NCBI GenBank assembly: GCA_963920705.1 | Contig: CAWUCO010000207.1 | Location: 1,674,001-1,738,000 of the forward strand | Length of the DNA stretch: 64,000 nucleotides | From: Odiellus spinosus | Taxonomy: Eukaryota; Arthropoda; Arachnida; Opiliones; Phalangiidae | Direction: 5' to 3' | Shown here: piece by piece, positions 1-64,000 of the stretch | Layout of the letters: each line of letters opens with the position of its first letter | Position numbering within the stretch: the first letter of the stretch is position 1 | The notes under the pieces: generated by a model | What the model was told of the DNA's origin: nothing | Databases searched by the model: none | What the model saw: the letters and a program-made list of their open reading frames with translations, nothing else | Position numbers and translations under genes: made by a program

Positions 1-35
1 CAAATTTCCCAAGTGCAGATCCACAAATTTTCCAA

Positions 36-2335
36 GTGCTGATCCACAAATTTTCTAAGTGCAGATCCACAAATTTCCCAAGTGAAGATCCGCAAATTTC
101 CCAAGTGCAGATCCGCAAATTTCCCAAGTGCAGATCCGCAAATTTCCCAAGTGCAGATCCGCAAATTTCCCAAGTGCAGATCCACAAATTTCCCAAGTGC
201 AGATCCAGAAATTTCCCAAGTGCAGATCCGCAAATTTCCCAAGTGCAGATCCGCAAATTTCCCAAGTGCAGATCCGCAAATTTCCCAAGTGCAGATCCAC
301 AAATTTTCTAAGTGCAGATCCATAAATTTCCCAAGTGAAGATCCGCAAATTTCCCAAGTGCAGATCCGCAAATTTCCCAAGTGCAGATCCGCAAATTTCC
401 CAAGTGCAGATCCACAAATTTCCCAAGTGCAGATCCAGAAATTTCCAAAGTGCAGATCCACAATTTTCCCAAGTGCAGATCCACAAATTTCCAAAGTGCA
501 GATCAAGAAATTTTCCAAGTGCAGATCCAGAAATTTCCCTAGTGCAGATCCAGAAATTTGCCAAGTGCAGATCCGCAAATTTCCCAAGTGCAGATCCGCA
601 ATTTTCCCAAGTGCAGATCCGCAAATTTCCCAAGAGCAGATCCGCAAATTTCCCAAGTGCAGGTCCGCAAATTTCTCAAGTGCAGATCCGCAAATTTCCC
701 AAGTGCAGATCCGCAAATTTCCCAAGTGCAGATCCGCAAATTTCCCAAGTGCAGATCCGCAAATTTCCCAAGTGCAGATCCGCAAATTTCCCAAGTGCAG
801 ATCCACAAATTTCCCAAGTGCAGATCCACAAATTTCCCAAGTGCAGATCCACAATTTTCCCAAGTGCAGATCCACAAATTTCCAAAGTTCAGATCCACAA
901 ATTTTCCAAGTGCAGATCCAGAAATTTCCCAAGTGCAGATCCGCAAATTTCCCAAGTGCAGATCCGCAATTTTCCCAAGTGCAGATCCACAAATTTCCCA
1001 AGTGCAGATCCAGAAATTTCCCTAGTGCAGATCTAGTTATTTCCCAAGTGCAGATCCACAAACTTCCCAATTGCAGATCCACAAATTTCCCAATAGCAGA
1101 TCCTCAAATTTCCCAAGTGTAGATCCGCCAATTTCCCAAGTGCACATCCGCAAATTTCCCTAGTGCAGATCCACAAATTTCCCAAGTGCAGATCCACAAA
1201 TTTCCCAAGTGCAGATCCACAAATTTCCAAAGTGCAGATCCACAAACTTTCCAAGTGCAGATCCACAAATTTCCCTTGTGCAGATCCAGAAATTTCTCTA
1301 GTGCAGATCCAGAAATTTCCCAAGTGCAGATCCACAAAATTTCCAAGTGCAGATCCACAAATTTCCCAAGTGCAGATCCGCAAATTTCCCAAGTGAAGAT
1401 CCGCAAATTACCCAAGTGCAGATCCGCAAATTTCAAAAGTGCAGATCCGCAAATTTCCCAAGTGCAGATCCGCAAATTTCCCAAGTGCAGATCCAAAAAT
1501 TTCCCAAGTGGAGATCCCCAAATTTCCCAAGTGCAGATTCGCAAATTTCCCAAGTGCAAATCCACAAATTTCCCTAGTGCAGATCCAGAAATTTCCCAAG
1601 TGCAGATCCGCAAATTTCCCAAGTGCAGATCCACAATTTTCCCAATTGCAGATCCGCAAATTTCCCAAGTGCAGATCCGCAAATTTCTCAAGTGCAGATC
1701 CGCAAATTTCCCAAGTGCAGATTCACAAACTTTCCAAGTGCAGATCCAGAAATTTCCCAAGTGCAGATCCACAAATTTCCCAAGTGCAGATCCACAATTT
1801 TCCCAATTGCAGATCCGCAAATTTCCCAAGTGCAGATCCGCAAATTTTCCAAGTGCAGATCCGCAAATTTATCAAGTGCAGATCCGCAAATTTCCCAAGT
1901 GCAGATCCGCAAATTTCCCAAGTGCAGATCCGCAAATTTCCCAAGTGCAGATCCGAAAATTTCCCTAGTGCAGATCCAGAAATTTCCCAAGTGCAGATCC
2001 GCAAATTTCCCAAGTGCAGATCCACAATTTTCCCAATTGCAGATCCGCAAATTTCCCAAGTGCAGATCCGCAAATTTCCCAAGTGCAGATCCGCAAATTT
2101 CTCAAGTGCAGATCCGCAAATTTCCCAAGTGCAGATCCGCAAATTTCCCAAGTGCAGATCCACAATTTTCCCAATTGCAGATCCGCAAATTTCCCAAGTG
2201 CAGATCCGCAAATTTCCCAAGTGCAGATCCGCAAATTTCCCAAGTGCAGATCCGCAAATTTCCCAAGTGCAGATCCGCAAATTTCCCAAGTGCAGATCCA
2301 CAAATTTCCCAAGTGCAGATCCAGAAATTTTCCAA
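36..2335 (+). repeat. HOR unit L0, 100 monomers, with M block
   Basis: This unit runs from the first anchor at 36 to the next at 2,336, which is 2,300 bp. It contains GATCTAGTTATT at 1,030 and the M block from about 1,071. It resembles L19 (21,035-23,104), which carries the same GATCTAG monomer 21,229 bp downstream. Both are followed by a 42-monomer B unit. Between about 320 and 1,030 the offset to L19 changes by seven monomers, so the pair differ by whole-monomer gains or losses. The last 400 bp (about 1,900-2,335) match 15,980-16,411 at an offset of 14,076 bp. Confidence 0.8.
1071..1780 (+). repeat. M block, copy 1
   Basis: A cluster of unusual monomers: CAATAGCAG, CCTCAAATTT, AAGTGTAGATCCGCC (GTGTAG at 1,117), GTGCACATCCGC, then CAAACTTTCC, CCCTTGTGCAG and TCTCTAGTG. 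The same order recurs 3,795 bp downstream. Similarity to copy 2 fades near 1,780. Confidence 0.82.
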
Positions 2336-3301
2336 GTGCTGATCCACAAATTTTCTAAGTGCAGATCCACAAATTTCCCAAGTGAAGATCCGCAAATTTC
2401 CCAAGTGCAGATCCGCAAATTTCCCAAGTGCAGATCCGCAAATTTAACAAATGCAGATCCGCAAATTTCCCAAGTGCAGATCCACAAATTTTCCAAGTGC
2501 AGATCCAGAAATTTCCCAAGTGCAGATCCGCAAATTTCCCAAGTGCAGATCCGCAAATTTCCCAAGTGCAGATCCGCAAATTTCCCAAGTGCAGATCCAC
2601 AAATTTCCCAAGTGCAGATCCAGAAATTTCCCAAGTGCAGATCCACAATTTTCCCAAGTGCAGATCCAGAAATTTCCCAAGTGCAGTTCCGCAAATTTCC
2701 CAAGTGCAGATCCACAAATTTCCCAAGTGCAGATCCACAATTTTCCCAATTGCAGATCCGCAAATTTCCCAAGTGCAGATCCGCAAATTTTCCAAGTGCA
2801 GATCCGCAAATTTCTCAAGTGCAGATCCGCAAATTTCCCAAGTGCAGATCCGCAAATTTCCCAAGTGCAGATACGCAAATTTCCCAAGTGCAGATCCGCA
2901 AATTTCCCAAGTGCAGATCCACAATTTTCCCAATTGCAGATCCGCAATTTTCCCAATTGCAGATCCGCAAATTTCCCAAGTGCAGATCCGCAAATTTCCC
3001 AAGTGCAGATCCTCAAATTTCTCAAGTGCAGATCCGCAAATTTCCCAAGTGCAGATCCGCAAATTTCCCAAGTGCAGATCCACAATTTTCCCAATTGCAG
3101 ATCCGCAAATTTCCCAAGTGCAGATCCGCAAATTTCCCAAATGCAGATCCGCAAATTTCTCAAGTGCAGATCCGCAAATTTCCCAAGTGCAGATCCGCAA
3201 TTTTCCCAAGTGCAGATCCGCAAATTTCCCAAGTGCAGATCCACAAATTTCCCAAGTGCAGATCCACAAATTTCCCAAGTGCAGATCCACAAATTTTCCA
3301 A
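2336..3301 (+). repeat. HOR unit L1, type B, 42 monomers
   Basis: Anchor at 2,336, TTTAAC marker 108 bp later (2,444), length 966 bp. It matches L15 (16,412) at an offset of 14,076 bp. Between the CCCAAATG monomer at 3,138 and the CAATTTT monomer at 3,198 L15 has one extra monomer, after which the offset becomes 14,099. The marker monomer here reads AACAAATG, a private variant of the usual AACAAGTG. Confidence 0.88.
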
Positions 3302-4543
3302 GTGCTGATCCACAAATTTTCTAAGTGCAGATCCACAAATTTCCCAAGTGAAGATCCGCAAATTTCCCAAGTGCAGATCCGCAAATTTCCCAAGTGCAGA
3401 TCCGCAAATTTCCCAAGTGCAGATCCGCAAATTTCCCAAGTGCAGATCCGCAAATTTCCCAAGTGCAGATCCACAAATTTCCCAAGTGCAGATCCAGAAA
3501 TTTCCCAAGTGCAGATCCGCAAATTTCCCAAGTGCAGATCCGCAAATTTCCCAAGTGCAGATCCGCAAATTTCCCAAGTGCAGTTCCGCAAATTTCCCAA
3601 GTGAAGATCCGCAAATTTCCCAAGTGCAGATCCGCAAATTTCCCAAGTGCAGATCCGCAAATTTAACAAGTGCAGATCCGCAAATTTCCCAAGTGCAGAT
3701 CCACAAATTTTCCAAGTGCAGATCCAGAAATTTCCCAAGTGCAGATCCGCAAATTTCCCAAGTGCAGATCCGCAAATTTCCCAAGTGCAGATCCGCAAAT
3801 TTCCCAAGTGCAGATCCACAAATTTCCCAAGTGCAGATCCAGAAATTTCCCAAGTGCAGATCCACAATTTTCCCAAGTGCAGATCCAGAAATTTCCCAAG
3901 TGCAGTTCCGCAAATTTCCCAAGTGCAGATCCACAAATTTCCCAAGTGCAGATCCACAATTTTCCCAATTGCAGATCCGCAAATTTCCCAAGTGCAGATC
4001 CGCAAATTTTCCAAGTGCAGATCCGCAAATTTCTCAAGTGCAGATCCGCAAATTTCCCAAGTGCAGATCCGCAAATTTCCCAAGTGCAGATACGCAAATT
4101 TCCCAAGTGCAGATCCGCAAATTTCCCAAGTGCAGATCCACAATTTTCCCAATTGCAGATCCGCAATTTTCCCAATTGCAGATCCGCAAATTTCCCAAGT
4201 GCAGATCCGCAAATTTCCCAAGTGCAGATCCGCAAATTTCTCAAGTGCAGATCCGCAAATTTCCCAAGTGCAGATCCGCAAATTTCCCAAGTGCAGATCC
4301 ACAATTTTCCCAATTGCAGATCCGCAAATTTCCCAAGTGCAGATCCGCAAATTTCCCAAATGCAGATCCGCAAATTTCTCAAGTGCAGATCCGCAAATTT
4401 CCCAAGTGCAGATCCGCAAATTTCCCAAGTGCAGATCCGCAATTTTCTCAAGTGCAGATCCGCAAATTTCCCAAGTGCAGATCCACAAATTTCCCAAGTG
4501 CAGATCCACAAATTTCCCAAGTGCAGATCCACAAATTTTCCAA
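3302..4543 (+). repeat. HOR unit L2, A-head/B-body chimera, 54 monomers
   Basis: Length is 1,242 bp. The head is A-type, with the marker at +361 (3,663). From the marker onward the unit follows the B body and lacks the CCGAAAATTT monomer of true A units at +511. The 881 bp after the marker match the B body of L15 in length (989 minus 108). It pairs with L16 (17,401-18,642), 14,099 bp downstream. Confidence 0.85.
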
Positions 4544-6314
4544 GTGCTGATCCACAAATTTTCTAAGTGCAGATCCACAAATTTCCCAAGTGAAGATCCG
4601 CAAATTTCCCAAGTGCAGATCCGCAAATTTCCCAAGTGCAGATCCGCAAATTTCCCAAGTGCAGATCCGCAAATTTCCCAAGTGCAGATCCGCAAATTTC
4701 CCAAGTGCAGATCCACAAATTTCCCAAGTGCAGATCCAGAAATTTCCCAAGTGCAGATCCGCAAATTTCCCAAGTGCAGATCCGCAAATTTCCCAAGTGC
4801 AGATCCGCAAATTTCCCAAGTGCAGTTCCGCAAATTTCCCAAGTGCAGATCCGCAAATTTCCCAATTGCAGATCCACAAATTTCCCAATAGCAGATCCTC
4901 AAATTTCCCAAGTGTAGATCCGCCAATTTCCCAAGTGCACATCCGCAAATTTCCCTAGTGCAGATCCACAAATTTCCCAAGTGCAGATCCACAAATTTCC
5001 CAAGTGCAGATCCACAAATTTCCAAAGTGCAGATCCACAAACTTTCCAAGTGCAGATCCACAAATTTCCCTTGTGCAGATCCAGAAATTTCTCTAGTGCA
5101 GATCCAGAAATTTCCCAAGTGCAGATCCACAAAATTTCCAAGTGCAGATCCACAAATTTCCCAAGTGCAGATCCGCAAATTTCCCAAGTGAAGATCCGCA
5201 AATTACCCAAGTGCAGATCCGCAAATTTCAAAAGTGCAGATCCGCAAATTTCCCAAGTGCAGATCCGCAAATTTCCCAAGTGCAGATCCAAAAATTTCCC
5301 AAGTGGAGATCCCCAAATTTCCCAAGTGCAGATTCGCAAATTTCCCAAGTGCAAATCCACAAATTTCCCTAGTGCAGATCCAGAAATTTCCCAAGTGCAG
5401 ATCCGCAAATTTCCCAAGTGCAGATCCACAATTTTCCCAATTGCAGATCCGCAAATTTCCCAAGTTCAGATCCGCAAATTTCTCAAGTGCAGATCCGCAA
5501 ATTTCCCAAGTGCAGATCCACAAATTTTCCAAGTGCAGATCCAGAAATTTCCCAAGTGCAGATCCGCAAATTTCCCAAGTGCAGATCCGCAAATTTCCCA
5601 AGTGCAGATACGCAAATTTCCCAAGTGCAGATCCACAAATTTCCCAAGTGCAGATCCAGAAATTTCCCAAGTGCAGATCCACAATTTTCCCAAGTGCAGA
5701 TCCAGAAATATCCCAAGTGCAGTTCCGCAAATTTCCCAAGTGCAGATCCACAAATTTCCCAAGTGCAGATCCACAATTTTCCCAATTGCAGATCCGCAAA
5801 TTTCCCAAGTGCAGATCCGCAAATTTTCCAAGTGCAGATCCGCAAATTTCTCAAGTGCAGATCCGCAAATTTCCCAAGTGCAGATCCGCAAATTTCCCAA
5901 GTGCAGATCCGCAAATTTCCCAAGTGCAGATCCGAAAATTTCCCTAGTGCAGATCCAGAAATTTCCCAAGTGCAGATCCGCAAATTTCCCAAGTGCAGAT
6001 CCACAATTTTCCCAATTGCAGATCCGCAAATTTCCCAAGTGCAGATCCGCAAATTTCCCAAGTGCAGATCCGCAAATTTCTCAAGTGCAGATCCGCAAAT
6101 TTCCCAAGTGCAGATCCGCAAATTTCCCAAGTGCAGATCCACAATTTTCCCAATTGCAGATCCGCAAATTTCCCAAGTGCAGATCCGCAAATTTCCCAAG
6201 TGCAGATCCGCAAATTTCCCAAGTGCAGATCCGCAAATTTCCCAAGTGCAGATCCGCAAATTTCCCAAGTGCAGATCCACAAATTTCCCAAGTGCAGATC
6301 CACAAATTTTCCAA
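4544..6314 (+). repeat. HOR unit L3, type C, 77 monomers
   Basis: Length 1,771 bp, with no TTTAAC marker. The M block begins about 320 bp in, with GTGTAG at 4,912 (+368). Private monomers such as CCAGAAATAT at 5,702 and AAGTTCAG at 5,462 recur in L17 exactly 14,099 bp away. In the 1.3 kb I compared by translation I found two differences from L17. Both are a C/G change at monomer position 1, near 5,093 and 6,302. Confidence 0.9.
4866..5575 (+). repeat. M block, copy 2 (in L3)
   Basis: GTGTAG at 4,912, which is 165 monomers after copy 1. CAATAG and the following GTGCACATCC order are preserved. The 3' part diverges from copy 1 at AAGTTCAG (5,462). Confidence 0.85.
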
Positions 6315-7280
6315 GTGCTGATCCACAAATTTTCTAAGTGCAGATCCACAAATTTCCCAAGTGAAGATCCGCAAATTTCCCAAGTGCAGATCCGCAAATT
6401 TCCCAAGTGCAGATCCGCAAATTTAACAAGTGCAGATCCGCAAATTTCCCAAGTGCAGATCCACAAATTTTCCAAGTGCAGATCCAGAAATTTCCCAAGT
6501 GCAGATCCGCAAATTTCCCAAGTGCAGATCCGCAAATTTCCCAAGTGCAGATCCGCAAATTTCCAAAGTGCAGATCCACAAATTTCCCAAGTGCAGATCC
6601 AGAAATTTCCCAAGTGCAGATAAACAATTTTCCCAAGTGCAGATCCAGAAATTTCCCAAGTGCAGTTCCGCAAATTTCCCAAGTGCAGATCCACAAATTT
6701 CCCAAGTGCAGATCCACAATTTTCCCAATTGCAGATCCGCAAATTTCCCAAGTGCAGATCCGCAAATTTTCCAAGTGCAGATCCGCAAATTTCTCAAGTG
6801 CGGATCCGCAAATTTCCCAAGTGCAGATCCGCAAATTTCCCAAGTGCAGATACGCAAATTTCCCAAGTGCAGATCCGCAAATTTCCCAAGTGCAGATCCA
6901 CAATTTTCCCAATTGCAGATCCGCAATTTTCCCAATTGCAGATCCGCAAATTTCCCAAGTGCAGATCCGCAAATTTCCCAAGTGCAGATCCGCAAATTTC
7001 TCAAGTGCAGATCCGCAAATTTCCCAAGTGCAGATCCGCAAATTTCCCAAGTGCAGATCCACAATTTTCCCAATTGCAGATCCGCAAATTTCCCAAGTGC
7101 AGATCCGCAAATTTCCCAAATGCAGATCCGCAAATTTCTCAAGTGCAGATCCGCAAATTTCCCAAGTGCAGATCCGCAAATTTCCCAAGTGCAGATCCGC
7201 AATTTTCCCAAGTGCAGATCCGCAAATTTCCCAAGTGCAGATCCACAAATTTCCCAAGTGCAGATCCACAAATTTTCCAA
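6315..7280 (+). repeat. HOR unit L4, type B, 42 monomers
   Basis: Marker at +108 (6,423), length 966 bp, the same length as L1 and L20. Its duplicate L18 (20,414) lacks 15 of its monomers. Private variants include AAGTGCGGATCC near 6,800 and GATAAACAATT near 6,620. Confidence 0.87.
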
Positions 7281-8292
7281 GTGCTGATCCACAAATTTTC
7301 TAAGTGCAGATCCACAAATTTCCCAAGTGAAGATCCGCCAATTTCCCAAGTGCAGATCCGCAAATTTCCCAAGTGCAGATCCGCAAATTTCCCAAGTGCA
7401 GATCCGCAAATTTCCCAAGTGCAGATCCGCAAATTTCCCAAGTGCAGATCCACAAATTTCCCAAGTGCAGATCCAGAAATTTCCCAAGTGCAGATCCGCA
7501 AATTTCCCAAGTGCAGATCCGCAAATTTCCCAAGTGCAGATCCGCAAATTTCCCAAGTGCAGTTCCGCAAATTTCCCAAGTGAAGATCCGCAAATTTCCC
7601 AAGTGCAGATCCGCAAATTTCCCAAGTGCAGATCCGCAAATTTAACAAGTGCAGATCCGCAAATTTCCCAAGTGCAGATCCACAAATTTTCCAAGTGCAG
7701 ATCCAGAAATTTCCCAAGTGCAGATCCGCAAATTTCCCAAGTGCAGATCCGCAAATTTCCCAAGTGCAGATCCGCAAATTTCCCAAGTGCAGATCCGAAA
7801 ATTTCCCTAGTGCAGATCCAGAAATTTCCCAAGTGCAGATCCGCAAATTTCCCAAGTGCAGATCCACAATTTTCCCAATTGCAGATCCGCAAATTTCCCA
7901 AGTGCAGATCCGCAAATTTCCCAAGTGCAGATCCGCAAATTTCTCAAGTGCAGATCCGCAAATTTCCCAAGTGCAGATCCGCAAATTTCTCAAGTGCAGA
8001 TCCGCAAATTTCCCAAGTGCAGATCCGCAAATTTCCCAAGTGCAGATCCACAATTTTCCCAATTGCAGATCCGCAAATTTCCCAAGTGCAGATCCGCAAA
8101 TTTCCCAAATGCAGATCCGCAAATTTCTCAAGTGCAGATCCGCAAATTTCCCAAGTGCAGATCCGCAAATTTCCCAAGTGCAGATCCGCAATTTTCCCAA
8201 GTGCAGATCCGCAAATTTCCCAAGTGCAGATCCACAAATTTCCCAAGTGCAGATCCACAAATTTCCCAAGTGCAGATCCACAAATTTTCCAA
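7281..8292 (+). repeat. HOR unit L5, A unit with B-type tail, 44 monomers
   Basis: Length 1,012 bp. Marker at +361 (7,642) and CCGAAAATTT at +511 (7,792), as in A units. The last part carries the CCCAAATG monomer and the CCGCAATTTT group typical of B tails. This looks like an A/B recombinant in the opposite position to L2. It is one of the units whose third anchor-region monomer reads GAAGATCCGCC rather than GAAGATCCGCA. Confidence 0.82.
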
Positions 8293-9189
8293 GTGCTGAT
8301 CCACAAATTTTCTAAGTGCAGATCCACAAATTTCCCAAGTGAAGATCCGCCAATTTCCCAAGTGCAGATCCGCAAATTTCCCAAGTGCAGATCCGCAAAT
8401 TTCCCAAGTGCAGATCCGCAAATTTCCCAAGTGCAGATCCGCAAATTTCCCAAGTGCAGATCCACAAATTTCCCAAGTGCAGATCCAGAAATTTCCCAAG
8501 TGCAGATCCGCAAATTTCCCAAGTGCAGATCCGCAAATTTCCCAAGTGCAGATCCGCAAATTTCCCAAGTGCAGTTCCGCAAATTTCCCAAGTGAAGATT
8601 CGCAAATTTCCCAAGTGCAGATCCGCAAATTTCCCAAGTGCAGATCCGCAAATTTAACAAGTGCAGATCCGCAAATTTCCCAAGTGCAGATCCACAAATT
8701 TTCCAAGTGCAGATCCAGAAATTTCCCAAGTGCAGATCCGCAAATTTCCCAAGTGCAGATCCGCAAATTTCCCAAGTGCAGATCCGCAAATTTCCCAAGT
8801 GCAGATCCGAAAATTTCCCTAGTGCAGATCCAGAAATTTCCCAAGTGCAGATCCGCAAATTTCCCAAGTGCAGATCCACAATTTTCCCAATTGCAGATCC
8901 GCAAATTTCCCAAGTGCAGATCCGCAAATTTCCCAAGTGCAGATCCGCAAATTTCTCAAGTGCAGATCCGCAAATTTCCCAAGTGCAGATCCGCAAATTT
9001 CCCAAGTGCAGATCCACAATTTTCCCAATTGCAGATCCGCAAATTTCCCAAGTGCAGATCCGCAAATTTCCCAAGTGCAGATCCGCAAATTTCCCAAGTG
9101 CAGATCCGCAAATTTCCCAAGTGCAGATCCGCAAATTTCCCAAGTGCAGATCCACAAATTTCCCAAGTGCAGATCCAGAAATTTTCCAA
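8293..9189 (+). repeat. HOR unit L6, type A, 39 monomers
   Basis: A canonical A unit of 897 bp: GAAGATCCGCC just after the anchor, marker at +361 (8,654) and CCGAAAATTT at +511 (8,804). Nearly identical to L10 and L14. One visible private change is GAAGATTCGC near 8,598. With L7 it forms a complete A+B dimer of 77 monomers. Confidence 0.9.
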
Positions 9190-10063
9190 GTGCTGATCCA
9201 CAAATTTTCTAAGTGCAGATCCACAAATTTCCCAAGTGAAGATCCGCAAATTTCCCAAGTGCAGATCCGCAAATTTCCCAAGTGCAGATCCGCAAATTTA
9301 ACAAGTGCAGATCCGCAAATTTCCCAAGTGCAGATCCACAAATTTTCCAAGTGCAGATCCAGAAATTTCCCAAGTGCAGATCCGCAAATTTCCCAAGTGC
9401 AGATCCGCAAATTTCCCAAGTGCAGATCCGCAAATTTCCCAAGTGCAGATCCACAAATTTCCCAAGTGCAGATCCAGAAATTTCCCAAGTGCAGATCCAC
9501 AATTTTCCCAAGTGCAGATCCAGAAATTTCCCAAGTGCAGTTCCGCAAATTTCCCAAGTGCAGATCCACAAATTTCCCAAGTGCAGATCCACAATTTTCC
9601 CAATTGCAGATCCGCAAATTTCCCAAGTGCAGATCCGCAAATTTTCCAAGTGCAGATCCGCAAATTTCTCAAGTGCAGATCCGCAAATTTCCCAAGTGCA
9701 GATCCGCAAATTTCCCAAGTGCAGATACGCAAATTTCCCAAGTGCAGATCCGCAAATTTCCCAAGTGCAGATCCACAATTTTCCCAATTGCAGATCCGCA
9801 ATTTTCCCAATTGCAGATCCGCAAATTTCCCAAGTGCAGATCCGCAAATTTCCCAAGTGCAGATCCGCAAATTTCCCAAATGCAGATCCGCAAATTTCTC
9901 AAGTGCAGATCCGCAAATTTCCCAAGTGCAGATCCGCAAATTTCCCAAGTGCAGATCCGCAATTTTCCCAAGTGCAGATCCGCAAATTTCCCAAGTGCAG
10001 ATCCACAAATTTCCCAAGTGCAGATCCACAAATTTCCCAAGTGCAGATCCACAAATTTTCCAA
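9190..10063 (+). repeat. HOR unit L7, type B, 38 monomers
   Basis: A canonical short B unit of 874 bp with the marker at +108 (9,298). It carries the paired CAATTTTCCCAATTG monomers preceded by GATACGC that mark B bodies. Same length and layout as L9 and L13. Confidence 0.9.
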
Positions 10064-11282
10064 GTGCTGATCCACAAATTTTCTAAGTGCAGATCCACAA
10101 ATTTCCCAAGTGAAGATCCGCCAATTTCCCAAGTGCAGATCCGCAAATTTCCCAAGTGCAGATCCGCAAATTTCCCAAGTGCAGATCCGCAAATTTCCCA
10201 AGTGCAGATCCGCAAATTTCCCAAGTGCAGATCCACAAATTTCCCAAGTGCAGATCCAGAAATTTCCCAAGTGCAGATCCGCAAATTTCCCAAGTGCAGA
10301 TCCGCAAATTTCCCAAGTGCAGATCCGCAAATTTCCCAAGTGCAGTTCCGCAAATTTCCCAAGTGAAGATCCGCAAATTTCCCAAGTGCAGATCCGCAAA
10401 TTTCCCAAGTGCAGATCCGCAAATTTAACAAGTGCAGATCCGCAAATTTCCCAAGTGCAGATCCACAAATTTTCCAAGTGCAGATCCAGAAATTTCCCAA
10501 GTGCAGATCCGCAAATTTCCCAAGTGCAGATCCGCAAATTTCCCAAGTGCAGATCCGCAAATTTCCCAAGTGCAGATCCGAAAATTTCCCTAGTGCAGAT
10601 CCAGAAATTTCCCAAGTGCAGATCCGCAAATTTCCCAAGTGCAGATCCACAATTTTCCCAATTGCAGATCCGCAAATTTCCCAAGTGCAGATCCGCAAAT
10701 TTCCCAAGTGCAGATCCGCAAATTTCTCAAGTGCAGATCCGCAAATTTCCCAAGTGCAGATCCGCAAATTTCCCAAGTGCAGATCCACAATTTTCCCAAT
10801 TGCAGATCCGCAAATTTCCCAAGTGCAGATCCGCAAATTTCCCAAGTGCAGATCCGCAAATTTCCCAAGTGCAGATCCGCAAATTTCCCAAGTGCAGATC
10901 CGAAAATTTCCCTAGTGCAGATCCAGAAATTTCCCAAGTGCAGATCCGCAAATTTCCCAAGTGCAGATCCACAATTTTCCCAATTGCAGATCCGCAAATT
11001 TCCCAAGTGCAGATCCGCAAATTTCCCAAGTGCAGATCCGCAAATTTCTCAAGTGCAGATCCGCAAATTTCCCAAGTGCAGATCCGCAAATTTCCCAAGT
11101 GCAGATCCACAATTTTCCCAATTGCAGATCCGCAAATTTCCCAAGTGCAGATCCGCAAATTTCCCAAGTGCAGATCCGCAAATTTCCCAAGTGCAGATCC
11201 GCAAATTTCCCAAGTGCAGATCCGCAAATTTCCCAAGTGCAGATCCACAAATTTCCCAAGTGCAGATCCAGAAATTTTCCAA
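10064..11282 (+). repeat. HOR unit L8, type A with internal 14-monomer duplication, 53 monomers
   Basis: An A unit: marker at +361 (10,425), CCGAAAATTT at +511 (10,575). It is 322 bp longer than 897 because a 14-monomer stretch is duplicated: the CCGAAAATTT monomer recurs at 10,897. Length is 39 + 14 = 53 monomers, 1,219 bp. Confidence 0.9.
10557..11200 (+). repeat. 322-bp local tandem duplication inside L8
   Basis: GATCCGAAAATTT occurs at 10,575 and 10,897, and CAATTTTCCCAATTG monomers near 10,650 and 10,788 recur near 10,972 and 11,110. Each pair is 322 bp (14 monomers) apart. The other A units have only one copy of this stretch. Edges are approximate to one monomer. Confidence 0.85.
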
Positions 11283-12156
11283 GTGCTGATCCACAAATTT
11301 TCTAAGTGCAGATCCACAAATTTCCCAAGTGAAGATCCGCAAATTTCCCAAGTGCAGATCCGCAAATTTCCCAAGTGCAGATCCGCAAATTTAACAAGTG
11401 CAGATCCGCAAATTTCCCAAGTGCAGATCCACAAATTTTCCAAGTGCAGATCCAGAAATTTCCCAAGTGCAGATCCGCAAATTTCCCAAGTGCAGATCCG
11501 CAAATTTCCCAAGTGCAGATCCGCAAATTTCCCAAGTGCAGATCCACAAATTTCCCAAGTGCAGATCCAGAAATTTCCCAAGTGCAGATCCACAATTTTC
11601 CCAAGTGCAGATCCAGAAATTTCCCAAGTGCAGTTCCGCAAATTTCCCAAGTGCAGATCCACAAATTTCCCAAGTGCAGATCCACAATTTTCCCAATTGC
11701 AGATCCGCAAATTTCCCAAGTGCAGATCCGCAAATTTTCCAAGTGCAGATCCGCAAATTTCTCAAGTGCAGATCCGCAAATTTCCCAAGTGCAGATCCGC
11801 AAATTTCCCAAGTGCAGATACGCAAATTTCCCAAGTGCAGATCCGCAAATTTCCCAAGTGCAGATCCACAATTTTCCCAATTGCAGATCCGCAATTTTCC
11901 CAATTGCAGATCCGCAAATTTCCCAAGTGCAGATCCGCAAATTTCCCAAGTGCAGATCCGCAAATTTCCCAAATGCAGATCCGCAAATTTCTCAAGTGCA
12001 GATCCGCAAATTTCCCAAGTGCAGATCCGCAAATTTCCCAAGTGCAGATCCGCAATTTTCCCAAGTGCAGATCCGCAAATTTCCCAAGTGCAGATCCACA
12101 AATTTCCCAAGTGCAGATCCACAAATTTCCCAAGTGCAGATCCACAAATTTTCCAA
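11283..12156 (+). repeat. HOR unit L9, type B, 38 monomers
   Basis: 874 bp, marker at +108 (11,391). It starts the run 11,283-14,042 that reappears at 14,641-17,400, offset 3,358 bp. The anchor series L9-L10-L11 (38, 39, 43) repeats as L13-L14-L15. Confidence 0.9.
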
Positions 12157-13053
12157 GTGCTGATCCACAAATTTTCTAAGTGCAGATCCACAAATTTCCC
12201 AAGTGAAGATCCGCCAATTTCCCAAGTGCAGATCCGCAAATTTCCCAAGTGCAGATCCGCAAATTTCCCAAGTGCAGATCCGCAAATTTCCCAAGTGCAG
12301 ATCCGCAAATTTCCCAAGTGCAGATCCACAAATTTCCCAAGTGCAGATCCAGAAATTTCCCAAGTGCAGATCCGCAAATTTCCCAAGTGCAGATCCGCAA
12401 ATTTCCCAAGTGCAGATCCGCAAATTTCCCAAGTGCAGTTCCGCAAATTTCCCAAGTGAAGATCCGCAAATTTCCCAAGTGCAGATCCGCAAATTTCCCA
12501 AGTGCAGATCCGCAAATTTAACAAGTGCAGATCCGCAAATTTCCCAAGTGCAGATCCACAAATTTTCCAAGTGCAGATCCAGAAATTTCCCAAGTGCAGA
12601 TCCGCAAATTTCCCAAGTGCAGATCCGCAAATTTCCCAAGTGCAGATCCGCAAATTTCCCAAGTGCAGATCCGAAAATTTCCCTAGTGCAGATCCAGAAA
12701 TTTCCCAAGTGCAGATCCGCAAATTTCCCAAGTGCAGATCCACAATTTTCCCAATTGCAGATCCGCAAATTTCCCAAGTGCAGATCCGCAAATTTCCCAA
12801 GTGCAGATCCGCAAATTTCTCAAGTGCAGATCCGCAAATTTCCCAAGTGCAGATCCGCAAATTTCCCAAGTGCAGATCCACAATTTTCCCAATTGCAGAT
12901 CCGCAAATTTCCCAAGTGCAGATCCGCAAATTTCCCAAGTGCAGATCCGCAAATTTCCCAAGTGCAGATCCGCAAATTTCCCAAGTGCAGATCCGCAAAT
13001 TTCCCAAGTGCAGATCCACAAATTTCCCAAGTGCAGATCCAGAAATTTTCCAA
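12157..13053 (+). repeat. HOR unit L10, type A, 39 monomers
   Basis: 897 bp, marker at +361 (12,518). Its duplicate L14 has the marker at 15,876, an offset of exactly 3,358 bp. Confidence 0.9.
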
Positions 13054-14042
13054 GTGCTGATCCACAAATTTTCTAAGTGCAGATCCACAAATTTCCCAAG
13101 TGAAGATCCGCAAATTTCCCAAGTGCAGATCCGCAAATTTCCCAAGTGCAGATCCGCAAATTTAACAAGTGCAGATCCGCAAATTTCCCAAGTGCAGATC
13201 CACAAATTTTCCAAGTGCAGATCCAGAAATTTCCCAAGTGCAGATCCGCAAATTTCCCAAGTGCAGATCCGCAAATTTCCCAAGTGCAGATCCGCAAATT
13301 TCCCAAGTGCAGATCCACAAATTTCCCAAGTGCAGATCCAGAAATTTCCCAAGTGCAGATCCACAATTTTCCCAAGTGCAGATCCAGAAATTTCCCAAGT
13401 GCAGTTCCGCAAATTTCCCAAGTGCAGATCCACAAATTTCCCAAGTGCAGATCCACAATTTTCCCAATTGCAGATCCGCAAATTTCCCAAGTGCAGATCC
13501 GCAAATTTTCCAAGTGCAGATCCGCAAATTTCTCAAGTGCAGATCCGCAAATTTCCCAAGTGCAGATCCGCAAATTTCCCAAGTGCAGATACGCAAATTT
13601 CCCAAGTGCAGATCCGCAAATTTCCCAAGTGCAGATCCACAATTTTCCCAATTGCAGATCCGCAATTTTCCCAATTGCAGATCCGCAAATTTCCCAAGTG
13701 CAGATCCGCAAATTTCCCAAGTGCAGATCCGCAAATTTCTCAAGTGCAGATCCGCAAATTTCCCAAGTGCAGATCCGCAAATTTCCCAAGTGCAGATCCA
13801 CAATTTTCCCAATTGCAGATCCGCAAATTTCCCAAGTGCAGATCCGCAAATTTCCCAAATGCAGATCCGCAAATTTCTCAAGTGCAGATCCGCAAATTTC
13901 CCAAGTGCAGATCCGCAAATTTCCCAAGTGCAGATCCGCAATTTTCCCAAGTGCAGATCCGCAAATTTCCCAAGTGCAGATCCACAAATTTCCCAAGTGC
14001 AGATCCACAAATTTCCCAAGGGCAGATCCACAAATTTTCCAA
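13054..14042 (+). repeat. HOR unit L11, type B extended, 43 monomers
   Basis: 989 bp, marker at +108 (13,162). It is five monomers longer than the 38-mer B units, the extra part lying in the second half. Its partner is L15. Confidence 0.87.
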
Positions 14043-14640
14043 GTTCTGATCCACAAATTTTCTAAGTGCAGATCCACAAATTTCCCAAGTGAAGATCCGC
14101 CAATTTCCCAAGTGCAGATCCGCAAATTTCCCAAGTGCAGATCCACAATTTTCCCAATTGCAGATCCGCAAATTTCCCAAGTGCAGATCCGCAAATTTCC
14201 CAAGTGCAGATCCGCAAATTTCCCAAGTGCAGATCCGCAAATTTCCCAAGTGCAGATCCGAAAATTTCCCTAGTGCAGATCCAGAAATTTCCCAAGTGCA
14301 GATCCGCAAATTTCCCAAGTGCAGATCCACAATTTTCCCAATTGCAGATCCGCAAATTTCCCAAGTGCAGATCCGCAAATTTCCCAAGTGCAGATCCGCA
14401 AATTTCTCAAGTGCAGATCCGCAAATTTCCCAAGTGCAGATCCGCAAATTTCCCAAGTGCAGATCCACAATTTTCCCAATTGCAGATCCGCAAATTTCCC
14501 AAGTGCAGATCCGCAAATTTCCCAAGTGCAGATCCGCAAATTTCCCAAGTGCAGATCCGCAAATTTCCCAAGTGCAGATCCGCAAATTTCCCAAGTGCAG
14601 ATCCACAAATTTCCCAAGTGCAGATCCAGAAATTTTCCAA
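14043..14640 (+). repeat. HOR unit L12, type A with 13-monomer deletion, 26 monomers
   Basis: The anchor is mutated to GTTCTGATCC. CCGAAAATTT lies at +212 (14,255) instead of +511, a loss of 299 bp (13 monomers) that removes the TTTAAC marker. Length is 598 bp, which is 39 minus 13 monomers. Confidence 0.85.
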
Positions 14641-15514
14641 GTGCTGATCCACAAATTTTCTAAGTGCAGATCCACAAATTTCCCAAGTGAAGATCCGCAA
14701 ATTTCCCAAGTGCAGATCCGCAAATTTCCCAAGTGCAGATCCGCAAATTTAACAAGTGCAGATCCGCAAATTTCCCAAGTGCAGATCCACAAATTTTCCA
14801 AGTGCAGATCCAGAAATTTCCCAAGTGCAGATCCGCAAATTTCCCAAGTGCAGATCCGCAAATTTCCCAAGTGCAGATCCGCAAATTTCCCAAGTGCAGA
14901 TCCACAAATTTCCCAAGTGCAGATCCAGAAATTTCCCAAGTGCAGATCCACAATTTTCCCAAGTGCAGATCCAGAAATTTCCCAAGTGCAGTTCCGCAAA
15001 TTTCCCAAGTGCAGATCCACAAATTTCCCAAGTGCAGATCCACAATTTTCCCAATTGCAGATCCGCAAATTTCCCAAGTGCAGATCCGCAAATTTTCCAA
15101 GTGCAGATCCGCAAATTTCTCAAGTGCAGATCCGCAAATTTCCCAAGTGCAGATCCGCAAATTTCCCAAGTGCAGATACGCAAATTTCCCAAGTGCAGAT
15201 CCGCAAATTTCCCAAGTGCAGATCCACAATTTTCCCAATTGCAGATCCGCAATTTTCCCAATTGCAGATCCGCAAATTTCCCAAGTGCAGATCCGCAAAT
15301 TTCCCAAGTGCAGATCCGCAAATTTCCCAAATGCAGATCCGCAAATTTCTCAAGTGCAGATCCGCAAATTTCCCAAGTGCAGATCCGCAAATTTCCCAAG
15401 TGCAGATCCGCAATTTTCCCAAGTGCAGATCCGCAAATTTCCCAAGTGCAGATCCACAAATTTCCCAAGTGCAGATCCACAAATTTCCCAAGTGCAGATC
15501 CACAAATTTTCCAA
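14641..15514 (+). repeat. HOR unit L13, type B, 38 monomers
   Basis: 874 bp, marker at +108 (14,749). Duplicate of L9 at an offset of 3,358 bp. Confidence 0.9.
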
Positions 15515-16411
15515 GTGCTGATCCACAAATTTTCTAAGTGCAGATCCACAAATTTCCCAAGTGAAGATCCGCCAATTTCCCAAGTGCAGATCCGCAAATT
15601 TCCCAAGTGCAGATCCGCAAATTTCCCAAGTGCAGATCCGCAAATTTCCCAAGTGCAGATCCGCAAATTTCCCAAGTGCAGATCCACAAATTTCCCAAGT
15701 GCAGATCCAGAAATTTCCCAAGTGCAGATCCGCAAATTTCCCAAGTGCAGATCCGCAAATTTCCCAAGTGCAGATCCGCAAATTTCCCAAGTGCAGTTCC
15801 GCAAATTTCCCAAGTGAAGATCCGCAAATTTCCCAAGTGCAGATCCGCAAATTTCCCAAGTGCAGATCCGCAAATTTAACAAGTGCAGATCCGCAAATTT
15901 CCCAAGTGCAGATCCACAAATTTTCCAAGTGCAGATCCAGAAATTTCCCAAGTGCAGATCCGCAAATTTCCCAAGTGCAGATCCGCAAATTTCCCAAGTG
16001 CAGATCCGCAAATTTCCCAAGTGCAGATCCGAAAATTTCCCTAGTGCAGATCCAGAAATTTCCCAAGTGCAGATCCGCAAATTTCCCAAGTGCAGATCCA
16101 CAATTTTCCCAATTGCAGATCCGCAAATTTCCCAAGTGCAGATCCGCAAATTTCCCAAGTGCAGATCCGCAAATTTCTCAAGTGCAGATCCGCAAATTTC
16201 CCAAGTGCAGATCCGCAAATTTCCCAAGTGCAGATCCACAATTTTCCCAATTGCAGATCCGCAAATTTCCCAAGTGCAGATCCGCAAATTTCCCAAGTGC
16301 AGATCCGCAAATTTCCCAAGTGCAGATCCGCAAATTTCCCAAGTGCAGATCCGCAAATTTCCCAAGTGCAGATCCACAAATTTCCCAAGTGCAGATCCAG
16401 AAATTTTCCAA
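15515..16411 (+). repeat. HOR unit L14, type A, 39 monomers
   Basis: 897 bp, marker at +361 (15,876). Duplicate of L10. Its last part also matches about 1,900-2,335, the end of L0, at an offset of 14,076 bp, which places the left edge of the 14.1-kb duplication inside this unit. Confidence 0.9.
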
Positions 16412-17400
16412 GTGCTGATCCACAAATTTTCTAAGTGCAGATCCACAAATTTCCCAAGTGAAGATCCGCAAATTTCCCAAGTGCAGATCCGCAAATTTCC
16501 CAAGTGCAGATCCGCAAATTTAACAAGTGCAGATCCGCAAATTTCCCAAGTGCAGATCCACAAATTTTCCAAGTGCAGATCCAGAAATTTCCCAAGTGCA
16601 GATCCGCAAATTTCCCAAGTGCAGATCCGCAAATTTCCCAAGTGCAGATCCGCAAATTTCCCAAATGCAGATCCACAAATTTCCCAAGTGCAGATCCAGA
16701 AATTTCCCAAGTGCAGATCCACAATTTTCCCAAGTGCAGATCCAGAAATTTCCCAAGTGCAGTTCCGCAAATTTCCCAAGTGCAGATCCACAAATTTCCC
16801 AAGTGCAGATCCACAATTTTCCCAATTGCAGATCCGCAAATTTCCCAAGTGCAGATCCGCAAATTTTCCAAGTGCAGATCCGCAAATTTCTCAAGTGCAG
16901 ATCCGCAAATTTCCCAAGTGCAGATCCGCAAATTTCCCAAGTGCAGATACGCAAATTTCCCAAGTGCAGATCCGCAAATTTCCCAAGTGCAGATCCACAA
17001 TTTTCCCAATTGCAGATCCGCAATTTTCCCAATTGCAGATCCGCAAATTTCCCAAGTGCAGATCCGCAAATTTCCCAAGTGCAGATCCGCAAATTTCTCA
17101 AGTGCAGATCCGCAAATTTCCCAAGTGCAGATCCGCAAATTTCCCAAGTGCAGATCCACAATTTTCCCAATTGCAGATCCGCAAATTTCCCAAGTGCAGA
17201 TCCGCAAATTTCCCAAATGCAGATCCGCAAATTTCTCAAGTGCAGATCCGCAAATTTCCCAAGTGCAGATCCGCAAATTTCCCAAGTGCAGATCCGCAAT
17301 TTTCCCAAGTGCAGATCCGCAAATTTCCCAAGTGCAGATCCACAAATTTCCCAAGTGCAGATCCACAAATTTCCCAAGTGCAGATCCACAAATTTTCCAA
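16412..17400 (+). repeat. HOR unit L15, type B extended, 43 monomers
   Basis: 989 bp, marker at +108 (16,520). It resembles both L11 (offset 3,358) and L1 (offset 14,076, one monomer shorter there), so two separate copying events meet in this unit. Confidence 0.88.
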
Positions 17401-18642
17401 GTGCTGATCCACAAATTTTCTAAGTGCAGATCCACAAATTTCCCAAGTGAAGATCCGCCAATTTCCCAAGTGCAGATCCGCAAATTTCCCAAGTGCAGAT
17501 CCGCAAATTTCCCAAGTGCAGATCCGCAAATTTCCCAAGTGCAGATCCGCAAATTTCCCAAGTGCAGATCCACAAATTTCCCAAGTGCAGATCCAGAAAT
17601 TTCCCAAGTGCAGATCCGCAAATTTCCCAAGTGCAGATCCGCAAATTTCCCAAGTGCAGATCCGCAAATTTCCCAAGTGCAGTTCCGCAAATTTCCCAAG
17701 TGAAGATCCGCAAATTTCCCAAGTGCAGATCCGCAAATTTCCCAAGTGCAGATCCGCAAATTTAACAAGTGCAGATCCGCAAATTTCCCAAGTGCAGATC
17801 CACAAATTTTCCAAGTGCAGATCCAGAAATTTCCCAAGTGCAGATCCGCAAATTTCCCAAGTGCAGATCCGCAAATTTCCCAAGTGCAGATCCGCAAATT
17901 TCCCAAGTGCAGATCCACAAATTTCCCAAGTGCAGATCCAGAAATTTCCCAAGTGCAGATCCACAATTTTCCCAAGTGCAGATCCAGAAATTTCCCAAGT
18001 GCAGTTCCGCAAATTTCCCAAGTGCAGATCCACAAATTTCCCAAGTGCAGATCCACAATTTTCCCAATTGCAGATCCGCAAATTTCCCAAGTGCAGATCC
18101 GCAAATTTTCCAGGTGCAGATCCGCAAATTTCTCAAGTGCAGATCCGCAAATTTCCCAAGTGCAGATCCGCAAATTTCCCAAGTGCAGATACGCAAATTT
18201 CCCAAGTGCAGATCCGCAAATTTCCCAAGTGCAGATCCACAATTTTCCCAATTGCAGATCCGCAATTTTCCCAATTGCAGATCCGCAAATTTCCCAAGTG
18301 CAGATCCGCAAATTTCCCAAGTGCAGATCCGCAAATTTCTCAAGTGCAGATCCGCAAATTTCCCAAGTGCAGATCCGCAAATTTCCCAAGTGCAGATCCA
18401 CAATTTTCCCAATTGCAGATCCGCAAATTTCCCAAGTGCAGATCCGCAAATTTCCCAAATGCAGATCAGCAAATTTCTCAAGTGCAGATCCGCAAATTTC
18501 CCAAGTGCAGATCCGCAAATTTCCCAAGTGCAGATCCGCAATTTTCCCAAGTGCAGATCCGCAAATTTCCCAAGTGCAGATCCACAAATTTCCCAAGTGC
18601 AGATCCACAAATTTCCCAAGTGCAGATCCACAAATTTTCCAA
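17401..18642 (+). repeat. HOR unit L16, A-head/B-body chimera, 54 monomers
   Basis: 1,242 bp, marker at +361 (17,762), 14,099 bp from L2. It starts with the A-type GAAGATCCGCC, where L2 has GAAGATCCGCA. Private substitutions include TTCCAGGTGC near 18,113 and GATCAGC near 18,467. Confidence 0.86.
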
Positions 18643-20413
18643 GTGCTGATCCACAAATTTTCTAAGTGCAGATCCACAAATTTCCCAAGTGAAGATCCGC
18701 AAATTTCCCAAGTGCAGATCCGCAAATTTCCCAAGTGCAGATCCGCAAATTTCCCAAGTGCAGATCCGCAAATTTCCCAAGTGCAGATCCGCAAATTTCC
18801 CAAGTGCAGATCCACAAATTTCCCAAGTGCAGATCCAGAAATTTCCCAAGTGCAGATCCGCAAATTTCCCAAGTGCAGATCCGCAAATTTCCCAAGTGCA
18901 GATCCGCAAATTTCCCAAGTGCAGTTCCGCAAATTTCCCAAGTGCAGATCCGCAAATTTCCCAATTGCAGATCCACAAATTTCCCAATAGCAGATCCTCA
19001 AATTTCCCAAGTGTAGATCCGCCAATTTCCCAAGTGCACATCCGCAAATTTCCCTAGTGCAGATCCACAAATTTCCCAAGTGCAGATCCACAAATTTCCC
19101 AAGTGCAGATCCACAAATTTCCAAAGTGCAGATCCACAAACTTTCCAAGTGCAGATCCACAAATTTCCCTTGTGCAGATCCACAAATTTCTCTAGTGCAG
19201 ATCCAGAAATTTCCCAAGTGCAGATCCACAAAATTTCCAAGTGCAGATCCACAAATTTCCCAAGTGCAGATCCGCAAATTTCCCAAGTGAAGATCCGCAA
19301 ATTACCCAAGTGCAGATCCGCAAATTTCAAAAGTGCAGATCCGCAAATTTCCCAAGTGCAGATCCGCAAATTTCCCAAGTGCAGATCCAAAAATTTCCCA
19401 AGTGGAGATCCCCAAATTTCCCAAGTGCAGATTCGCAAATTTCCCAAGTGCAAATCCACAAATTTCCCTAGTGCAGATCCAGAAATTTCCCAAGTGCAGA
19501 TCCGCAAATTTCCCAAGTGCAGATCCACAATTTTCCCAATTGCAGATCCGCAAATTTCCCAAGTTCAGATCCGCAAATTTCTCAAGTGCAGATCCGCAAA
19601 TTTCCCAAGTGCAGATCCACAAATTTTCCAAGTGCAGATCCAGAAATTTCCCAAGTGCAGATCCGCAAATTTCCCAAGTGCAGATCCGCAAATTTCCCAA
19701 GTGCAGATACGCAAATTTCCCAAGTGCAGATCCACAAATTTCCCAAGTGCAGATCCAGAAATTTCCCAAGTGCAGATCCACAATTTTCCCAAGTGCAGAT
19801 CCAGAAATATCCCAAGTGCAGTTCCGCAAATTTCCCAAGTGCAGATCCACAAATTTCCCAAGTGCAGATCCACAATTTTCCCAATTGCAGATCCGCAAAT
19901 TTCCCAAGTGCAGATCCGCAAATTTTCCAAGTGCAGATCCGCAAATTTCTCAAGTGCAGATCCGCAAATTTCCCAAGTGCAGATCCGCAAATTTCCCAAG
20001 TGCAGATCCGCAAATTTCCCAAGTGCAGATCCGAAAATTTCCCTAGTGCAGATCCAGAAATTTCCCAAGTGCAGATCCGCAAATTTCCCAAGTGCAGATC
20101 CACAATTTTCCCAATTGCAGATCCGCAAATTTCCCAAGTGCAGATCCGCAAATTTCCCAAGTGCAGATCCGCAAATTTCTCAAGTGCAGATCCGCAAATT
20201 TCCCAAGTGCAGATCCGCAAATTTCCCAAGTGCAGATCCACAATTTTCCCAATTGCAGATCCGCAAATTTCCCAAGTGCAGATCCGCAAATTTCCCAAGT
20301 GCAGATCCGCAAATTTCCCAAGTGCAGATCCGCAAATTTCCCAAGTGCAGATCCGCAAATTTCCCAAGTGCAGATCCACAAATTTCCCAAGTGCAGATCC
20401 AGAAATTTTCCAA
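18643..20413 (+). repeat. HOR unit L17, type C, 77 monomers
   Basis: 1,771 bp, the near-identical partner of L3. GTGTAG at 19,011 is +368 from the anchor, as in L3, and CCAGAAATAT at 19,801 matches 5,702. Confidence 0.9.
18965..19674 (+). repeat. M block, copy 3 (in L17)
   Basis: GTGTAG at 19,011, exactly 14,099 bp from copy 2 and nearly identical to it. It shares AAGTTCAG (19,561) with copy 2 but not with copy 1. Confidence 0.87.
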
Positions 20414-21034
20414 GTGCTGATCCACAAATTTTCTAAGTGCAGATCCACAAATTTCCCAAGTGAAGATCCGCAAATTTCCCAAGTGCAGATCCGCAAATTT
20501 CCCAAGTGCAGATCCGCAAATTTAACAAGTGCAGATCCGCAAATTTCCCAAGTGCAGATCCACAAATTTTCCAAGTGCAGATCCAGAAATTTCCCAAGTG
20601 CAGATCCGCAAATTTCCCAAGTGCAGATCCGCAAATTTCCCAAGTGCAGATCCGCAAATTTCCCAAGTGCAGATCCACAAATTTCCCAAGTGCAGATCCA
20701 GAAATTTCCCAAGTGCAGATCCACAATTTTCCCAAGTGCAGATCCAGAAATTTCCCAAGTGCAGTTCCGCAAATTTCCCAAGTGCAGATCCACAAATTTC
20801 CCAAGTGCAGATCCACAATTTTCCCAATTGCAGATCCGCAAATTTCCCAAGTGCAGATCCGCAAATTTTCCTAGTGCAGATCCGCAAATTTCTCAAGTGC
20901 AGATCCACAAATTTCCCAAGTGCAGATCCGCAAATTTCCCAAGTGCAGATCCGCAATTTTCCCAAGTGCAGATCCACAAATTTCCCAAGTGCAGATCCAC
21001 AAATTTCCCAAGTGCAGATCCACAAATTTTCCAA
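20414..21034 (+). repeat. HOR unit L18, type B contracted, 27 monomers
   Basis: 621 bp, marker at +108 (20,522). It aligns with L4 at offset 14,099 up to about 20,900 and then jumps to the tail of L4 at offset 13,754, so 345 bp (15 monomers) are missing relative to L4. Confidence 0.85.
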
Positions 21035-23104
21035 GTGCTGATCCACAAATTTTCTAAGTGCAGATCCACAAATTTCCCAAGTGAAGATCCGCAAATTTCC
21101 CAAGTGCAGATCCGCAAATTTCCCAAGTGCAGATCCGCAAATTTCCCAAGTGCAGATCCGCAAATTTCCCAAGTGCAGATCCACAAATTTCCCAAGTGCA
21201 GATCCAGAAATTTCCCAAGTGCAGATCCGCAAATTTCCCAAGTGCAGATCCGCAAATTTCCCAAGTGCAGATCCACAAATTTAACAAGTGCAGTTCCGCA
21301 AATTTCCCAAGTGCAGATCCGCAAATTTCCCAAGTGCAGATCCAGAAATTTTCCAAGTGCAGATCAAAAAATTTTCTAAGTGCAGATCCATAAATTTCCC
21401 AAGTGAAGATCCGCAAATTTCCCAAGTGCAGATCCGCAAATTTCCCAAGTGCAGATCCGCAAATTTCCCAAGTGCAGATCCACAAATTTCCCAAGTGCAG
21501 ATCCAGAAATTTCCCAAGTGCAGATCCACAATTTTCCCAAGTGCAGATCCACAAATTTCCAAAGTGCAGATCAAGAAATTTTCCAAGTGCAGATCCAGAA
21601 AGTTCCCTAGTGCAGATCAAGAAATTTCCCAAGTGCAGATCCGCAAATTTCCCAAGTGCAGATCCGCAATTTTCCCAAGTGCAGATCCGCAAATTTCCCA
21701 AGTGCAGATCCGCAAATTTCAAAAGTGCAGATCCGCAAATTTCTCAAGTGCAGATCCGCAAATCTCCCAAGTGCAGATCCGCAAATTTCCCAAGTGCAGA
21801 TCCGCAAATTTCCCAAGTGCAGATCCGCAAATTTCCCAAGTGCAGTTCCGCAAATTACCCAAGTGCAGATCCACAAATTTCCCAAGTGCAGATCCAGAAA
21901 TTTTCTAAGTGCAGATCCACAAATTTCCCAAGTGAAGATCCGCAAATTTCCCAAGTGCAGATCCGCAAATTTCCCAAGTGCAGATCCGCAAATTTCCCAA
22001 GTGCAGATCCGCAAATTTCCCAAGTGCAGATCCACAAATTTCCCAAGTGCAGATCCACAAATTTCCCAAGTGCAGATCCACAATTTTCCCAAGTGCAGAT
22101 CCACAAATTTCCAAAGTTCAGATCCACAAATTTTTAAAGTGCAGATCCAGAAATTTCCCAAGTGCAGATCAGCAAATTTCCCAAGTGCAGATCCGCAATT
22201 TTCCCAAGCGCAGATCCACAAATTTCCCAAGTGCAGATCCAGAAATTTCCCTAGTGCAGATCTAGTTATTTCCCAAGTGCAGATCCACAAACTTCCCAAT
22301 TGCAGATCCACAAATTTCCCAAGTGCAGATCCTCAAATTTCCCAAGTGTAGATCCGCCAATTTCCCAAGTGCACATCCGCAAATTTCCCAAGTGCAGATC
22401 CACAAATTTCCCAAGTGCAGATCCACAAATTTCCCAAGTGCAGATCCACAAATTTCCAAAGTGCAGATCCACAAACTTTCCAAGTGCAGATCCACAAATT
22501 TCCCTTGTGCAGATCCAGAAATTTCCCTAGTGCAGATCCAGAAATTTCCCAAGTCCAGATCCACAAATTTTCCAAGTGCAGATCCACAAATTTCCCAAGT
22601 GCAGATCCGCAAATTTCCCAAGTGAAGATCCGCAAATTACCCAAGTGCAGATCCGCAAATTTCAAAAGTGCAGATCCGCAAATTTCCCAAGTGCAGATCC
22701 GCAAATTTCCCAAGTGCAGATCCGCAAATTTCCCAAGTGCAGATCCCCAAATTTCCCAAGTGCAGATCTGCAAATTTCCCAAGTGCAGATCCACAAATTT
22801 CCCTAGTGCAGATCCAGAAATTTCCCAAGTGCAGATCCGCAAATTTCCCAAGTGCAGATCCACAATTTTCCCAATTGCAGATCCGCAAATTTCCCAAGTG
22901 CAGATCCGCAAATTTCCCAAGTGCAGATCCACAAATTTTCCAAGTGCAGATCCAGAAATTTCCCAAGTGCAGATCCGCAAATTTCCCAAGTGCAGATCCG
23001 CAAATTTCCCAAGTGCAGATCCGCAAATTTCCCAAGTGCAGATCCACAATTTTCCCAATTGCAGATCCGCAAATTTCTCAAGTGCAGATCCAGAAATTTT
23101 CCAA
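21035..23104 (+). repeat. HOR unit L19, 90 monomers, with M block
   Basis: 2,070 bp. The TTTAAC monomer lies at an atypical +246 (21,281). It carries GATCTAGTTATT at 22,259 and the M block from about 22,300. Overall it resembles L0 with whole-monomer length differences. It holds the one clear CCTG junction I noticed (near 22,768), all other junction transitions being CCA. Confidence 0.8.
22300..23000 (+). repeat. M block, copy 4 (in L19)
   Basis: GTGTAG at 22,346, which is 145 monomers after copy 3. CAATAG is replaced by AAGTGCAG here, and several CCAAAA or CTCTAG variants of copies 1-3 read as consensus. This is either an older, partly homogenised copy or the form closest to the original. 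Confidence 0.78.
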
Positions 23105-24070
23105 GTGCTGATCCACAAATTTTCTAAGTGCAGATCCACAAATTTCCCAAGTGAAGATCCGCAAATTTCCCAAGTGCAGATCCGCAAATTTCCCAAGTGC
23201 AGATCCGCAAATTTAACAAGTGCAGATCCGCAAATTTCCCAAGTGCAGATCCACAAATTTTCCAAGTGCAGATCCAGAAATTTCCCAAGTGCAGATCCGC
23301 AAATTTCCCAAGTGCAGATCCGCAAATTTCCCAAGTGCAGATCCGCAAATTTCCCAAGTGCAGATCCACAAATTTCCCAAGTGCAGATCCAAAAATTTCC
23401 CAAGTGCAGATACACAATTTTCCCAAGTGCAGATCCAGAAATTTCCCAAGTGCAGTTCCGCAAATTTCCCAAGTGCAGATCCACAAATTTCCCAAGTGCA
23501 GATCCACAATTTTCCCAATTGCAGATCCGCAAATTTCCCAAGTGCAGATCCGCAAATTTTCCAAGTGCAGATCCGCAAATTTCTCAAGTGCAGATCCGCA
23601 AATTTCCCAAGTGCAGATCCGCAAATTTCCCAAGTGCAGATCCGCAAATTTCCCAAGTGCAGATCCACAAATTTCCAAAGTGCAGATCCGCAAATTTCCC
23701 AAGTGCAGATCCGCAAATTTCCCAAGTGCAGATCCGCAAATTTCCCAAGTGCAGTTCCGCAAATTTCCCAAGTGCAGATCCACAAATTTCCCAAGTGCAG
23801 ATAAAGAAATTTCCCAAGTGCAGATCCACAAATTTCCCAAGTGCAGATCCACAATTTTCCCAATTGCAGATCCGCAAATTTCCCAAGTGCAGATCCGCAA
23901 ATTTCTCAAGTGCAGATCCGCAAATTTCCCAAGTGCAGATCCGCAAATTTCCCAAGTGCAGATCCGCAAATTTCCCAAGTGCAGATCCGCAAATTTCTCA
24001 AGTGCAGTTCCGCAAATTTCCCAAGTGCAGATCCACAAATTTCCCAAGTGCAGATCCAGAAATTTTCCAA
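23105..24070 (+). repeat. HOR unit L20, B-like, 42 monomers
   Basis: 966 bp, marker at +108 (23,213), the same length as L1 and L4. It carries GATAAAGAAAT at 23,801, a variant that recurs through 36.8 kb and links this edge of the left domain to the transition zone. Confidence 0.82.
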
Positions 24071-24599
24071 GTGCTGATCCACAAATTTTCTAAGTGCAGA
24101 TCCACAAATTTCCCAAGTGAAGATCCGCAAATTTCCCAAGTGCAGATCCGCAAATTTCCCAAGTGCAGATCCGCAAATTTCCCAAGTGCAGATCCGCAAA
24201 TTTCCAAAGTGCAGATCCGCAAATTTCCCAAGTGCAGATCCGCAAATTTCCCAAGTGCAGATCCGCAAATTTCCCAAGTGCAGTTCCGCAAATTTCCCAA
24301 GTGCAGATCCACAAATTTCCCAAGTGCAGATAAAGAAATTTCCCAAGTGCAGATCCACAAATTTCCCAAGTGCAGATCCACAATTTTCCCAATTGCAGAT
24401 CCGCAAATTTCCCAAGTGCAGATCCGCAAATTTCTCAAGTGCAGATCCGCAAATTTCCCAAGTGCAGATCCGCAAATTTCCCAAGTGCAGATCCGCAATT
24501 TTCCCAATTGCAGATCCGCAAATTTCCCAAGTGCAGTTCCGCAAATTTCCCAAGTGCAGATCCACAAATTTCCCAAGTGCAGATCCAGAAATTTTCCAA
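24071..24599 (+). repeat. HOR unit L21, 23 monomers, copy of the L20 tail
   Basis: 529 bp, no TTTAAC marker. Its GATAAAG monomer at 24,330 is exactly 529 bp after that of L20, so this unit looks like a tandem duplication of the last 23 monomers of L20. Confidence 0.8.
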
Positions 24600-25841
24600 G
24601 TGCTGATCCACAAATTTTCTAAGTGCAGATCCACAAATTTCCCAAGTGAAGATCCGCAAATTTCCCAAGTGCAGATCCGCAAATTTCCCAAGTGCAGATC
24701 CGCAAATTTAACAAGTGCAGATCCGCAAATTTCCCAAGTGCAGATCCACAAATTTTCCAAGTGCAGATCCACAAATTTCCCAAGTGCAGATCCGCAAATT
24801 TCCCAAGTGCAGATCCGCAAATTTCCCAAGTGCAGATCCGTAAATTTCCCAAGTGCAGATCCACAAATTTCCCAAGTGCAGATCCAGAAATTTCCCAAGT
24901 GCAGATACACAATTTTCCCAAGTGCAGATCCAGAAATTTCCCAAGTGCAGTTCCGCAAATTTCCCAAGTGCAGATCCACAAATTTCCCAAGTGCAGATCC
25001 ACAATTTTCCCAATTGCAGATCCGCAAATTTCCCAAGTGCAGATCCGCAAATTTTCCAAGTGCAGATCCGCAAATTTCTCAAGTGCAGATCCGCAAATTT
25101 CCCAAGTGCAGATCCGCAAATTTCCCAAGTGAAGATCCGCAAATTTCCCAAGTGCAGATCCGCAAATTTCCCAAGTGCAGATCCGCAAATTTAACAAGTG
25201 CAGATCCAGAAATTTCCCAAGTGCAGATCCGCAAATTTCCCAAGTGCAGATCCGCAAATTTCCCAAATGCAGATCCGCAAATTTCCCAAGTGCAGATCCA
25301 CAAATTTCCCAAGTGCAGATCCACAAATTTCCCAAGTGAAGATCCGCAAATTTCCCAAGTGCAGATCCAGAAATTTCCCAAGTGCAGATCCGCAAATTTC
25401 CCAAGTGCAGATCCGCAAATTTCCCAAGTGCAGATCCGCAAATTTCCCAAGTGCAGATCCATAAATTTCCCAAGTGCAGATCCAGAACTTTCCCAAGTGC
25501 AGATCCACAATTTTCCCAAGAGCAGATCCAGAAATTTCCCAAGTGCAGTTCCGCAAATTTCCCAAGTAGAGATCCACAAATTTCCCAAGTGCAGATCCAC
25601 AATTTTCCCAATTGCAGATCCGCAAATTTCCCAAGTGCAGATCCGCAAATTTTCCAAGTGCAGATCCGCAAATTTCTCAAGTGCAGATCCGCAAATTTCC
25701 CAAGTGCAGATCCGCAAATTTCCCAAGTGCAGATCCCCAAATTTCCCAAGTGCAGATCCGCAAATTTCTCAAGTGCAATTCCGCAAATTTCCCAAGTGCA
25801 GATCCACAAATTTCCCAAGTGCAGATCCAGAAATTTTCCAA
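24600..25841 (+). repeat. HOR unit L22, B head with internal 483-bp repeat, 54 monomers
   Basis: 1,242 bp. Markers lie at +108 (24,708) and again at 25,191, 483 bp (21 monomers) later. It contains CCAGAACTTT near 25,482, repeated 1,127 bp later in L23, and AAGTAGAG near 25,566. Confidence 0.78.
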
Positions 25842-26853
25842 GTGCTGATCCACAAATTTTCTAAGTGCAGATCCACAAATTTCCCAAGTGAAGATCCGCA
25901 AATTTCCCAAGTGCAGATCCGCAAATTTCCCAAGTGCAGATCCACAAATTTCCCTAGTGCAGATCCAGAAATTTCCCAAGTGCAGATCCGCAAATTTCCC
26001 AAGTGCAGATCCACAATTTTCCCAATTGCAGATCCGCAAATTTCCCAAGTGCAGATCCACAAATTTCCCAACTGCAGATCCGCAAATTTCCCAAGTGCAG
26101 ATCCACAATTTTCCCAATTGCAGATCCGCAAATTTCCCAAGTGCAGATCCGCAAATTTCTCAAGTGCAGTTCCGCAAATTTCCCAAGTGCAGATCGACAA
26201 ATTTCCCAAGTGCAGATCCGCAAATTTCCCAAGTGAAGATCCGCAAATTTCCCAAGTGCAGATCCGCAAATTTCCCAAGTGCAGATCCGCAAATTTAACA
26301 AGTGCAGATCCGCAAATTTCCCAAGTGCAGATCCACAAATTTTCCAAGTGCAGATCCAGAAATTTCCCAAGTGCAGATCCGCAAATTTCCCAAGTGCAGA
26401 TCCGCAAATTTCCCAAGTGCAGATCCGCAAATTTCCCAAGTGCAGATCCACAAATTTCCCAAGTGCAGATCCACAAATTTCCCAATTGAAGATCCGCAAA
26501 TTTCCCAAGTGCAGATCCAGAAATTTCCCAAGTGCAGATCCGCAAATTTCCCAAGTGCAGATCCGCAAATTTCCCAAGTGCAGATCCACAAATTTCCCAA
26601 GTGCAGATCCAGAACTTTCCCAAGTGCAGATCCACAATTTTCCCAAGTGCAGATCCAGAAATTTCCCAAGTGCAGTTCCGCAAATTTCCCAAGTAGAGAT
26701 CCACAAATTTCCCAAGTTCAGATCCACAATTTTCTCAATTGCAGATCCGCAAATTTCCCAAGTGCAGATCCGCAAATTTCTCAAGTGCAGTTCCGCAAAT
26801 TTCCCAAGTGCAGATCCACAAATTTCCCAAGTGCAGATCCAGAAATTTTCCAA
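25842..26853 (+). repeat. HOR unit L23, 44 monomers
   Basis: 1,012 bp, marker at an atypical +453 (26,295). It shares CCAGAACTTT and AAGTAGAG with L22 at an offset of 1,127 bp. CCCAACTGCAG near 26,070 is private. Confidence 0.75.
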
Positions 26854-27244
26854 GTGCTGATCCACAAATTTTCTAAGTGCAGATCCACAAATTTCCCAAG
26901 TGAAGATCCGCAAATTTCCCAAGTGCAGATCCGCAAATTTCCCAAGTGCAGATCCACAAATTTCCCTAGTGCAGATCCAGAAATTTCCCAAGTGCAGATC
27001 CGCAAATTTCCCAAGTGCAGATCCACAATTTTCCCAATTGCAGATCCGCAAATTTCCCAAGTGCAGATCTACAAATTTCCCAAGTGCAGATCCGCAAATT
27101 TCCCAAGTGCAGATCCACAATTTTCCCAATTGCAGATCCGCAAATTTCCCAAGTGCAGATCCGCAAATTTCTCAAGTGCAGTTCCGCAAATTTCCCAAGT
27201 GCAGATCCACAAATTTCCCAAGTGCAGATCCAGAAATTTTCCAA
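26854..27244 (+). repeat. HOR unit L24, 17 monomers
   Basis: 391 bp, the shortest anchor-to-anchor unit in the left domain. It matches the first part of L23, including the CCCTAGTG and CAATTTTCCCAATTG group, and has no TTTAAC marker. A truncated L23 is the simplest reading. Confidence 0.72.
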
Positions 27245-28440
27245 GTGCTGATCCACAAATTTTCTAAGTGCAGATCCACAAATTTCCCAAGTGAAGATCC
27301 GCAAATTTCCCAAGTGCAGATCCGCAAATTTCCCAAGTGCAGATCCGCAAATTTAACAAGTGCAGATCCGCAAATTTCCCAAGTGCAGATCCACAAATTT
27401 TCCAAGTGCAGATCCAGAAATTTCCCAAGTGCAGATCCGCAAATTTCCCAAGTGCAGATCCGCAAATTTCCCAAGTGCAGATCCGCAAATTTCCCAAGTG
27501 CAGATCCGCAAATTTCCCAAGTGCAGATCCAGAAATTTCCCAAGTGCAGATACACAATTTTCCCAAGTGCAGATCCAGAAATTTCCCAAGTGCAGTTCCG
27601 CAAATTTCCCAAGTGCAGATCCACAAATTTCCCAAGTGCAGATCCACAATTTTCCCAATTGCAGATCCGCAAATTTCCCAAGTGCAGATCCGCAAATTTT
27701 CCAAGTGCAGATCCGCAAATTTCTCAAGTGCAGATCCGCAAATTTCCCAAGTGCAGATCCGCAAATTTCCCAAGTGAAGATCCGCAAATTTCCCAAGTGC
27801 AGATCCGCAAATTTCCCAAGTGCAGATCCGCAAATTTAACAAGTGCAGATCCGCAAATTTCCCAAGTGCAGATCCACAAATTTTCCAAGTGCAGATCCAG
27901 AAATTTCCCAAGTGCAGATCCGCAAATTTCCCAAGTGCAGATCCGCAAATTTCCCAAGTGCAGATCCGCAAATTTCCCAAGTGCAGATCCACAAATTTCC
28001 CAAGTGCAGATCCAGAAATTTCCCAAGTGCAGATACACAATTTTCCCAAGTGCAGATCCAGAAATTTCCCAAGTGCAGTTCCGCAAATTTCCCAAGTGCA
28101 GATCCACAAATTTCGCAAGTGCAGATCCACAATTTTCCCAATTGCAGATCCGCAAATTTCCCAAGTGCAGATCCGCAAATTTTCCAAGTGCAGATCCGCA
28201 AATTTCTCAAGTGCAGATCCGCAAATTTCCCAAGTGCAGATCCGCAAATTTCCCAAGTGCAGATCCGCAAATTTCCCAAGTGCAGATCCGCAAATTTCCA
28301 AAGTGCAGATCCGCAAATTTCCCAAGTGCAGATCCGCAAATTTCCCAAGTGCAGATCCGCAAATTTCCCAAGTGCAGTTCCGCAAATTTCCCAAGTGCAG
28401 ATCCACAAATTTCCCAAGTGCAGATAAAGAAATTTTCCAA
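27245..28440 (+). repeat. HOR unit L25, B head with internal 483-bp repeat, 52 monomers
   Basis: 1,196 bp. TTTAAC markers at 27,353 (+108) and 27,836, again 483 bp apart as in L22. These are the last TTTAAC monomers in the window. GATAAAG appears at the end, just before an anchor mutated to GTGCTGATAA (28,441). Confidence 0.78.
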
Positions 28441-30234
28441 GTGCTGATAAACAAATTTTCTAAGTGCAGATCCACAAATTTCCCAAGTGAAGATCCGCAA
28501 ATTTCCCAAGTGCAGATCCGCAAATTTCCCAAGTGCAGATCCGCAAATTTCCCAAGTGCAGTTCCGCAAATTTCCCAAGTGCTGATCCACAAATTTCCCA
28601 AGTGCAGATCCAGAAATTTCCCAAGTGCAGATCCACAATTTTCCCAAGTGCAGATCCACAAATTTCCAAAGTTCAGATCCACAAATTTTCCAAGTGCAGA
28701 TCCAGAAATTTCCCAAGTGCAGATGCGCAAATTTCCCAAGTGCAGATCCGCAATTTTCCCAAGTGCAGATCCGCAAATTTCCCAAGTGCAGATCCGCAAA
28801 TTTCTCAAGTGCAGATCCGCAAATTTCCCAAGTGCAGATCCGCAAATTTCCCAAGTGCAGATCCAAAAATTTCCCAAGTGCAGATCCACAAATTTCCAAA
28901 GTGCAGATCCAGAAATTTTCCAAGTGCAGATCCACAAATTTCCCTTGTGCAGATCCACAAATTTCCCAAGTGCAGATCCGCAAATTTCCCATGTACAGAT
29001 CCGCAAATTTCCCAAGTGCAGATCCACAAATTTCTCAAGTACAGATACGCAAATTTCAAAAGTGCAGATCCACAAATTTCCCTAGTACAGATCCACAAAT
29101 TTCCCAAGTGCAGATCCACAAATTTCCCAAGTGCAGATCCAGAAATTTCCCATGTGCAGATCCACCATTTTCCCAAGTGCAGATCCACAAATTTCCAAAG
29201 TGCAGATCCACAAATTTTCCAAGTGCAGATCCAGAAATTTCCCTAGTGCAGATCCAGAAATTTCCCAAGTGCAGATCCGCAAATTTCCCAAGTGCAGATC
29301 CGCAATTTTCCCAAGTGCAGATCCGCAAATTTCCCAAGTGCAGATCCGCAAATTTCCCAAGTGCAGATCCGCAAATTTCTCAAGTGCAGATCCGCAAATT
29401 TCCCAAGTGCAGATCCGCAAATTTCCCAAGTGCAGATCCGCAAATTTCCCAAGAGCAGATCTAGAAATTTTCCAAGTGCAGATCCACAAATTTTCTAAGT
29501 GCAGATCCACAAATATCCCAAGTGAAGATCCGCAATATTTCCCAAGTGCAGATCCGCAAATTTCCCAAGTGCAGATCCGCAAATTTCCCAAGTGCAGATC
29601 CACAAATTTCCCAAATGCAGATCCAGAAATTTCCCAAGTGCAGATCCACAATTTTCCCAAGTGCAGATCCACAAATTTCCAAAGTGCAGATCCACAAATT
29701 TTCCAAGTGCAGATCCAGAAATTTCCCTAGTGCAGATCCAGAAATTTCCCAAGTGCAGATCCGCAAATTTCCCAAGTCCAGATCCGCAATTTTCCCAAGT
29801 GCAGATCCGCAAATTTCCCAAGTACAGATCCGCAAATTTCCCAAGTGCAGATCCGCAAATTTCTCAAGTGCAGATCCGCAAATTTCCCAAGTGCAGATCC
29901 GCAAATTTCCCAAGTGCAGATCCGCAAATTTCCCAAGTGCAGATCCACAAATTTCCCAAGTGCAGTTCCGCAAATTTCACAAGTGCAGATCCACAAATTT
30001 CCCAAGTGCAGATCCACAAATTTTCCAAGTGCTGATCCACAAATTTTCTAAGTGCAGATCCACAAATTTCCCTAGTGCAGATCCAGAAATTTCCCAAGTG
30101 CAGATCCGCAAATTTCCCAAGTGCAGATCCGCAAATTTCCCAAGTGCAGATCCGCAAATTTCCCAAGTGCAGATCCGCAAATTTCCCAAGTGCAGATCCG
30201 CAAATTTCCCAAGTGCAGTTCCGCAAATTTCCCA
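28441..30234 (+). repeat. Entry segment of the transition zone
   Basis: This is where right-domain variants first appear: GATGCGC (28,722), CCCATGTACAG (about 28,986), GTACAGATACGC (about 29,038), CCACCATTTT (29,162) and CAAGAGCAGATC (about 29,450). It carries the single-base insertion near 29,536. AAATATCCCAAGTGAAG near 29,512 is a signature seen many times after 36 kb. Confidence 0.75.
29530..29541 (+). other. Monomer register break, +1 base
   Basis: The monomer reads CGCAATATTTCCC where neighbours read CGCAAATTTCCC, one base too many near 29,536. Anchor positions modulo 23 are 13 from 36 to 28,441 and 14 from 30,029 onward, which confirms a lasting shift. Downstream relatives of this segment (near 36,515 and 38,105) lack the extra base, so it is private to this copy. 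Confidence 0.92.
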
Positions 30235-31246
30235 AGTGCAGATCCACAAATTTCCCAAGTGCAGATCCAGAAATTTTCCAAGTGCTGATCCACAAATTTC
30301 CCAAGTGCAGATCCACAATTTTCCCAAGTGCAGATCCACAAATTTCCAAAGTTCAGATCCACAAATTTTCCAAGTGCAGATCCAGAAATTTCCCAAGTGC
30401 AGATGCGCAAATTTCCCAAGTGCAGATCCGCAATTTTCCCAAGTGCAGATCCGCAAATTTCCCAAGTGCAGATCCGCAAATTTCTCAAGTGCAGATCCGC
30501 AAATTTCCCAAGTGCAGATCCGCAAATTTCCCAAGTGCAGATCCGCAAATTTCCCAAGTGCAGATCCGCAAATTTACCAAGTGCAGATCCAAAAATTTCC
30601 CAAGTTCAGATCCACAAATTTCCAAAGTGCAGATCCAGAAATTTCCCAAGTGCAGATCCAGAAATTTCCCAAGTGCAGATAGACAATTTTCCCAAGTGCA
30701 GATCCAGAAATTTCCCAAGTGCAGTTCCGCAAATTTCCCAAGTGCAGATCCACAAATTTCCCAAGTGCAGATCCACAATTTTCCCAATTGCAGATCCGCA
30801 AATTTCCCAAGTGCAGATCCGCAAATTTCCCAAGTGCAGATCCGCAAATTTCCCAAGTGCAGATCCGCAAATTTCCCAAGTGCAGTTCCGCAAATTTCCC
30901 AAGTGCAGATCCACAAATTTCCCAAGTGCAGATAAAGAAATTTTCCAAGTGCTGATCCACAAATTTTCTAAGTGCAGATCCACAAATTTCCCAAGTGAAG
31001 ATCCGCAAATTTCCCAAGTGCAGATCCGCAAATTTCCCAAGTGCAGATCCACAATTTTCCCAAGTGCAGATCCACAAATTTCCAAAGTGCAGATCCACAA
31101 ATTTTCCAAGTGCAGATCCAGAAATTTCCCTAGTGCAGATCCAGAAATTTCCCAAGTGCAGATCCGCAAATTTCCCAAGTCCAGATCCGCAATAATCCCA
31201 AGTGCAGATCCGCAAATTTCCCAAGTACAGATCCGCAAATTTCCCA
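30235..31246 (+). repeat. 1,012-bp tandem duplication, copy 1
   Basis: 44 monomers. GATGCGC at 30,402 pairs with 31,414. The copies start differing upstream of about 30,235 (TGCAGTTCCGC here against TACAGATCCGC). GATAGACAATT near 30,671 differs from GATACACAATT in copy 2. Confidence 0.82.
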
Positions 31247-32258
31247 AGTGCAGATCCACAAATTTCCCAAGTGCAGATCCAGAAATTTTCCAAGTGCTGA
31301 TCCACAAATTTCCCAAGTGCAGATCCACAATTTTCCCAAGTGCAGATCCACAAATTTCCAAAGTTCAGATCCACAAATTTTCCAAGTGCAGATCCAGAAA
31401 TTTCCCAAGTGCAGATGCGCAAATTTCCCAAGTGCAGATCCGCAATTTTCCCAAGTGCAGATCCGCAAATTTCCCAAGTGCAGATCCGCAAATTTCTCAA
31501 GTGCAGATCCGCAAATTTCCCAAGTGCAGATCCGCAAATTTCCCAAGTGCAGATCCGCAAATTTCCCAAGTGCAGATCCGCAAATTTACCAAGTGCAGAT
31601 CCAAAAATTTCCCAAGTTCAGATCCACAAATTTCCAAAGTGCAGATCCAGAAATTTCCCAAGTGCAGATCCAGAAATTTCCCAAGTGCAGATACACAATT
31701 TTCCCAAGTGCAGATCCAGAAATTTCCCAAGTGCAGTTCCGCAAATTTCCCAAGTGCAGATCCACAAATTTCCCAAGTGCAGATCCACAATTTTCCCAAT
31801 TGCAGATCCGCAAATTTCCCAAGTGCAGATCCGCAAATTTCCCAAGTGCAGATCCGCAAATTTCCCAAGTGCAGATCCGCAAATTTCCCAAGTGCAGTTC
31901 CGCAAATTTCCCAAGTGCAGATCCACAAATTTCCCAAGTGCAGATAAAGAAATTTTCCAAGTGCTGATCCACAAATTTTCTAAGTGCAGATCCACAAATT
32001 TCCCAAGTGAAGATCCGCAAATTTCCCAAGTGCAGATCCGCAAATTTCCCAAGTGCAGATCCACAATTTTCCCAAGTGCAGATCCACAAATTTCCAAAGT
32101 GCAGATCCACAAATTTTCCAAGTGCAGATCCAGAAATTTCCCTAGTGCAGATCCAGAAATTTCCCAAGTGCAGATCCGCAAATTTCCCAAGTCCAGATCC
32201 GCAATAATCCCAAGTGCAGATCCGCAAATTTCCCAAGTACAGATCCGCAAATTTCCCA
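31247..32258 (+). repeat. 1,012-bp tandem duplication, copy 2
   Basis: This directly abuts copy 1. CGCAATAATCCC, an unusual monomer at about 31,188, recurs at 32,200, again 1,012 bp away. Similarity ends about 10 bp past this copy. Confidence 0.82.
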
Positions 32259-32796
32259 AGTGCAGATCCGCAAATTTCCCAAGTGCAGATCCGCAAATTT
32301 CCCAAGTGCAGATCCGCAAATTTCCAAAGTGCAGATCCGCAAATTTCCCAAGTGCAGATCCGCAAATTTCCCAAGTGCAGATCCGCAAATTTCCCAAGTG
32401 CAGTTCCGCAAATTTCCCAAGTGCAGATCCACAAATTTCCCAAGTGCAGATAAAGAAATTTTCCAAGTGCTGATCCACAAATTTTCTAAGTGCAGATCCA
32501 CAAATTTCCCAAGTGAAGATCCGCAAATTTCCCAAGTGCAGATCCGCAAATTTCCCAAGTGCAGATCCACAATTTTCCCAAGTGCAGATCCACAAATTTC
32601 CAAAGTGCAGATCCACAAATTTTCCAAGTGCAGATCCAGAAATTTCCCTAGTGCAGATCCAGAAATTTTCCAAGTGCAGATCCGCAAATTTCCCAAGTCC
32701 AGATCCGCAATAATCCCAAGTGCAGATCCGCAAATTTCCCAAGTACAGATCCGCAAATTTCCCAAGTGCAGATCCGCAAATTTCTCAAGTGCAGAT
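31820..32796 (+). repeat. Overlapping 506-bp tandem repeat (22 monomers)
   Basis: AATAAT at 32,203 and 32,709, and CAGTTCCGC at 31,895 and 32,401, are each 506 bp apart. The repeat overlaps the end of the 1,012-bp pair, so amplification events of different size are nested here. Confidence 0.78.
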
Positions 32797-33807
32797 CCAC
32801 AATTTTCCCAAGTGCAGTTCCGCAAATTTCACAAGTGCAGATCCACAAATTTCCCAAGTGCAGATCCACAAATTTTCCAAGTGCTGATCCACAAATTTTC
32901 TAAGTGCAGATCCACAAATTTCCCTAGTGCAGATCCAGAAATTTCCCAAGTGCAGATCCGCAAATTTCCCAAGTGCAGATCCGCAAATTTCCCAAGTGCA
33001 GATCCGCAAATTTCCCAAGTGCAGATCCGCAAATTTCCCAAGTGCAGATCCGCAAATTTCCCAAGTGCAGTTCCGCAAATTTCCCAAGTGCAGATCCACA
33101 AATTTCCCAAGTGCAGATCCAGAAATTTTCCAAGTGCTGATCCACAAATTTCCCAAGTGCAGATCCACAATTTTCCCAAGTGCAGATCCACAAATTTCCA
33201 AAGTTCAGATCCACAAATTTTCCAAGTGCAGATCCAGAAATTTCCCAAGTGCAGATGCGCAAATTTCCCAAGTGCAGATCCGCAATTTTCCCAAGTGCAG
33301 ATCCGCAAATTTCCCAAGTGCAGATCCGCAAATTTCTCAAGTGCAGATCCGCAAATTTCCCAAGTGCAGATCCGCAAATTTCCCAAGTGCAGATCCGCAA
33401 ATTTCCCAAGTGCAGATCCGCAAATTTACCAAGTGCAGATCCAAAAATTTCCCAAGTTCAGATCCACAAATTTCCAAAGTGCAGATCCAGAAATTTCCCA
33501 AGTGCAGATCCAGAAATTTCCCAAGTGCAGATACACAATTTTCCCAAGTGCAGATCCAGAAATTTCCCAAGTGCAGTTCCGCAAATTTCCCAAGTGCAGA
33601 TCCACAAATTTCCCAAGTGCAGATCCACAATTTTCCCAATTGCAGATCCGCAAATTTCCCAAGTGCAGATCCGCAAATTTTCCAAGTGCAGATCCGCAAA
33701 TTTCTCAAATGCAGATCCGCAAATTTCCCAAGTGCAGATCCGCAAATTTCCCAAGTGCAGATCCGCAAATTTTCCAAGTGCAGATCCGCAAATTTCCAAA
33801 GTGCAGA
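32497..33807 (+). repeat. 1,311-bp tandem duplication, copy 1
   Basis: 57 monomers. AATAAT at 32,709, GATGCGC at 33,254 and AAGTGAAGATCC near 32,511 all recur 1,311 bp later. The upstream edge is where the second copy switches from CCACAAATTTTCTAAG to CCGCAAATTTCCAAAG. Confidence 0.85.
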
Positions 33808-35118
33808 TCCACAAATTTCCCAAGTGAAGATCCGCAAATTTCCCAAGTGCAGATCCGCAAATTTCCCAAGTGCAGATCCACAATTTTCCCAAGTGCAGAT
33901 CCACAAATTTCCAAAGTGCAGATCCACAAATTTTCCAAGTGCAGATCCAGAAATTTCCCTAGTGCAGATCCAGAAATTTTCCAAGTGCAGATCCGCAAAT
34001 TTCCCAAGTCCAGATCCGCAATAATCCCAAGTGCAGATCCGCAAATTTCCCAAGTACAGATCCGCAAATTTCCCAAGTGCAGATCCGCAAATTTCTCAAG
34101 TGCAGATCCACAATTTTCCCAAGTGCAGTTCCGCAAATTTCACAAGTGCAGATCCACAAATTTCCCAAGTGCAGATCCACAAATTTTCCAAGTGCTGATC
34201 CACAAATTTTCTAAGTGCAGATCCACAAATTTCCCTAGTGCAGATCCAGAAATTTCCCAAGTGCAGATCCGCAAATTTCCCAAGTGCAGATCCGCAAATT
34301 TCCCAAGTGCAGATCCGCAAATTTCCCAAGTGCAGATCCGCAAATTTCCCAAGTGCAGATCCGCAAATTTCCCAAGTGCAGTTCCGCAAATTTCCCAAGT
34401 GCAGATCCACAAATTTCCCAAGTGCAGATCCAGAAATTTTCCAAGTGCTGATCCACAAATTTCCCAAGTGCAGATCCACAATTTTCCCAAGTGCAGATCC
34501 ACAAATTTCCAAAGTTCAGATCCACAAATTTTCCAAGTGCAGATCCAGAAATTTCCCAAGTGCAGATGCGCAAATTTCCCAAGTGCAGATCCGCAATTTT
34601 CCCAAGTGCAGATCCGCAAATTTCCCAAGTGCAGATCCGCAAATTTCTCAAGTGCAGATCCGCAAATTTCCCAAGTGCAGATCCGCAAATTTCCCAAGTG
34701 CAGATCCGCAAATTTCCCAAGTGCAGATCCGCAAATTTACCAAGTGCAGATCCAAAAATTTCCCAAGTTCAGATCCACAAATTTCCAAAGTGCAGATCCA
34801 GAAATTTCCCAAGTGCAGATCCAGAAATTTCCCAAGTGCAGATACACAATTTTCCCAAGTGCAGATCCAGAAATTTCCCAAGTGCAGTTCCGCAAATTTC
34901 CCAAGTGCAGATCCACAAATTTCCCAAGTGCAGATCCACAATTTTCCCAATTGCAGATCCGCAAATTTCCCAAGTGCAGATCCGCAAATTTTCCAAGTGC
35001 AGATCCGCAAATTTCTCAAATGCAGATCCGCAAATTTCCCAAGTGCAGATCCGCAAATTTCCCAAGTGCAGATCCGCAAATTTTCCAAGTGCAGATCCGC
35101 AAATTTCCAAAGTGCAGA
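33808..35118 (+). repeat. 1,311-bp tandem duplication, copy 2
   Basis: Exactly adjacent to copy 1. AATAAT at 34,020, GATGCGC at 34,565. It ends where the sequence returns to CCGCAAATTTCCCAAGTGCAG. Confidence 0.85.
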
Positions 35119-36618
35119 TCCGCAAATTTCCCAAGTGCAGATCCGCAAATTTCCCAAGTGCAGATCCGCAAATTTCCCAAGTGCAGTTCCGCAAATTTCC
35201 CAAGTGCAGATCCACAAATTTCCCAAGTGCAGATAAAGAAATTTTCCAAGTGCTGATCCACAAATTTTCTAAGTGCAGATCCACAAATTTCCCAAGTGAA
35301 GATCCGCAAATTTCCCAAGTGCAGATCCGCAAATTTCCCAAGTGCAGATCCGCAAATTTCCCAAGTGCAGATCCGCAAATTTCCCAAGTGCAGATCCACA
35401 AATTTCCCAAGTGCAGATCCACAAATTTCCCAAGTGCAGATCCACAATTTTCCCAATTGCAGATCCACAAATTTCCAAAGTTCAGATCCACAAATTTTCC
35501 AAGTGCAGATCCAGAAATTTCCCAAGTGCAGATGCGCAAATTTCCCAAGTGCAGATCCGCAATTTTCCCAAGTGCAGATCCGCAAATTTCCCAAGTGCAG
35601 ATCCGCAAATTTCTCAAGTGCAGATCCGCAAATTTCCCAAGTGCAGATCCGCAAATTTCCCAAGTGCAGATCCAAAAATTTCCCAAGTGCAGATCCACAA
35701 ATTTCCAAAGTGCAGATCCAGAAATTTCCCAAGTGCAGATCCACAAATTTCCCTTGTGCAGATCAAGAAATTTCCCAAGTGCAGATCCACAAATTTCCCA
35801 AGTGCAGATCCGCAAATTTCCCATGTACAGATCCGCAAATTTCCCAAGTGCAGATCCACAAATTTCTCAAGTACAGATACGCAAATTTCAAAAGTGCAGA
35901 TCCACAAATTTCCCTAGTACAGATCCACAAATTTCCCAAGTGCAGATCCACAAATTTCCCAAGTGCAGATCCAGAAATTTCCCATGTGCAGATCCACCAT
36001 TTTCCCAAGTGCAGATCCACAAATTTCCAAAGTGCAGATCCACAAATTTTCCAAGTGCAGATCCAGAAATTTCCCTAGTGCAGATCCAGAAATTTCCCAA
36101 GTGCAGATCCGCAAATTTCCCAAGTGCAGATCCGCAATTTTCCCAAGTGCAGATCCGCAAATTTCCCAAGTGCAGATCCGCAAATTTCCCAAGTGCAGAT
36201 CCGCAAATTTCTCAAGTGCAGATCCGCAAATTTCCCAAGTGCAGATCCGCAAATTTCAAAAGTGCAGATCCGCAAATTTCCCAAGAGCAGATCCAGAAAT
36301 TTCCCATGTGCAGATCCACCATTTTCCCAAGTGCAGATCCACAAATTTCCAAAGTGCAGATCCACAAATTTTCCAAGTGCAGATCCAGAAATTTCCCTAG
36401 TGCAGATCCAGAAATTTCCCAAGTGCAGATCCGCAAATTTCCCAAGTGCAGATCCGCAATTTTCCCAAGTGCAGATCCGCAAATTTCCCAAGTGCAGATC
36501 CACAAATATCCCAAGTGAAGATCCGCAAATTTCCCAAGTGCAGATCCGCAAATTTCCCAAGTGCAGATCCGCAAATTTCCCAAGTGCAGATCCACAAATT
36601 TCCCAAATGCAGATCCAG
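35032..36618 (+). repeat. 1,587-bp tandem duplication, copy 1
   Basis: 69 monomers. GATGCGC at 35,531 and CCACCAT at 35,994 and 36,316 recur 1,587 bp later. GATCAAGAAAT near 35,762 is GATCCAGAAAT in copy 2. Its first 87 bp overlap the end of the 1,311-bp pair. Confidence 0.85.
35970..36492 (+). repeat. 322-bp internal repeat within the 1,587-bp unit
   Basis: The CCCATGTGCAGATCC / CCACCATTTT group occurs at 35,994 and 36,316 (and again at 37,581 and 37,903), 14 monomers apart. The two sub-copies are similar for about 200 bp. This duplication preceded the 1,587-bp one, since both larger copies carry it. Confidence 0.8.
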
Positions 36619-38205
36619 AAATTTCCCAAGTGCAGATCCGCAAATTTCCCAAGTGCAGATCCGCAAATTTTCCAAGTGCAGATCCGCAAATTTCCAAAGT
36701 GCAGATCCGCAAATTTCCCAAGTGCAGATCCGCAAATTTCCCAAGTGCAGATCCGCAAATTTCCCAAGTGCAGTTCCGCAAATTTCCCAAGTGCAGATCC
36801 ACAAATTTCCCAAGTGCAGATAAAGAAATTTTCCAAGTGCTGATCCACAAATTTTCTAAGTGCAGATCCACAAATTTCCCAAGTGAAGATCCGCAAATTT
36901 CCCAAGTGCAGATCCGCAAATTTCCCAAGTGCAGATCCGCAAATTTCCCAAGTGCAGATCCGCAAATTTCCCAAGTGCAGATCCACAAATTTCCCAAGTG
37001 CAGATCCACAAATTTCCCAAGTGCAGATCCACAATTTTCCCAATTGCAGATCCACAAATTTCCAAAGTTCAGATCCACAAATTTTCCAAGTGCAGATCCA
37101 GAAATTTCCCAAGTGCAGATGCGCAAATTTCCCAAGTGCAGATCCGCAATTTTCCCAAGTGCAGATCCGCAAATTTCCCAAGTGCAGATCCGCAAATTTC
37201 TCAAGTGCAGATCCGCAAATTTCCCAAGTGCAGATCCGCAAATTTCCCAAGTGCAGATCCAAAAATTTCCCAAGTGCAGATCCACAAATTTCCAAAGTGC
37301 AGATCCAGAAATTTCCCAAGTGCAGATCCACAAATTTCCCTTGTGCAGATCCAGAAATTTCCCAAGTGCAGATCCACAAATTTCCCAAGTGCAGATCCGC
37401 AAATTTCCCATGTACAGATCCGCAAATTTCCCAAGTGCAGATCCACAAATTTCTCAAGTACAGATACGCAAATTTCAAAAGTGCAGATCCACAAATTTCC
37501 CTAGTACAGATCCACAAATTTCCCAAGTGCAGATCCACAAATTTCCCAAGTGCAGATCCAGAAATTTCCCATGTGCAGATCCACCATTTTCCCAAGTGCA
37601 GATCCACAAATTTCCAAAGTGCAGATCCACAAATTTTCCAAGTGCAGATCCAGAAATTTCCCTAGTGCAGATCCAGAAATTTCCCAAGTGCAGATCCGCA
37701 AATTTCCCAAGTGCAGATCCGCAATTTTCCCAAGTGCAGATCCGCAAATTTCCCAAGTGCAGATCCGCAAATTTCCCAAGTGCAGATCCGCAAATTTCTC
37801 AAGTGCAGATCCGCAAATTTCCCAAGTGCAGATCCGCAAATTTCAAAAGTGCAGATCCGCAAATTTCCCAAGAGCAGATCCAGAAATTTCCCATGTGCAG
37901 ATCCACCATTTTCCCAAGTGCAGATCCACAAATTTCCAAAGTGCAGATCCACAAATTTTCCAAGTGCAGATCCAGAAATTTCCCTAGTGCAGATCCAGAA
38001 ATTTCCCAAGTGCAGATCCGCAAATTTCCCAAGTGCAGATCCGCAATTTTCCCAAGTGCAGATCCGCAAATTTCCCAAGTGCAGATCCACAAATATCCCA
38101 AGTGAAGATCCGCAAATTTCCCAAGTGCAGATCCGCAAATTTCCCAAGTGCAGATCCGCAAATTTCCCAAGTGCAGATCCACAAATTTCCCAAATGCAGA
38201 TCCAG
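36619..38205 (+). repeat. 1,587-bp tandem duplication, copy 2
   Basis: GATGCGC at 37,118, CCACCAT at 37,581 and 37,903. Homology runs a few tens of bases past the nominal end, to about 38,224. It carries the last CCCAATTGCAG monomer in the window (37,041). Confidence 0.85.
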
Positions 38206-39366
38206 AAATTTCCCAAGTGCAGATCCACAATTTTCCCAAGTGCAGATCCACAAATTTCCAAAGTGCAGATCCACAAATTTTCCAAGTGCAGATCCAGAAA
38301 TTTCCCTAGTGCAGATCCAGAAATTTCCCAAGTGCAGATCCGCAAATTTCCCAAGTCCAGATCCGCAATTTTCCCAAGTGCAGATCCACAAATTTCCCAA
38401 GTACAGATCCGCAAATTTCCCAAGTGCAGATCCGCAAATTTCTCAAGTGCAGATCCGCAAATTTCCCAAGTGCAGATCCGCAAATTTCCCAAGTGCAGAT
38501 CCGCAAATTTCCCTTGTGCAGATCCAGAAATTTCCCAAGTGCAGATCCACAAATTTCCCAAGTGCAGATCCGCAAATTTCCCATGTACAGATCCGCAAAT
38601 TTCCCAAGTGCAGATCCACAAATTTCTCAAGTACAGATACGCAAATTTCAAAAGTGCAGATCCACAAATTTCCCTAGTACAGATCCACAAATTTCCCAAG
38701 TGCAGATCCACAAATTTCCCAAGTGCAGATCCAGAAATTTCCCATGTGCAGATCCACCATTTTCCCAAGTGCAGATCCACAAATTTCCAAAGTGCAGATC
38801 CACAAATTTTCCAAGTGCAGATCCAGAAATTTCCCTAGTGCAGATCCAGAAATTTCCCAAGTGCAGATCCGCAAATTTCCCAAGTGCAGATCCGCAATTT
38901 TCCCAAGTGCAGATCCGCAAATTTCCCAAGTGCAGATCCGCAAATTTCCCAAGTGCAGATCCGCAAATTTCTCAAGTGCAGATCCGCAAATTTCCCAAGT
39001 GCAGATCCGCAAATTTCAAAAGTGCAGATCCGCAAATTTCCCAAGAGCAGATCCAGAAATTTCCCTAGTGCAGATCCAGAAATTTCCCAAGTGCAGATCC
39101 GCAAATTTCCCAAGTCCAGATCCGCAATTTTCCCAAGTGCAGATCCGCAAATTTCCCAAGTACAGATCCGCAAATTTCCCAAGTGCAGATCCGCAAATTT
39201 CTCAAGTGCAGATCCGCAAATTTCCCAAGTGCAGATCCGCAAATTTCCCAAGTGCAGATCCGCAAATTTCCCAAGTGCAGATCCACAAATTTCCCAAGTG
39301 CAGTTCCGCAAATTTCACAAGTGCAGATCCACAAATTTCCCAAGTGCAGATCCACAAATTTTCCAA
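38206..39366 (+). repeat. Right-domain segment between duplications
   Basis: Contains CCACCAT at 38,754 (37 monomers after 37,903), CCCTTGTGCAG near 38,511, GTACAGATACGC near 38,633 and CAAGAGCAG near 39,046. It is made of the same clusters in a shorter arrangement. I could not assign it to a single larger duplication. Confidence 0.65.
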
Positions 39367-41045
39367 GTGCTGATCCACAAATTTTCTAAGTGCAGATCCA
39401 CAAATTTCCCTAGTGCAGATCCAGAAATTTCCCAAGTGCAGATCCGCAAATTTCCCAAGTGCAGATCCGCAAATTTCCCAAGTGCAGATCCGCAAATTTC
39501 CCAAGTGCAGATCCGCAAATTTCCCAAGTGCAGATCCGCAAATTTCCCAAGTGCAGTTCCGCAAATTTCCCAAGTGCAGATCCACAAATTTCCCAAGTGC
39601 AGATCCAGAAATTTTCCAAGTGCTGATCCACAAATTTCCCAAGTGCAGATCCACAATTTTCCCAAGTGCAGATCCACAAATTTCAAAAGTGCAGATCCAG
39701 AAATTTCCCAAGTGCAGATCCACAATTTTCCCAAGTGCAGATCCACAAATTTCCAAAGTTCAGATCCACAAATTTTCCAAGTGCAGATCCAGAAATTTCC
39801 CAAGTGCAGATGCGCAAATTTCCCAAGTGCAGATCCGCAAATTTCCCAAGTGCAGATCCGCAAATTTCTCAAGTGCAGATCCGCAAATTTCCCAAGTGCA
39901 GATCCGCAAATTTCCCAAGTGCAGATCCGCAAATTTCCCTTGTGCAGATCCAGAAATTTCCCAAGTGCAGAACCACAAATTTCCCAAGTGCAGATCCGCA
40001 AATTTCCCATGTACAGATCCGCAAATTTCCCAAGTGCAGATAAACAAATTTCTCAAGTACAGATACGCAAATTTCAAAAGTGCAGATCCACAAATTTCCC
40101 TAGTACAGATCCACAAATTTCCCAAGTGCAGATCCACAAATTTCCCAAGTGCAGATCCAGAAATTTCCCATGTGCAGATCCACCATTTTCCCAAGTGCAG
40201 ATCCACAAATTTCCAAAGTGCAGATCCACAAATTTTCCAAGTGCAGATCCAGAAATTTCCCTAGTGCAGATCCAGAAATTTCCCAAGTGCAGATCCGCAA
40301 ATTTCCCAAGTGCAGATCCGCAATTTTCCCAAGTGCAGATCCGCAAATTTCCCAAGTGCAGATCCGCAAATTTCCCAAGTGCAGATCCGCAAATTTCTCA
40401 AGTGCAGATCCGCAAATTTCCCAAGTGCAGATCCGCAAATTTCAAAAGTGCAGATCCGCAAATTTCCCAAGAGCAGATCCAGAAATTTTCCAAGTGCAGA
40501 TCCACAAATTTTCTAAGTTCAGATCCACAAATATCCCAAGTGAAGATCCGCAAATTTCCCAAGTGCAGATCCGCAGATTTCCCAAGTGCAGATCCGCAAA
40601 TTTCCCAAGTGCAGATCCACAAATTTCCCAAATGCAGATCCAGAAATTTCCCAAGTGCAGATCCACAATTTTCCCAAGTGCAGATCCACAAATTTCCAAA
40701 GTGCAGATCCACAAATTTTCCAAGTGCAGATCCAGAAATTTCCCTAGTGCAGATCCAGAAATTTCCCAAGTGCAGATCCGCAAATTTCCCAAGTCCAGAT
40801 CCGCAATTTTCCCAAGTGCAGATCCGCAAATTTCCCAAGTACAGATCCGCAAATTTCTCAAGTGCAGATCCGCAAATTTCCCAAGTGCAGATCCGCAAAT
40901 TTCCCAAGTGCAGATCCGCAAATTTCCCAAGTGCAGATCCACAAATTTCCCAAGTGCAGATCCGCAAATTTCACAAGTGCAGATCCACAAATTTCCCAAA
41001 TGCAGATCCAGAAATTTCCCAAGTGCAGATCCACAAATTTTCCAA
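39367..41045 (+). repeat. 1,679-bp repeat, copy 1
   Basis: 73 monomers from one GTGCTGATCC anchor to the next. GATGCGC at 39,809 pairs with 41,488. The CCACCAT group (40,180) is 1,771 bp, not 1,679 bp, from its counterpart (41,951), so copy 2 has four extra monomers in between. Confidence 0.78.
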
Positions 41046-42793
41046 GTGCTGATCCACAAATTTTCTAAGTGCAGATCCACAAATTTCCCTAGTGCAGATC
41101 CAGAAATTTCCCAAGTGCAGATCCGCAAATTTCCCAAGTGCAGATCCGCAAATTTCCCAAGTGCAGATCCGCAAATTTCCCAAGTGCAGATCCGCAAATT
41201 TCCCAAGTGCAGAACCGCAAATTTCCCAAGTGCAGTTCCGCAAATTTCCCAAGTGCAGATCCACAAATTTCCCAAGTGCAGATCCAGAAATTTTCCAAGT
41301 GCTGATCCACAAATTTCCCAAGTGCAGATCCACAATTTTCCCAAGTGCAGATCCACAAATTTCAAAAGTGCAGATCCAGAAATTTCCCAAGTGCAGATCC
41401 ACAATTTTCCCAAGTGCAGATCCACAAATTTCCAAAGTTCAGATCCACAAATTTTCCAAGTGCAGATCCAGAAATTTCCCAAGTGCAGATGCGCAAATTT
41501 CCCAAGTGCAGATCCGCAATTTTCCCAAGTGCAGATCCGCAAATTTCCCAAGTGCAGATCCGCAAATTTCTCAAGTGCAGATCCGCAAATTTCCCAAGTG
41601 CAGATCCGCAAATTTCCCAAGTGCAGATCCAAAAATTTCAAAAGTGCAGATCCACAAATTTCCAAAGTGCAGATCCAGAAATTTCCCAAGTGCAGATCCA
41701 CAAATTTCCCTTGTGCAGATCCAGAAATTTCCCAAGTGCAGATCCACAAATTTCCCAAGTGCAGATCCGCAAATTTCCCATGTACAGATCCGCAAATTTC
41801 CCAAGTGCAGATCCACAAATTTCTCAAGTACAGATACGCAAATTTCAAAAGTGCAGATCCACAAATTTCCCTAGTACAGATCCACAAATTTCCCAAGTGC
41901 AGATCCACAAATTTCCCAAGTGCAGATCCAGAAATTTCCCATGTGCAGATCCACCATTTTCCCAAGTGCAGATCCACAAATTTCCAAAGTGCAGATCCAC
42001 AAATTTTCCAAGTGCAGATCCAGAAATTTCCCTAGTGCAGATCCAGAAATTTCCCAAGTGCAGATCCGCAAATTTCCCAAGTGCAGATCCGCAATTTTCC
42101 CAAGTGCAGATCCGCAAATTTCCCAAGTGCAGATCCGCAGATTTCCCAAGTGCAGATCCGCAAATTTCTCAAGTGCAGATCCGCAAATTTCCCAAGAGCA
42201 GATCCAGAAATTTTCCAAGTGCAGATCCACAAATTTTCTAAGTGCAGATCCACAAATATCCCAAGTGAAGATCCGCAAATTTCCCAAGTGCAGATCCGCA
42301 AATTTCCCAAGTGCAGATCCGCAAATTTCCCAAGTGCAGATCCACAAATTTCCCAAATGCAGATCCAGAAATTTCCCAAGTGCAGATCCACAATTTTCCC
42401 AAGTGCAGATCCACAATTTTCCCAAGTGCAGATCCACAAATTTCCAAAGTGCAGATCCACAAATTTTCCAAGTGCAGATCCAGAAATTTCCCTAGTGCAG
42501 ATCCAGAAATTTCCCAAGTGCAGATCCGCAAATTTCCCAAGTCCAGATCCGCAATTTTCCCAAGTGCAGATCCGCAAATTTCCCAAGTACAGATCCGCAA
42601 ATTTCCCAAGTGCAGATCCGCAAATTTCTCAAGTGCAGATCCGCAAATTTCCCAAGTGCAGATCCGCAAATTTCCCAAGTGCAGATCCGCAAATTTCCCA
42701 AGTGCAGATCCACAAATTTCCCAAGTGCAGTTCCGCAAATTTCACAAGTGCAGATCCACAAATTTCCCAAGTGCAGATCCACAAATTTTCCAA
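41046..42793 (+). repeat. 1,679-bp repeat, copy 2 (expanded)
   Basis: Anchor at 41,046, GATGCGC at 41,488, CCACCAT at 41,951. It ends where a similar context resumes without the TTTTCTAAG monomer (about 42,794). GATGCGC next appears at 43,141, 72 monomers on once the 3-bp deletion is allowed for, so a third, altered copy probably follows. Confidence 0.7.
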
Positions 42794-44596
42794 GTGCAGA
42801 TCCACAAATTTCCCTAGTGCAGATCCAGAAATTTCCCAAGTGCAGATCCGCAAATTTCCCAAGTGCAGATCCGCAAATTTCCCAAGTGCAGATCCGCAAA
42901 TTTCCCAAGTGCAGATCCGCAAATTTCCCAAGTGCAGATCCGCAAATTTCCCAAGTGCAGTTCCGCAAATTTCCCAAGTGCAGATCCAATTTCCCAAGTG
43001 CAGATCCAGAAATTTTCCAAGTGCTGATCCACAAATTTCCCAAGTGCAGATCCACAATTTTCCCAAGTGCAGATCCACAAATTTCCAAAGTTCAGATCCA
43101 CAAATTTTCCAAGTGCAGATCCAGAAATTTCCCAAGTGCAGATGCGCAAATTTCCCAAGTGCAGATCCGCAATTTTCCCAAGTGCAGATCCGCAAATTTC
43201 CCAAGTGCAGATCCGCAAATTTCTCAAGTGCAGATCCGCAAATTTCCCAAGTGCAGATCCGCAAATTTCCCAAGTGCAGATCCAAAAATTTCCCAAGTTC
43301 AGATCCACAAATTTCCAAAGTGCAGATCCAGAAATTTCCCAAGTGCAGATCCACAAATTTCCCTTGTGCAGATCCAGAAATTTCCCAAGTGCAGATCCAC
43401 AAATTTCCCAAGTGCAGATCCGCAAATTTCCCATGTACAGATCCGCAAATTTCCCAAGTGCAGATCCACAAATTTCTCAAGTACAGATACGCAAATTTCA
43501 AAAGTGCAGATCCACAAATTTCCCTAGTACAGATCCACAAATTTCCCAAGTGCAGATCCACAAATTTCCCAAGTGCAGATCCAGAAATTTCCCATGTGCA
43601 GATCCACCATTTTCCCAAGTGCAGATCCACAAATTTCCAAAGTGCAGATCCACAAATTGTCCAAGTGCAGATCCAGAAATTTCCCTAGTGCAGATCCAGA
43701 AATTTCCCAAGTGCAGATCCGCAAATTTCCCAAGTGCAGATCCGCAATTTTCCCAAGTGCAGATCCGCAAATTTCCCAAGTGCAGATCCGCAAATTTCTC
43801 AAGTGCAGATCCGCAAATTTCCCAAGTGCAGATCCGCAAATTTCCTAAGTGCAGATCCGCAAATTTCCCAAGAGCAGATCCAGAAATTTTCCAAGTGCAG
43901 ATCCACAAATTTTCTAAGTGCAGATCCACAAATATCCCAAGTGAAGATCCGCAAATTTCCCAAGTGTAGATCCGCAAATTTCCCAAGTGCAGATCCGCAA
44001 ATTTCCCAAGTGCAGATCCACAAATTTCCCAAATGCAGATCCAGAAATTTCCCAAGTGCAGATCCACAATTTTCCCAAGTGCAGATCCACAAATTTCCAA
44101 AGTGCAGATCCACAAATTTTCCAAGTGCAGATCCAGAAATTTCCCTAGTGCAGATCCAGAAATTTCCCGAGTGCAGATCCGCAAATTTCCCAAGTCCAGA
44201 TCCGCAATTTTCCCAAGTGCAGATCCGCAAATTTCCCAAGTGCAGATACGCAAATTTCCCAAGTGCAGATCCGCAAATTTCTCAAGTGCAGATCCGCAAA
44301 TTCCCCAAGTGCAGATCCGCAAATTTCCCAAGTGCAGATCCGCAAATTTCCCAAGTGCAGATCCACAAATTTCCCAAGTGCAGATCCGCAAATTTCTCAA
44401 GTGCAGATCCGCAAATTCCCCAAGTGCAGATCCACAAATTTCCCAAGTGCAGATCCACAAATTTTCCAAGTGCTGATCCACAAATTTTCTAAGTGCAGAT
44501 CCACAAATTTCCCTAGTGCAGATCCAGAAATTTCCCAAGTGCAGATCCGCAAATTTCCCAAGTGCAGATCCGCAAATTTCCCAAGATCAGATCCGC
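42794..44596 (+). repeat. Third 1.65-kb-type unit with 3-bp deletion
   Basis: GATGCGC at 43,141 and CCACCAT at 43,604 keep the order seen at 39.8 and 41.5 kb. It contains the 3-bp register break at 42,988. Private variants include ACAAATTGTCC near 43,656 and GCAAATTCCCC near 44,299. Confidence 0.68.
42981..42993 (+). other. Monomer register break, -3 bases
   Basis: GATCCAATTTCCC stands where GATCCACAAATTTCCC is expected, three bases short near 42,988. Anchor phase modulo 23 changes from 14 (41,046) to 11 (43,021) and stays 11 to 63,606. The corresponding monomer of the previous copy, near 41,255, is intact, so the loss is private. Confidence 0.92.
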
Positions 44597-46720
44597 AAAT
44601 TTCCCTAGTACAGATCCACAAATTTCCCAAGTGCAGATCCACAAATTTCCCAAGTGCAGATCCAGAAATTTCCCATGTGCAGATCCACCATTTTCAAAAG
44701 TGCAGATCCACAAATTTCCAAAGTGCAGATCCACAAATTTTCCAAGTGCAGATCCAGAAATTTCCCTAGTGCAGATCCAGAAATTTCCCAAGTGCAGATC
44801 CGCAAATTTCCCAAGTCCAGATCCGCAATTTTCCCAAGTGCAGATCCGCAAATTTCCCAAGTACAGATCCGCAAATTTCCCAAGTGCAGATCCGCAAATT
44901 TCTCAAGTGCAGATCCGCAAATTTCCCAAGTGCAGATCCGCAAATTTCCCAAGTGCAGATCCGCAAATTTCCCAAGTGCAGATCCACAAATTTCCCAAGT
45001 GCAGTTCCGCAAATTTCACAAGTGCAGATCCACAAATTTCCCAAGTGCAGATCCACAAATTTTCCAAGTGCAGATCCACAAATTTCCCTAGTGCAGATCC
45101 AGAAATTTCCCAAGTGAAGATCCGCAAATTTCCCAAGTGCAGATCCGCAAATTTCCCAAGTGCAGATCCGCCAATTTCCCAAGTGCAGATCCGCAAATTT
45201 CCCAAGTGCAGATCCGCAAATTTCCCAAGTGCAGTTCCGCAAATTTCCCAAGTGCAGATCCACAAATTTCCCAAGTGCAGATCCAGAAATTTTCCAAGTG
45301 CTGATCCACAAATTTCCCAAGTGCAGATCCACAATTTTCCCAAGTGCAGATCCACAAATTTCCAAAGTTCAGATCCACAAATTTTCCAAGTGCAGATCCA
45401 GAAATTTCCCAAGTGCAGATGCGCAAATTTCCCAAGTGCAGATCCGCAATTTTCCCAAGTGCAGATCCGCAAATTTCCCAAGTGCAGATCCGCAAATTTC
45501 TCAAGTGCAGATCCGCAAATTTCCCAAGTGCAGATCCGCAAATTTCCCAAGTGCAGATCCGCAAATTTCCCAAGTGCAGATCCAAAAATTTCCCAAGTTC
45601 AGATCCACAAATTTCCAAAGTGCAGATCCAGAAATTTCCCAAGTGCAGATCCACAAATTTCCCTTGTGCAGATCCAGAAATTTCCCAAGTGCAGATCCGC
45701 AAATTTCCCAAGTGCAGATCCGCAAATTTCCCAAGATCAGATCCGCAAATTTCCCAAGTGCAGATCCGCAAATTTCCCAAGTGCAGATCCGCAAATTTCC
45801 CAAGTGCAGTTCCGCAAAAATCCCAAGTGCAGATCCACAAATTTCCCAAGTGCAGATCCAGAAATTTTCCAAGTGCTGATCCACAAATTTCAAAAGTGCA
45901 GATCCACAATTTTCCCAAGTGCAGATCCACAAATTTCCAAAGTTCAGATCCACAAATTTTCCAAGTGCAGATCCGCAAATTTCCCATGTACAGATCCGCA
46001 AATTTCCCATGTACAGATCCGCAAATTTCCCAAGTGCAGATCCACAAATTTCTCAAGTACAGATACGCAAATTTCAAAAGTGCAGATCCACAAATTTCCC
46101 TAGTACAGATCCAGAAATTTCCCATGTGCAGATCCACCATTTTCCCAAGTGCAGATCCACAAATTTCCAAAGTGCAGATCCACAAATTTTCCAAGTGCAG
46201 ATCCAGAAATTTCCCTAGTGCAGATCCAGAAATTTCCCAAGTGCAGATCCGCAAATTTCCCAAGTGCAGATCCGCAAATTTCCCAAGTGCAGATCCGCAA
46301 ATTTCCCAAGTGCAGATCCGCAAATTTCTCAAGTGCAGATCCGCAAATTTCCCAAGTGCAGATCCGCAAATTTCCCAAGTGCAGATCCGCAAATTTCCCA
46401 AGAGCAGATCCAGAAATTTTCCAAGTGCAGATCCACAAATTTTCTAAGTGCAGATCCACAAATATCCCAAGTGAAGATCCGCAAATTTCCCAAGTGCAGA
46501 TCCGCAAATTTCCCAAGTGCAGATACGCAAATTTCCCAAGTGCAGATCCACAAATTTCCCAAATGCAGATCCAGAAATTTCCCATGTGCAGATCCACCAT
46601 TTTCCCAAGTGCAGATCCACAAATTTCCAAAGTGCAGATCCACAAATTTTCCAAGTGCAGATCCAGAAATTTCCCTAGTGCAGATCCAGAAATTTCCCAA
46701 GTGCAGATCCGCAAATTTCC
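44597..46720 (+). repeat. 4,232-bp-spaced duplication, copy 1
   Basis: CCACCAT at 44,685, GATGCGC at 45,418, the odd monomer TCCGCAAAAATCCC at 45,811, and CCACCAT at 46,134 and 46,594 all recur exactly 4,232 bp (184 monomers) later. Over one compared 1.3-kb stretch I saw a single difference (AAGTGAAGATCC near 45,118 against AAGTGCAGATCC). Confidence 0.88.
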
Positions 46721-47786
46721 CAAGTGCAGATCCGCAAATTTCCCAAGTGCAGATCCGCAAATTTCCCAAGTGCAGATCCGCAAATTTCTCAAGTGCAGAT
46801 CCGCAAATTTCCCAAGTGCAGATCCGCAAATTTCCCAAGTGCAGATCCGCAAATTTCCCAAGAGCAGATCCAGAAATTTTCCAAGTGCAGATCCACAAAT
46901 TTTCTAAGTGCAGATCCACAAATATCCCAAGTGAAGATCCGCAAATTTCCCAAGTGCAGATCCGCAAATTTCCCAAGTGCAGATCCGCAAATTTCCCAAG
47001 TGCAGATCCACAAATTTCCCAAATGCAGATCCAGAAATTTCCCAAGTGCAGATCCACAATTTTCCCAAGTGCAGATCCACAAATTTCCAAAGTGCAGATC
47101 CACAAATTTTCCAAGTGCAGATCCAGAAATTTCCCTAGTGCAGATCCAGAAATTTCCCAAATGCAGATCCAGAAATTTCCCATGTGCAGATCCACCATTT
47201 TCCCAAGTGCAGATCCACAAATTTCCAAAGTGCAGATCCACAAATTTTCCAAGTGCAGATCCAGAAATTTCCCTAGTGCAGATCCAGAAATTTCCCAAGT
47301 GCAGATCCGCAAATTTCCCAAGTGCAGATCCGCAAATTTCCCAAGTGCAGATCCGCAAATTTCCCAAGTGCAGATCCGCAAATTTCTCAAGTGCAGATCC
47401 GCAAATTTCCCAAGTGCAGATCCGCAAATTTCCCAAGTGCAGATCCGCAAATTTCCCAAGAGCAGATCCAGAAATTTTCCAAGTGCAGATCCACAAATTT
47501 TCTAAGTGCAGATCCACAAATATCCCAAGTGAAGATCCGCAAATTTCCCAAGTGCAGATCCGCAAATTTCCCAAGTGCAGATCCGCAAATTTCCCAAGTG
47601 CAGATCCACAAATTTCCCAAATGCAGATCCAGAAATTTCCCAAGTGCAGATCCACAATTTTCCCAAGTGCAGATCCACAAATTTCCAAAGTGCAGATCCA
47701 CAAATTTTCCAAGTGCAGATCCAGAAATTTCCCTAGTGCAGATCCAGAAATTTCCCAAGTGCAGATCCGCAAATTTCACAAGTCCA
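46134..47786 (+). repeat. Cluster of 20- and 26-monomer right-type blocks
   Basis: CCACCAT groups at 46,134, 46,594 and 47,192, spaced 460 and 598 bp. Each is followed by CAAGAGCAG, TTTTCTAAG and AAATATCCCAAGTGAAG, so the same 0.5-kb module is repeated with small length changes. The first two lie inside the 4,232-bp duplication. Confidence 0.78.
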
Positions 47787-47827
47787 GATCCGCAATTTTC
47801 CCAAGTGCAGATCCGCAAATTTCCCAA
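47387..47827 (+). repeat. E block, copy 1
   Basis: A module ending with TTTCACAAGTCC (CACAAGTCC at 47,777), preceded by CAAGAGCAG and AAATATCCCAAGTGAAG. This 441-bp stretch recurs at three later places in the window. Confidence 0.8.
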
Positions 47828-48828
47828 GTGCAGATCCGCAAATTTCTCAAGTGCAGATCCGCAAATTTCTCAAGTGCAGATCCGCAAATTTACCAAGTGC
47901 AGATCCTCAAATTTCCCAAGTGCAGATCCGCAAATTTCCCAAGTGCAGATCCACAAATTTCCCAAGTGCAGTTCCGCAAATTTCACAAGTGCAGATCCAC
48001 AAATTTCCCAAGTGCAGATCCACAAATTTTCCAAGTGCTGATCCACAAATTTTCTAAGTGCAGATCCACAAATTTCCCTAGTGCAGATCCAGAAATTTCC
48101 CAAGTGCAGATCCGCAAATTTCCCAAGTTCAGATCCGCAAATTTCCCAAGTGCAGATCCGCAAATTTCCCAAGTGCAGATCCGCAAATTTCCCAAGTGCA
48201 GATCCGCAAATTTCCCAAGTGCAGTTCCGCAAATTTTCCAAGTGCAGATCCACAAATTTCCCAAGTGCAGATCCAGAAATTTTCCAAGTGCTGATCCACA
48301 AATTTCCCAAGTGCAGATCCACAATTTTCCCAAGTGCAGATCCACAAATTTCCAAAGTTCAGATCCACAAATTTTCCAAGTGCAGATCCAGAAATTTCTC
48401 AAGTGCAGATGCGCAAATTTCCCAAGTGCAGATCCGCAATTTTCCCAAGTGCAGATCCGCAAATTTCCGAAGTGCAGATCCGCAAATTTCTCAAGTGCAG
48501 ATCCGCAAATTTCCCAAGTGCAGATCCGCAAATTTCCCAAGTGCAGATCCGCAAATTTCCCAAGTGCAGATCCGCAAATTTCCCAAGTGCAGATCCAAAA
48601 ATTTCCCAAGTGCAGATCCACAAATTTCCAAAGTGCAGATCCAGAAATTTCCCAAGTGCAGATCCACAAATTTCCCTTGTGCAGATCCAGAAATTTCCCA
48701 AGTGCAGATCCACAAATTTCCCAAGTGCAGATCCGCAAATTTCCCATGTACAGATCCGCAAATTTCCCAAGTGCAGATCCACAAATTTCTCAAGTACAGA
48801 TACGCAAATTTCAAAAGTGCAGATCCAC
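47828..48828 (+). repeat. Right-domain segment with GATGCGC at 48,408
   Basis: Follows E block copy 1. It has AAGTTCAG near 48,126 and 48,358, GATGCGC at 48,408, CCGAAGTGCAG near 48,468, CCCTTGTG near 48,672 and GTACAGATACGC near 48,793. It resembles 55,900-56,770, which follows E block copy 2 in the same order. Confidence 0.7.
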
Positions 48829-50952
48829 AAATTTCCCTAGTACAGATCCACAAATTTCCCAAGTGCAGATCCACAAATTTCCCAAGTGCAGATCCAGAAA
48901 TTTCCCATGTGCAGATCCACCATTTTCAAAAGTGCAGATCCACAAATTTCCAAAGTGCAGATCCACAAATTTTCCAAGTGCAGATCCAGAAATTTCCCTA
49001 GTGCAGATCCAGAAATTTCCCAAGTGCAGATCCGCAAATTTCCCAAGTCCAGATCCGCAATTTTCCCAAGTGCAGATCCGCAAATTTCCCAAGTACAGAT
49101 CCGCAAATTTCCCAAGTGCAGATCCGCAAATTTCTCAAGTGCAGATCCGCAAATTTCCCAAGTGCAGATCCGCAAATTTCCCAAGTGCAGATCCGCAAAT
49201 TTCCCAAGTGCAGATCCACAAATTTCCCAAGTGCAGTTCCGCAAATTTCACAAGTGCAGATCCACAAATTTCCCAAGTGCAGATCCACAAATTTTCCAAG
49301 TGCAGATCCACAAATTTCCCTAGTGCAGATCCAGAAATTTCCCAAGTGCAGATCCGCAAATTTCCCAAGTGCAGATCCGCAAATTTCCCAAGTGCAGATC
49401 CGCCAATTTCCCAAGTGCAGATCCGCAAATTTCCCAAGTGCAGATCCGCAAATTTCCCAAGTGCAGTTCCGCAAATTTCCCAAGTGCAGATCCACAAATT
49501 TCCCAAGTGCAGATCCAGAAATTTTCCAAGTGCTGATCCACAAATTTCCCAAGTGCAGATCCACAATTTTCCCAAGTGCAGATCCACAAATTTCCAAAGT
49601 TCAGATCCACAAATTTTCCAAGTGCAGATCCAGAAATTTCCCAAGTGCAGATGCGCAAATTTCCCAAGTGCAGATCCGCAATTTTCCCAAGTGCAGATCC
49701 GCAAATTTCCCAAGTGCAGATCCGCAAATTTCTCAAGTGCAGATCCGCAAATTTCCCAAGTGCAGATCCGCAAATTTCCCAAGTGCAGATCCGCAAATTT
49801 CCCAAGTGCAGATCCAAAAATTTCCCAAGTTCAGATCCACAAATTTCCAAAGTGCAGATCCAGAAATTTCCCAAGTGCAGATCCACAAATTTCCCTTGTG
49901 CAGATCCAGAAATTTCCCAAGTGCAGATCCGCAAATTTCCCAAGTGCAGATCCGCAAATTTCCCAAGATCAGATCCGCAAATTTCCCAAGTGCAGATCCG
50001 CAAATTTCCCAAGTGCAGATCCGCAAATTTCCCAAGTGCAGTTCCGCAAAAATCCCAAGTGCAGATCCACAAATTTCCCAAGTGCAGATCCAGAAATTTT
50101 CCAAGTGCTGATCCACAAATTTCAAAAGTGCAGATCCACAATTTTCCCAAGTGCAGATCCACAAATTTCCAAAGTTCAGATCCACAAATTTTCCAAGTGC
50201 AGATCCGCAAATTTCCCATGTACAGATCCGCAAATTTCCCATGTACAGATCCGCAAATTTCCCAAGTGCAGATCCACAAATTTCTCAAGTACAGATACGC
50301 AAATTTCAAAAGTGCAGATCCACAAATTTCCCTAGTACAGATCCAGAAATTTCCCATGTGCAGATCCACCATTTTCCCAAGTGCAGATCCACAAATTTCC
50401 AAAGTGCAGATCCACAAATTTTCCAAGTGCAGATCCAGAAATTTCCCTAGTGCAGATCCAGAAATTTCCCAAGTGCAGATCCGCAAATTTCCCAAGTGCA
50501 GATCCGCAAATTTCCCAAGTGCAGATCCGCAAATTTCCCAAGTGCAGATCCGCAAATTTCTCAAGTGCAGATCCGCAAATTTCCCAAGTGCAGATCCGCA
50601 AATTTCCCAAGTGCAGATCCGCAAATTTCCCAAGAGCAGATCCAGAAATTTTCCAAGTGCAGATCCACAAATTTTCTAAGTGCAGATCCACAAATATCCC
50701 AAGTGAAGATCCGCAAATTTCCCAAGTGCAGATCCGCAAATTTCCCAAGTGCAGATACGCAAATTTCCCAAGTGCAGATCCACAAATTTCCCAAATGCAG
50801 ATCCAGAAATTTCCCATGTGCAGATCCACCATTTTCCCAAGTGCAGATCCACAAATTTCCAAATTGCAGATCCACAAATTTTCCAAGTGCAGATCCAGAA
50901 ATTTCCCTAGTGCAGATCCAGAAATTTCCCAAGTGCAGATCCGCAAATTTCC
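48829..50952 (+). repeat. 4,232-bp-spaced duplication, copy 2
   Basis: CCACCAT at 48,917, GATGCGC at 49,650, TCCGCAAAAATCCC at 50,043, CCACCAT at 50,366 and 50,826. The copy ends where AAGTCCAGATCC (50,956) replaces AAGTGCAGATCC. About 2.1 kb of other satellite (46,721-48,828) separates the copies. Confidence 0.88.
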
Positions 50953-51400
50953 CAAGTCCAGATCCGCAATTTTCCCAAGTGCAGATCCGCAAATTTCCCA
51001 AGTACAGATCCGCAAATTTCCCAAGTGCAGATCCGCAAATTTCTCAAGTGCAGATCCGCAAATTTCCCAAGTGCAGATCCACAAATTTCCCAAGTGCAGA
51101 TCCGCAAATTTCCCAAGTGCAGATCCACAAATTTCCCAAGTGCAGATCCACAAATTTCCAAAGTGCAGATCCACAAATTTTCCAAGTGCAGATCCAGAAA
51201 TTTCCCTAGTGCAGATCCAGAAATTTCCCAAGTGCAGATCCGCAAATTTCCCAAGTGCAGATCCGCAAATTTCCCAAGTGCAGATCCGCAAATTTCCCAA
51301 GTGCAGATCCGCAAATTTCTCAAGTGCAGATACGCAAATTTCAAAAGTGCAGATCCACAAATTTCCCTAGTACAGATCCAGAAATTTCCCATGTGCAGAT
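50366..51400 (+). repeat. 1,035-bp tandem duplication, copy 1
   Basis: 45 monomers. CCACCAT at 50,366 and 50,826 recur at 51,401 and 51,861. The start overlaps the end of the 4,232-bp copy. AAATTGCAG near 50,862 differs from AAAGTGCAG in copy 2. Confidence 0.83.
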
Positions 51401-52435
51401 CCACCATTTTCCCAAGTGCAGATCCACAAATTTCCAAAGTGCAGATCCACAAATTTTCCAAGTGCAGATCCAGAAATTTCCCTAGTGCAGATCCAGAAAT
51501 TTCCCAAGTGCAGATCCGCAAATTTCCCAAGTGCAGATCCGCAAATTTCCCAAGTGCAGATCCGCAAATTTCCCAAGTGCAGATCCGCAAATTTCTCAAG
51601 TGCAGATCCGCAAATTTCCCAAGTGCAGATCCGCAAATTTCCCAAGTGCAGATCCGCAAATTTCCCAAGAGCAGATCCAGAAATTTTCCAAGTGCAGATC
51701 CACAAATTTTCTAAGTGCAGATCCACAAATATCCCAAGTGAAGATCCGCAAATTTCCCAAGTGCAGATCCGCAAATTTCCCAAGTGCAGATACGCAAATT
51801 TCCCAAGTGCAGATCCACAAATTTCCCAAATGCAGATCCAGAAATTTCCCATGTGCAGATCCACCATTTTCCCAAGTGCAGATCCACAAATTTCCAAAGT
51901 GCAGATCCACAAATTTTCCAAGTGCAGATCCAGAAATTTCCCTAGTGCAGATCCAGAAATTTCCCAAGTGCAGATCCGCAAATTTCCCAAGTCCAGATCC
52001 GCAATTTTCCCAAGTGCAGATCCGCAAATTTCCCAAGTACAGATCCGCAAATTTCCCAAGTGCAGATCCGCAAATTTCTCAAGTGCAGATCCGCAAATTT
52101 CCCAAGTGCAGATCCACAAATTTCCCAAGTGCAGATCCGCAAATTTCCCAAGTGCAGATCCACAAATTTCCCAAGTGCAGATCCACAAATTTCCAAAGTG
52201 CAGATCCACAAATTTTCCAAGTGCAGATCCAGAAATTTCCCTAGTGCAGATCCAGAAATTTCCCAAGTGCAGATCCGCAAATTTCCCAAGTGCAGATCCG
52301 CAAATTTCCCAAGTGCAGATCCGCAAATTTCCCAAGTGCAGATCCGCAAATTTCTCAAGTGCAGATCCGCAAATTTCCCAAGTGCAGATCCGCAAATTTC
52401 CCAAGTGCAGATCCGCAAATTTCCCAAGTGCAGAT
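51401..52435 (+). repeat. 1,035-bp tandem duplication, copy 2
   Basis: Directly adjacent to copy 1. The 460-bp spacing of the two CCACCAT groups is preserved. Similar modules continue at 52,643 and 53,379 with spacings of 34 and 32 monomers. Confidence 0.82.
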
Positions 52436-53580
52436 CCGCAAATTTCCCAAGAGCAGATCCAGAAATTTTCCAAGTGCAGATCCACAAATTTTCTAAGTGC
52501 AGATCCACAAATATCCCAAGTGAAGATCCGCAAATTTCCCAAGTGCAGATCCGCAAATTTCCCAAGTGCAGATACGCAAATTTCCCAAGTGCAGATCCAC
52601 AAATTTCCCAAATGCAGATCCAGAAATTTCCCATGTGCAGATCCACCATTTTCCCAAGTGCAGATCCACAAATTTCCAAAGTGCAGATCCACAAATTTTC
52701 CAAGTGCAGATCCAGAAATTTCCCAAGTGCAGATCCGCAAATTTCCCAAGTCCAGATCCGCAATTTTCCCAAGTGCAGATCCGCAAATTTCCCAAGTACA
52801 GATCCGCAAATTTCCCAAGTGCAGATCCGCAAATTTCTCAAGTGCAGATCCGCAAATTTCCCAAGTGCAGATCCACAAATTTCCCAAGTGCAGATCCGCA
52901 AATTTCCCAAGTGCAGATCCACAAATTTCCCAAGTGCAGATCCACAAATTTCCAAAGTGCAGATCCACAAATTTTCCAAGTGCAGATCCAGAAATTTCCC
53001 TAGTGCAGATCCAGAAATTTCCCAAGTGCAGATCCGCAAATTTCCCAAGTGCAGATCCGCAAATTTCCCAAGTGCAGATCCGCAAATTTCCCAAGTGCAG
53101 ATCCGCAAATTTCTCAAGTGCAGATCCGCAAATTTCCCAAGTGCAGATCCGCAAATTTCCCAAGTGCAGATCCGCAAATTTCCCAAGAGCAGATCCAGAA
53201 ATTTTCCAAGTGCAGATCCACAAATTTTCTAAGTGCAGATCCACAAATATCCCAAGTGAAGATCCGCAAATTTCCCAAGTGCAGATCCGCAAATTTCCCA
53301 AGTGCAGATACGCAAATTTCCCAAGTGCAGATCCACAAATTTCCCAAATGCAGATCCAGAAATTTCCCATGTGCAGATCCACCATTTTCCCAAGTGCAGA
53401 TCCACAAATTTCCAAAGTGCAGATCCACAAATTTTCCAAGTGCAGATCCAGAAATTTCCCTAGTGCAGATCCAGAAATTTCCCAAGTGCAGATCCGCAAA
53501 TTTCCCAAGTCCAGATCCGCAATTTTCCCAAGTGCAGATCCGCAAATTTCCCAAGTACAGATCCGCAAATTTCCCAAGTG
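52436..53580 (+). repeat. Further right-type modules (CCACCAT at 52,643 and 53,379)
   Basis: Each carries the CAAGAGCAG, TTTTCTAAG, AAATATCCC and CCACCAT order. The stretch 53,114-53,554 matches 51,596-52,036 (offset 1,518 bp, 66 monomers) and 50,561-51,001. Confidence 0.75.
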
Positions 53581-53599
53581 CAGATCCGCAAATTTCTCA

Positions 53600-54380
53600 A
53601 GTGCAGATCCGCAAATTTCCCAAGTGCAGATCCGCAAATTTCCCAAGTGCAGATCCGCAAATTTCCCAAGTGCAGATCCACAAATTTCCCAAGTGCAGTT
53701 CCGCAAATTTCACAAGTGCAGATCCACAAATTTCCCAAGTGCAGATCCACAAATTTTCCAAGTGCAGATCCACAAATTTCCCTAGTGCAGATCCAGAAAT
53801 TTCCCAAGTGCAGATCCGCAAATTTCCCAAGTGCAGATCCGCAAATTTCCCAAGTGCAGATCCGCAAATTTCCCAAGTGCAGATCCGCAAATTTCCCAAG
53901 TGCAGTTCCGCAAATTTCCCAAGTGCAGATCCACAAATTTCCCAAGTGCAGATCCAGAAATTTTCCAAGTGCTGATCCACAAATTTCCCAAGTGCAGATC
54001 CACAATTTTCCCAAGTGCAGATCCACAAATTTCCAAAGTTCAGATCCACAAATTTTCCAAGTGCAGATCCACAAATTTCCCAAGTGCAGTTCCGCAAATT
54101 TCACAAGTGCAGATCCACAAATTTCCCAAGTGCAGATCCACAAATTTTCCAAGTGCAGATCCACAAATTTCCCTAGTGCAGATCCAGAAATTTCCCAAGT
54201 GCAGATCCGCAAATTTCCCAAGTGCAGATCCGCAAATTTCCCAAGTGCAGATCCGCAAATTTCCCAAGTGCAGATCCGCAAATTTCCCAAGTGCAGATCC
54301 GCAAATTTCCCAAGTGCAGTTCCGCAAATTTCCCAAGTGCAGATCCACAAATTTCCCAAGTGCAGATCCAGAAATTTTCC
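53600..54380 (+). repeat. 391-bp tandem repeat (17 monomers)
   Basis: CAGTTCCGC followed by TTTCACAAG occurs at 53,696 and 54,087, 391 bp apart, each followed by the CCCTAGTG group. Edges are approximate. Confidence 0.72.
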
Positions 54381-55436
54381 AAGTGCTGATCCACAAATTT
54401 CCCAAGTGCAGATCCACAATTTTCCCAAGTGCAGATCCACAAATTTCCAAAGTTCAGATCCACAAATTTTCCAAGTGCAGATCCAGAAATTTCCCAAGTG
54501 CAGATGCGCAAATTTCCCAAGTGCAGATCCGCAATTTTCCCAAGTGCAGATCCGCAAATTTCCCAAGTGCAGATCCGCAAATTTCTCAAGTGCAGATCCG
54601 CAAATTTCCCAAGTGCAGATCCGCAAATTTCCCAAGTGCAGATCCGCAAATTTCCCAAGTGCAGATCCAAAAATTTCCCAAGTTCAGATCCACAAATTTC
54701 CAAAGTGCAGATCCAGAAATTTCCCAAGTGCAGATCCACAAATTTCCCTTGTGCAGATCCAGAAATTTCCCAAGTGCAGATCCGCAAATTTCCCAAGTGC
54801 AGATCCGCAAATTTCCCAAGATCAGATCCGCAAATTTCCCAAGTGCAGATCCGCAAATTTCCCAAGTGCAGATCCGCAAATTTCCCAAGTGCAGATCCGC
54901 AAATTTCCCAAGTGCAGTTCCGCAAATTTCCCAAGTGCAGATCCACAAATTTCCCAAGTGCAGATCCAGAAATTTTCCAAGTGCTGATCCACAAATTTCA
55001 AAAGTGCAGATCCACAATTTTCCCAAGTGCAGATCCACAAATTTCCAAAGTTCAGATCCACAAATTTTCCAAGTGCAGATCCGCAAATTTCCCATGTACA
55101 GATCCGCAAATTTCCCATGTACAGATCCGCAAATTTCCCAAGTGCAGATCCACAAATTTCTCAAGTACAGATATGCAAATTTCAAAAGTGCAGATCCACA
55201 AATTTCCCTAGTACAGATCCAGAAATTTCCCATGTGCAGATTCACCATTTTCCCAAGTGCAGATCCACAAATTTCCAAAGTGCAGATCCACAAATTTTCC
55301 AAGTGCAGATCCAGAAATTTCCCTAGTGCAGATCCAGAAATTTCCCAAGTGCAGATCCGCAAATTTCCCAAGTGCAGATCCGCAAATTTCCCAAGTGCAG
55401 ATCCGCAAATTTCCCAAGTGCAGATAAGCAAATTTC
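54381..55436 (+). repeat. Partial further copy of the 44.6-46.7 kb module
   Basis: GATGCGC at 54,503, CCAAGATCAG near 54,818, paired CCCATGTACAG near 55,090-55,125, and CCACCAT mutated to TTCACCAT at 55,242. The order matches 45,418-46,134, but TCCGCAAAAATCCC is absent and one monomer is added. Confidence 0.75.
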
Positions 55437-55877
55437 TCAAGTGCAGATCCGCAAATTTCCCAAGTGCAGATCCGCAAATTTCCCAAGTGCAGATCCGCAA
55501 ATTTCCCAAGAGCAGATCCAGAAATTTTCCAAGTGCAGATCCACAAATTTTCTAAGTGCAGATCCACAAATATCCCAAGTGAAGATCCGCAAATTTCCCA
55601 AGTGCAGATCCGCAAATTTCCCAAGTGCAGATCCGCAAATTTCCCAAGTGCAGATCCACAAATTTCCCAAATGCAGATCCAGAAATTTCCCAAGTGCAGA
55701 TCCACAATTTTCCCAAGTGCAGATCCACAAATTTCCAAAGTGCAGATCCACAAATTTTCCAAGTGCAGATCCAGAAATTTCCCTAGTGCAGATCCAGAAA
55801 TTTCCCAAGTGCAGATCCGCAAATTTCACAAGTCCAGATCCGCAATTTTCCCAAGTGCAGATCCGCAAATTTCCCAA
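55437..55877 (+). repeat. E block, copy 2
   Basis: CACAAGTCC at 55,827, 8,050 bp (350 monomers) after copy 1, in the same flanking order. Confidence 0.8.
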
Positions 55878-58529
55878 GTGCAGATCCGCAAATTTCTCAA
55901 GTGCAGATCCGCAAATTTCTCAAGTGCAGATCCGCAAATTTCCCAAGTGCAGATCCTCAAATTTCCCAAGTGCAGATCCACAAATTTCCCAAGTGCAGAT
56001 CCACAAATTTTCCAAGTGCTGATCCACAAATTTTCTAAGTGCAGATCCACAAATTTCCCTAGTGCAGATCCAGAAATTTTCCAAGTGCAGATCCGCAAAT
56101 TTCCCAAGTTCAGATCCGCAAATTTCCCAAGTGCAGATCCGCAAATTTCCCAAGTGCAGATCCGCAAATTTCCCAAGTGCAGATCCGCAAATTTCCCAAG
56201 TGCAGTTCCGCAAATTTCCCAAGTGCAGATCCACAAATTTCCCAAGTGCAGATCCAGAAATTTTCCAAGTGCTGATCCACAAATTTCCCAAGTGCAGATC
56301 CACAATTTTCCCAAGTGCAGATCCACAAATTTCCAAAGTTCAGATCCACAAATTTTCCAAGTGCAGATCCAGAAATTTCTCAAGTGCAGATGCGCAAATT
56401 TCCCAAGTGCAGATCCGCAATTTTCCCAAGTGCAGATCCGCAAATTTCCCAAGTGCAGATCCGCAAATTTCTCAAGTGCAGATCCGCAAATTTCCCAAGT
56501 GCAGATCCGCAAATTTCCCAAGTGCAGATCCGCAAATTTCCCAAGTGCAGATCCGCAAATTTCCCAAGTGCAGATCCAGAAATTTCCCAAGTGCAGATCC
56601 ACAAATTTCCCTTGTGCAGATCCAGAAATTTCCCAAGTGCAGATCCACAAATTTCCCAAGTGCAGATCCGCAAATTTCCCATGTACAGATCCGCAAATTT
56701 CCCAAGTGCAGATCCACAAATTTCTCAAGTACAGATACGCAAATTTCAAAAGTGCAGATCCACAAATTTCCCTAGTACAGATCCACAAATTTCCCAAGTG
56801 CAGATCCACAAATTTCCCAAGTCCAGATCCGCAATTTTCCCAAGTGCAGATCCGCAAATTTCCCAAGTGCAGATCCGCAAATTTCCCAAGTGCAGATCCG
56901 CAAATTTCTCAAGTGCAGATCCGCAAATTTCCCAAGAGCAGATCCAGAAATTTTCCAAGTGCAGATCCACAAATTTTCTAAGTGCAGATCCACAAATATC
57001 CCAAGTGAAGATCCGCAAATTTCCCAAGTGCAGATCCGCAAATTTCCCAAGTGCAGATCCGCAAATTTCCCAAGTGCAGATCCACAAATTTCCCAAATGC
57101 AGATCCACAAATTTCCCAAGTGCAGATCCACAATTTTCCCAAGTGCAGATCCACAAATTTCCAAAGTGCAGATCCACAAATTTTCCAAGTGCAGATCCAG
57201 AAATTTCCCTAGTGCAGATCCAGAAATTTCCCAAGTGCAGATCCGCAAATTTCCCAAGTCCAGATCCGCAATTTTGCCAAGTGCAGATCCGCAAATTTCC
57301 CAAGTACAGATCCGCAAATTTCCCAAGTGCAGATCCGCAAATTTCTCAAGTGCAGATCCGCAAATTTCAAAAGTGCATATCCGCAAATTTCCCAAGTGCA
57401 GATCCGCAAATTTCCCAAGTGCAGATCCACAAATTTCCCAAGTGCAGTTCCGCAAATTTCACAAGTGCAGATCCACAAATTTCCCAAGTGCAGATCCACA
57501 AATTTTCCAAGTGCAGATCCACAAATTTCCCTAGTGCAGATCCAGAAATTTCCCAAGTGCAGATCCGCAAATTTACCAAGTGCAGATCCGCAAATTTCCC
57601 AAGTGCCGATCCGCAAATTTCCCAAGTGCAGATCCGCAAATTTCCCAAGTGCAGATCCGCAAATTTCCCAAGTGCAGTTCCGCAAATTTCCCAAGTGCAG
57701 ATCCACAAATTTCCCAAGTGCAGATCCAGAAATTTTCCAAGTGCTGATCCACAAATTTCCCAAGTGCAGATCCACAATTTTCCCAAGTGCAGATCCACAA
57801 ATTTCCAAAGTTCAGATCCACAAATTTTCCAAGTGCAGATCCAGAAATTTCCCAAGTGCAGATGCGCAAATTTCCCAAGTGCAGATCCGCAATTTTCCCA
57901 AGTGCAGATCCGCAAATTTCCCAAGTGCAGATCCGCAAATTTCTCAAGTGCAGATCCGCAAATTTCCCAAGTGCAGATCCGCAAATTTCCCAAGTGCAGA
58001 TCCGCAAATTTCCCAAGTGCAGATCCAAAAATTTCCCAAGTTCAGATCCACAAATTTCCAAAGTGCAGATCCAGAAATTTCCCAAGTGCAGATCCACAAA
58101 TTTCCCTTGTGCAGATCCAGAAATTTCCCAAGTGCAGATCCACAAATTTCCCAAGTGCAGATCCGCAAATTTCCCATGTACAGATCCGCAAATTTCCCAA
58201 GTGCAGATCCACAAATTTCTCAAGTACAGATACGCAAATTTCAAAAGTGCAGATCCACAAATTTCCCTAGTACAGATCCACAAATTTCCCAAGTGCAGAT
58301 CCACAAATTTCCCAAGTGCAGATCCAGAAATTTCCCATGTGCAGATCCACCATTTTCCCAAGTGCAGATCCACAAATTTCCAAAGTGCAGATCCACAAAT
58401 TTTCCAAGTGCAGATCCAGAAATTTCCCAAGTGCAGATCCGCAAATTTCCCAAGTGCAGATCCGCAATTTTCCCAAGTGCAGATCCGCAAATTTCCCAAG
58501 TGCAGATCCGCAAATTTCCCAAGTGCAGA
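55878..58529 (+). repeat. Right-domain segment with GATGCGC at 56,389 and 57,861
   Basis: The two GATGCGC groups are 64 monomers apart, each followed by CCCTTGTG and GTACAGATACGC groups. CCACCAT appears at 58,347. Private variants include AATTTTGCCAAG near 57,274, AAAGTGCATATCC near 57,370 and AAGTGCCGATCC near 57,604. Confidence 0.68.
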
Positions 58530-59150
58530 TCCGCAAATTTCTCAAGTGCAGATCCGCAAATTTCCCAAGTGCAGATCCGCAAATTTCCCAAGTGCAGATC
58601 CGCAAATTTCCCAAGAGCAGATCCAGAAATTTTCCAAGTGCAGATCCACAAATTTTCTACGTGCAGATCCACAAATATCCCAAGTGAAGATCCGCAAATT
58701 TCCCAAGTGTAGATCCGCAAATTTCCCAAGTGCAGATCCGCAAATTTCCCAAGTGCAGATCCACAAATTTCCCAAATGCAGATCCAGAAATTTGCCAAGT
58801 GCAGATCCACAATTTTCCCAAGTGCAGATCCACAAATTTCCAAAGTGCAGATCCACAAATTTTCCAAGTGCAGATCCAGAAATTTCCCCAGTGCAGATCC
58901 AGAAATTTCCCGAGTGCAGATCCGCAAATTTCCCAAGTCCAGATCCGCAATTTTCCCAAGTGCAGATCCGCAAATTTCCCAAGTGCAGATACGCAAATTT
59001 CCCAAGTGCAGATCCGCAAATTTCTCAAGTGCAGATCCGCAAATTCCCCAAGTGCAGATCCGCAAATTTCCCAAGTGCAGATCCGCAAATTTCCCAAGTG
59101 CAGATCCACAAATTTCCCAAGTGCAGTTCCGCAAATTTCACAAGTGCAGA
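58530..59150 (+). repeat. 3,312-bp-spaced duplication, copy 1
   Basis: The private variant TTTTCTACGTGCAG (GTGC at 58,661) recurs at 61,973, 3,312 bp (144 monomers) away. CCCCAGTG and CCCGAGTG near 58,890 and 58,912 are shared as well. It ends where GATCCACAAAT here faces GATCCAATAAT in copy 2. Confidence 0.82.
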
Positions 59151-59431
59151 TCCACAAATTTCCCAAGTGCAGATCCACAAATTTTCCAAGTGCTGATCCA
59201 CAAATTTTCTAAGTGCAGATCCACAAATTTCCCTAGTGCAGATCCAGAAATTTCCCAAGTGCAGATCCGCAAATTTCCCAAGTGCAGATCCGCAAATTTC
59301 CCAAGATCAGATCCGCAAATTTCCCAAGTGCAGATCCGCAAATTTCCCAAGTGCAGATCCGCAAATTTCCCAAGTGCAGTTCCGCAAATTTCCCAAGTGC
59401 AGATCCACAAATTTCCCAAGTGCAGATCCAG

Positions 59432-60941
59432 AAATTTTCCAAGTGCTGATCCACAAATTTCAAAAGTGCAGATCCACAATTTTCCCAAGTGCAGATCCAC
59501 AAATTTCCAAAGTTCAGATCCACAAATTTTCCAAGTGCAGATCCGCAAATTTCCCATGTACAGATCCGCAAATTTCCCATGTACAGATCCGCAAATTTCC
59601 CAAGTGCAGATCCACAAATTTCTCAAGTACAGATACGCAAATTTCAAAAGTGCAGATCCACAAATTTCCCTAGTACAGATCCAGAAATTTCCCATGTGCA
59701 GATCCACCATTTTCCCAAGTGCAGATCCAAAAATTTCCAAAGTGCAGATCCACAAATTTTCCAAGTGCAGATCCAGAAATTTCCCTAGTGCAGATCCAGA
59801 AATTTCCCAAGTGCAGATCCGCAAATTTCCCAAGTGCAGATCCGCAAATTTCCCAAGTGCAGATCCGCAAATTTCCCAAGTGCAGATCCGCAAATTTCTC
59901 AAGTGCAAATCCGCAAATTTCCCAAGTGCAGATCCGCAAATTTCCCAAGTGCAGATCCGCAAATTTCCCAAGAGCAGATCCAGAAATTTTCCAAGTGCAG
60001 ATCCACAAATTTTCTAAGTGTAGATCCACAAATATCCCAAGTGAAGATCCGCAAATTTCCCAAGTGCAGATCCGCAAATTTCCCATGTGCAGATCCGCAA
60101 ATTTCCCAAGTGCAGATCCACAAATTTCCCAAATGCAGATCCAGAAATTTCCCAAGTGCAGATCCACAATTTTCCCAAGTGCAGATCCACAAATTTCCAA
60201 AGTGCAGATCCACAAATTTTCCAAGTGCAGATCCAGAAATTTCCCTAGTGCAGATCCAGAAATTTCCCAAGTGCAGATCCGCAAATTTCACAAGTCCAGA
60301 TCCGCAATTTTCCCAAGTGCAGATCCGCAAATTTCCCAAGTGCAGATCCGCAAATTTCTCAAGTGCAGATCCGCAAATTTCTCAAGTGCAGATCCGCAAA
60401 TTTCCCAAGTGCAGATCCTCAAATTTCCCAAGTGCAGATCCGCAAATTTCCCAAGTGCAGATCCACAAATTTCCCAAGTGCAGTTCCGCAAATTTCACAA
60501 GTGCAGATCCAATAATTTCCCAAGTGCAGATCCACAAATTTTCCAAGTGCTGATCCACAAATTTTCTAAGTGCAGATCCACAAATTTCCCTAGTGCAGAT
60601 CCAGAAATTTCCCAAGTGCAGATCCGCAAATTTCCCAAGTTCAGATCCGCAAATTTCCCAAGTGCAGATCCGCAAATTTCCCAAGTGCAGATCCGCAAAT
60701 TTCCCAAGTGCAGATCCGCAAATTTCCCAAGTGCAGTTCCGCAAATTTCCCAAGTGCAGATCCACAAATTTCCCAAGTGCAGATCCAGAAATTTTCCAAG
60801 TGCTGATCCACAAATTTCCCAAGTGCAGATCCACAATTTTCCCAAGTGCAGATCCACAAATTTTCTAAGTGCAGATCCACAAATTTCCCTAGTGCAGATC
60901 CAGAAATTTCCCAAGTGCAGATCCGCAAATTTCCCAAGTTC
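59432..60941 (+). repeat. 3,059-bp-spaced duplication, copy 1
   Basis: CCACCAT at 59,704, CACAAGTCC at 60,289, GATCCAATAAT at 60,506 and TTTTCTAAG near 60,861 recur 3,059 bp (133 monomers) later. Differences seen: AAAGTTCAG near 59,511 against CAAAAGTTCAG, and GTGTAGATCC near 60,018 against GTGCAGATCC. Confidence 0.84.
59899..60339 (+). repeat. E block, copy 3
   Basis: CACAAGTCC at 60,289, 4,462 bp (194 monomers) after copy 2. Lies inside the 3,059-bp duplication. AAGTGCAAATCC near 59,905 is shared with copy 4 only. Confidence 0.8.
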
Positions 60942-61159
60942 AGATCCGCAAATTTCCCAAGTGCAGATCCGCAAATTTCCCAAGTGCAGATCCTTAAATT
61001 TCCCAAGTGCAGATCCGCAAATTTCCCAAGTGCAGTTCCGCAAATTTCCCAAGTGCAGATCCACAAATTTCCCAAGTGCAGATCCAGAAATTTTCCAAGT
61101 GCTGATCCACAAATTTCCCAAGTGCAGATCCACAATTTTCCCAAGTGCAGATCCACAAA
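60562..61159 (+). repeat. 299-bp tandem duplication (13 monomers)
   Basis: TTTTCTAAG starts at 60,562 and 60,861. Each is followed by CCCTAGTG, AAGTTCAG, CAGTTCCGC and GTGCTGATCC in the same order. The second copy has CCTTAAATTT (60,991), a change later seen at 63,751. Confidence 0.82.
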
Positions 61160-61841
61160 TTTCCAAAGTTCAGATCCACAAATTTTCCAAGTGCAGATCC
61201 AGAAATTTCTCAAGTGCAGATGCGCAAATTTCCCAAGTGCAGATCCGCAATTTTCCCAAGTGCAGATCCGCAAATTTCCCAAGTGCAGATCCGCAAATTT
61301 CTCAAGTGCAGATCCGCAAATTTCAAAAGTGCAGATCCACAAATGTCCCTAGTACAGATCCAGAAATTTCCCATGTGCAGATCCACCATTTTCCCAAGTG
61401 CAGATCCACAAATTTCCAAAGTGCAGATCCACAAATTTTCCAAGTGCAGATCCAGAAATTTCCCTAGTGCAGATCCAGAAATTTCCCAAGTGCAGATCCG
61501 CAAATTTCCCAAGTTCAGATCCGCAAATTTCCCAAGTGCAGATCCGCAAATTTCCCAAGTGCAGATCCACAAATTTTCTAAGTGCAGATCCACAAATATC
61601 CCAAGTGAAGATCCGCAAATTTCCCAAGTGCAGATCCGCAAATTTCCCAAGTGCAGATCCGCAAATTTCCCAAGTGCAGATCCACAAATTTCCCAAATGC
61701 AGATCCAGAAATTTCCCATGTGCAGATCCACCATTTTCCCAAGTGCAGATCCACAAATTTCCAAAGTGCAGATCCACAAATTTTCCAAGTGCAGATCCAG
61801 AAATTTCCCTAGTGCAGATCCAGAAATTTCCCAAGTGCAGA

Positions 61842-62462
61842 TCCGCAAATTTCTCAAGTGCAGATCCGCAAATTTCCCAAGTGCAGATCCGCAAATTTCC
61901 CAAGTGCAGATCCGCAAATTTCCCAAGAGCAGATCCAGAAATTTTCCAAGTGCAGATCCACAAATTTTCTACGTGCAGATCCACAAATATCCCAAGTGAA
62001 GATCCGCAAATTTCCCAAGTGTAGATCCGCAAATTTCCCAAGTGCAGATCCGCAAATTTCCCAAGTGCAGATCCACAAATTTCCCAAATGCAGATCCAGA
62101 AATTTCCCAAGTGCAGATCCACAATTTTCCCAAGTGCAGATCCACAAATTTCCAAAGTGCAGATCCACAAATTTTCCAAGTGCAGATCCAGAAATTTCCC
62201 CAGTGCAGATCCAGAAATTTCCCGAGTGCAGATCCGCAAATTTCCCAAGTCCAGATCCGCAATTTTCCAAAGTGCAGATCCGCAAATTTCCCAAGTGCAG
62301 ATACGCAAATTTCCCAAGTGCAGATCCGCAAATTTCTCAAGTGCAGATCCGCAAATTCCCCAAGTGCAGATCCGCAAATTTCCCAAGTGCAGATCCGCAA
62401 ATTTCCCAAGTGCAGATCCACAAATTTCCCAAGTGCAGTTCCGCAAATTTCACAAGTGCAGA
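61842..62462 (+). repeat. 3,312-bp-spaced duplication, copy 2
   Basis: Carries TTTTCTACGTGC, CCCCAGTG and CCCGAGTG in the same order as copy 1. CAATTTTCCAAAG near 62,267 is a private change. Confidence 0.82.
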
Positions 62463-62490
62463 TCCAATAATTTCCCAAGTGCAGATCCAC

Positions 62491-64000
62491 AAATTTTCCA
62501 AGTGCTGATCCACAAATTTCAAAAGTGCAGATCCACAATTTTCCCAAGTGCAGATCCACAAATTTCAAAAGTTCAGATCCACAAATTTTCCAAGTGCAGA
62601 TCCGCAAATTTCCCATGTACAGATCCGCAAATTTCCCATGTACAGATCCGCAAATTTCCCAAGTGCAGATCCACAAATTTCTCAAGTACAGATACGCAAA
62701 TTTCAAAAGTGCAGATCCACAAATTTCCCTAGTACAGATCCAGAAATTTCCCATGTGCAGATCCACCATTTTCCCAAGTGCAGATCCAAAAATTTCCAAA
62801 GTGCAGATCCACAAATTTTCCAAGTGCAGATCCAGAAATTTCCCTAGTGCAGATCCAGAAATTTCCCAAGTGCAGATCCGCAAATTTCCCAAGTGCAGAT
62901 CCGCAAATTTCCCAAGTGCAGATCCGCAAATTTCCCAAGTGCAGATCCGCAAATTTCTCAAGTGCAAATCCGCAAATTTCCCAAGTGCAGATCCGCAAAT
63001 TTCCCAAGTGCAGATCCGCAAATTTCCCAAGAGCAGATCCAGAAATTTTCCAAGTGCAGATCCACAAATTTTCTAAGTGCAGATCCACAAATATCCCAAG
63101 TGAAGATCCGCAAATTTCCCAAGTGCAGATCCGCAAATTTCCCATGTGCAGATCCGCAAATTTCCCAAGTGCAGATCCACAAATTTCCCAAATGCAGATC
63201 CAGAAATTTCCCAAGTGCAGATCCACAATTTTCCCAAGTGCAGATCCACAAATTTCCAAAGTGCAGATCCACAAATTTTCCAAGTGCAGATCCAGAAATT
63301 TCCCTAGTGCAGATCCAGAAATTTCCCAAGTGCAGATCCGCAAATTTCACAAGTCCAGATCCGCAATTTTCCCAAGTGCAGATCCGCAAATTTCCCAAGT
63401 GCAGATCCGCAAATTTCTCAAGTGCAGATCCGCAAATTTCTCAAGTGCAGATCCGCAAATTTCCCAAGTGCAGATCCTCAAATTTCCCAAGTGCAGATCC
63501 GCAAATTTCCCAAGTGCAGATCCACAAATTTCCCAAGTGCAGTTCCGCAAATTTCACAAGTGCAGATCCAATAATTTCCCAAGTGCAGATCCACAAATTT
63601 TCCAAGTGCTGATCCACAAATTTTCTAAGTGCAGATCCACAAATTTCCCTAGTGCAGATCCAGAAATTTCCCAAGTGCAGATCCGCAAATTTCCCAAGTT
63701 CAGATCCGCAAATTTCCCAAGTGCAGATCCGCAAATTTCCCAAGTGCAGATCCTTAAATTTCCCAAGTGCAGATCCGCAAATTTCCCAAGTGCAGTTCCG
63801 CAAATTTCCCAAGTGCAGATCCACAAATTTCCCAAGTGCAGATCCAGAAATTTTCCAAGTGCTGATCCACAAATTTCCCAAGTGCAGATCCACAATTTTC
63901 CCAAGTGCAGATCCACAAATTTTCTAAGTGCAGATCCACAAATTTCCCTAGTGCAGATCCAGAAATTTCCCAAGTGCAGATCCGCAAATTTCCCAAGTTC
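62491..64000 (+). repeat. 3,059-bp-spaced duplication, copy 2 (runs off the window)
   Basis: CCACCAT at 62,763, CACAAGTCC at 63,348, AATAAT at 63,570. CCTTAAATTT at 63,751 replaces CCGCAAATTT of copy 1. Similarity is still present at the last base, so the copy continues beyond the window. Confidence 0.84.
62958..63398 (+). repeat. E block, copy 4
   Basis: CACAAGTCC at 63,348. Copied together with the rest of the 3,059-bp block. It shares CCCATGTGCAGATCCGC near 63,143 with copy 3 (60,084), a variant absent from copies 1 and 2. Confidence 0.8.

What the first reader, a model, noticed from the sequence alone, without database searches (positions are those of the whole stretch)
1..64000. A 64-kb pure 23-bp satellite that I do not recognise
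Seen: the whole window is one monomer family in one orientation with no inserted element or unique sequence. Inference: a eukaryotic heterochromatic satellite, possibly centromeric. I know of no named satellite with this monomer, but I cannot search. Its continuation beyond both ends means the true array is larger.
Basis: partly seen in the sequence, partly recalled or inferred. Interest (0 to 1): 0.8.

Follow-up and report, generated by a model that had tools for sequence, protein, structure and literature searches.

The report
Megabase 23-bp satellite in arthropod-like genome
The window is the middle of a roughly 1.1-million-base block of a 23-letter repeat that also fills the starts of several chromosome sequences of an unnamed, probably arthropod genome; it is ordinary repetitive chromosome DNA in kind, although I found no description of this repeat, and its link to the centromere is untested.

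Summary
All 64 kb are 2,783 head-to-tail 23-bp units (consensus CAAATTTCCCAAGTGCAGATCC, then G 54% or A 45%), one orientation, 4 indel bases, no insertion. The window lies in contig C207 (2.39 Mb) of an unnamed 443-Mb animal genome with TTAGG telomeres, probably arthropod. The C207 array is about 1.1 Mb (25 of 25 sampled places, 0.875-1.98 Mb), changes orientation, and sits between 383-bp and 194-bp AT-rich satellites. It is not a single locus: about 472,000 sites within 3 mismatches of two dimers correspond to about 10.9 Mb, 2.4% of the assembly, if none is counted twice. Sampled arrays of 2-4 Mb begin at base 1 of scaffolds C8, C12, C15 and C16; C11 has one from 3.2 kb. The G23 variant is 55-64% in the C207 core and 0-2% in eight other sampled groups. 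85% of the window lies in >=1,150-bp segments with a >=97% second copy, 0% in 5 unit-order shuffles. Best reading: a pericentromeric or chromosome-end heterochromatic satellite. Centromere function is untested; a 383-bp satellite is a rival. An apparent folding signal vanished under the proper control. New member of a known kind.

The parts
1..64000 (+). Part of a ~1.1-Mb array of 23-bp satellite monomers, consensus CAAATTTCCCAAGTGCAGATCC(G/A)
3451..6900 (+). Three 1,150-bp blocks 99.1-99.9% identical to copies 613 monomers (14.1 kb) further on: example of recent segmental duplication
8719..12811 (+). Two copies of a >=2,000-bp exact repeat starting at 8719 and 10812 (offset 91 monomers)
4001..20000 (+). 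Stretch richest in the G23 variant (63-69% of monomers per 4-kb bin), against 45-51% in the nine bins from 28001 on and 53-56% in the remaining three
38572..42984 (+). Longest stretch without a >=97% second copy of >=1,150 bp in the window

Best explanation
A non-coding 23-bp satellite forming constitutive heterochromatin at pericentromeric and/or chromosome-end blocks of an unnamed animal, probably an arthropod. SHOWN: arrays of megabase size (by samples) at or near the start of five chromosome-scale scaffolds and on unplaced contigs; variant groups, one of them (G23) apparently local to C207; orientation changes on a large scale; nested near-identical segmental copies; other satellites beside it. 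INFERRED: unequal exchange, replication-based or circle-mediated amplification and gene conversion copy segments of tens to hundreds of monomers within a block, which made the C207 core uniform and gave it its own variant; the TA variant, shared by several scaffolds, shows that sequence also moved between chromosomes or descends from an older common form. INFERRED, not tested: the blocks are packed as H3K9-methylated chromatin and support cohesion or packing, as pericentromeric satellites do elsewhere (recalled). Whether any of it binds CENP-A is unknown. This overlaps with the first two rivals, so the odds do not sum to 1.
For: About 472,000 genome-wide sites, 0 for the reversed control patterns. 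Scaffolds C8, C12, C15, C16 begin in the array. Later samples: C12 positive at 7 of 7 places from 0.3 to 3.0 Mb and negative at 3.2, 3.5, 5 and 12 Mb; C8 positive at 3 of 3 from 0.1 to 1.5 Mb, listed at 3.00 Mb, negative at 3.5 and 5 Mb; C15 positive at 4 of 4 from 0.3 to 2.2 Mb, negative at 3 Mb; C16 positive at 3 of 3 from 0.5 to 3.0 Mb, negative at 4 Mb. Three of these places (C12 3.0, C15 0.778, C16 1.864 Mb) were picked because one search had listed hits there. C11 carries it from 3.2 kb. G23 is 64% in the window part and 55% in the C207 core sampled, 0-2% in eight other groups. 85% of the window is in recent duplicates, 0% in 5 shuffles. C207 neighbours are 383-bp and 194-bp satellites, and frames that by eye look transposon-like.
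Against: No chromatin, FISH or transcription data. The scaffolds stop inside the arrays, so chromosome end and broken centromere cannot be told apart. The first 300 bases of C14 are telomere repeat, and C6, C17 and C18 start in other tandem repeats, so the satellite does not mark every scaffold start. Local homogenisation is uneven: units are more alike within than between groups for the C207 core with the window and for inner C12, but not for C15 (0.861 within, 0.878 with C12), C8 (0.870, 0.892 with the C207 right end), C16 (0.869, 0.886 with the C12 start) or the C207 left flank (0.850, 0.859-0.861 with C12).
Confidence: 0.7

Rival explanations
1. It is the centromere DNA proper: CENP-A nucleosomes sit on the 23-bp array in at least a subset of chromosomes, the rest using other satellites.
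For: Megabase size, mixed orientation and 23-bp monomer parallel the CENH3-bound Chio arrays of Chionographis japonica (passages of PMC10264360). The uniform C207 core (0.899 within) with a more divergent left flank (0.850 within) is the layout expected of an active, expanding core (the expectation is recalled); the right edge is abrupt.
Against: In the partial listings the scaffolds C1, C3-C7, C9, C10, C13, C14, C17 and C18 do not appear, and C2 appears with a single site. The 383-bp satellite, which matches its own reverse complement at about 79%, is on C6, C8, C9, C18, C20, C206 and C207 and is at least as good a candidate. No CENP-C domain match (the control genomes named in the answers are prokaryotes, so weak). 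No Chio core motif or CENP-B box in the window.
Confidence: 0.25
2. It is a subtelomeric satellite block of one chromosome end, unrelated to centromeres.
For: In five of 16 chromosome-scale scaffolds the array is at or within 3.2 kb of the scaffold start, and in 3 of those 5 (C11, C12, C15) the other end is TTAGG telomere. By eye, other scaffold ends carry short-period repeats of their own (C17, C18, C13, C8).
Against: No sample showed TTAGG next to the array; the scaffolds break inside it. C207 has the array between two other satellites, not at an end.
Confidence: 0.25
3. Protein-coding repeat or gene-internal minisatellite: the consensus has no stop codon in any frame.
For: 419 stop-to-stop frames of at least 100 aa in the window, the longest 1,218 aa; only 4 indel bases.
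Against: Open frames occur on both strands and overlap because the 23-mer happens to lack stops. The array is ~1.1 Mb, changes orientation and recurs on many scaffolds.
Confidence: 0.01
4. Assembly artefact or contaminant.
For: C207 carries no chromosome assignment that I could see and has the round length 2,390,000.
Against: Other scaffolds, including C11, C12 and C15 with TTAGG ends, carry the family in other variants; 0 exact hits in viral and prokaryote contigs. Exact copy number and inversions in C207 still rest on one assembly.
Confidence: 0.02

Closest known systems
Chio1 satellite of Chionographis japonica (plant holocentromere, 23-bp monomer)
   Same: 23-bp monomer, megabase arrays, forward- and reverse-oriented blocks mixed (passages of PMC10264360)
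   Different: Plant; the 9-bp TTCGTACGA of the Chio monomer (passage of PMC12722358) is absent from the window; CENH3 binding shown there, untested here; its cluster is 16.11% of that genome, this family about 2.4% of the assembly
Horse 2PI satellite (23-bp repeat, centromeric/pericentromeric)
   Same: 23-bp unit, next to longer satellites (passages of PMC9024551)
Insect pericentromeric satellites in general
   Same: Megabase tandem arrays in satellite- and transposon-rich blocks (recalled)
   Different: Monomer not matched to any; recalled, not searched in Repbase or Dfam

Membership tests
Satellite DNA (general class) | Long head-to-tail arrays of one monomer family | tested here: met
Satellite DNA (general class) | Concerted evolution: copies within an array more alike than copies from other arrays | tested here: inconclusive
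   ten groups: met for the C207 core with the window (0.899-0.925 within, at most 0.886 with other scaffolds) and inner C12 (0.903, at most 0.886); not met for C15, C8, C16 and the C207 left flank. G23 is 55-64% in the C207 core, 0-2% elsewhere
Satellite DNA (general class) | Heterochromatic packaging (H3K9me) | not testable with these tools
   no chromatin data
Centromeric satellite | Bound by CENP-A/CenH3 | not testable with these tools
   no ChIP data
Centromeric satellite | Present at each centromere of the complement | tested here: inconclusive
   C1, C3-C7, C13, C14, C17, C18 do not appear in the partial listings, C2 only once; scaffolds may lack their centromeres
Centromeric satellite with CENP-B box | CENP-B box (TTCGNNNNANNCGGG, recalled) | tested here: not met
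   0 matches in the window; not searched on other scaffolds
Chio satellite family | Shared 9-bp TTCGTACGA | tested here: not met
   0 matches in the window; motif from a passage of PMC12722358
Horse 2PI | Sequence similarity | not tested
   2PI sequence not held
Higher-order-repeat satellite (alpha-satellite style) | One regular multimer period | tested here: not met
   No dominant long period in the window; best offsets vary from block to block, from 1 to 916 monomers

The most novel reading that the evidence does not exclude
In this animal the centromeres of a subset of chromosomes are built on megabase arrays of a 23-bp satellite, with a variant private to at least one array, a convergent counterpart of the 23-bp Chio centromere units of a plant, while other chromosomes use a 383-bp satellite.
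Probability: 0.2. Interest if true: 0.5.

Novelty: new member of a known kind. Interest (0 to 1): 0.3.

Why it matters
The assembly reads through megabases of a short-period satellite with distinct variants and nested duplications, so it is a usable case for testing how satellite blocks expand and homogenise. If CENP-A binds it, it would show that a 23-bp, non-nucleosome-length monomer can carry centromeres in an animal as it does in Chionographis. If not, it is one more abundant satellite.

Tried and rejected
Hairpin or cruciform function: the fold tool gave z -8.0 for the minus strand and -2.6 for the plus strand of ten monomers, but in tandem arrays of shuffled monomers the better strand folds at least as strongly in 16% (G form), 52% (A), 39% (TG) and 80% (TA) of 300 shuffles each. 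Dropped as an artefact of tandem repetition. The G and TG forms share a 10-of-12 imperfect dyad (TGYAGATCCRCA), the A form has 8 of 12 there and the TA form lacks it; not significant.

Regular higher-order repeat: none with a fixed period in the window.

Single-locus array: my first reading after (exact G-form dimers, the 100 listed places all in C207), overturned.

Species identification: I compared the COX1 reading by recall only and reached no order; a 7tm_6 search gave a single locus, a search for the assembly size in papers gave one unrelated paper, and the two 18S searches failed. Naming stays at animal, probably arthropod.

Kinetochore genes: CENP-C_C gave no match; without a eukaryote control this is not evidence of absence.

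Literature: of eight text searches (I saw the listings) I followed only Chionographis and horse 2PI, plus one general review; I saw passages of PMC12722358, PMC10264360, PMC9024551 and PMC8122249 and opened no other paper. Other satellite papers listed were not opened.
Full report
WHAT IS THERE. The window is 64,000 bases of one tandem array (1-63998, period 23, 2782.6 copies). A wrap-around alignment gives 2,783 units, 2,779 of them 23 bp long, 166 distinct strings (the cut-off last unit included); the consensus itself makes up 725 units, and the mean edit distance is 1.32. Three deleted and one inserted bases are all the indels. Position 23 is the one strongly split position, G 54% and A 45%, and like neighbours like: GG 1,137 and AA 894, against GA 360 and AG 355. 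Identity of neighbouring units is only slightly above that of random pairs in the 4-kb bins (0.903-0.938 against 0.891-0.931).

HOW THE ARRAY IS BUILT. There is no fixed higher-order period; the best offsets differ from block to block. But 85% of the window lies in segments of at least 1,150 bp that have a second copy of at least 97% identity elsewhere in the window, and exact repeats of at least 2,000 bp occur. When the 23-bp units are put in random order this falls to 0% in 5 of 5 shuffles. So the block grew by repeated copying of segments of tens to hundreds of monomers, recently enough to leave near-identical copies (inference). The low indel count may partly follow from this: the variants are copies of few events.

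WHERE IT LIES. The window is C207:1674001-1738000 of a 443,074,358-base genome in 286 contigs. Contig C286 (16,074 bases) is mitochondrial, its COX1 frame holding 10 TGA codons. Of the 16 scaffolds over 9 Mb among C1-C20 (C1-C8, C11-C18) I read 13 ends, and 9 of the 13 are TTAGG repeats: C1, C2, C3, C5, C11, C12, C15, C17, C18. TTAGG is the usual arthropod telomere motif (recalled). I read this as an arthropod-like animal; the species is unknown to me.

MAP OF C207. From the left: 383-bp satellite in the samples at 0, 0.1, 0.2, 0.3, 0.4, 0.6, 0.7 and 0.8 Mb; other sequence at 0.45, 0.5 and 0.85 Mb; the 23-bp array at 25 of 25 sampled places from 0.875 to 1.98 Mb, the window counted as one; 194-bp satellite at 2.05, 2.1, 2.2, 2.3 and 2.35 Mb, and by eye at 1.99 Mb; a stretch with transposon-like frames (by eye) at 2.0 Mb; the 23-bp array again (TA form, CAAATTTCCCAAGTATAGATTCA) at the right end. 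The left part of the array (0.90-1.01 Mb) is of the TG form (CAAATTTCCCAAGTGTAGATCCA; T16 in 98% of 574 units) and more divergent; the first listed exact G-form dimer is at 1.039 Mb. Orientation in the samples is + to about 1.146 Mb, - to between 1.650 and 1.656 Mb (with a short + patch near 1.396 Mb), then + through the window and beyond.

GENOME-WIDE. The 45-base A-form dimer has 206,696 sites within 3 mismatches, and the TA-form dimer 265,519; the reversed controls have 0. One site corresponds to one 23-bp step, so together about 10.9 Mb, 2.4% of the assembly, if no site is counted twice; more divergent copies are missed. In the window 2,447 sites pass the A-form test against 2,783 units. 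An exact TG-form trimer has 9,473 sites. The exact G-form 46-mer has 4,168 sites. The 100 listed places are all in C207, none in a lower-numbered contig; higher-numbered contigs were not listed. The density in 13 fetched 10-kb stretches between 1.10 and 1.91 Mb (581 sites) predicts about 4,200 for 1.04-1.98 Mb of C207, or about 4,650 with the window added, so the G form appears local to C207.

VARIANTS BETWEEN BLOCKS. In ten groups of sampled units G23 is 64% in the first 20 kb of the window, 55% in the C207 core and 0-2% in the other eight. Mean identity of random unit pairs is 0.925 within the window part and 0.899 within the C207 core, but at most 0.886 with other scaffolds and 0.77 with C8. 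Inner C12 also is more alike within (0.903) than with others (at most 0.886). C15, C8, C16 and the C207 left flank are not: each is as close or closer to another group than to itself. The TA form is found at the starts of C8, C12 and C16, on C21, C90 and C225 and at the C207 right end, so a scaffold can hold several forms and a form several scaffolds. Local homogenisation is therefore shown for the C207 core and inner C12 only.

ON OTHER SCAFFOLDS. Of the 16 large scaffold starts (first 300 bases read), 4 begin in the 23-bp array (C8, C12, C15, C16); C11 does not but has it from 3.2 kb; C14 begins in telomere repeats, C6 in 383-bp satellite, C17 and C18 in other short repeats; C2 and C13 read N; the other five (C1, C3, C4, C5, C7) show none of these satellites, C1 having mixed TTAGG/TCAGG repeats. 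Samples place the far edge at 3.00-3.20 Mb on C12, 3.00-3.5 Mb on C8, 3.0-4.0 Mb on C16 and 2.2-3.0 Mb on C15. Of 20 smaller contigs sampled at their first 400 bases, 6 read N and 3 of the other 14 carry the family (C21, C90, C225); C19, C20 and C25 do not; C37, picked because one search hit it, does. The listings are partial; in them C1, C3-C7, C9, C10, C13, C14, C17 and C18 do not appear and C2 appears once.

FUNCTION. Shown: size, places, variants, duplication pattern. Inferred: heterochromatin, and growth by unequal exchange or other copying, as reviewed for satellites in general (passages of PMC8122249). Centromere function is possible, since 23-bp arrays of this size and mixed orientation carry CENH3 in Chionographis (passages of PMC10264360), but nothing here tests it, and the uneven spread over scaffolds and the 383-bp satellite argue for caution. 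A folding signal was examined and rejected.

NOVELTY. No paper in the held library contains the 22-mer as one string. A 3-kb part of the window has no match in plasmids, and an exact 33-base pattern none in viral contigs or prokaryote genomes. Repbase and Dfam could not be searched. I file it as a new member of a known kind: a satellite family of which I found no description.

Noticed in passing
L009, L010 (C207:1-10000, 100001-110000); also C6 start, C8 7.97-8.01 Mb, C9 2.23 and 2.33 Mb, C18 0.44 and 0.64 Mb, C20, C206: A 383-bp AT-rich satellite whose monomer matches its own reverse complement at about 79% over some 190-214 bp; found on seven of the contigs seen and a rival centromeric candidate.
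   Followed up: partly
L027 (C207:2200001-2210000): A 194-bp AT-rich satellite to the right of the 23-bp array, with weaker inner periods of 55 and 83 bp.
   Followed up: no
C17:1.1-4.4 Mb (L029-L031): Several partial COX1 copies with TGA, and some with TAG or TAA, on one chromosome scaffold: probably a cluster of nuclear mitochondrial insertions.
   Followed up: no
L045, L046, L059, L064 (C17 start, C18 start, C8 end, C13 end): Scaffold ends in other short-period tandem repeats (roughly 13 to 21 bp by eye), different on each of these scaffolds.
   Followed up: no
L032 (C1 start): Mixed TTAGG and TCAGG repeats near the scaffold start, perhaps a degenerate telomere.
   Followed up: no
L026 (C207:2000001-2010000): Long open frames that by eye look like a gag-pol retroelement and, separately, other repeat-like genes between the 23-bp and 194-bp satellites; not searched against families.
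   Followed up: no
window, positions 16 and 23 of the monomer: The G and TG forms keep an imperfect dyad by C16/G23 or T16/A23; the A form (C16/A23) weakens it. Transitions at a CpG explain it as well.
   Followed up: partly
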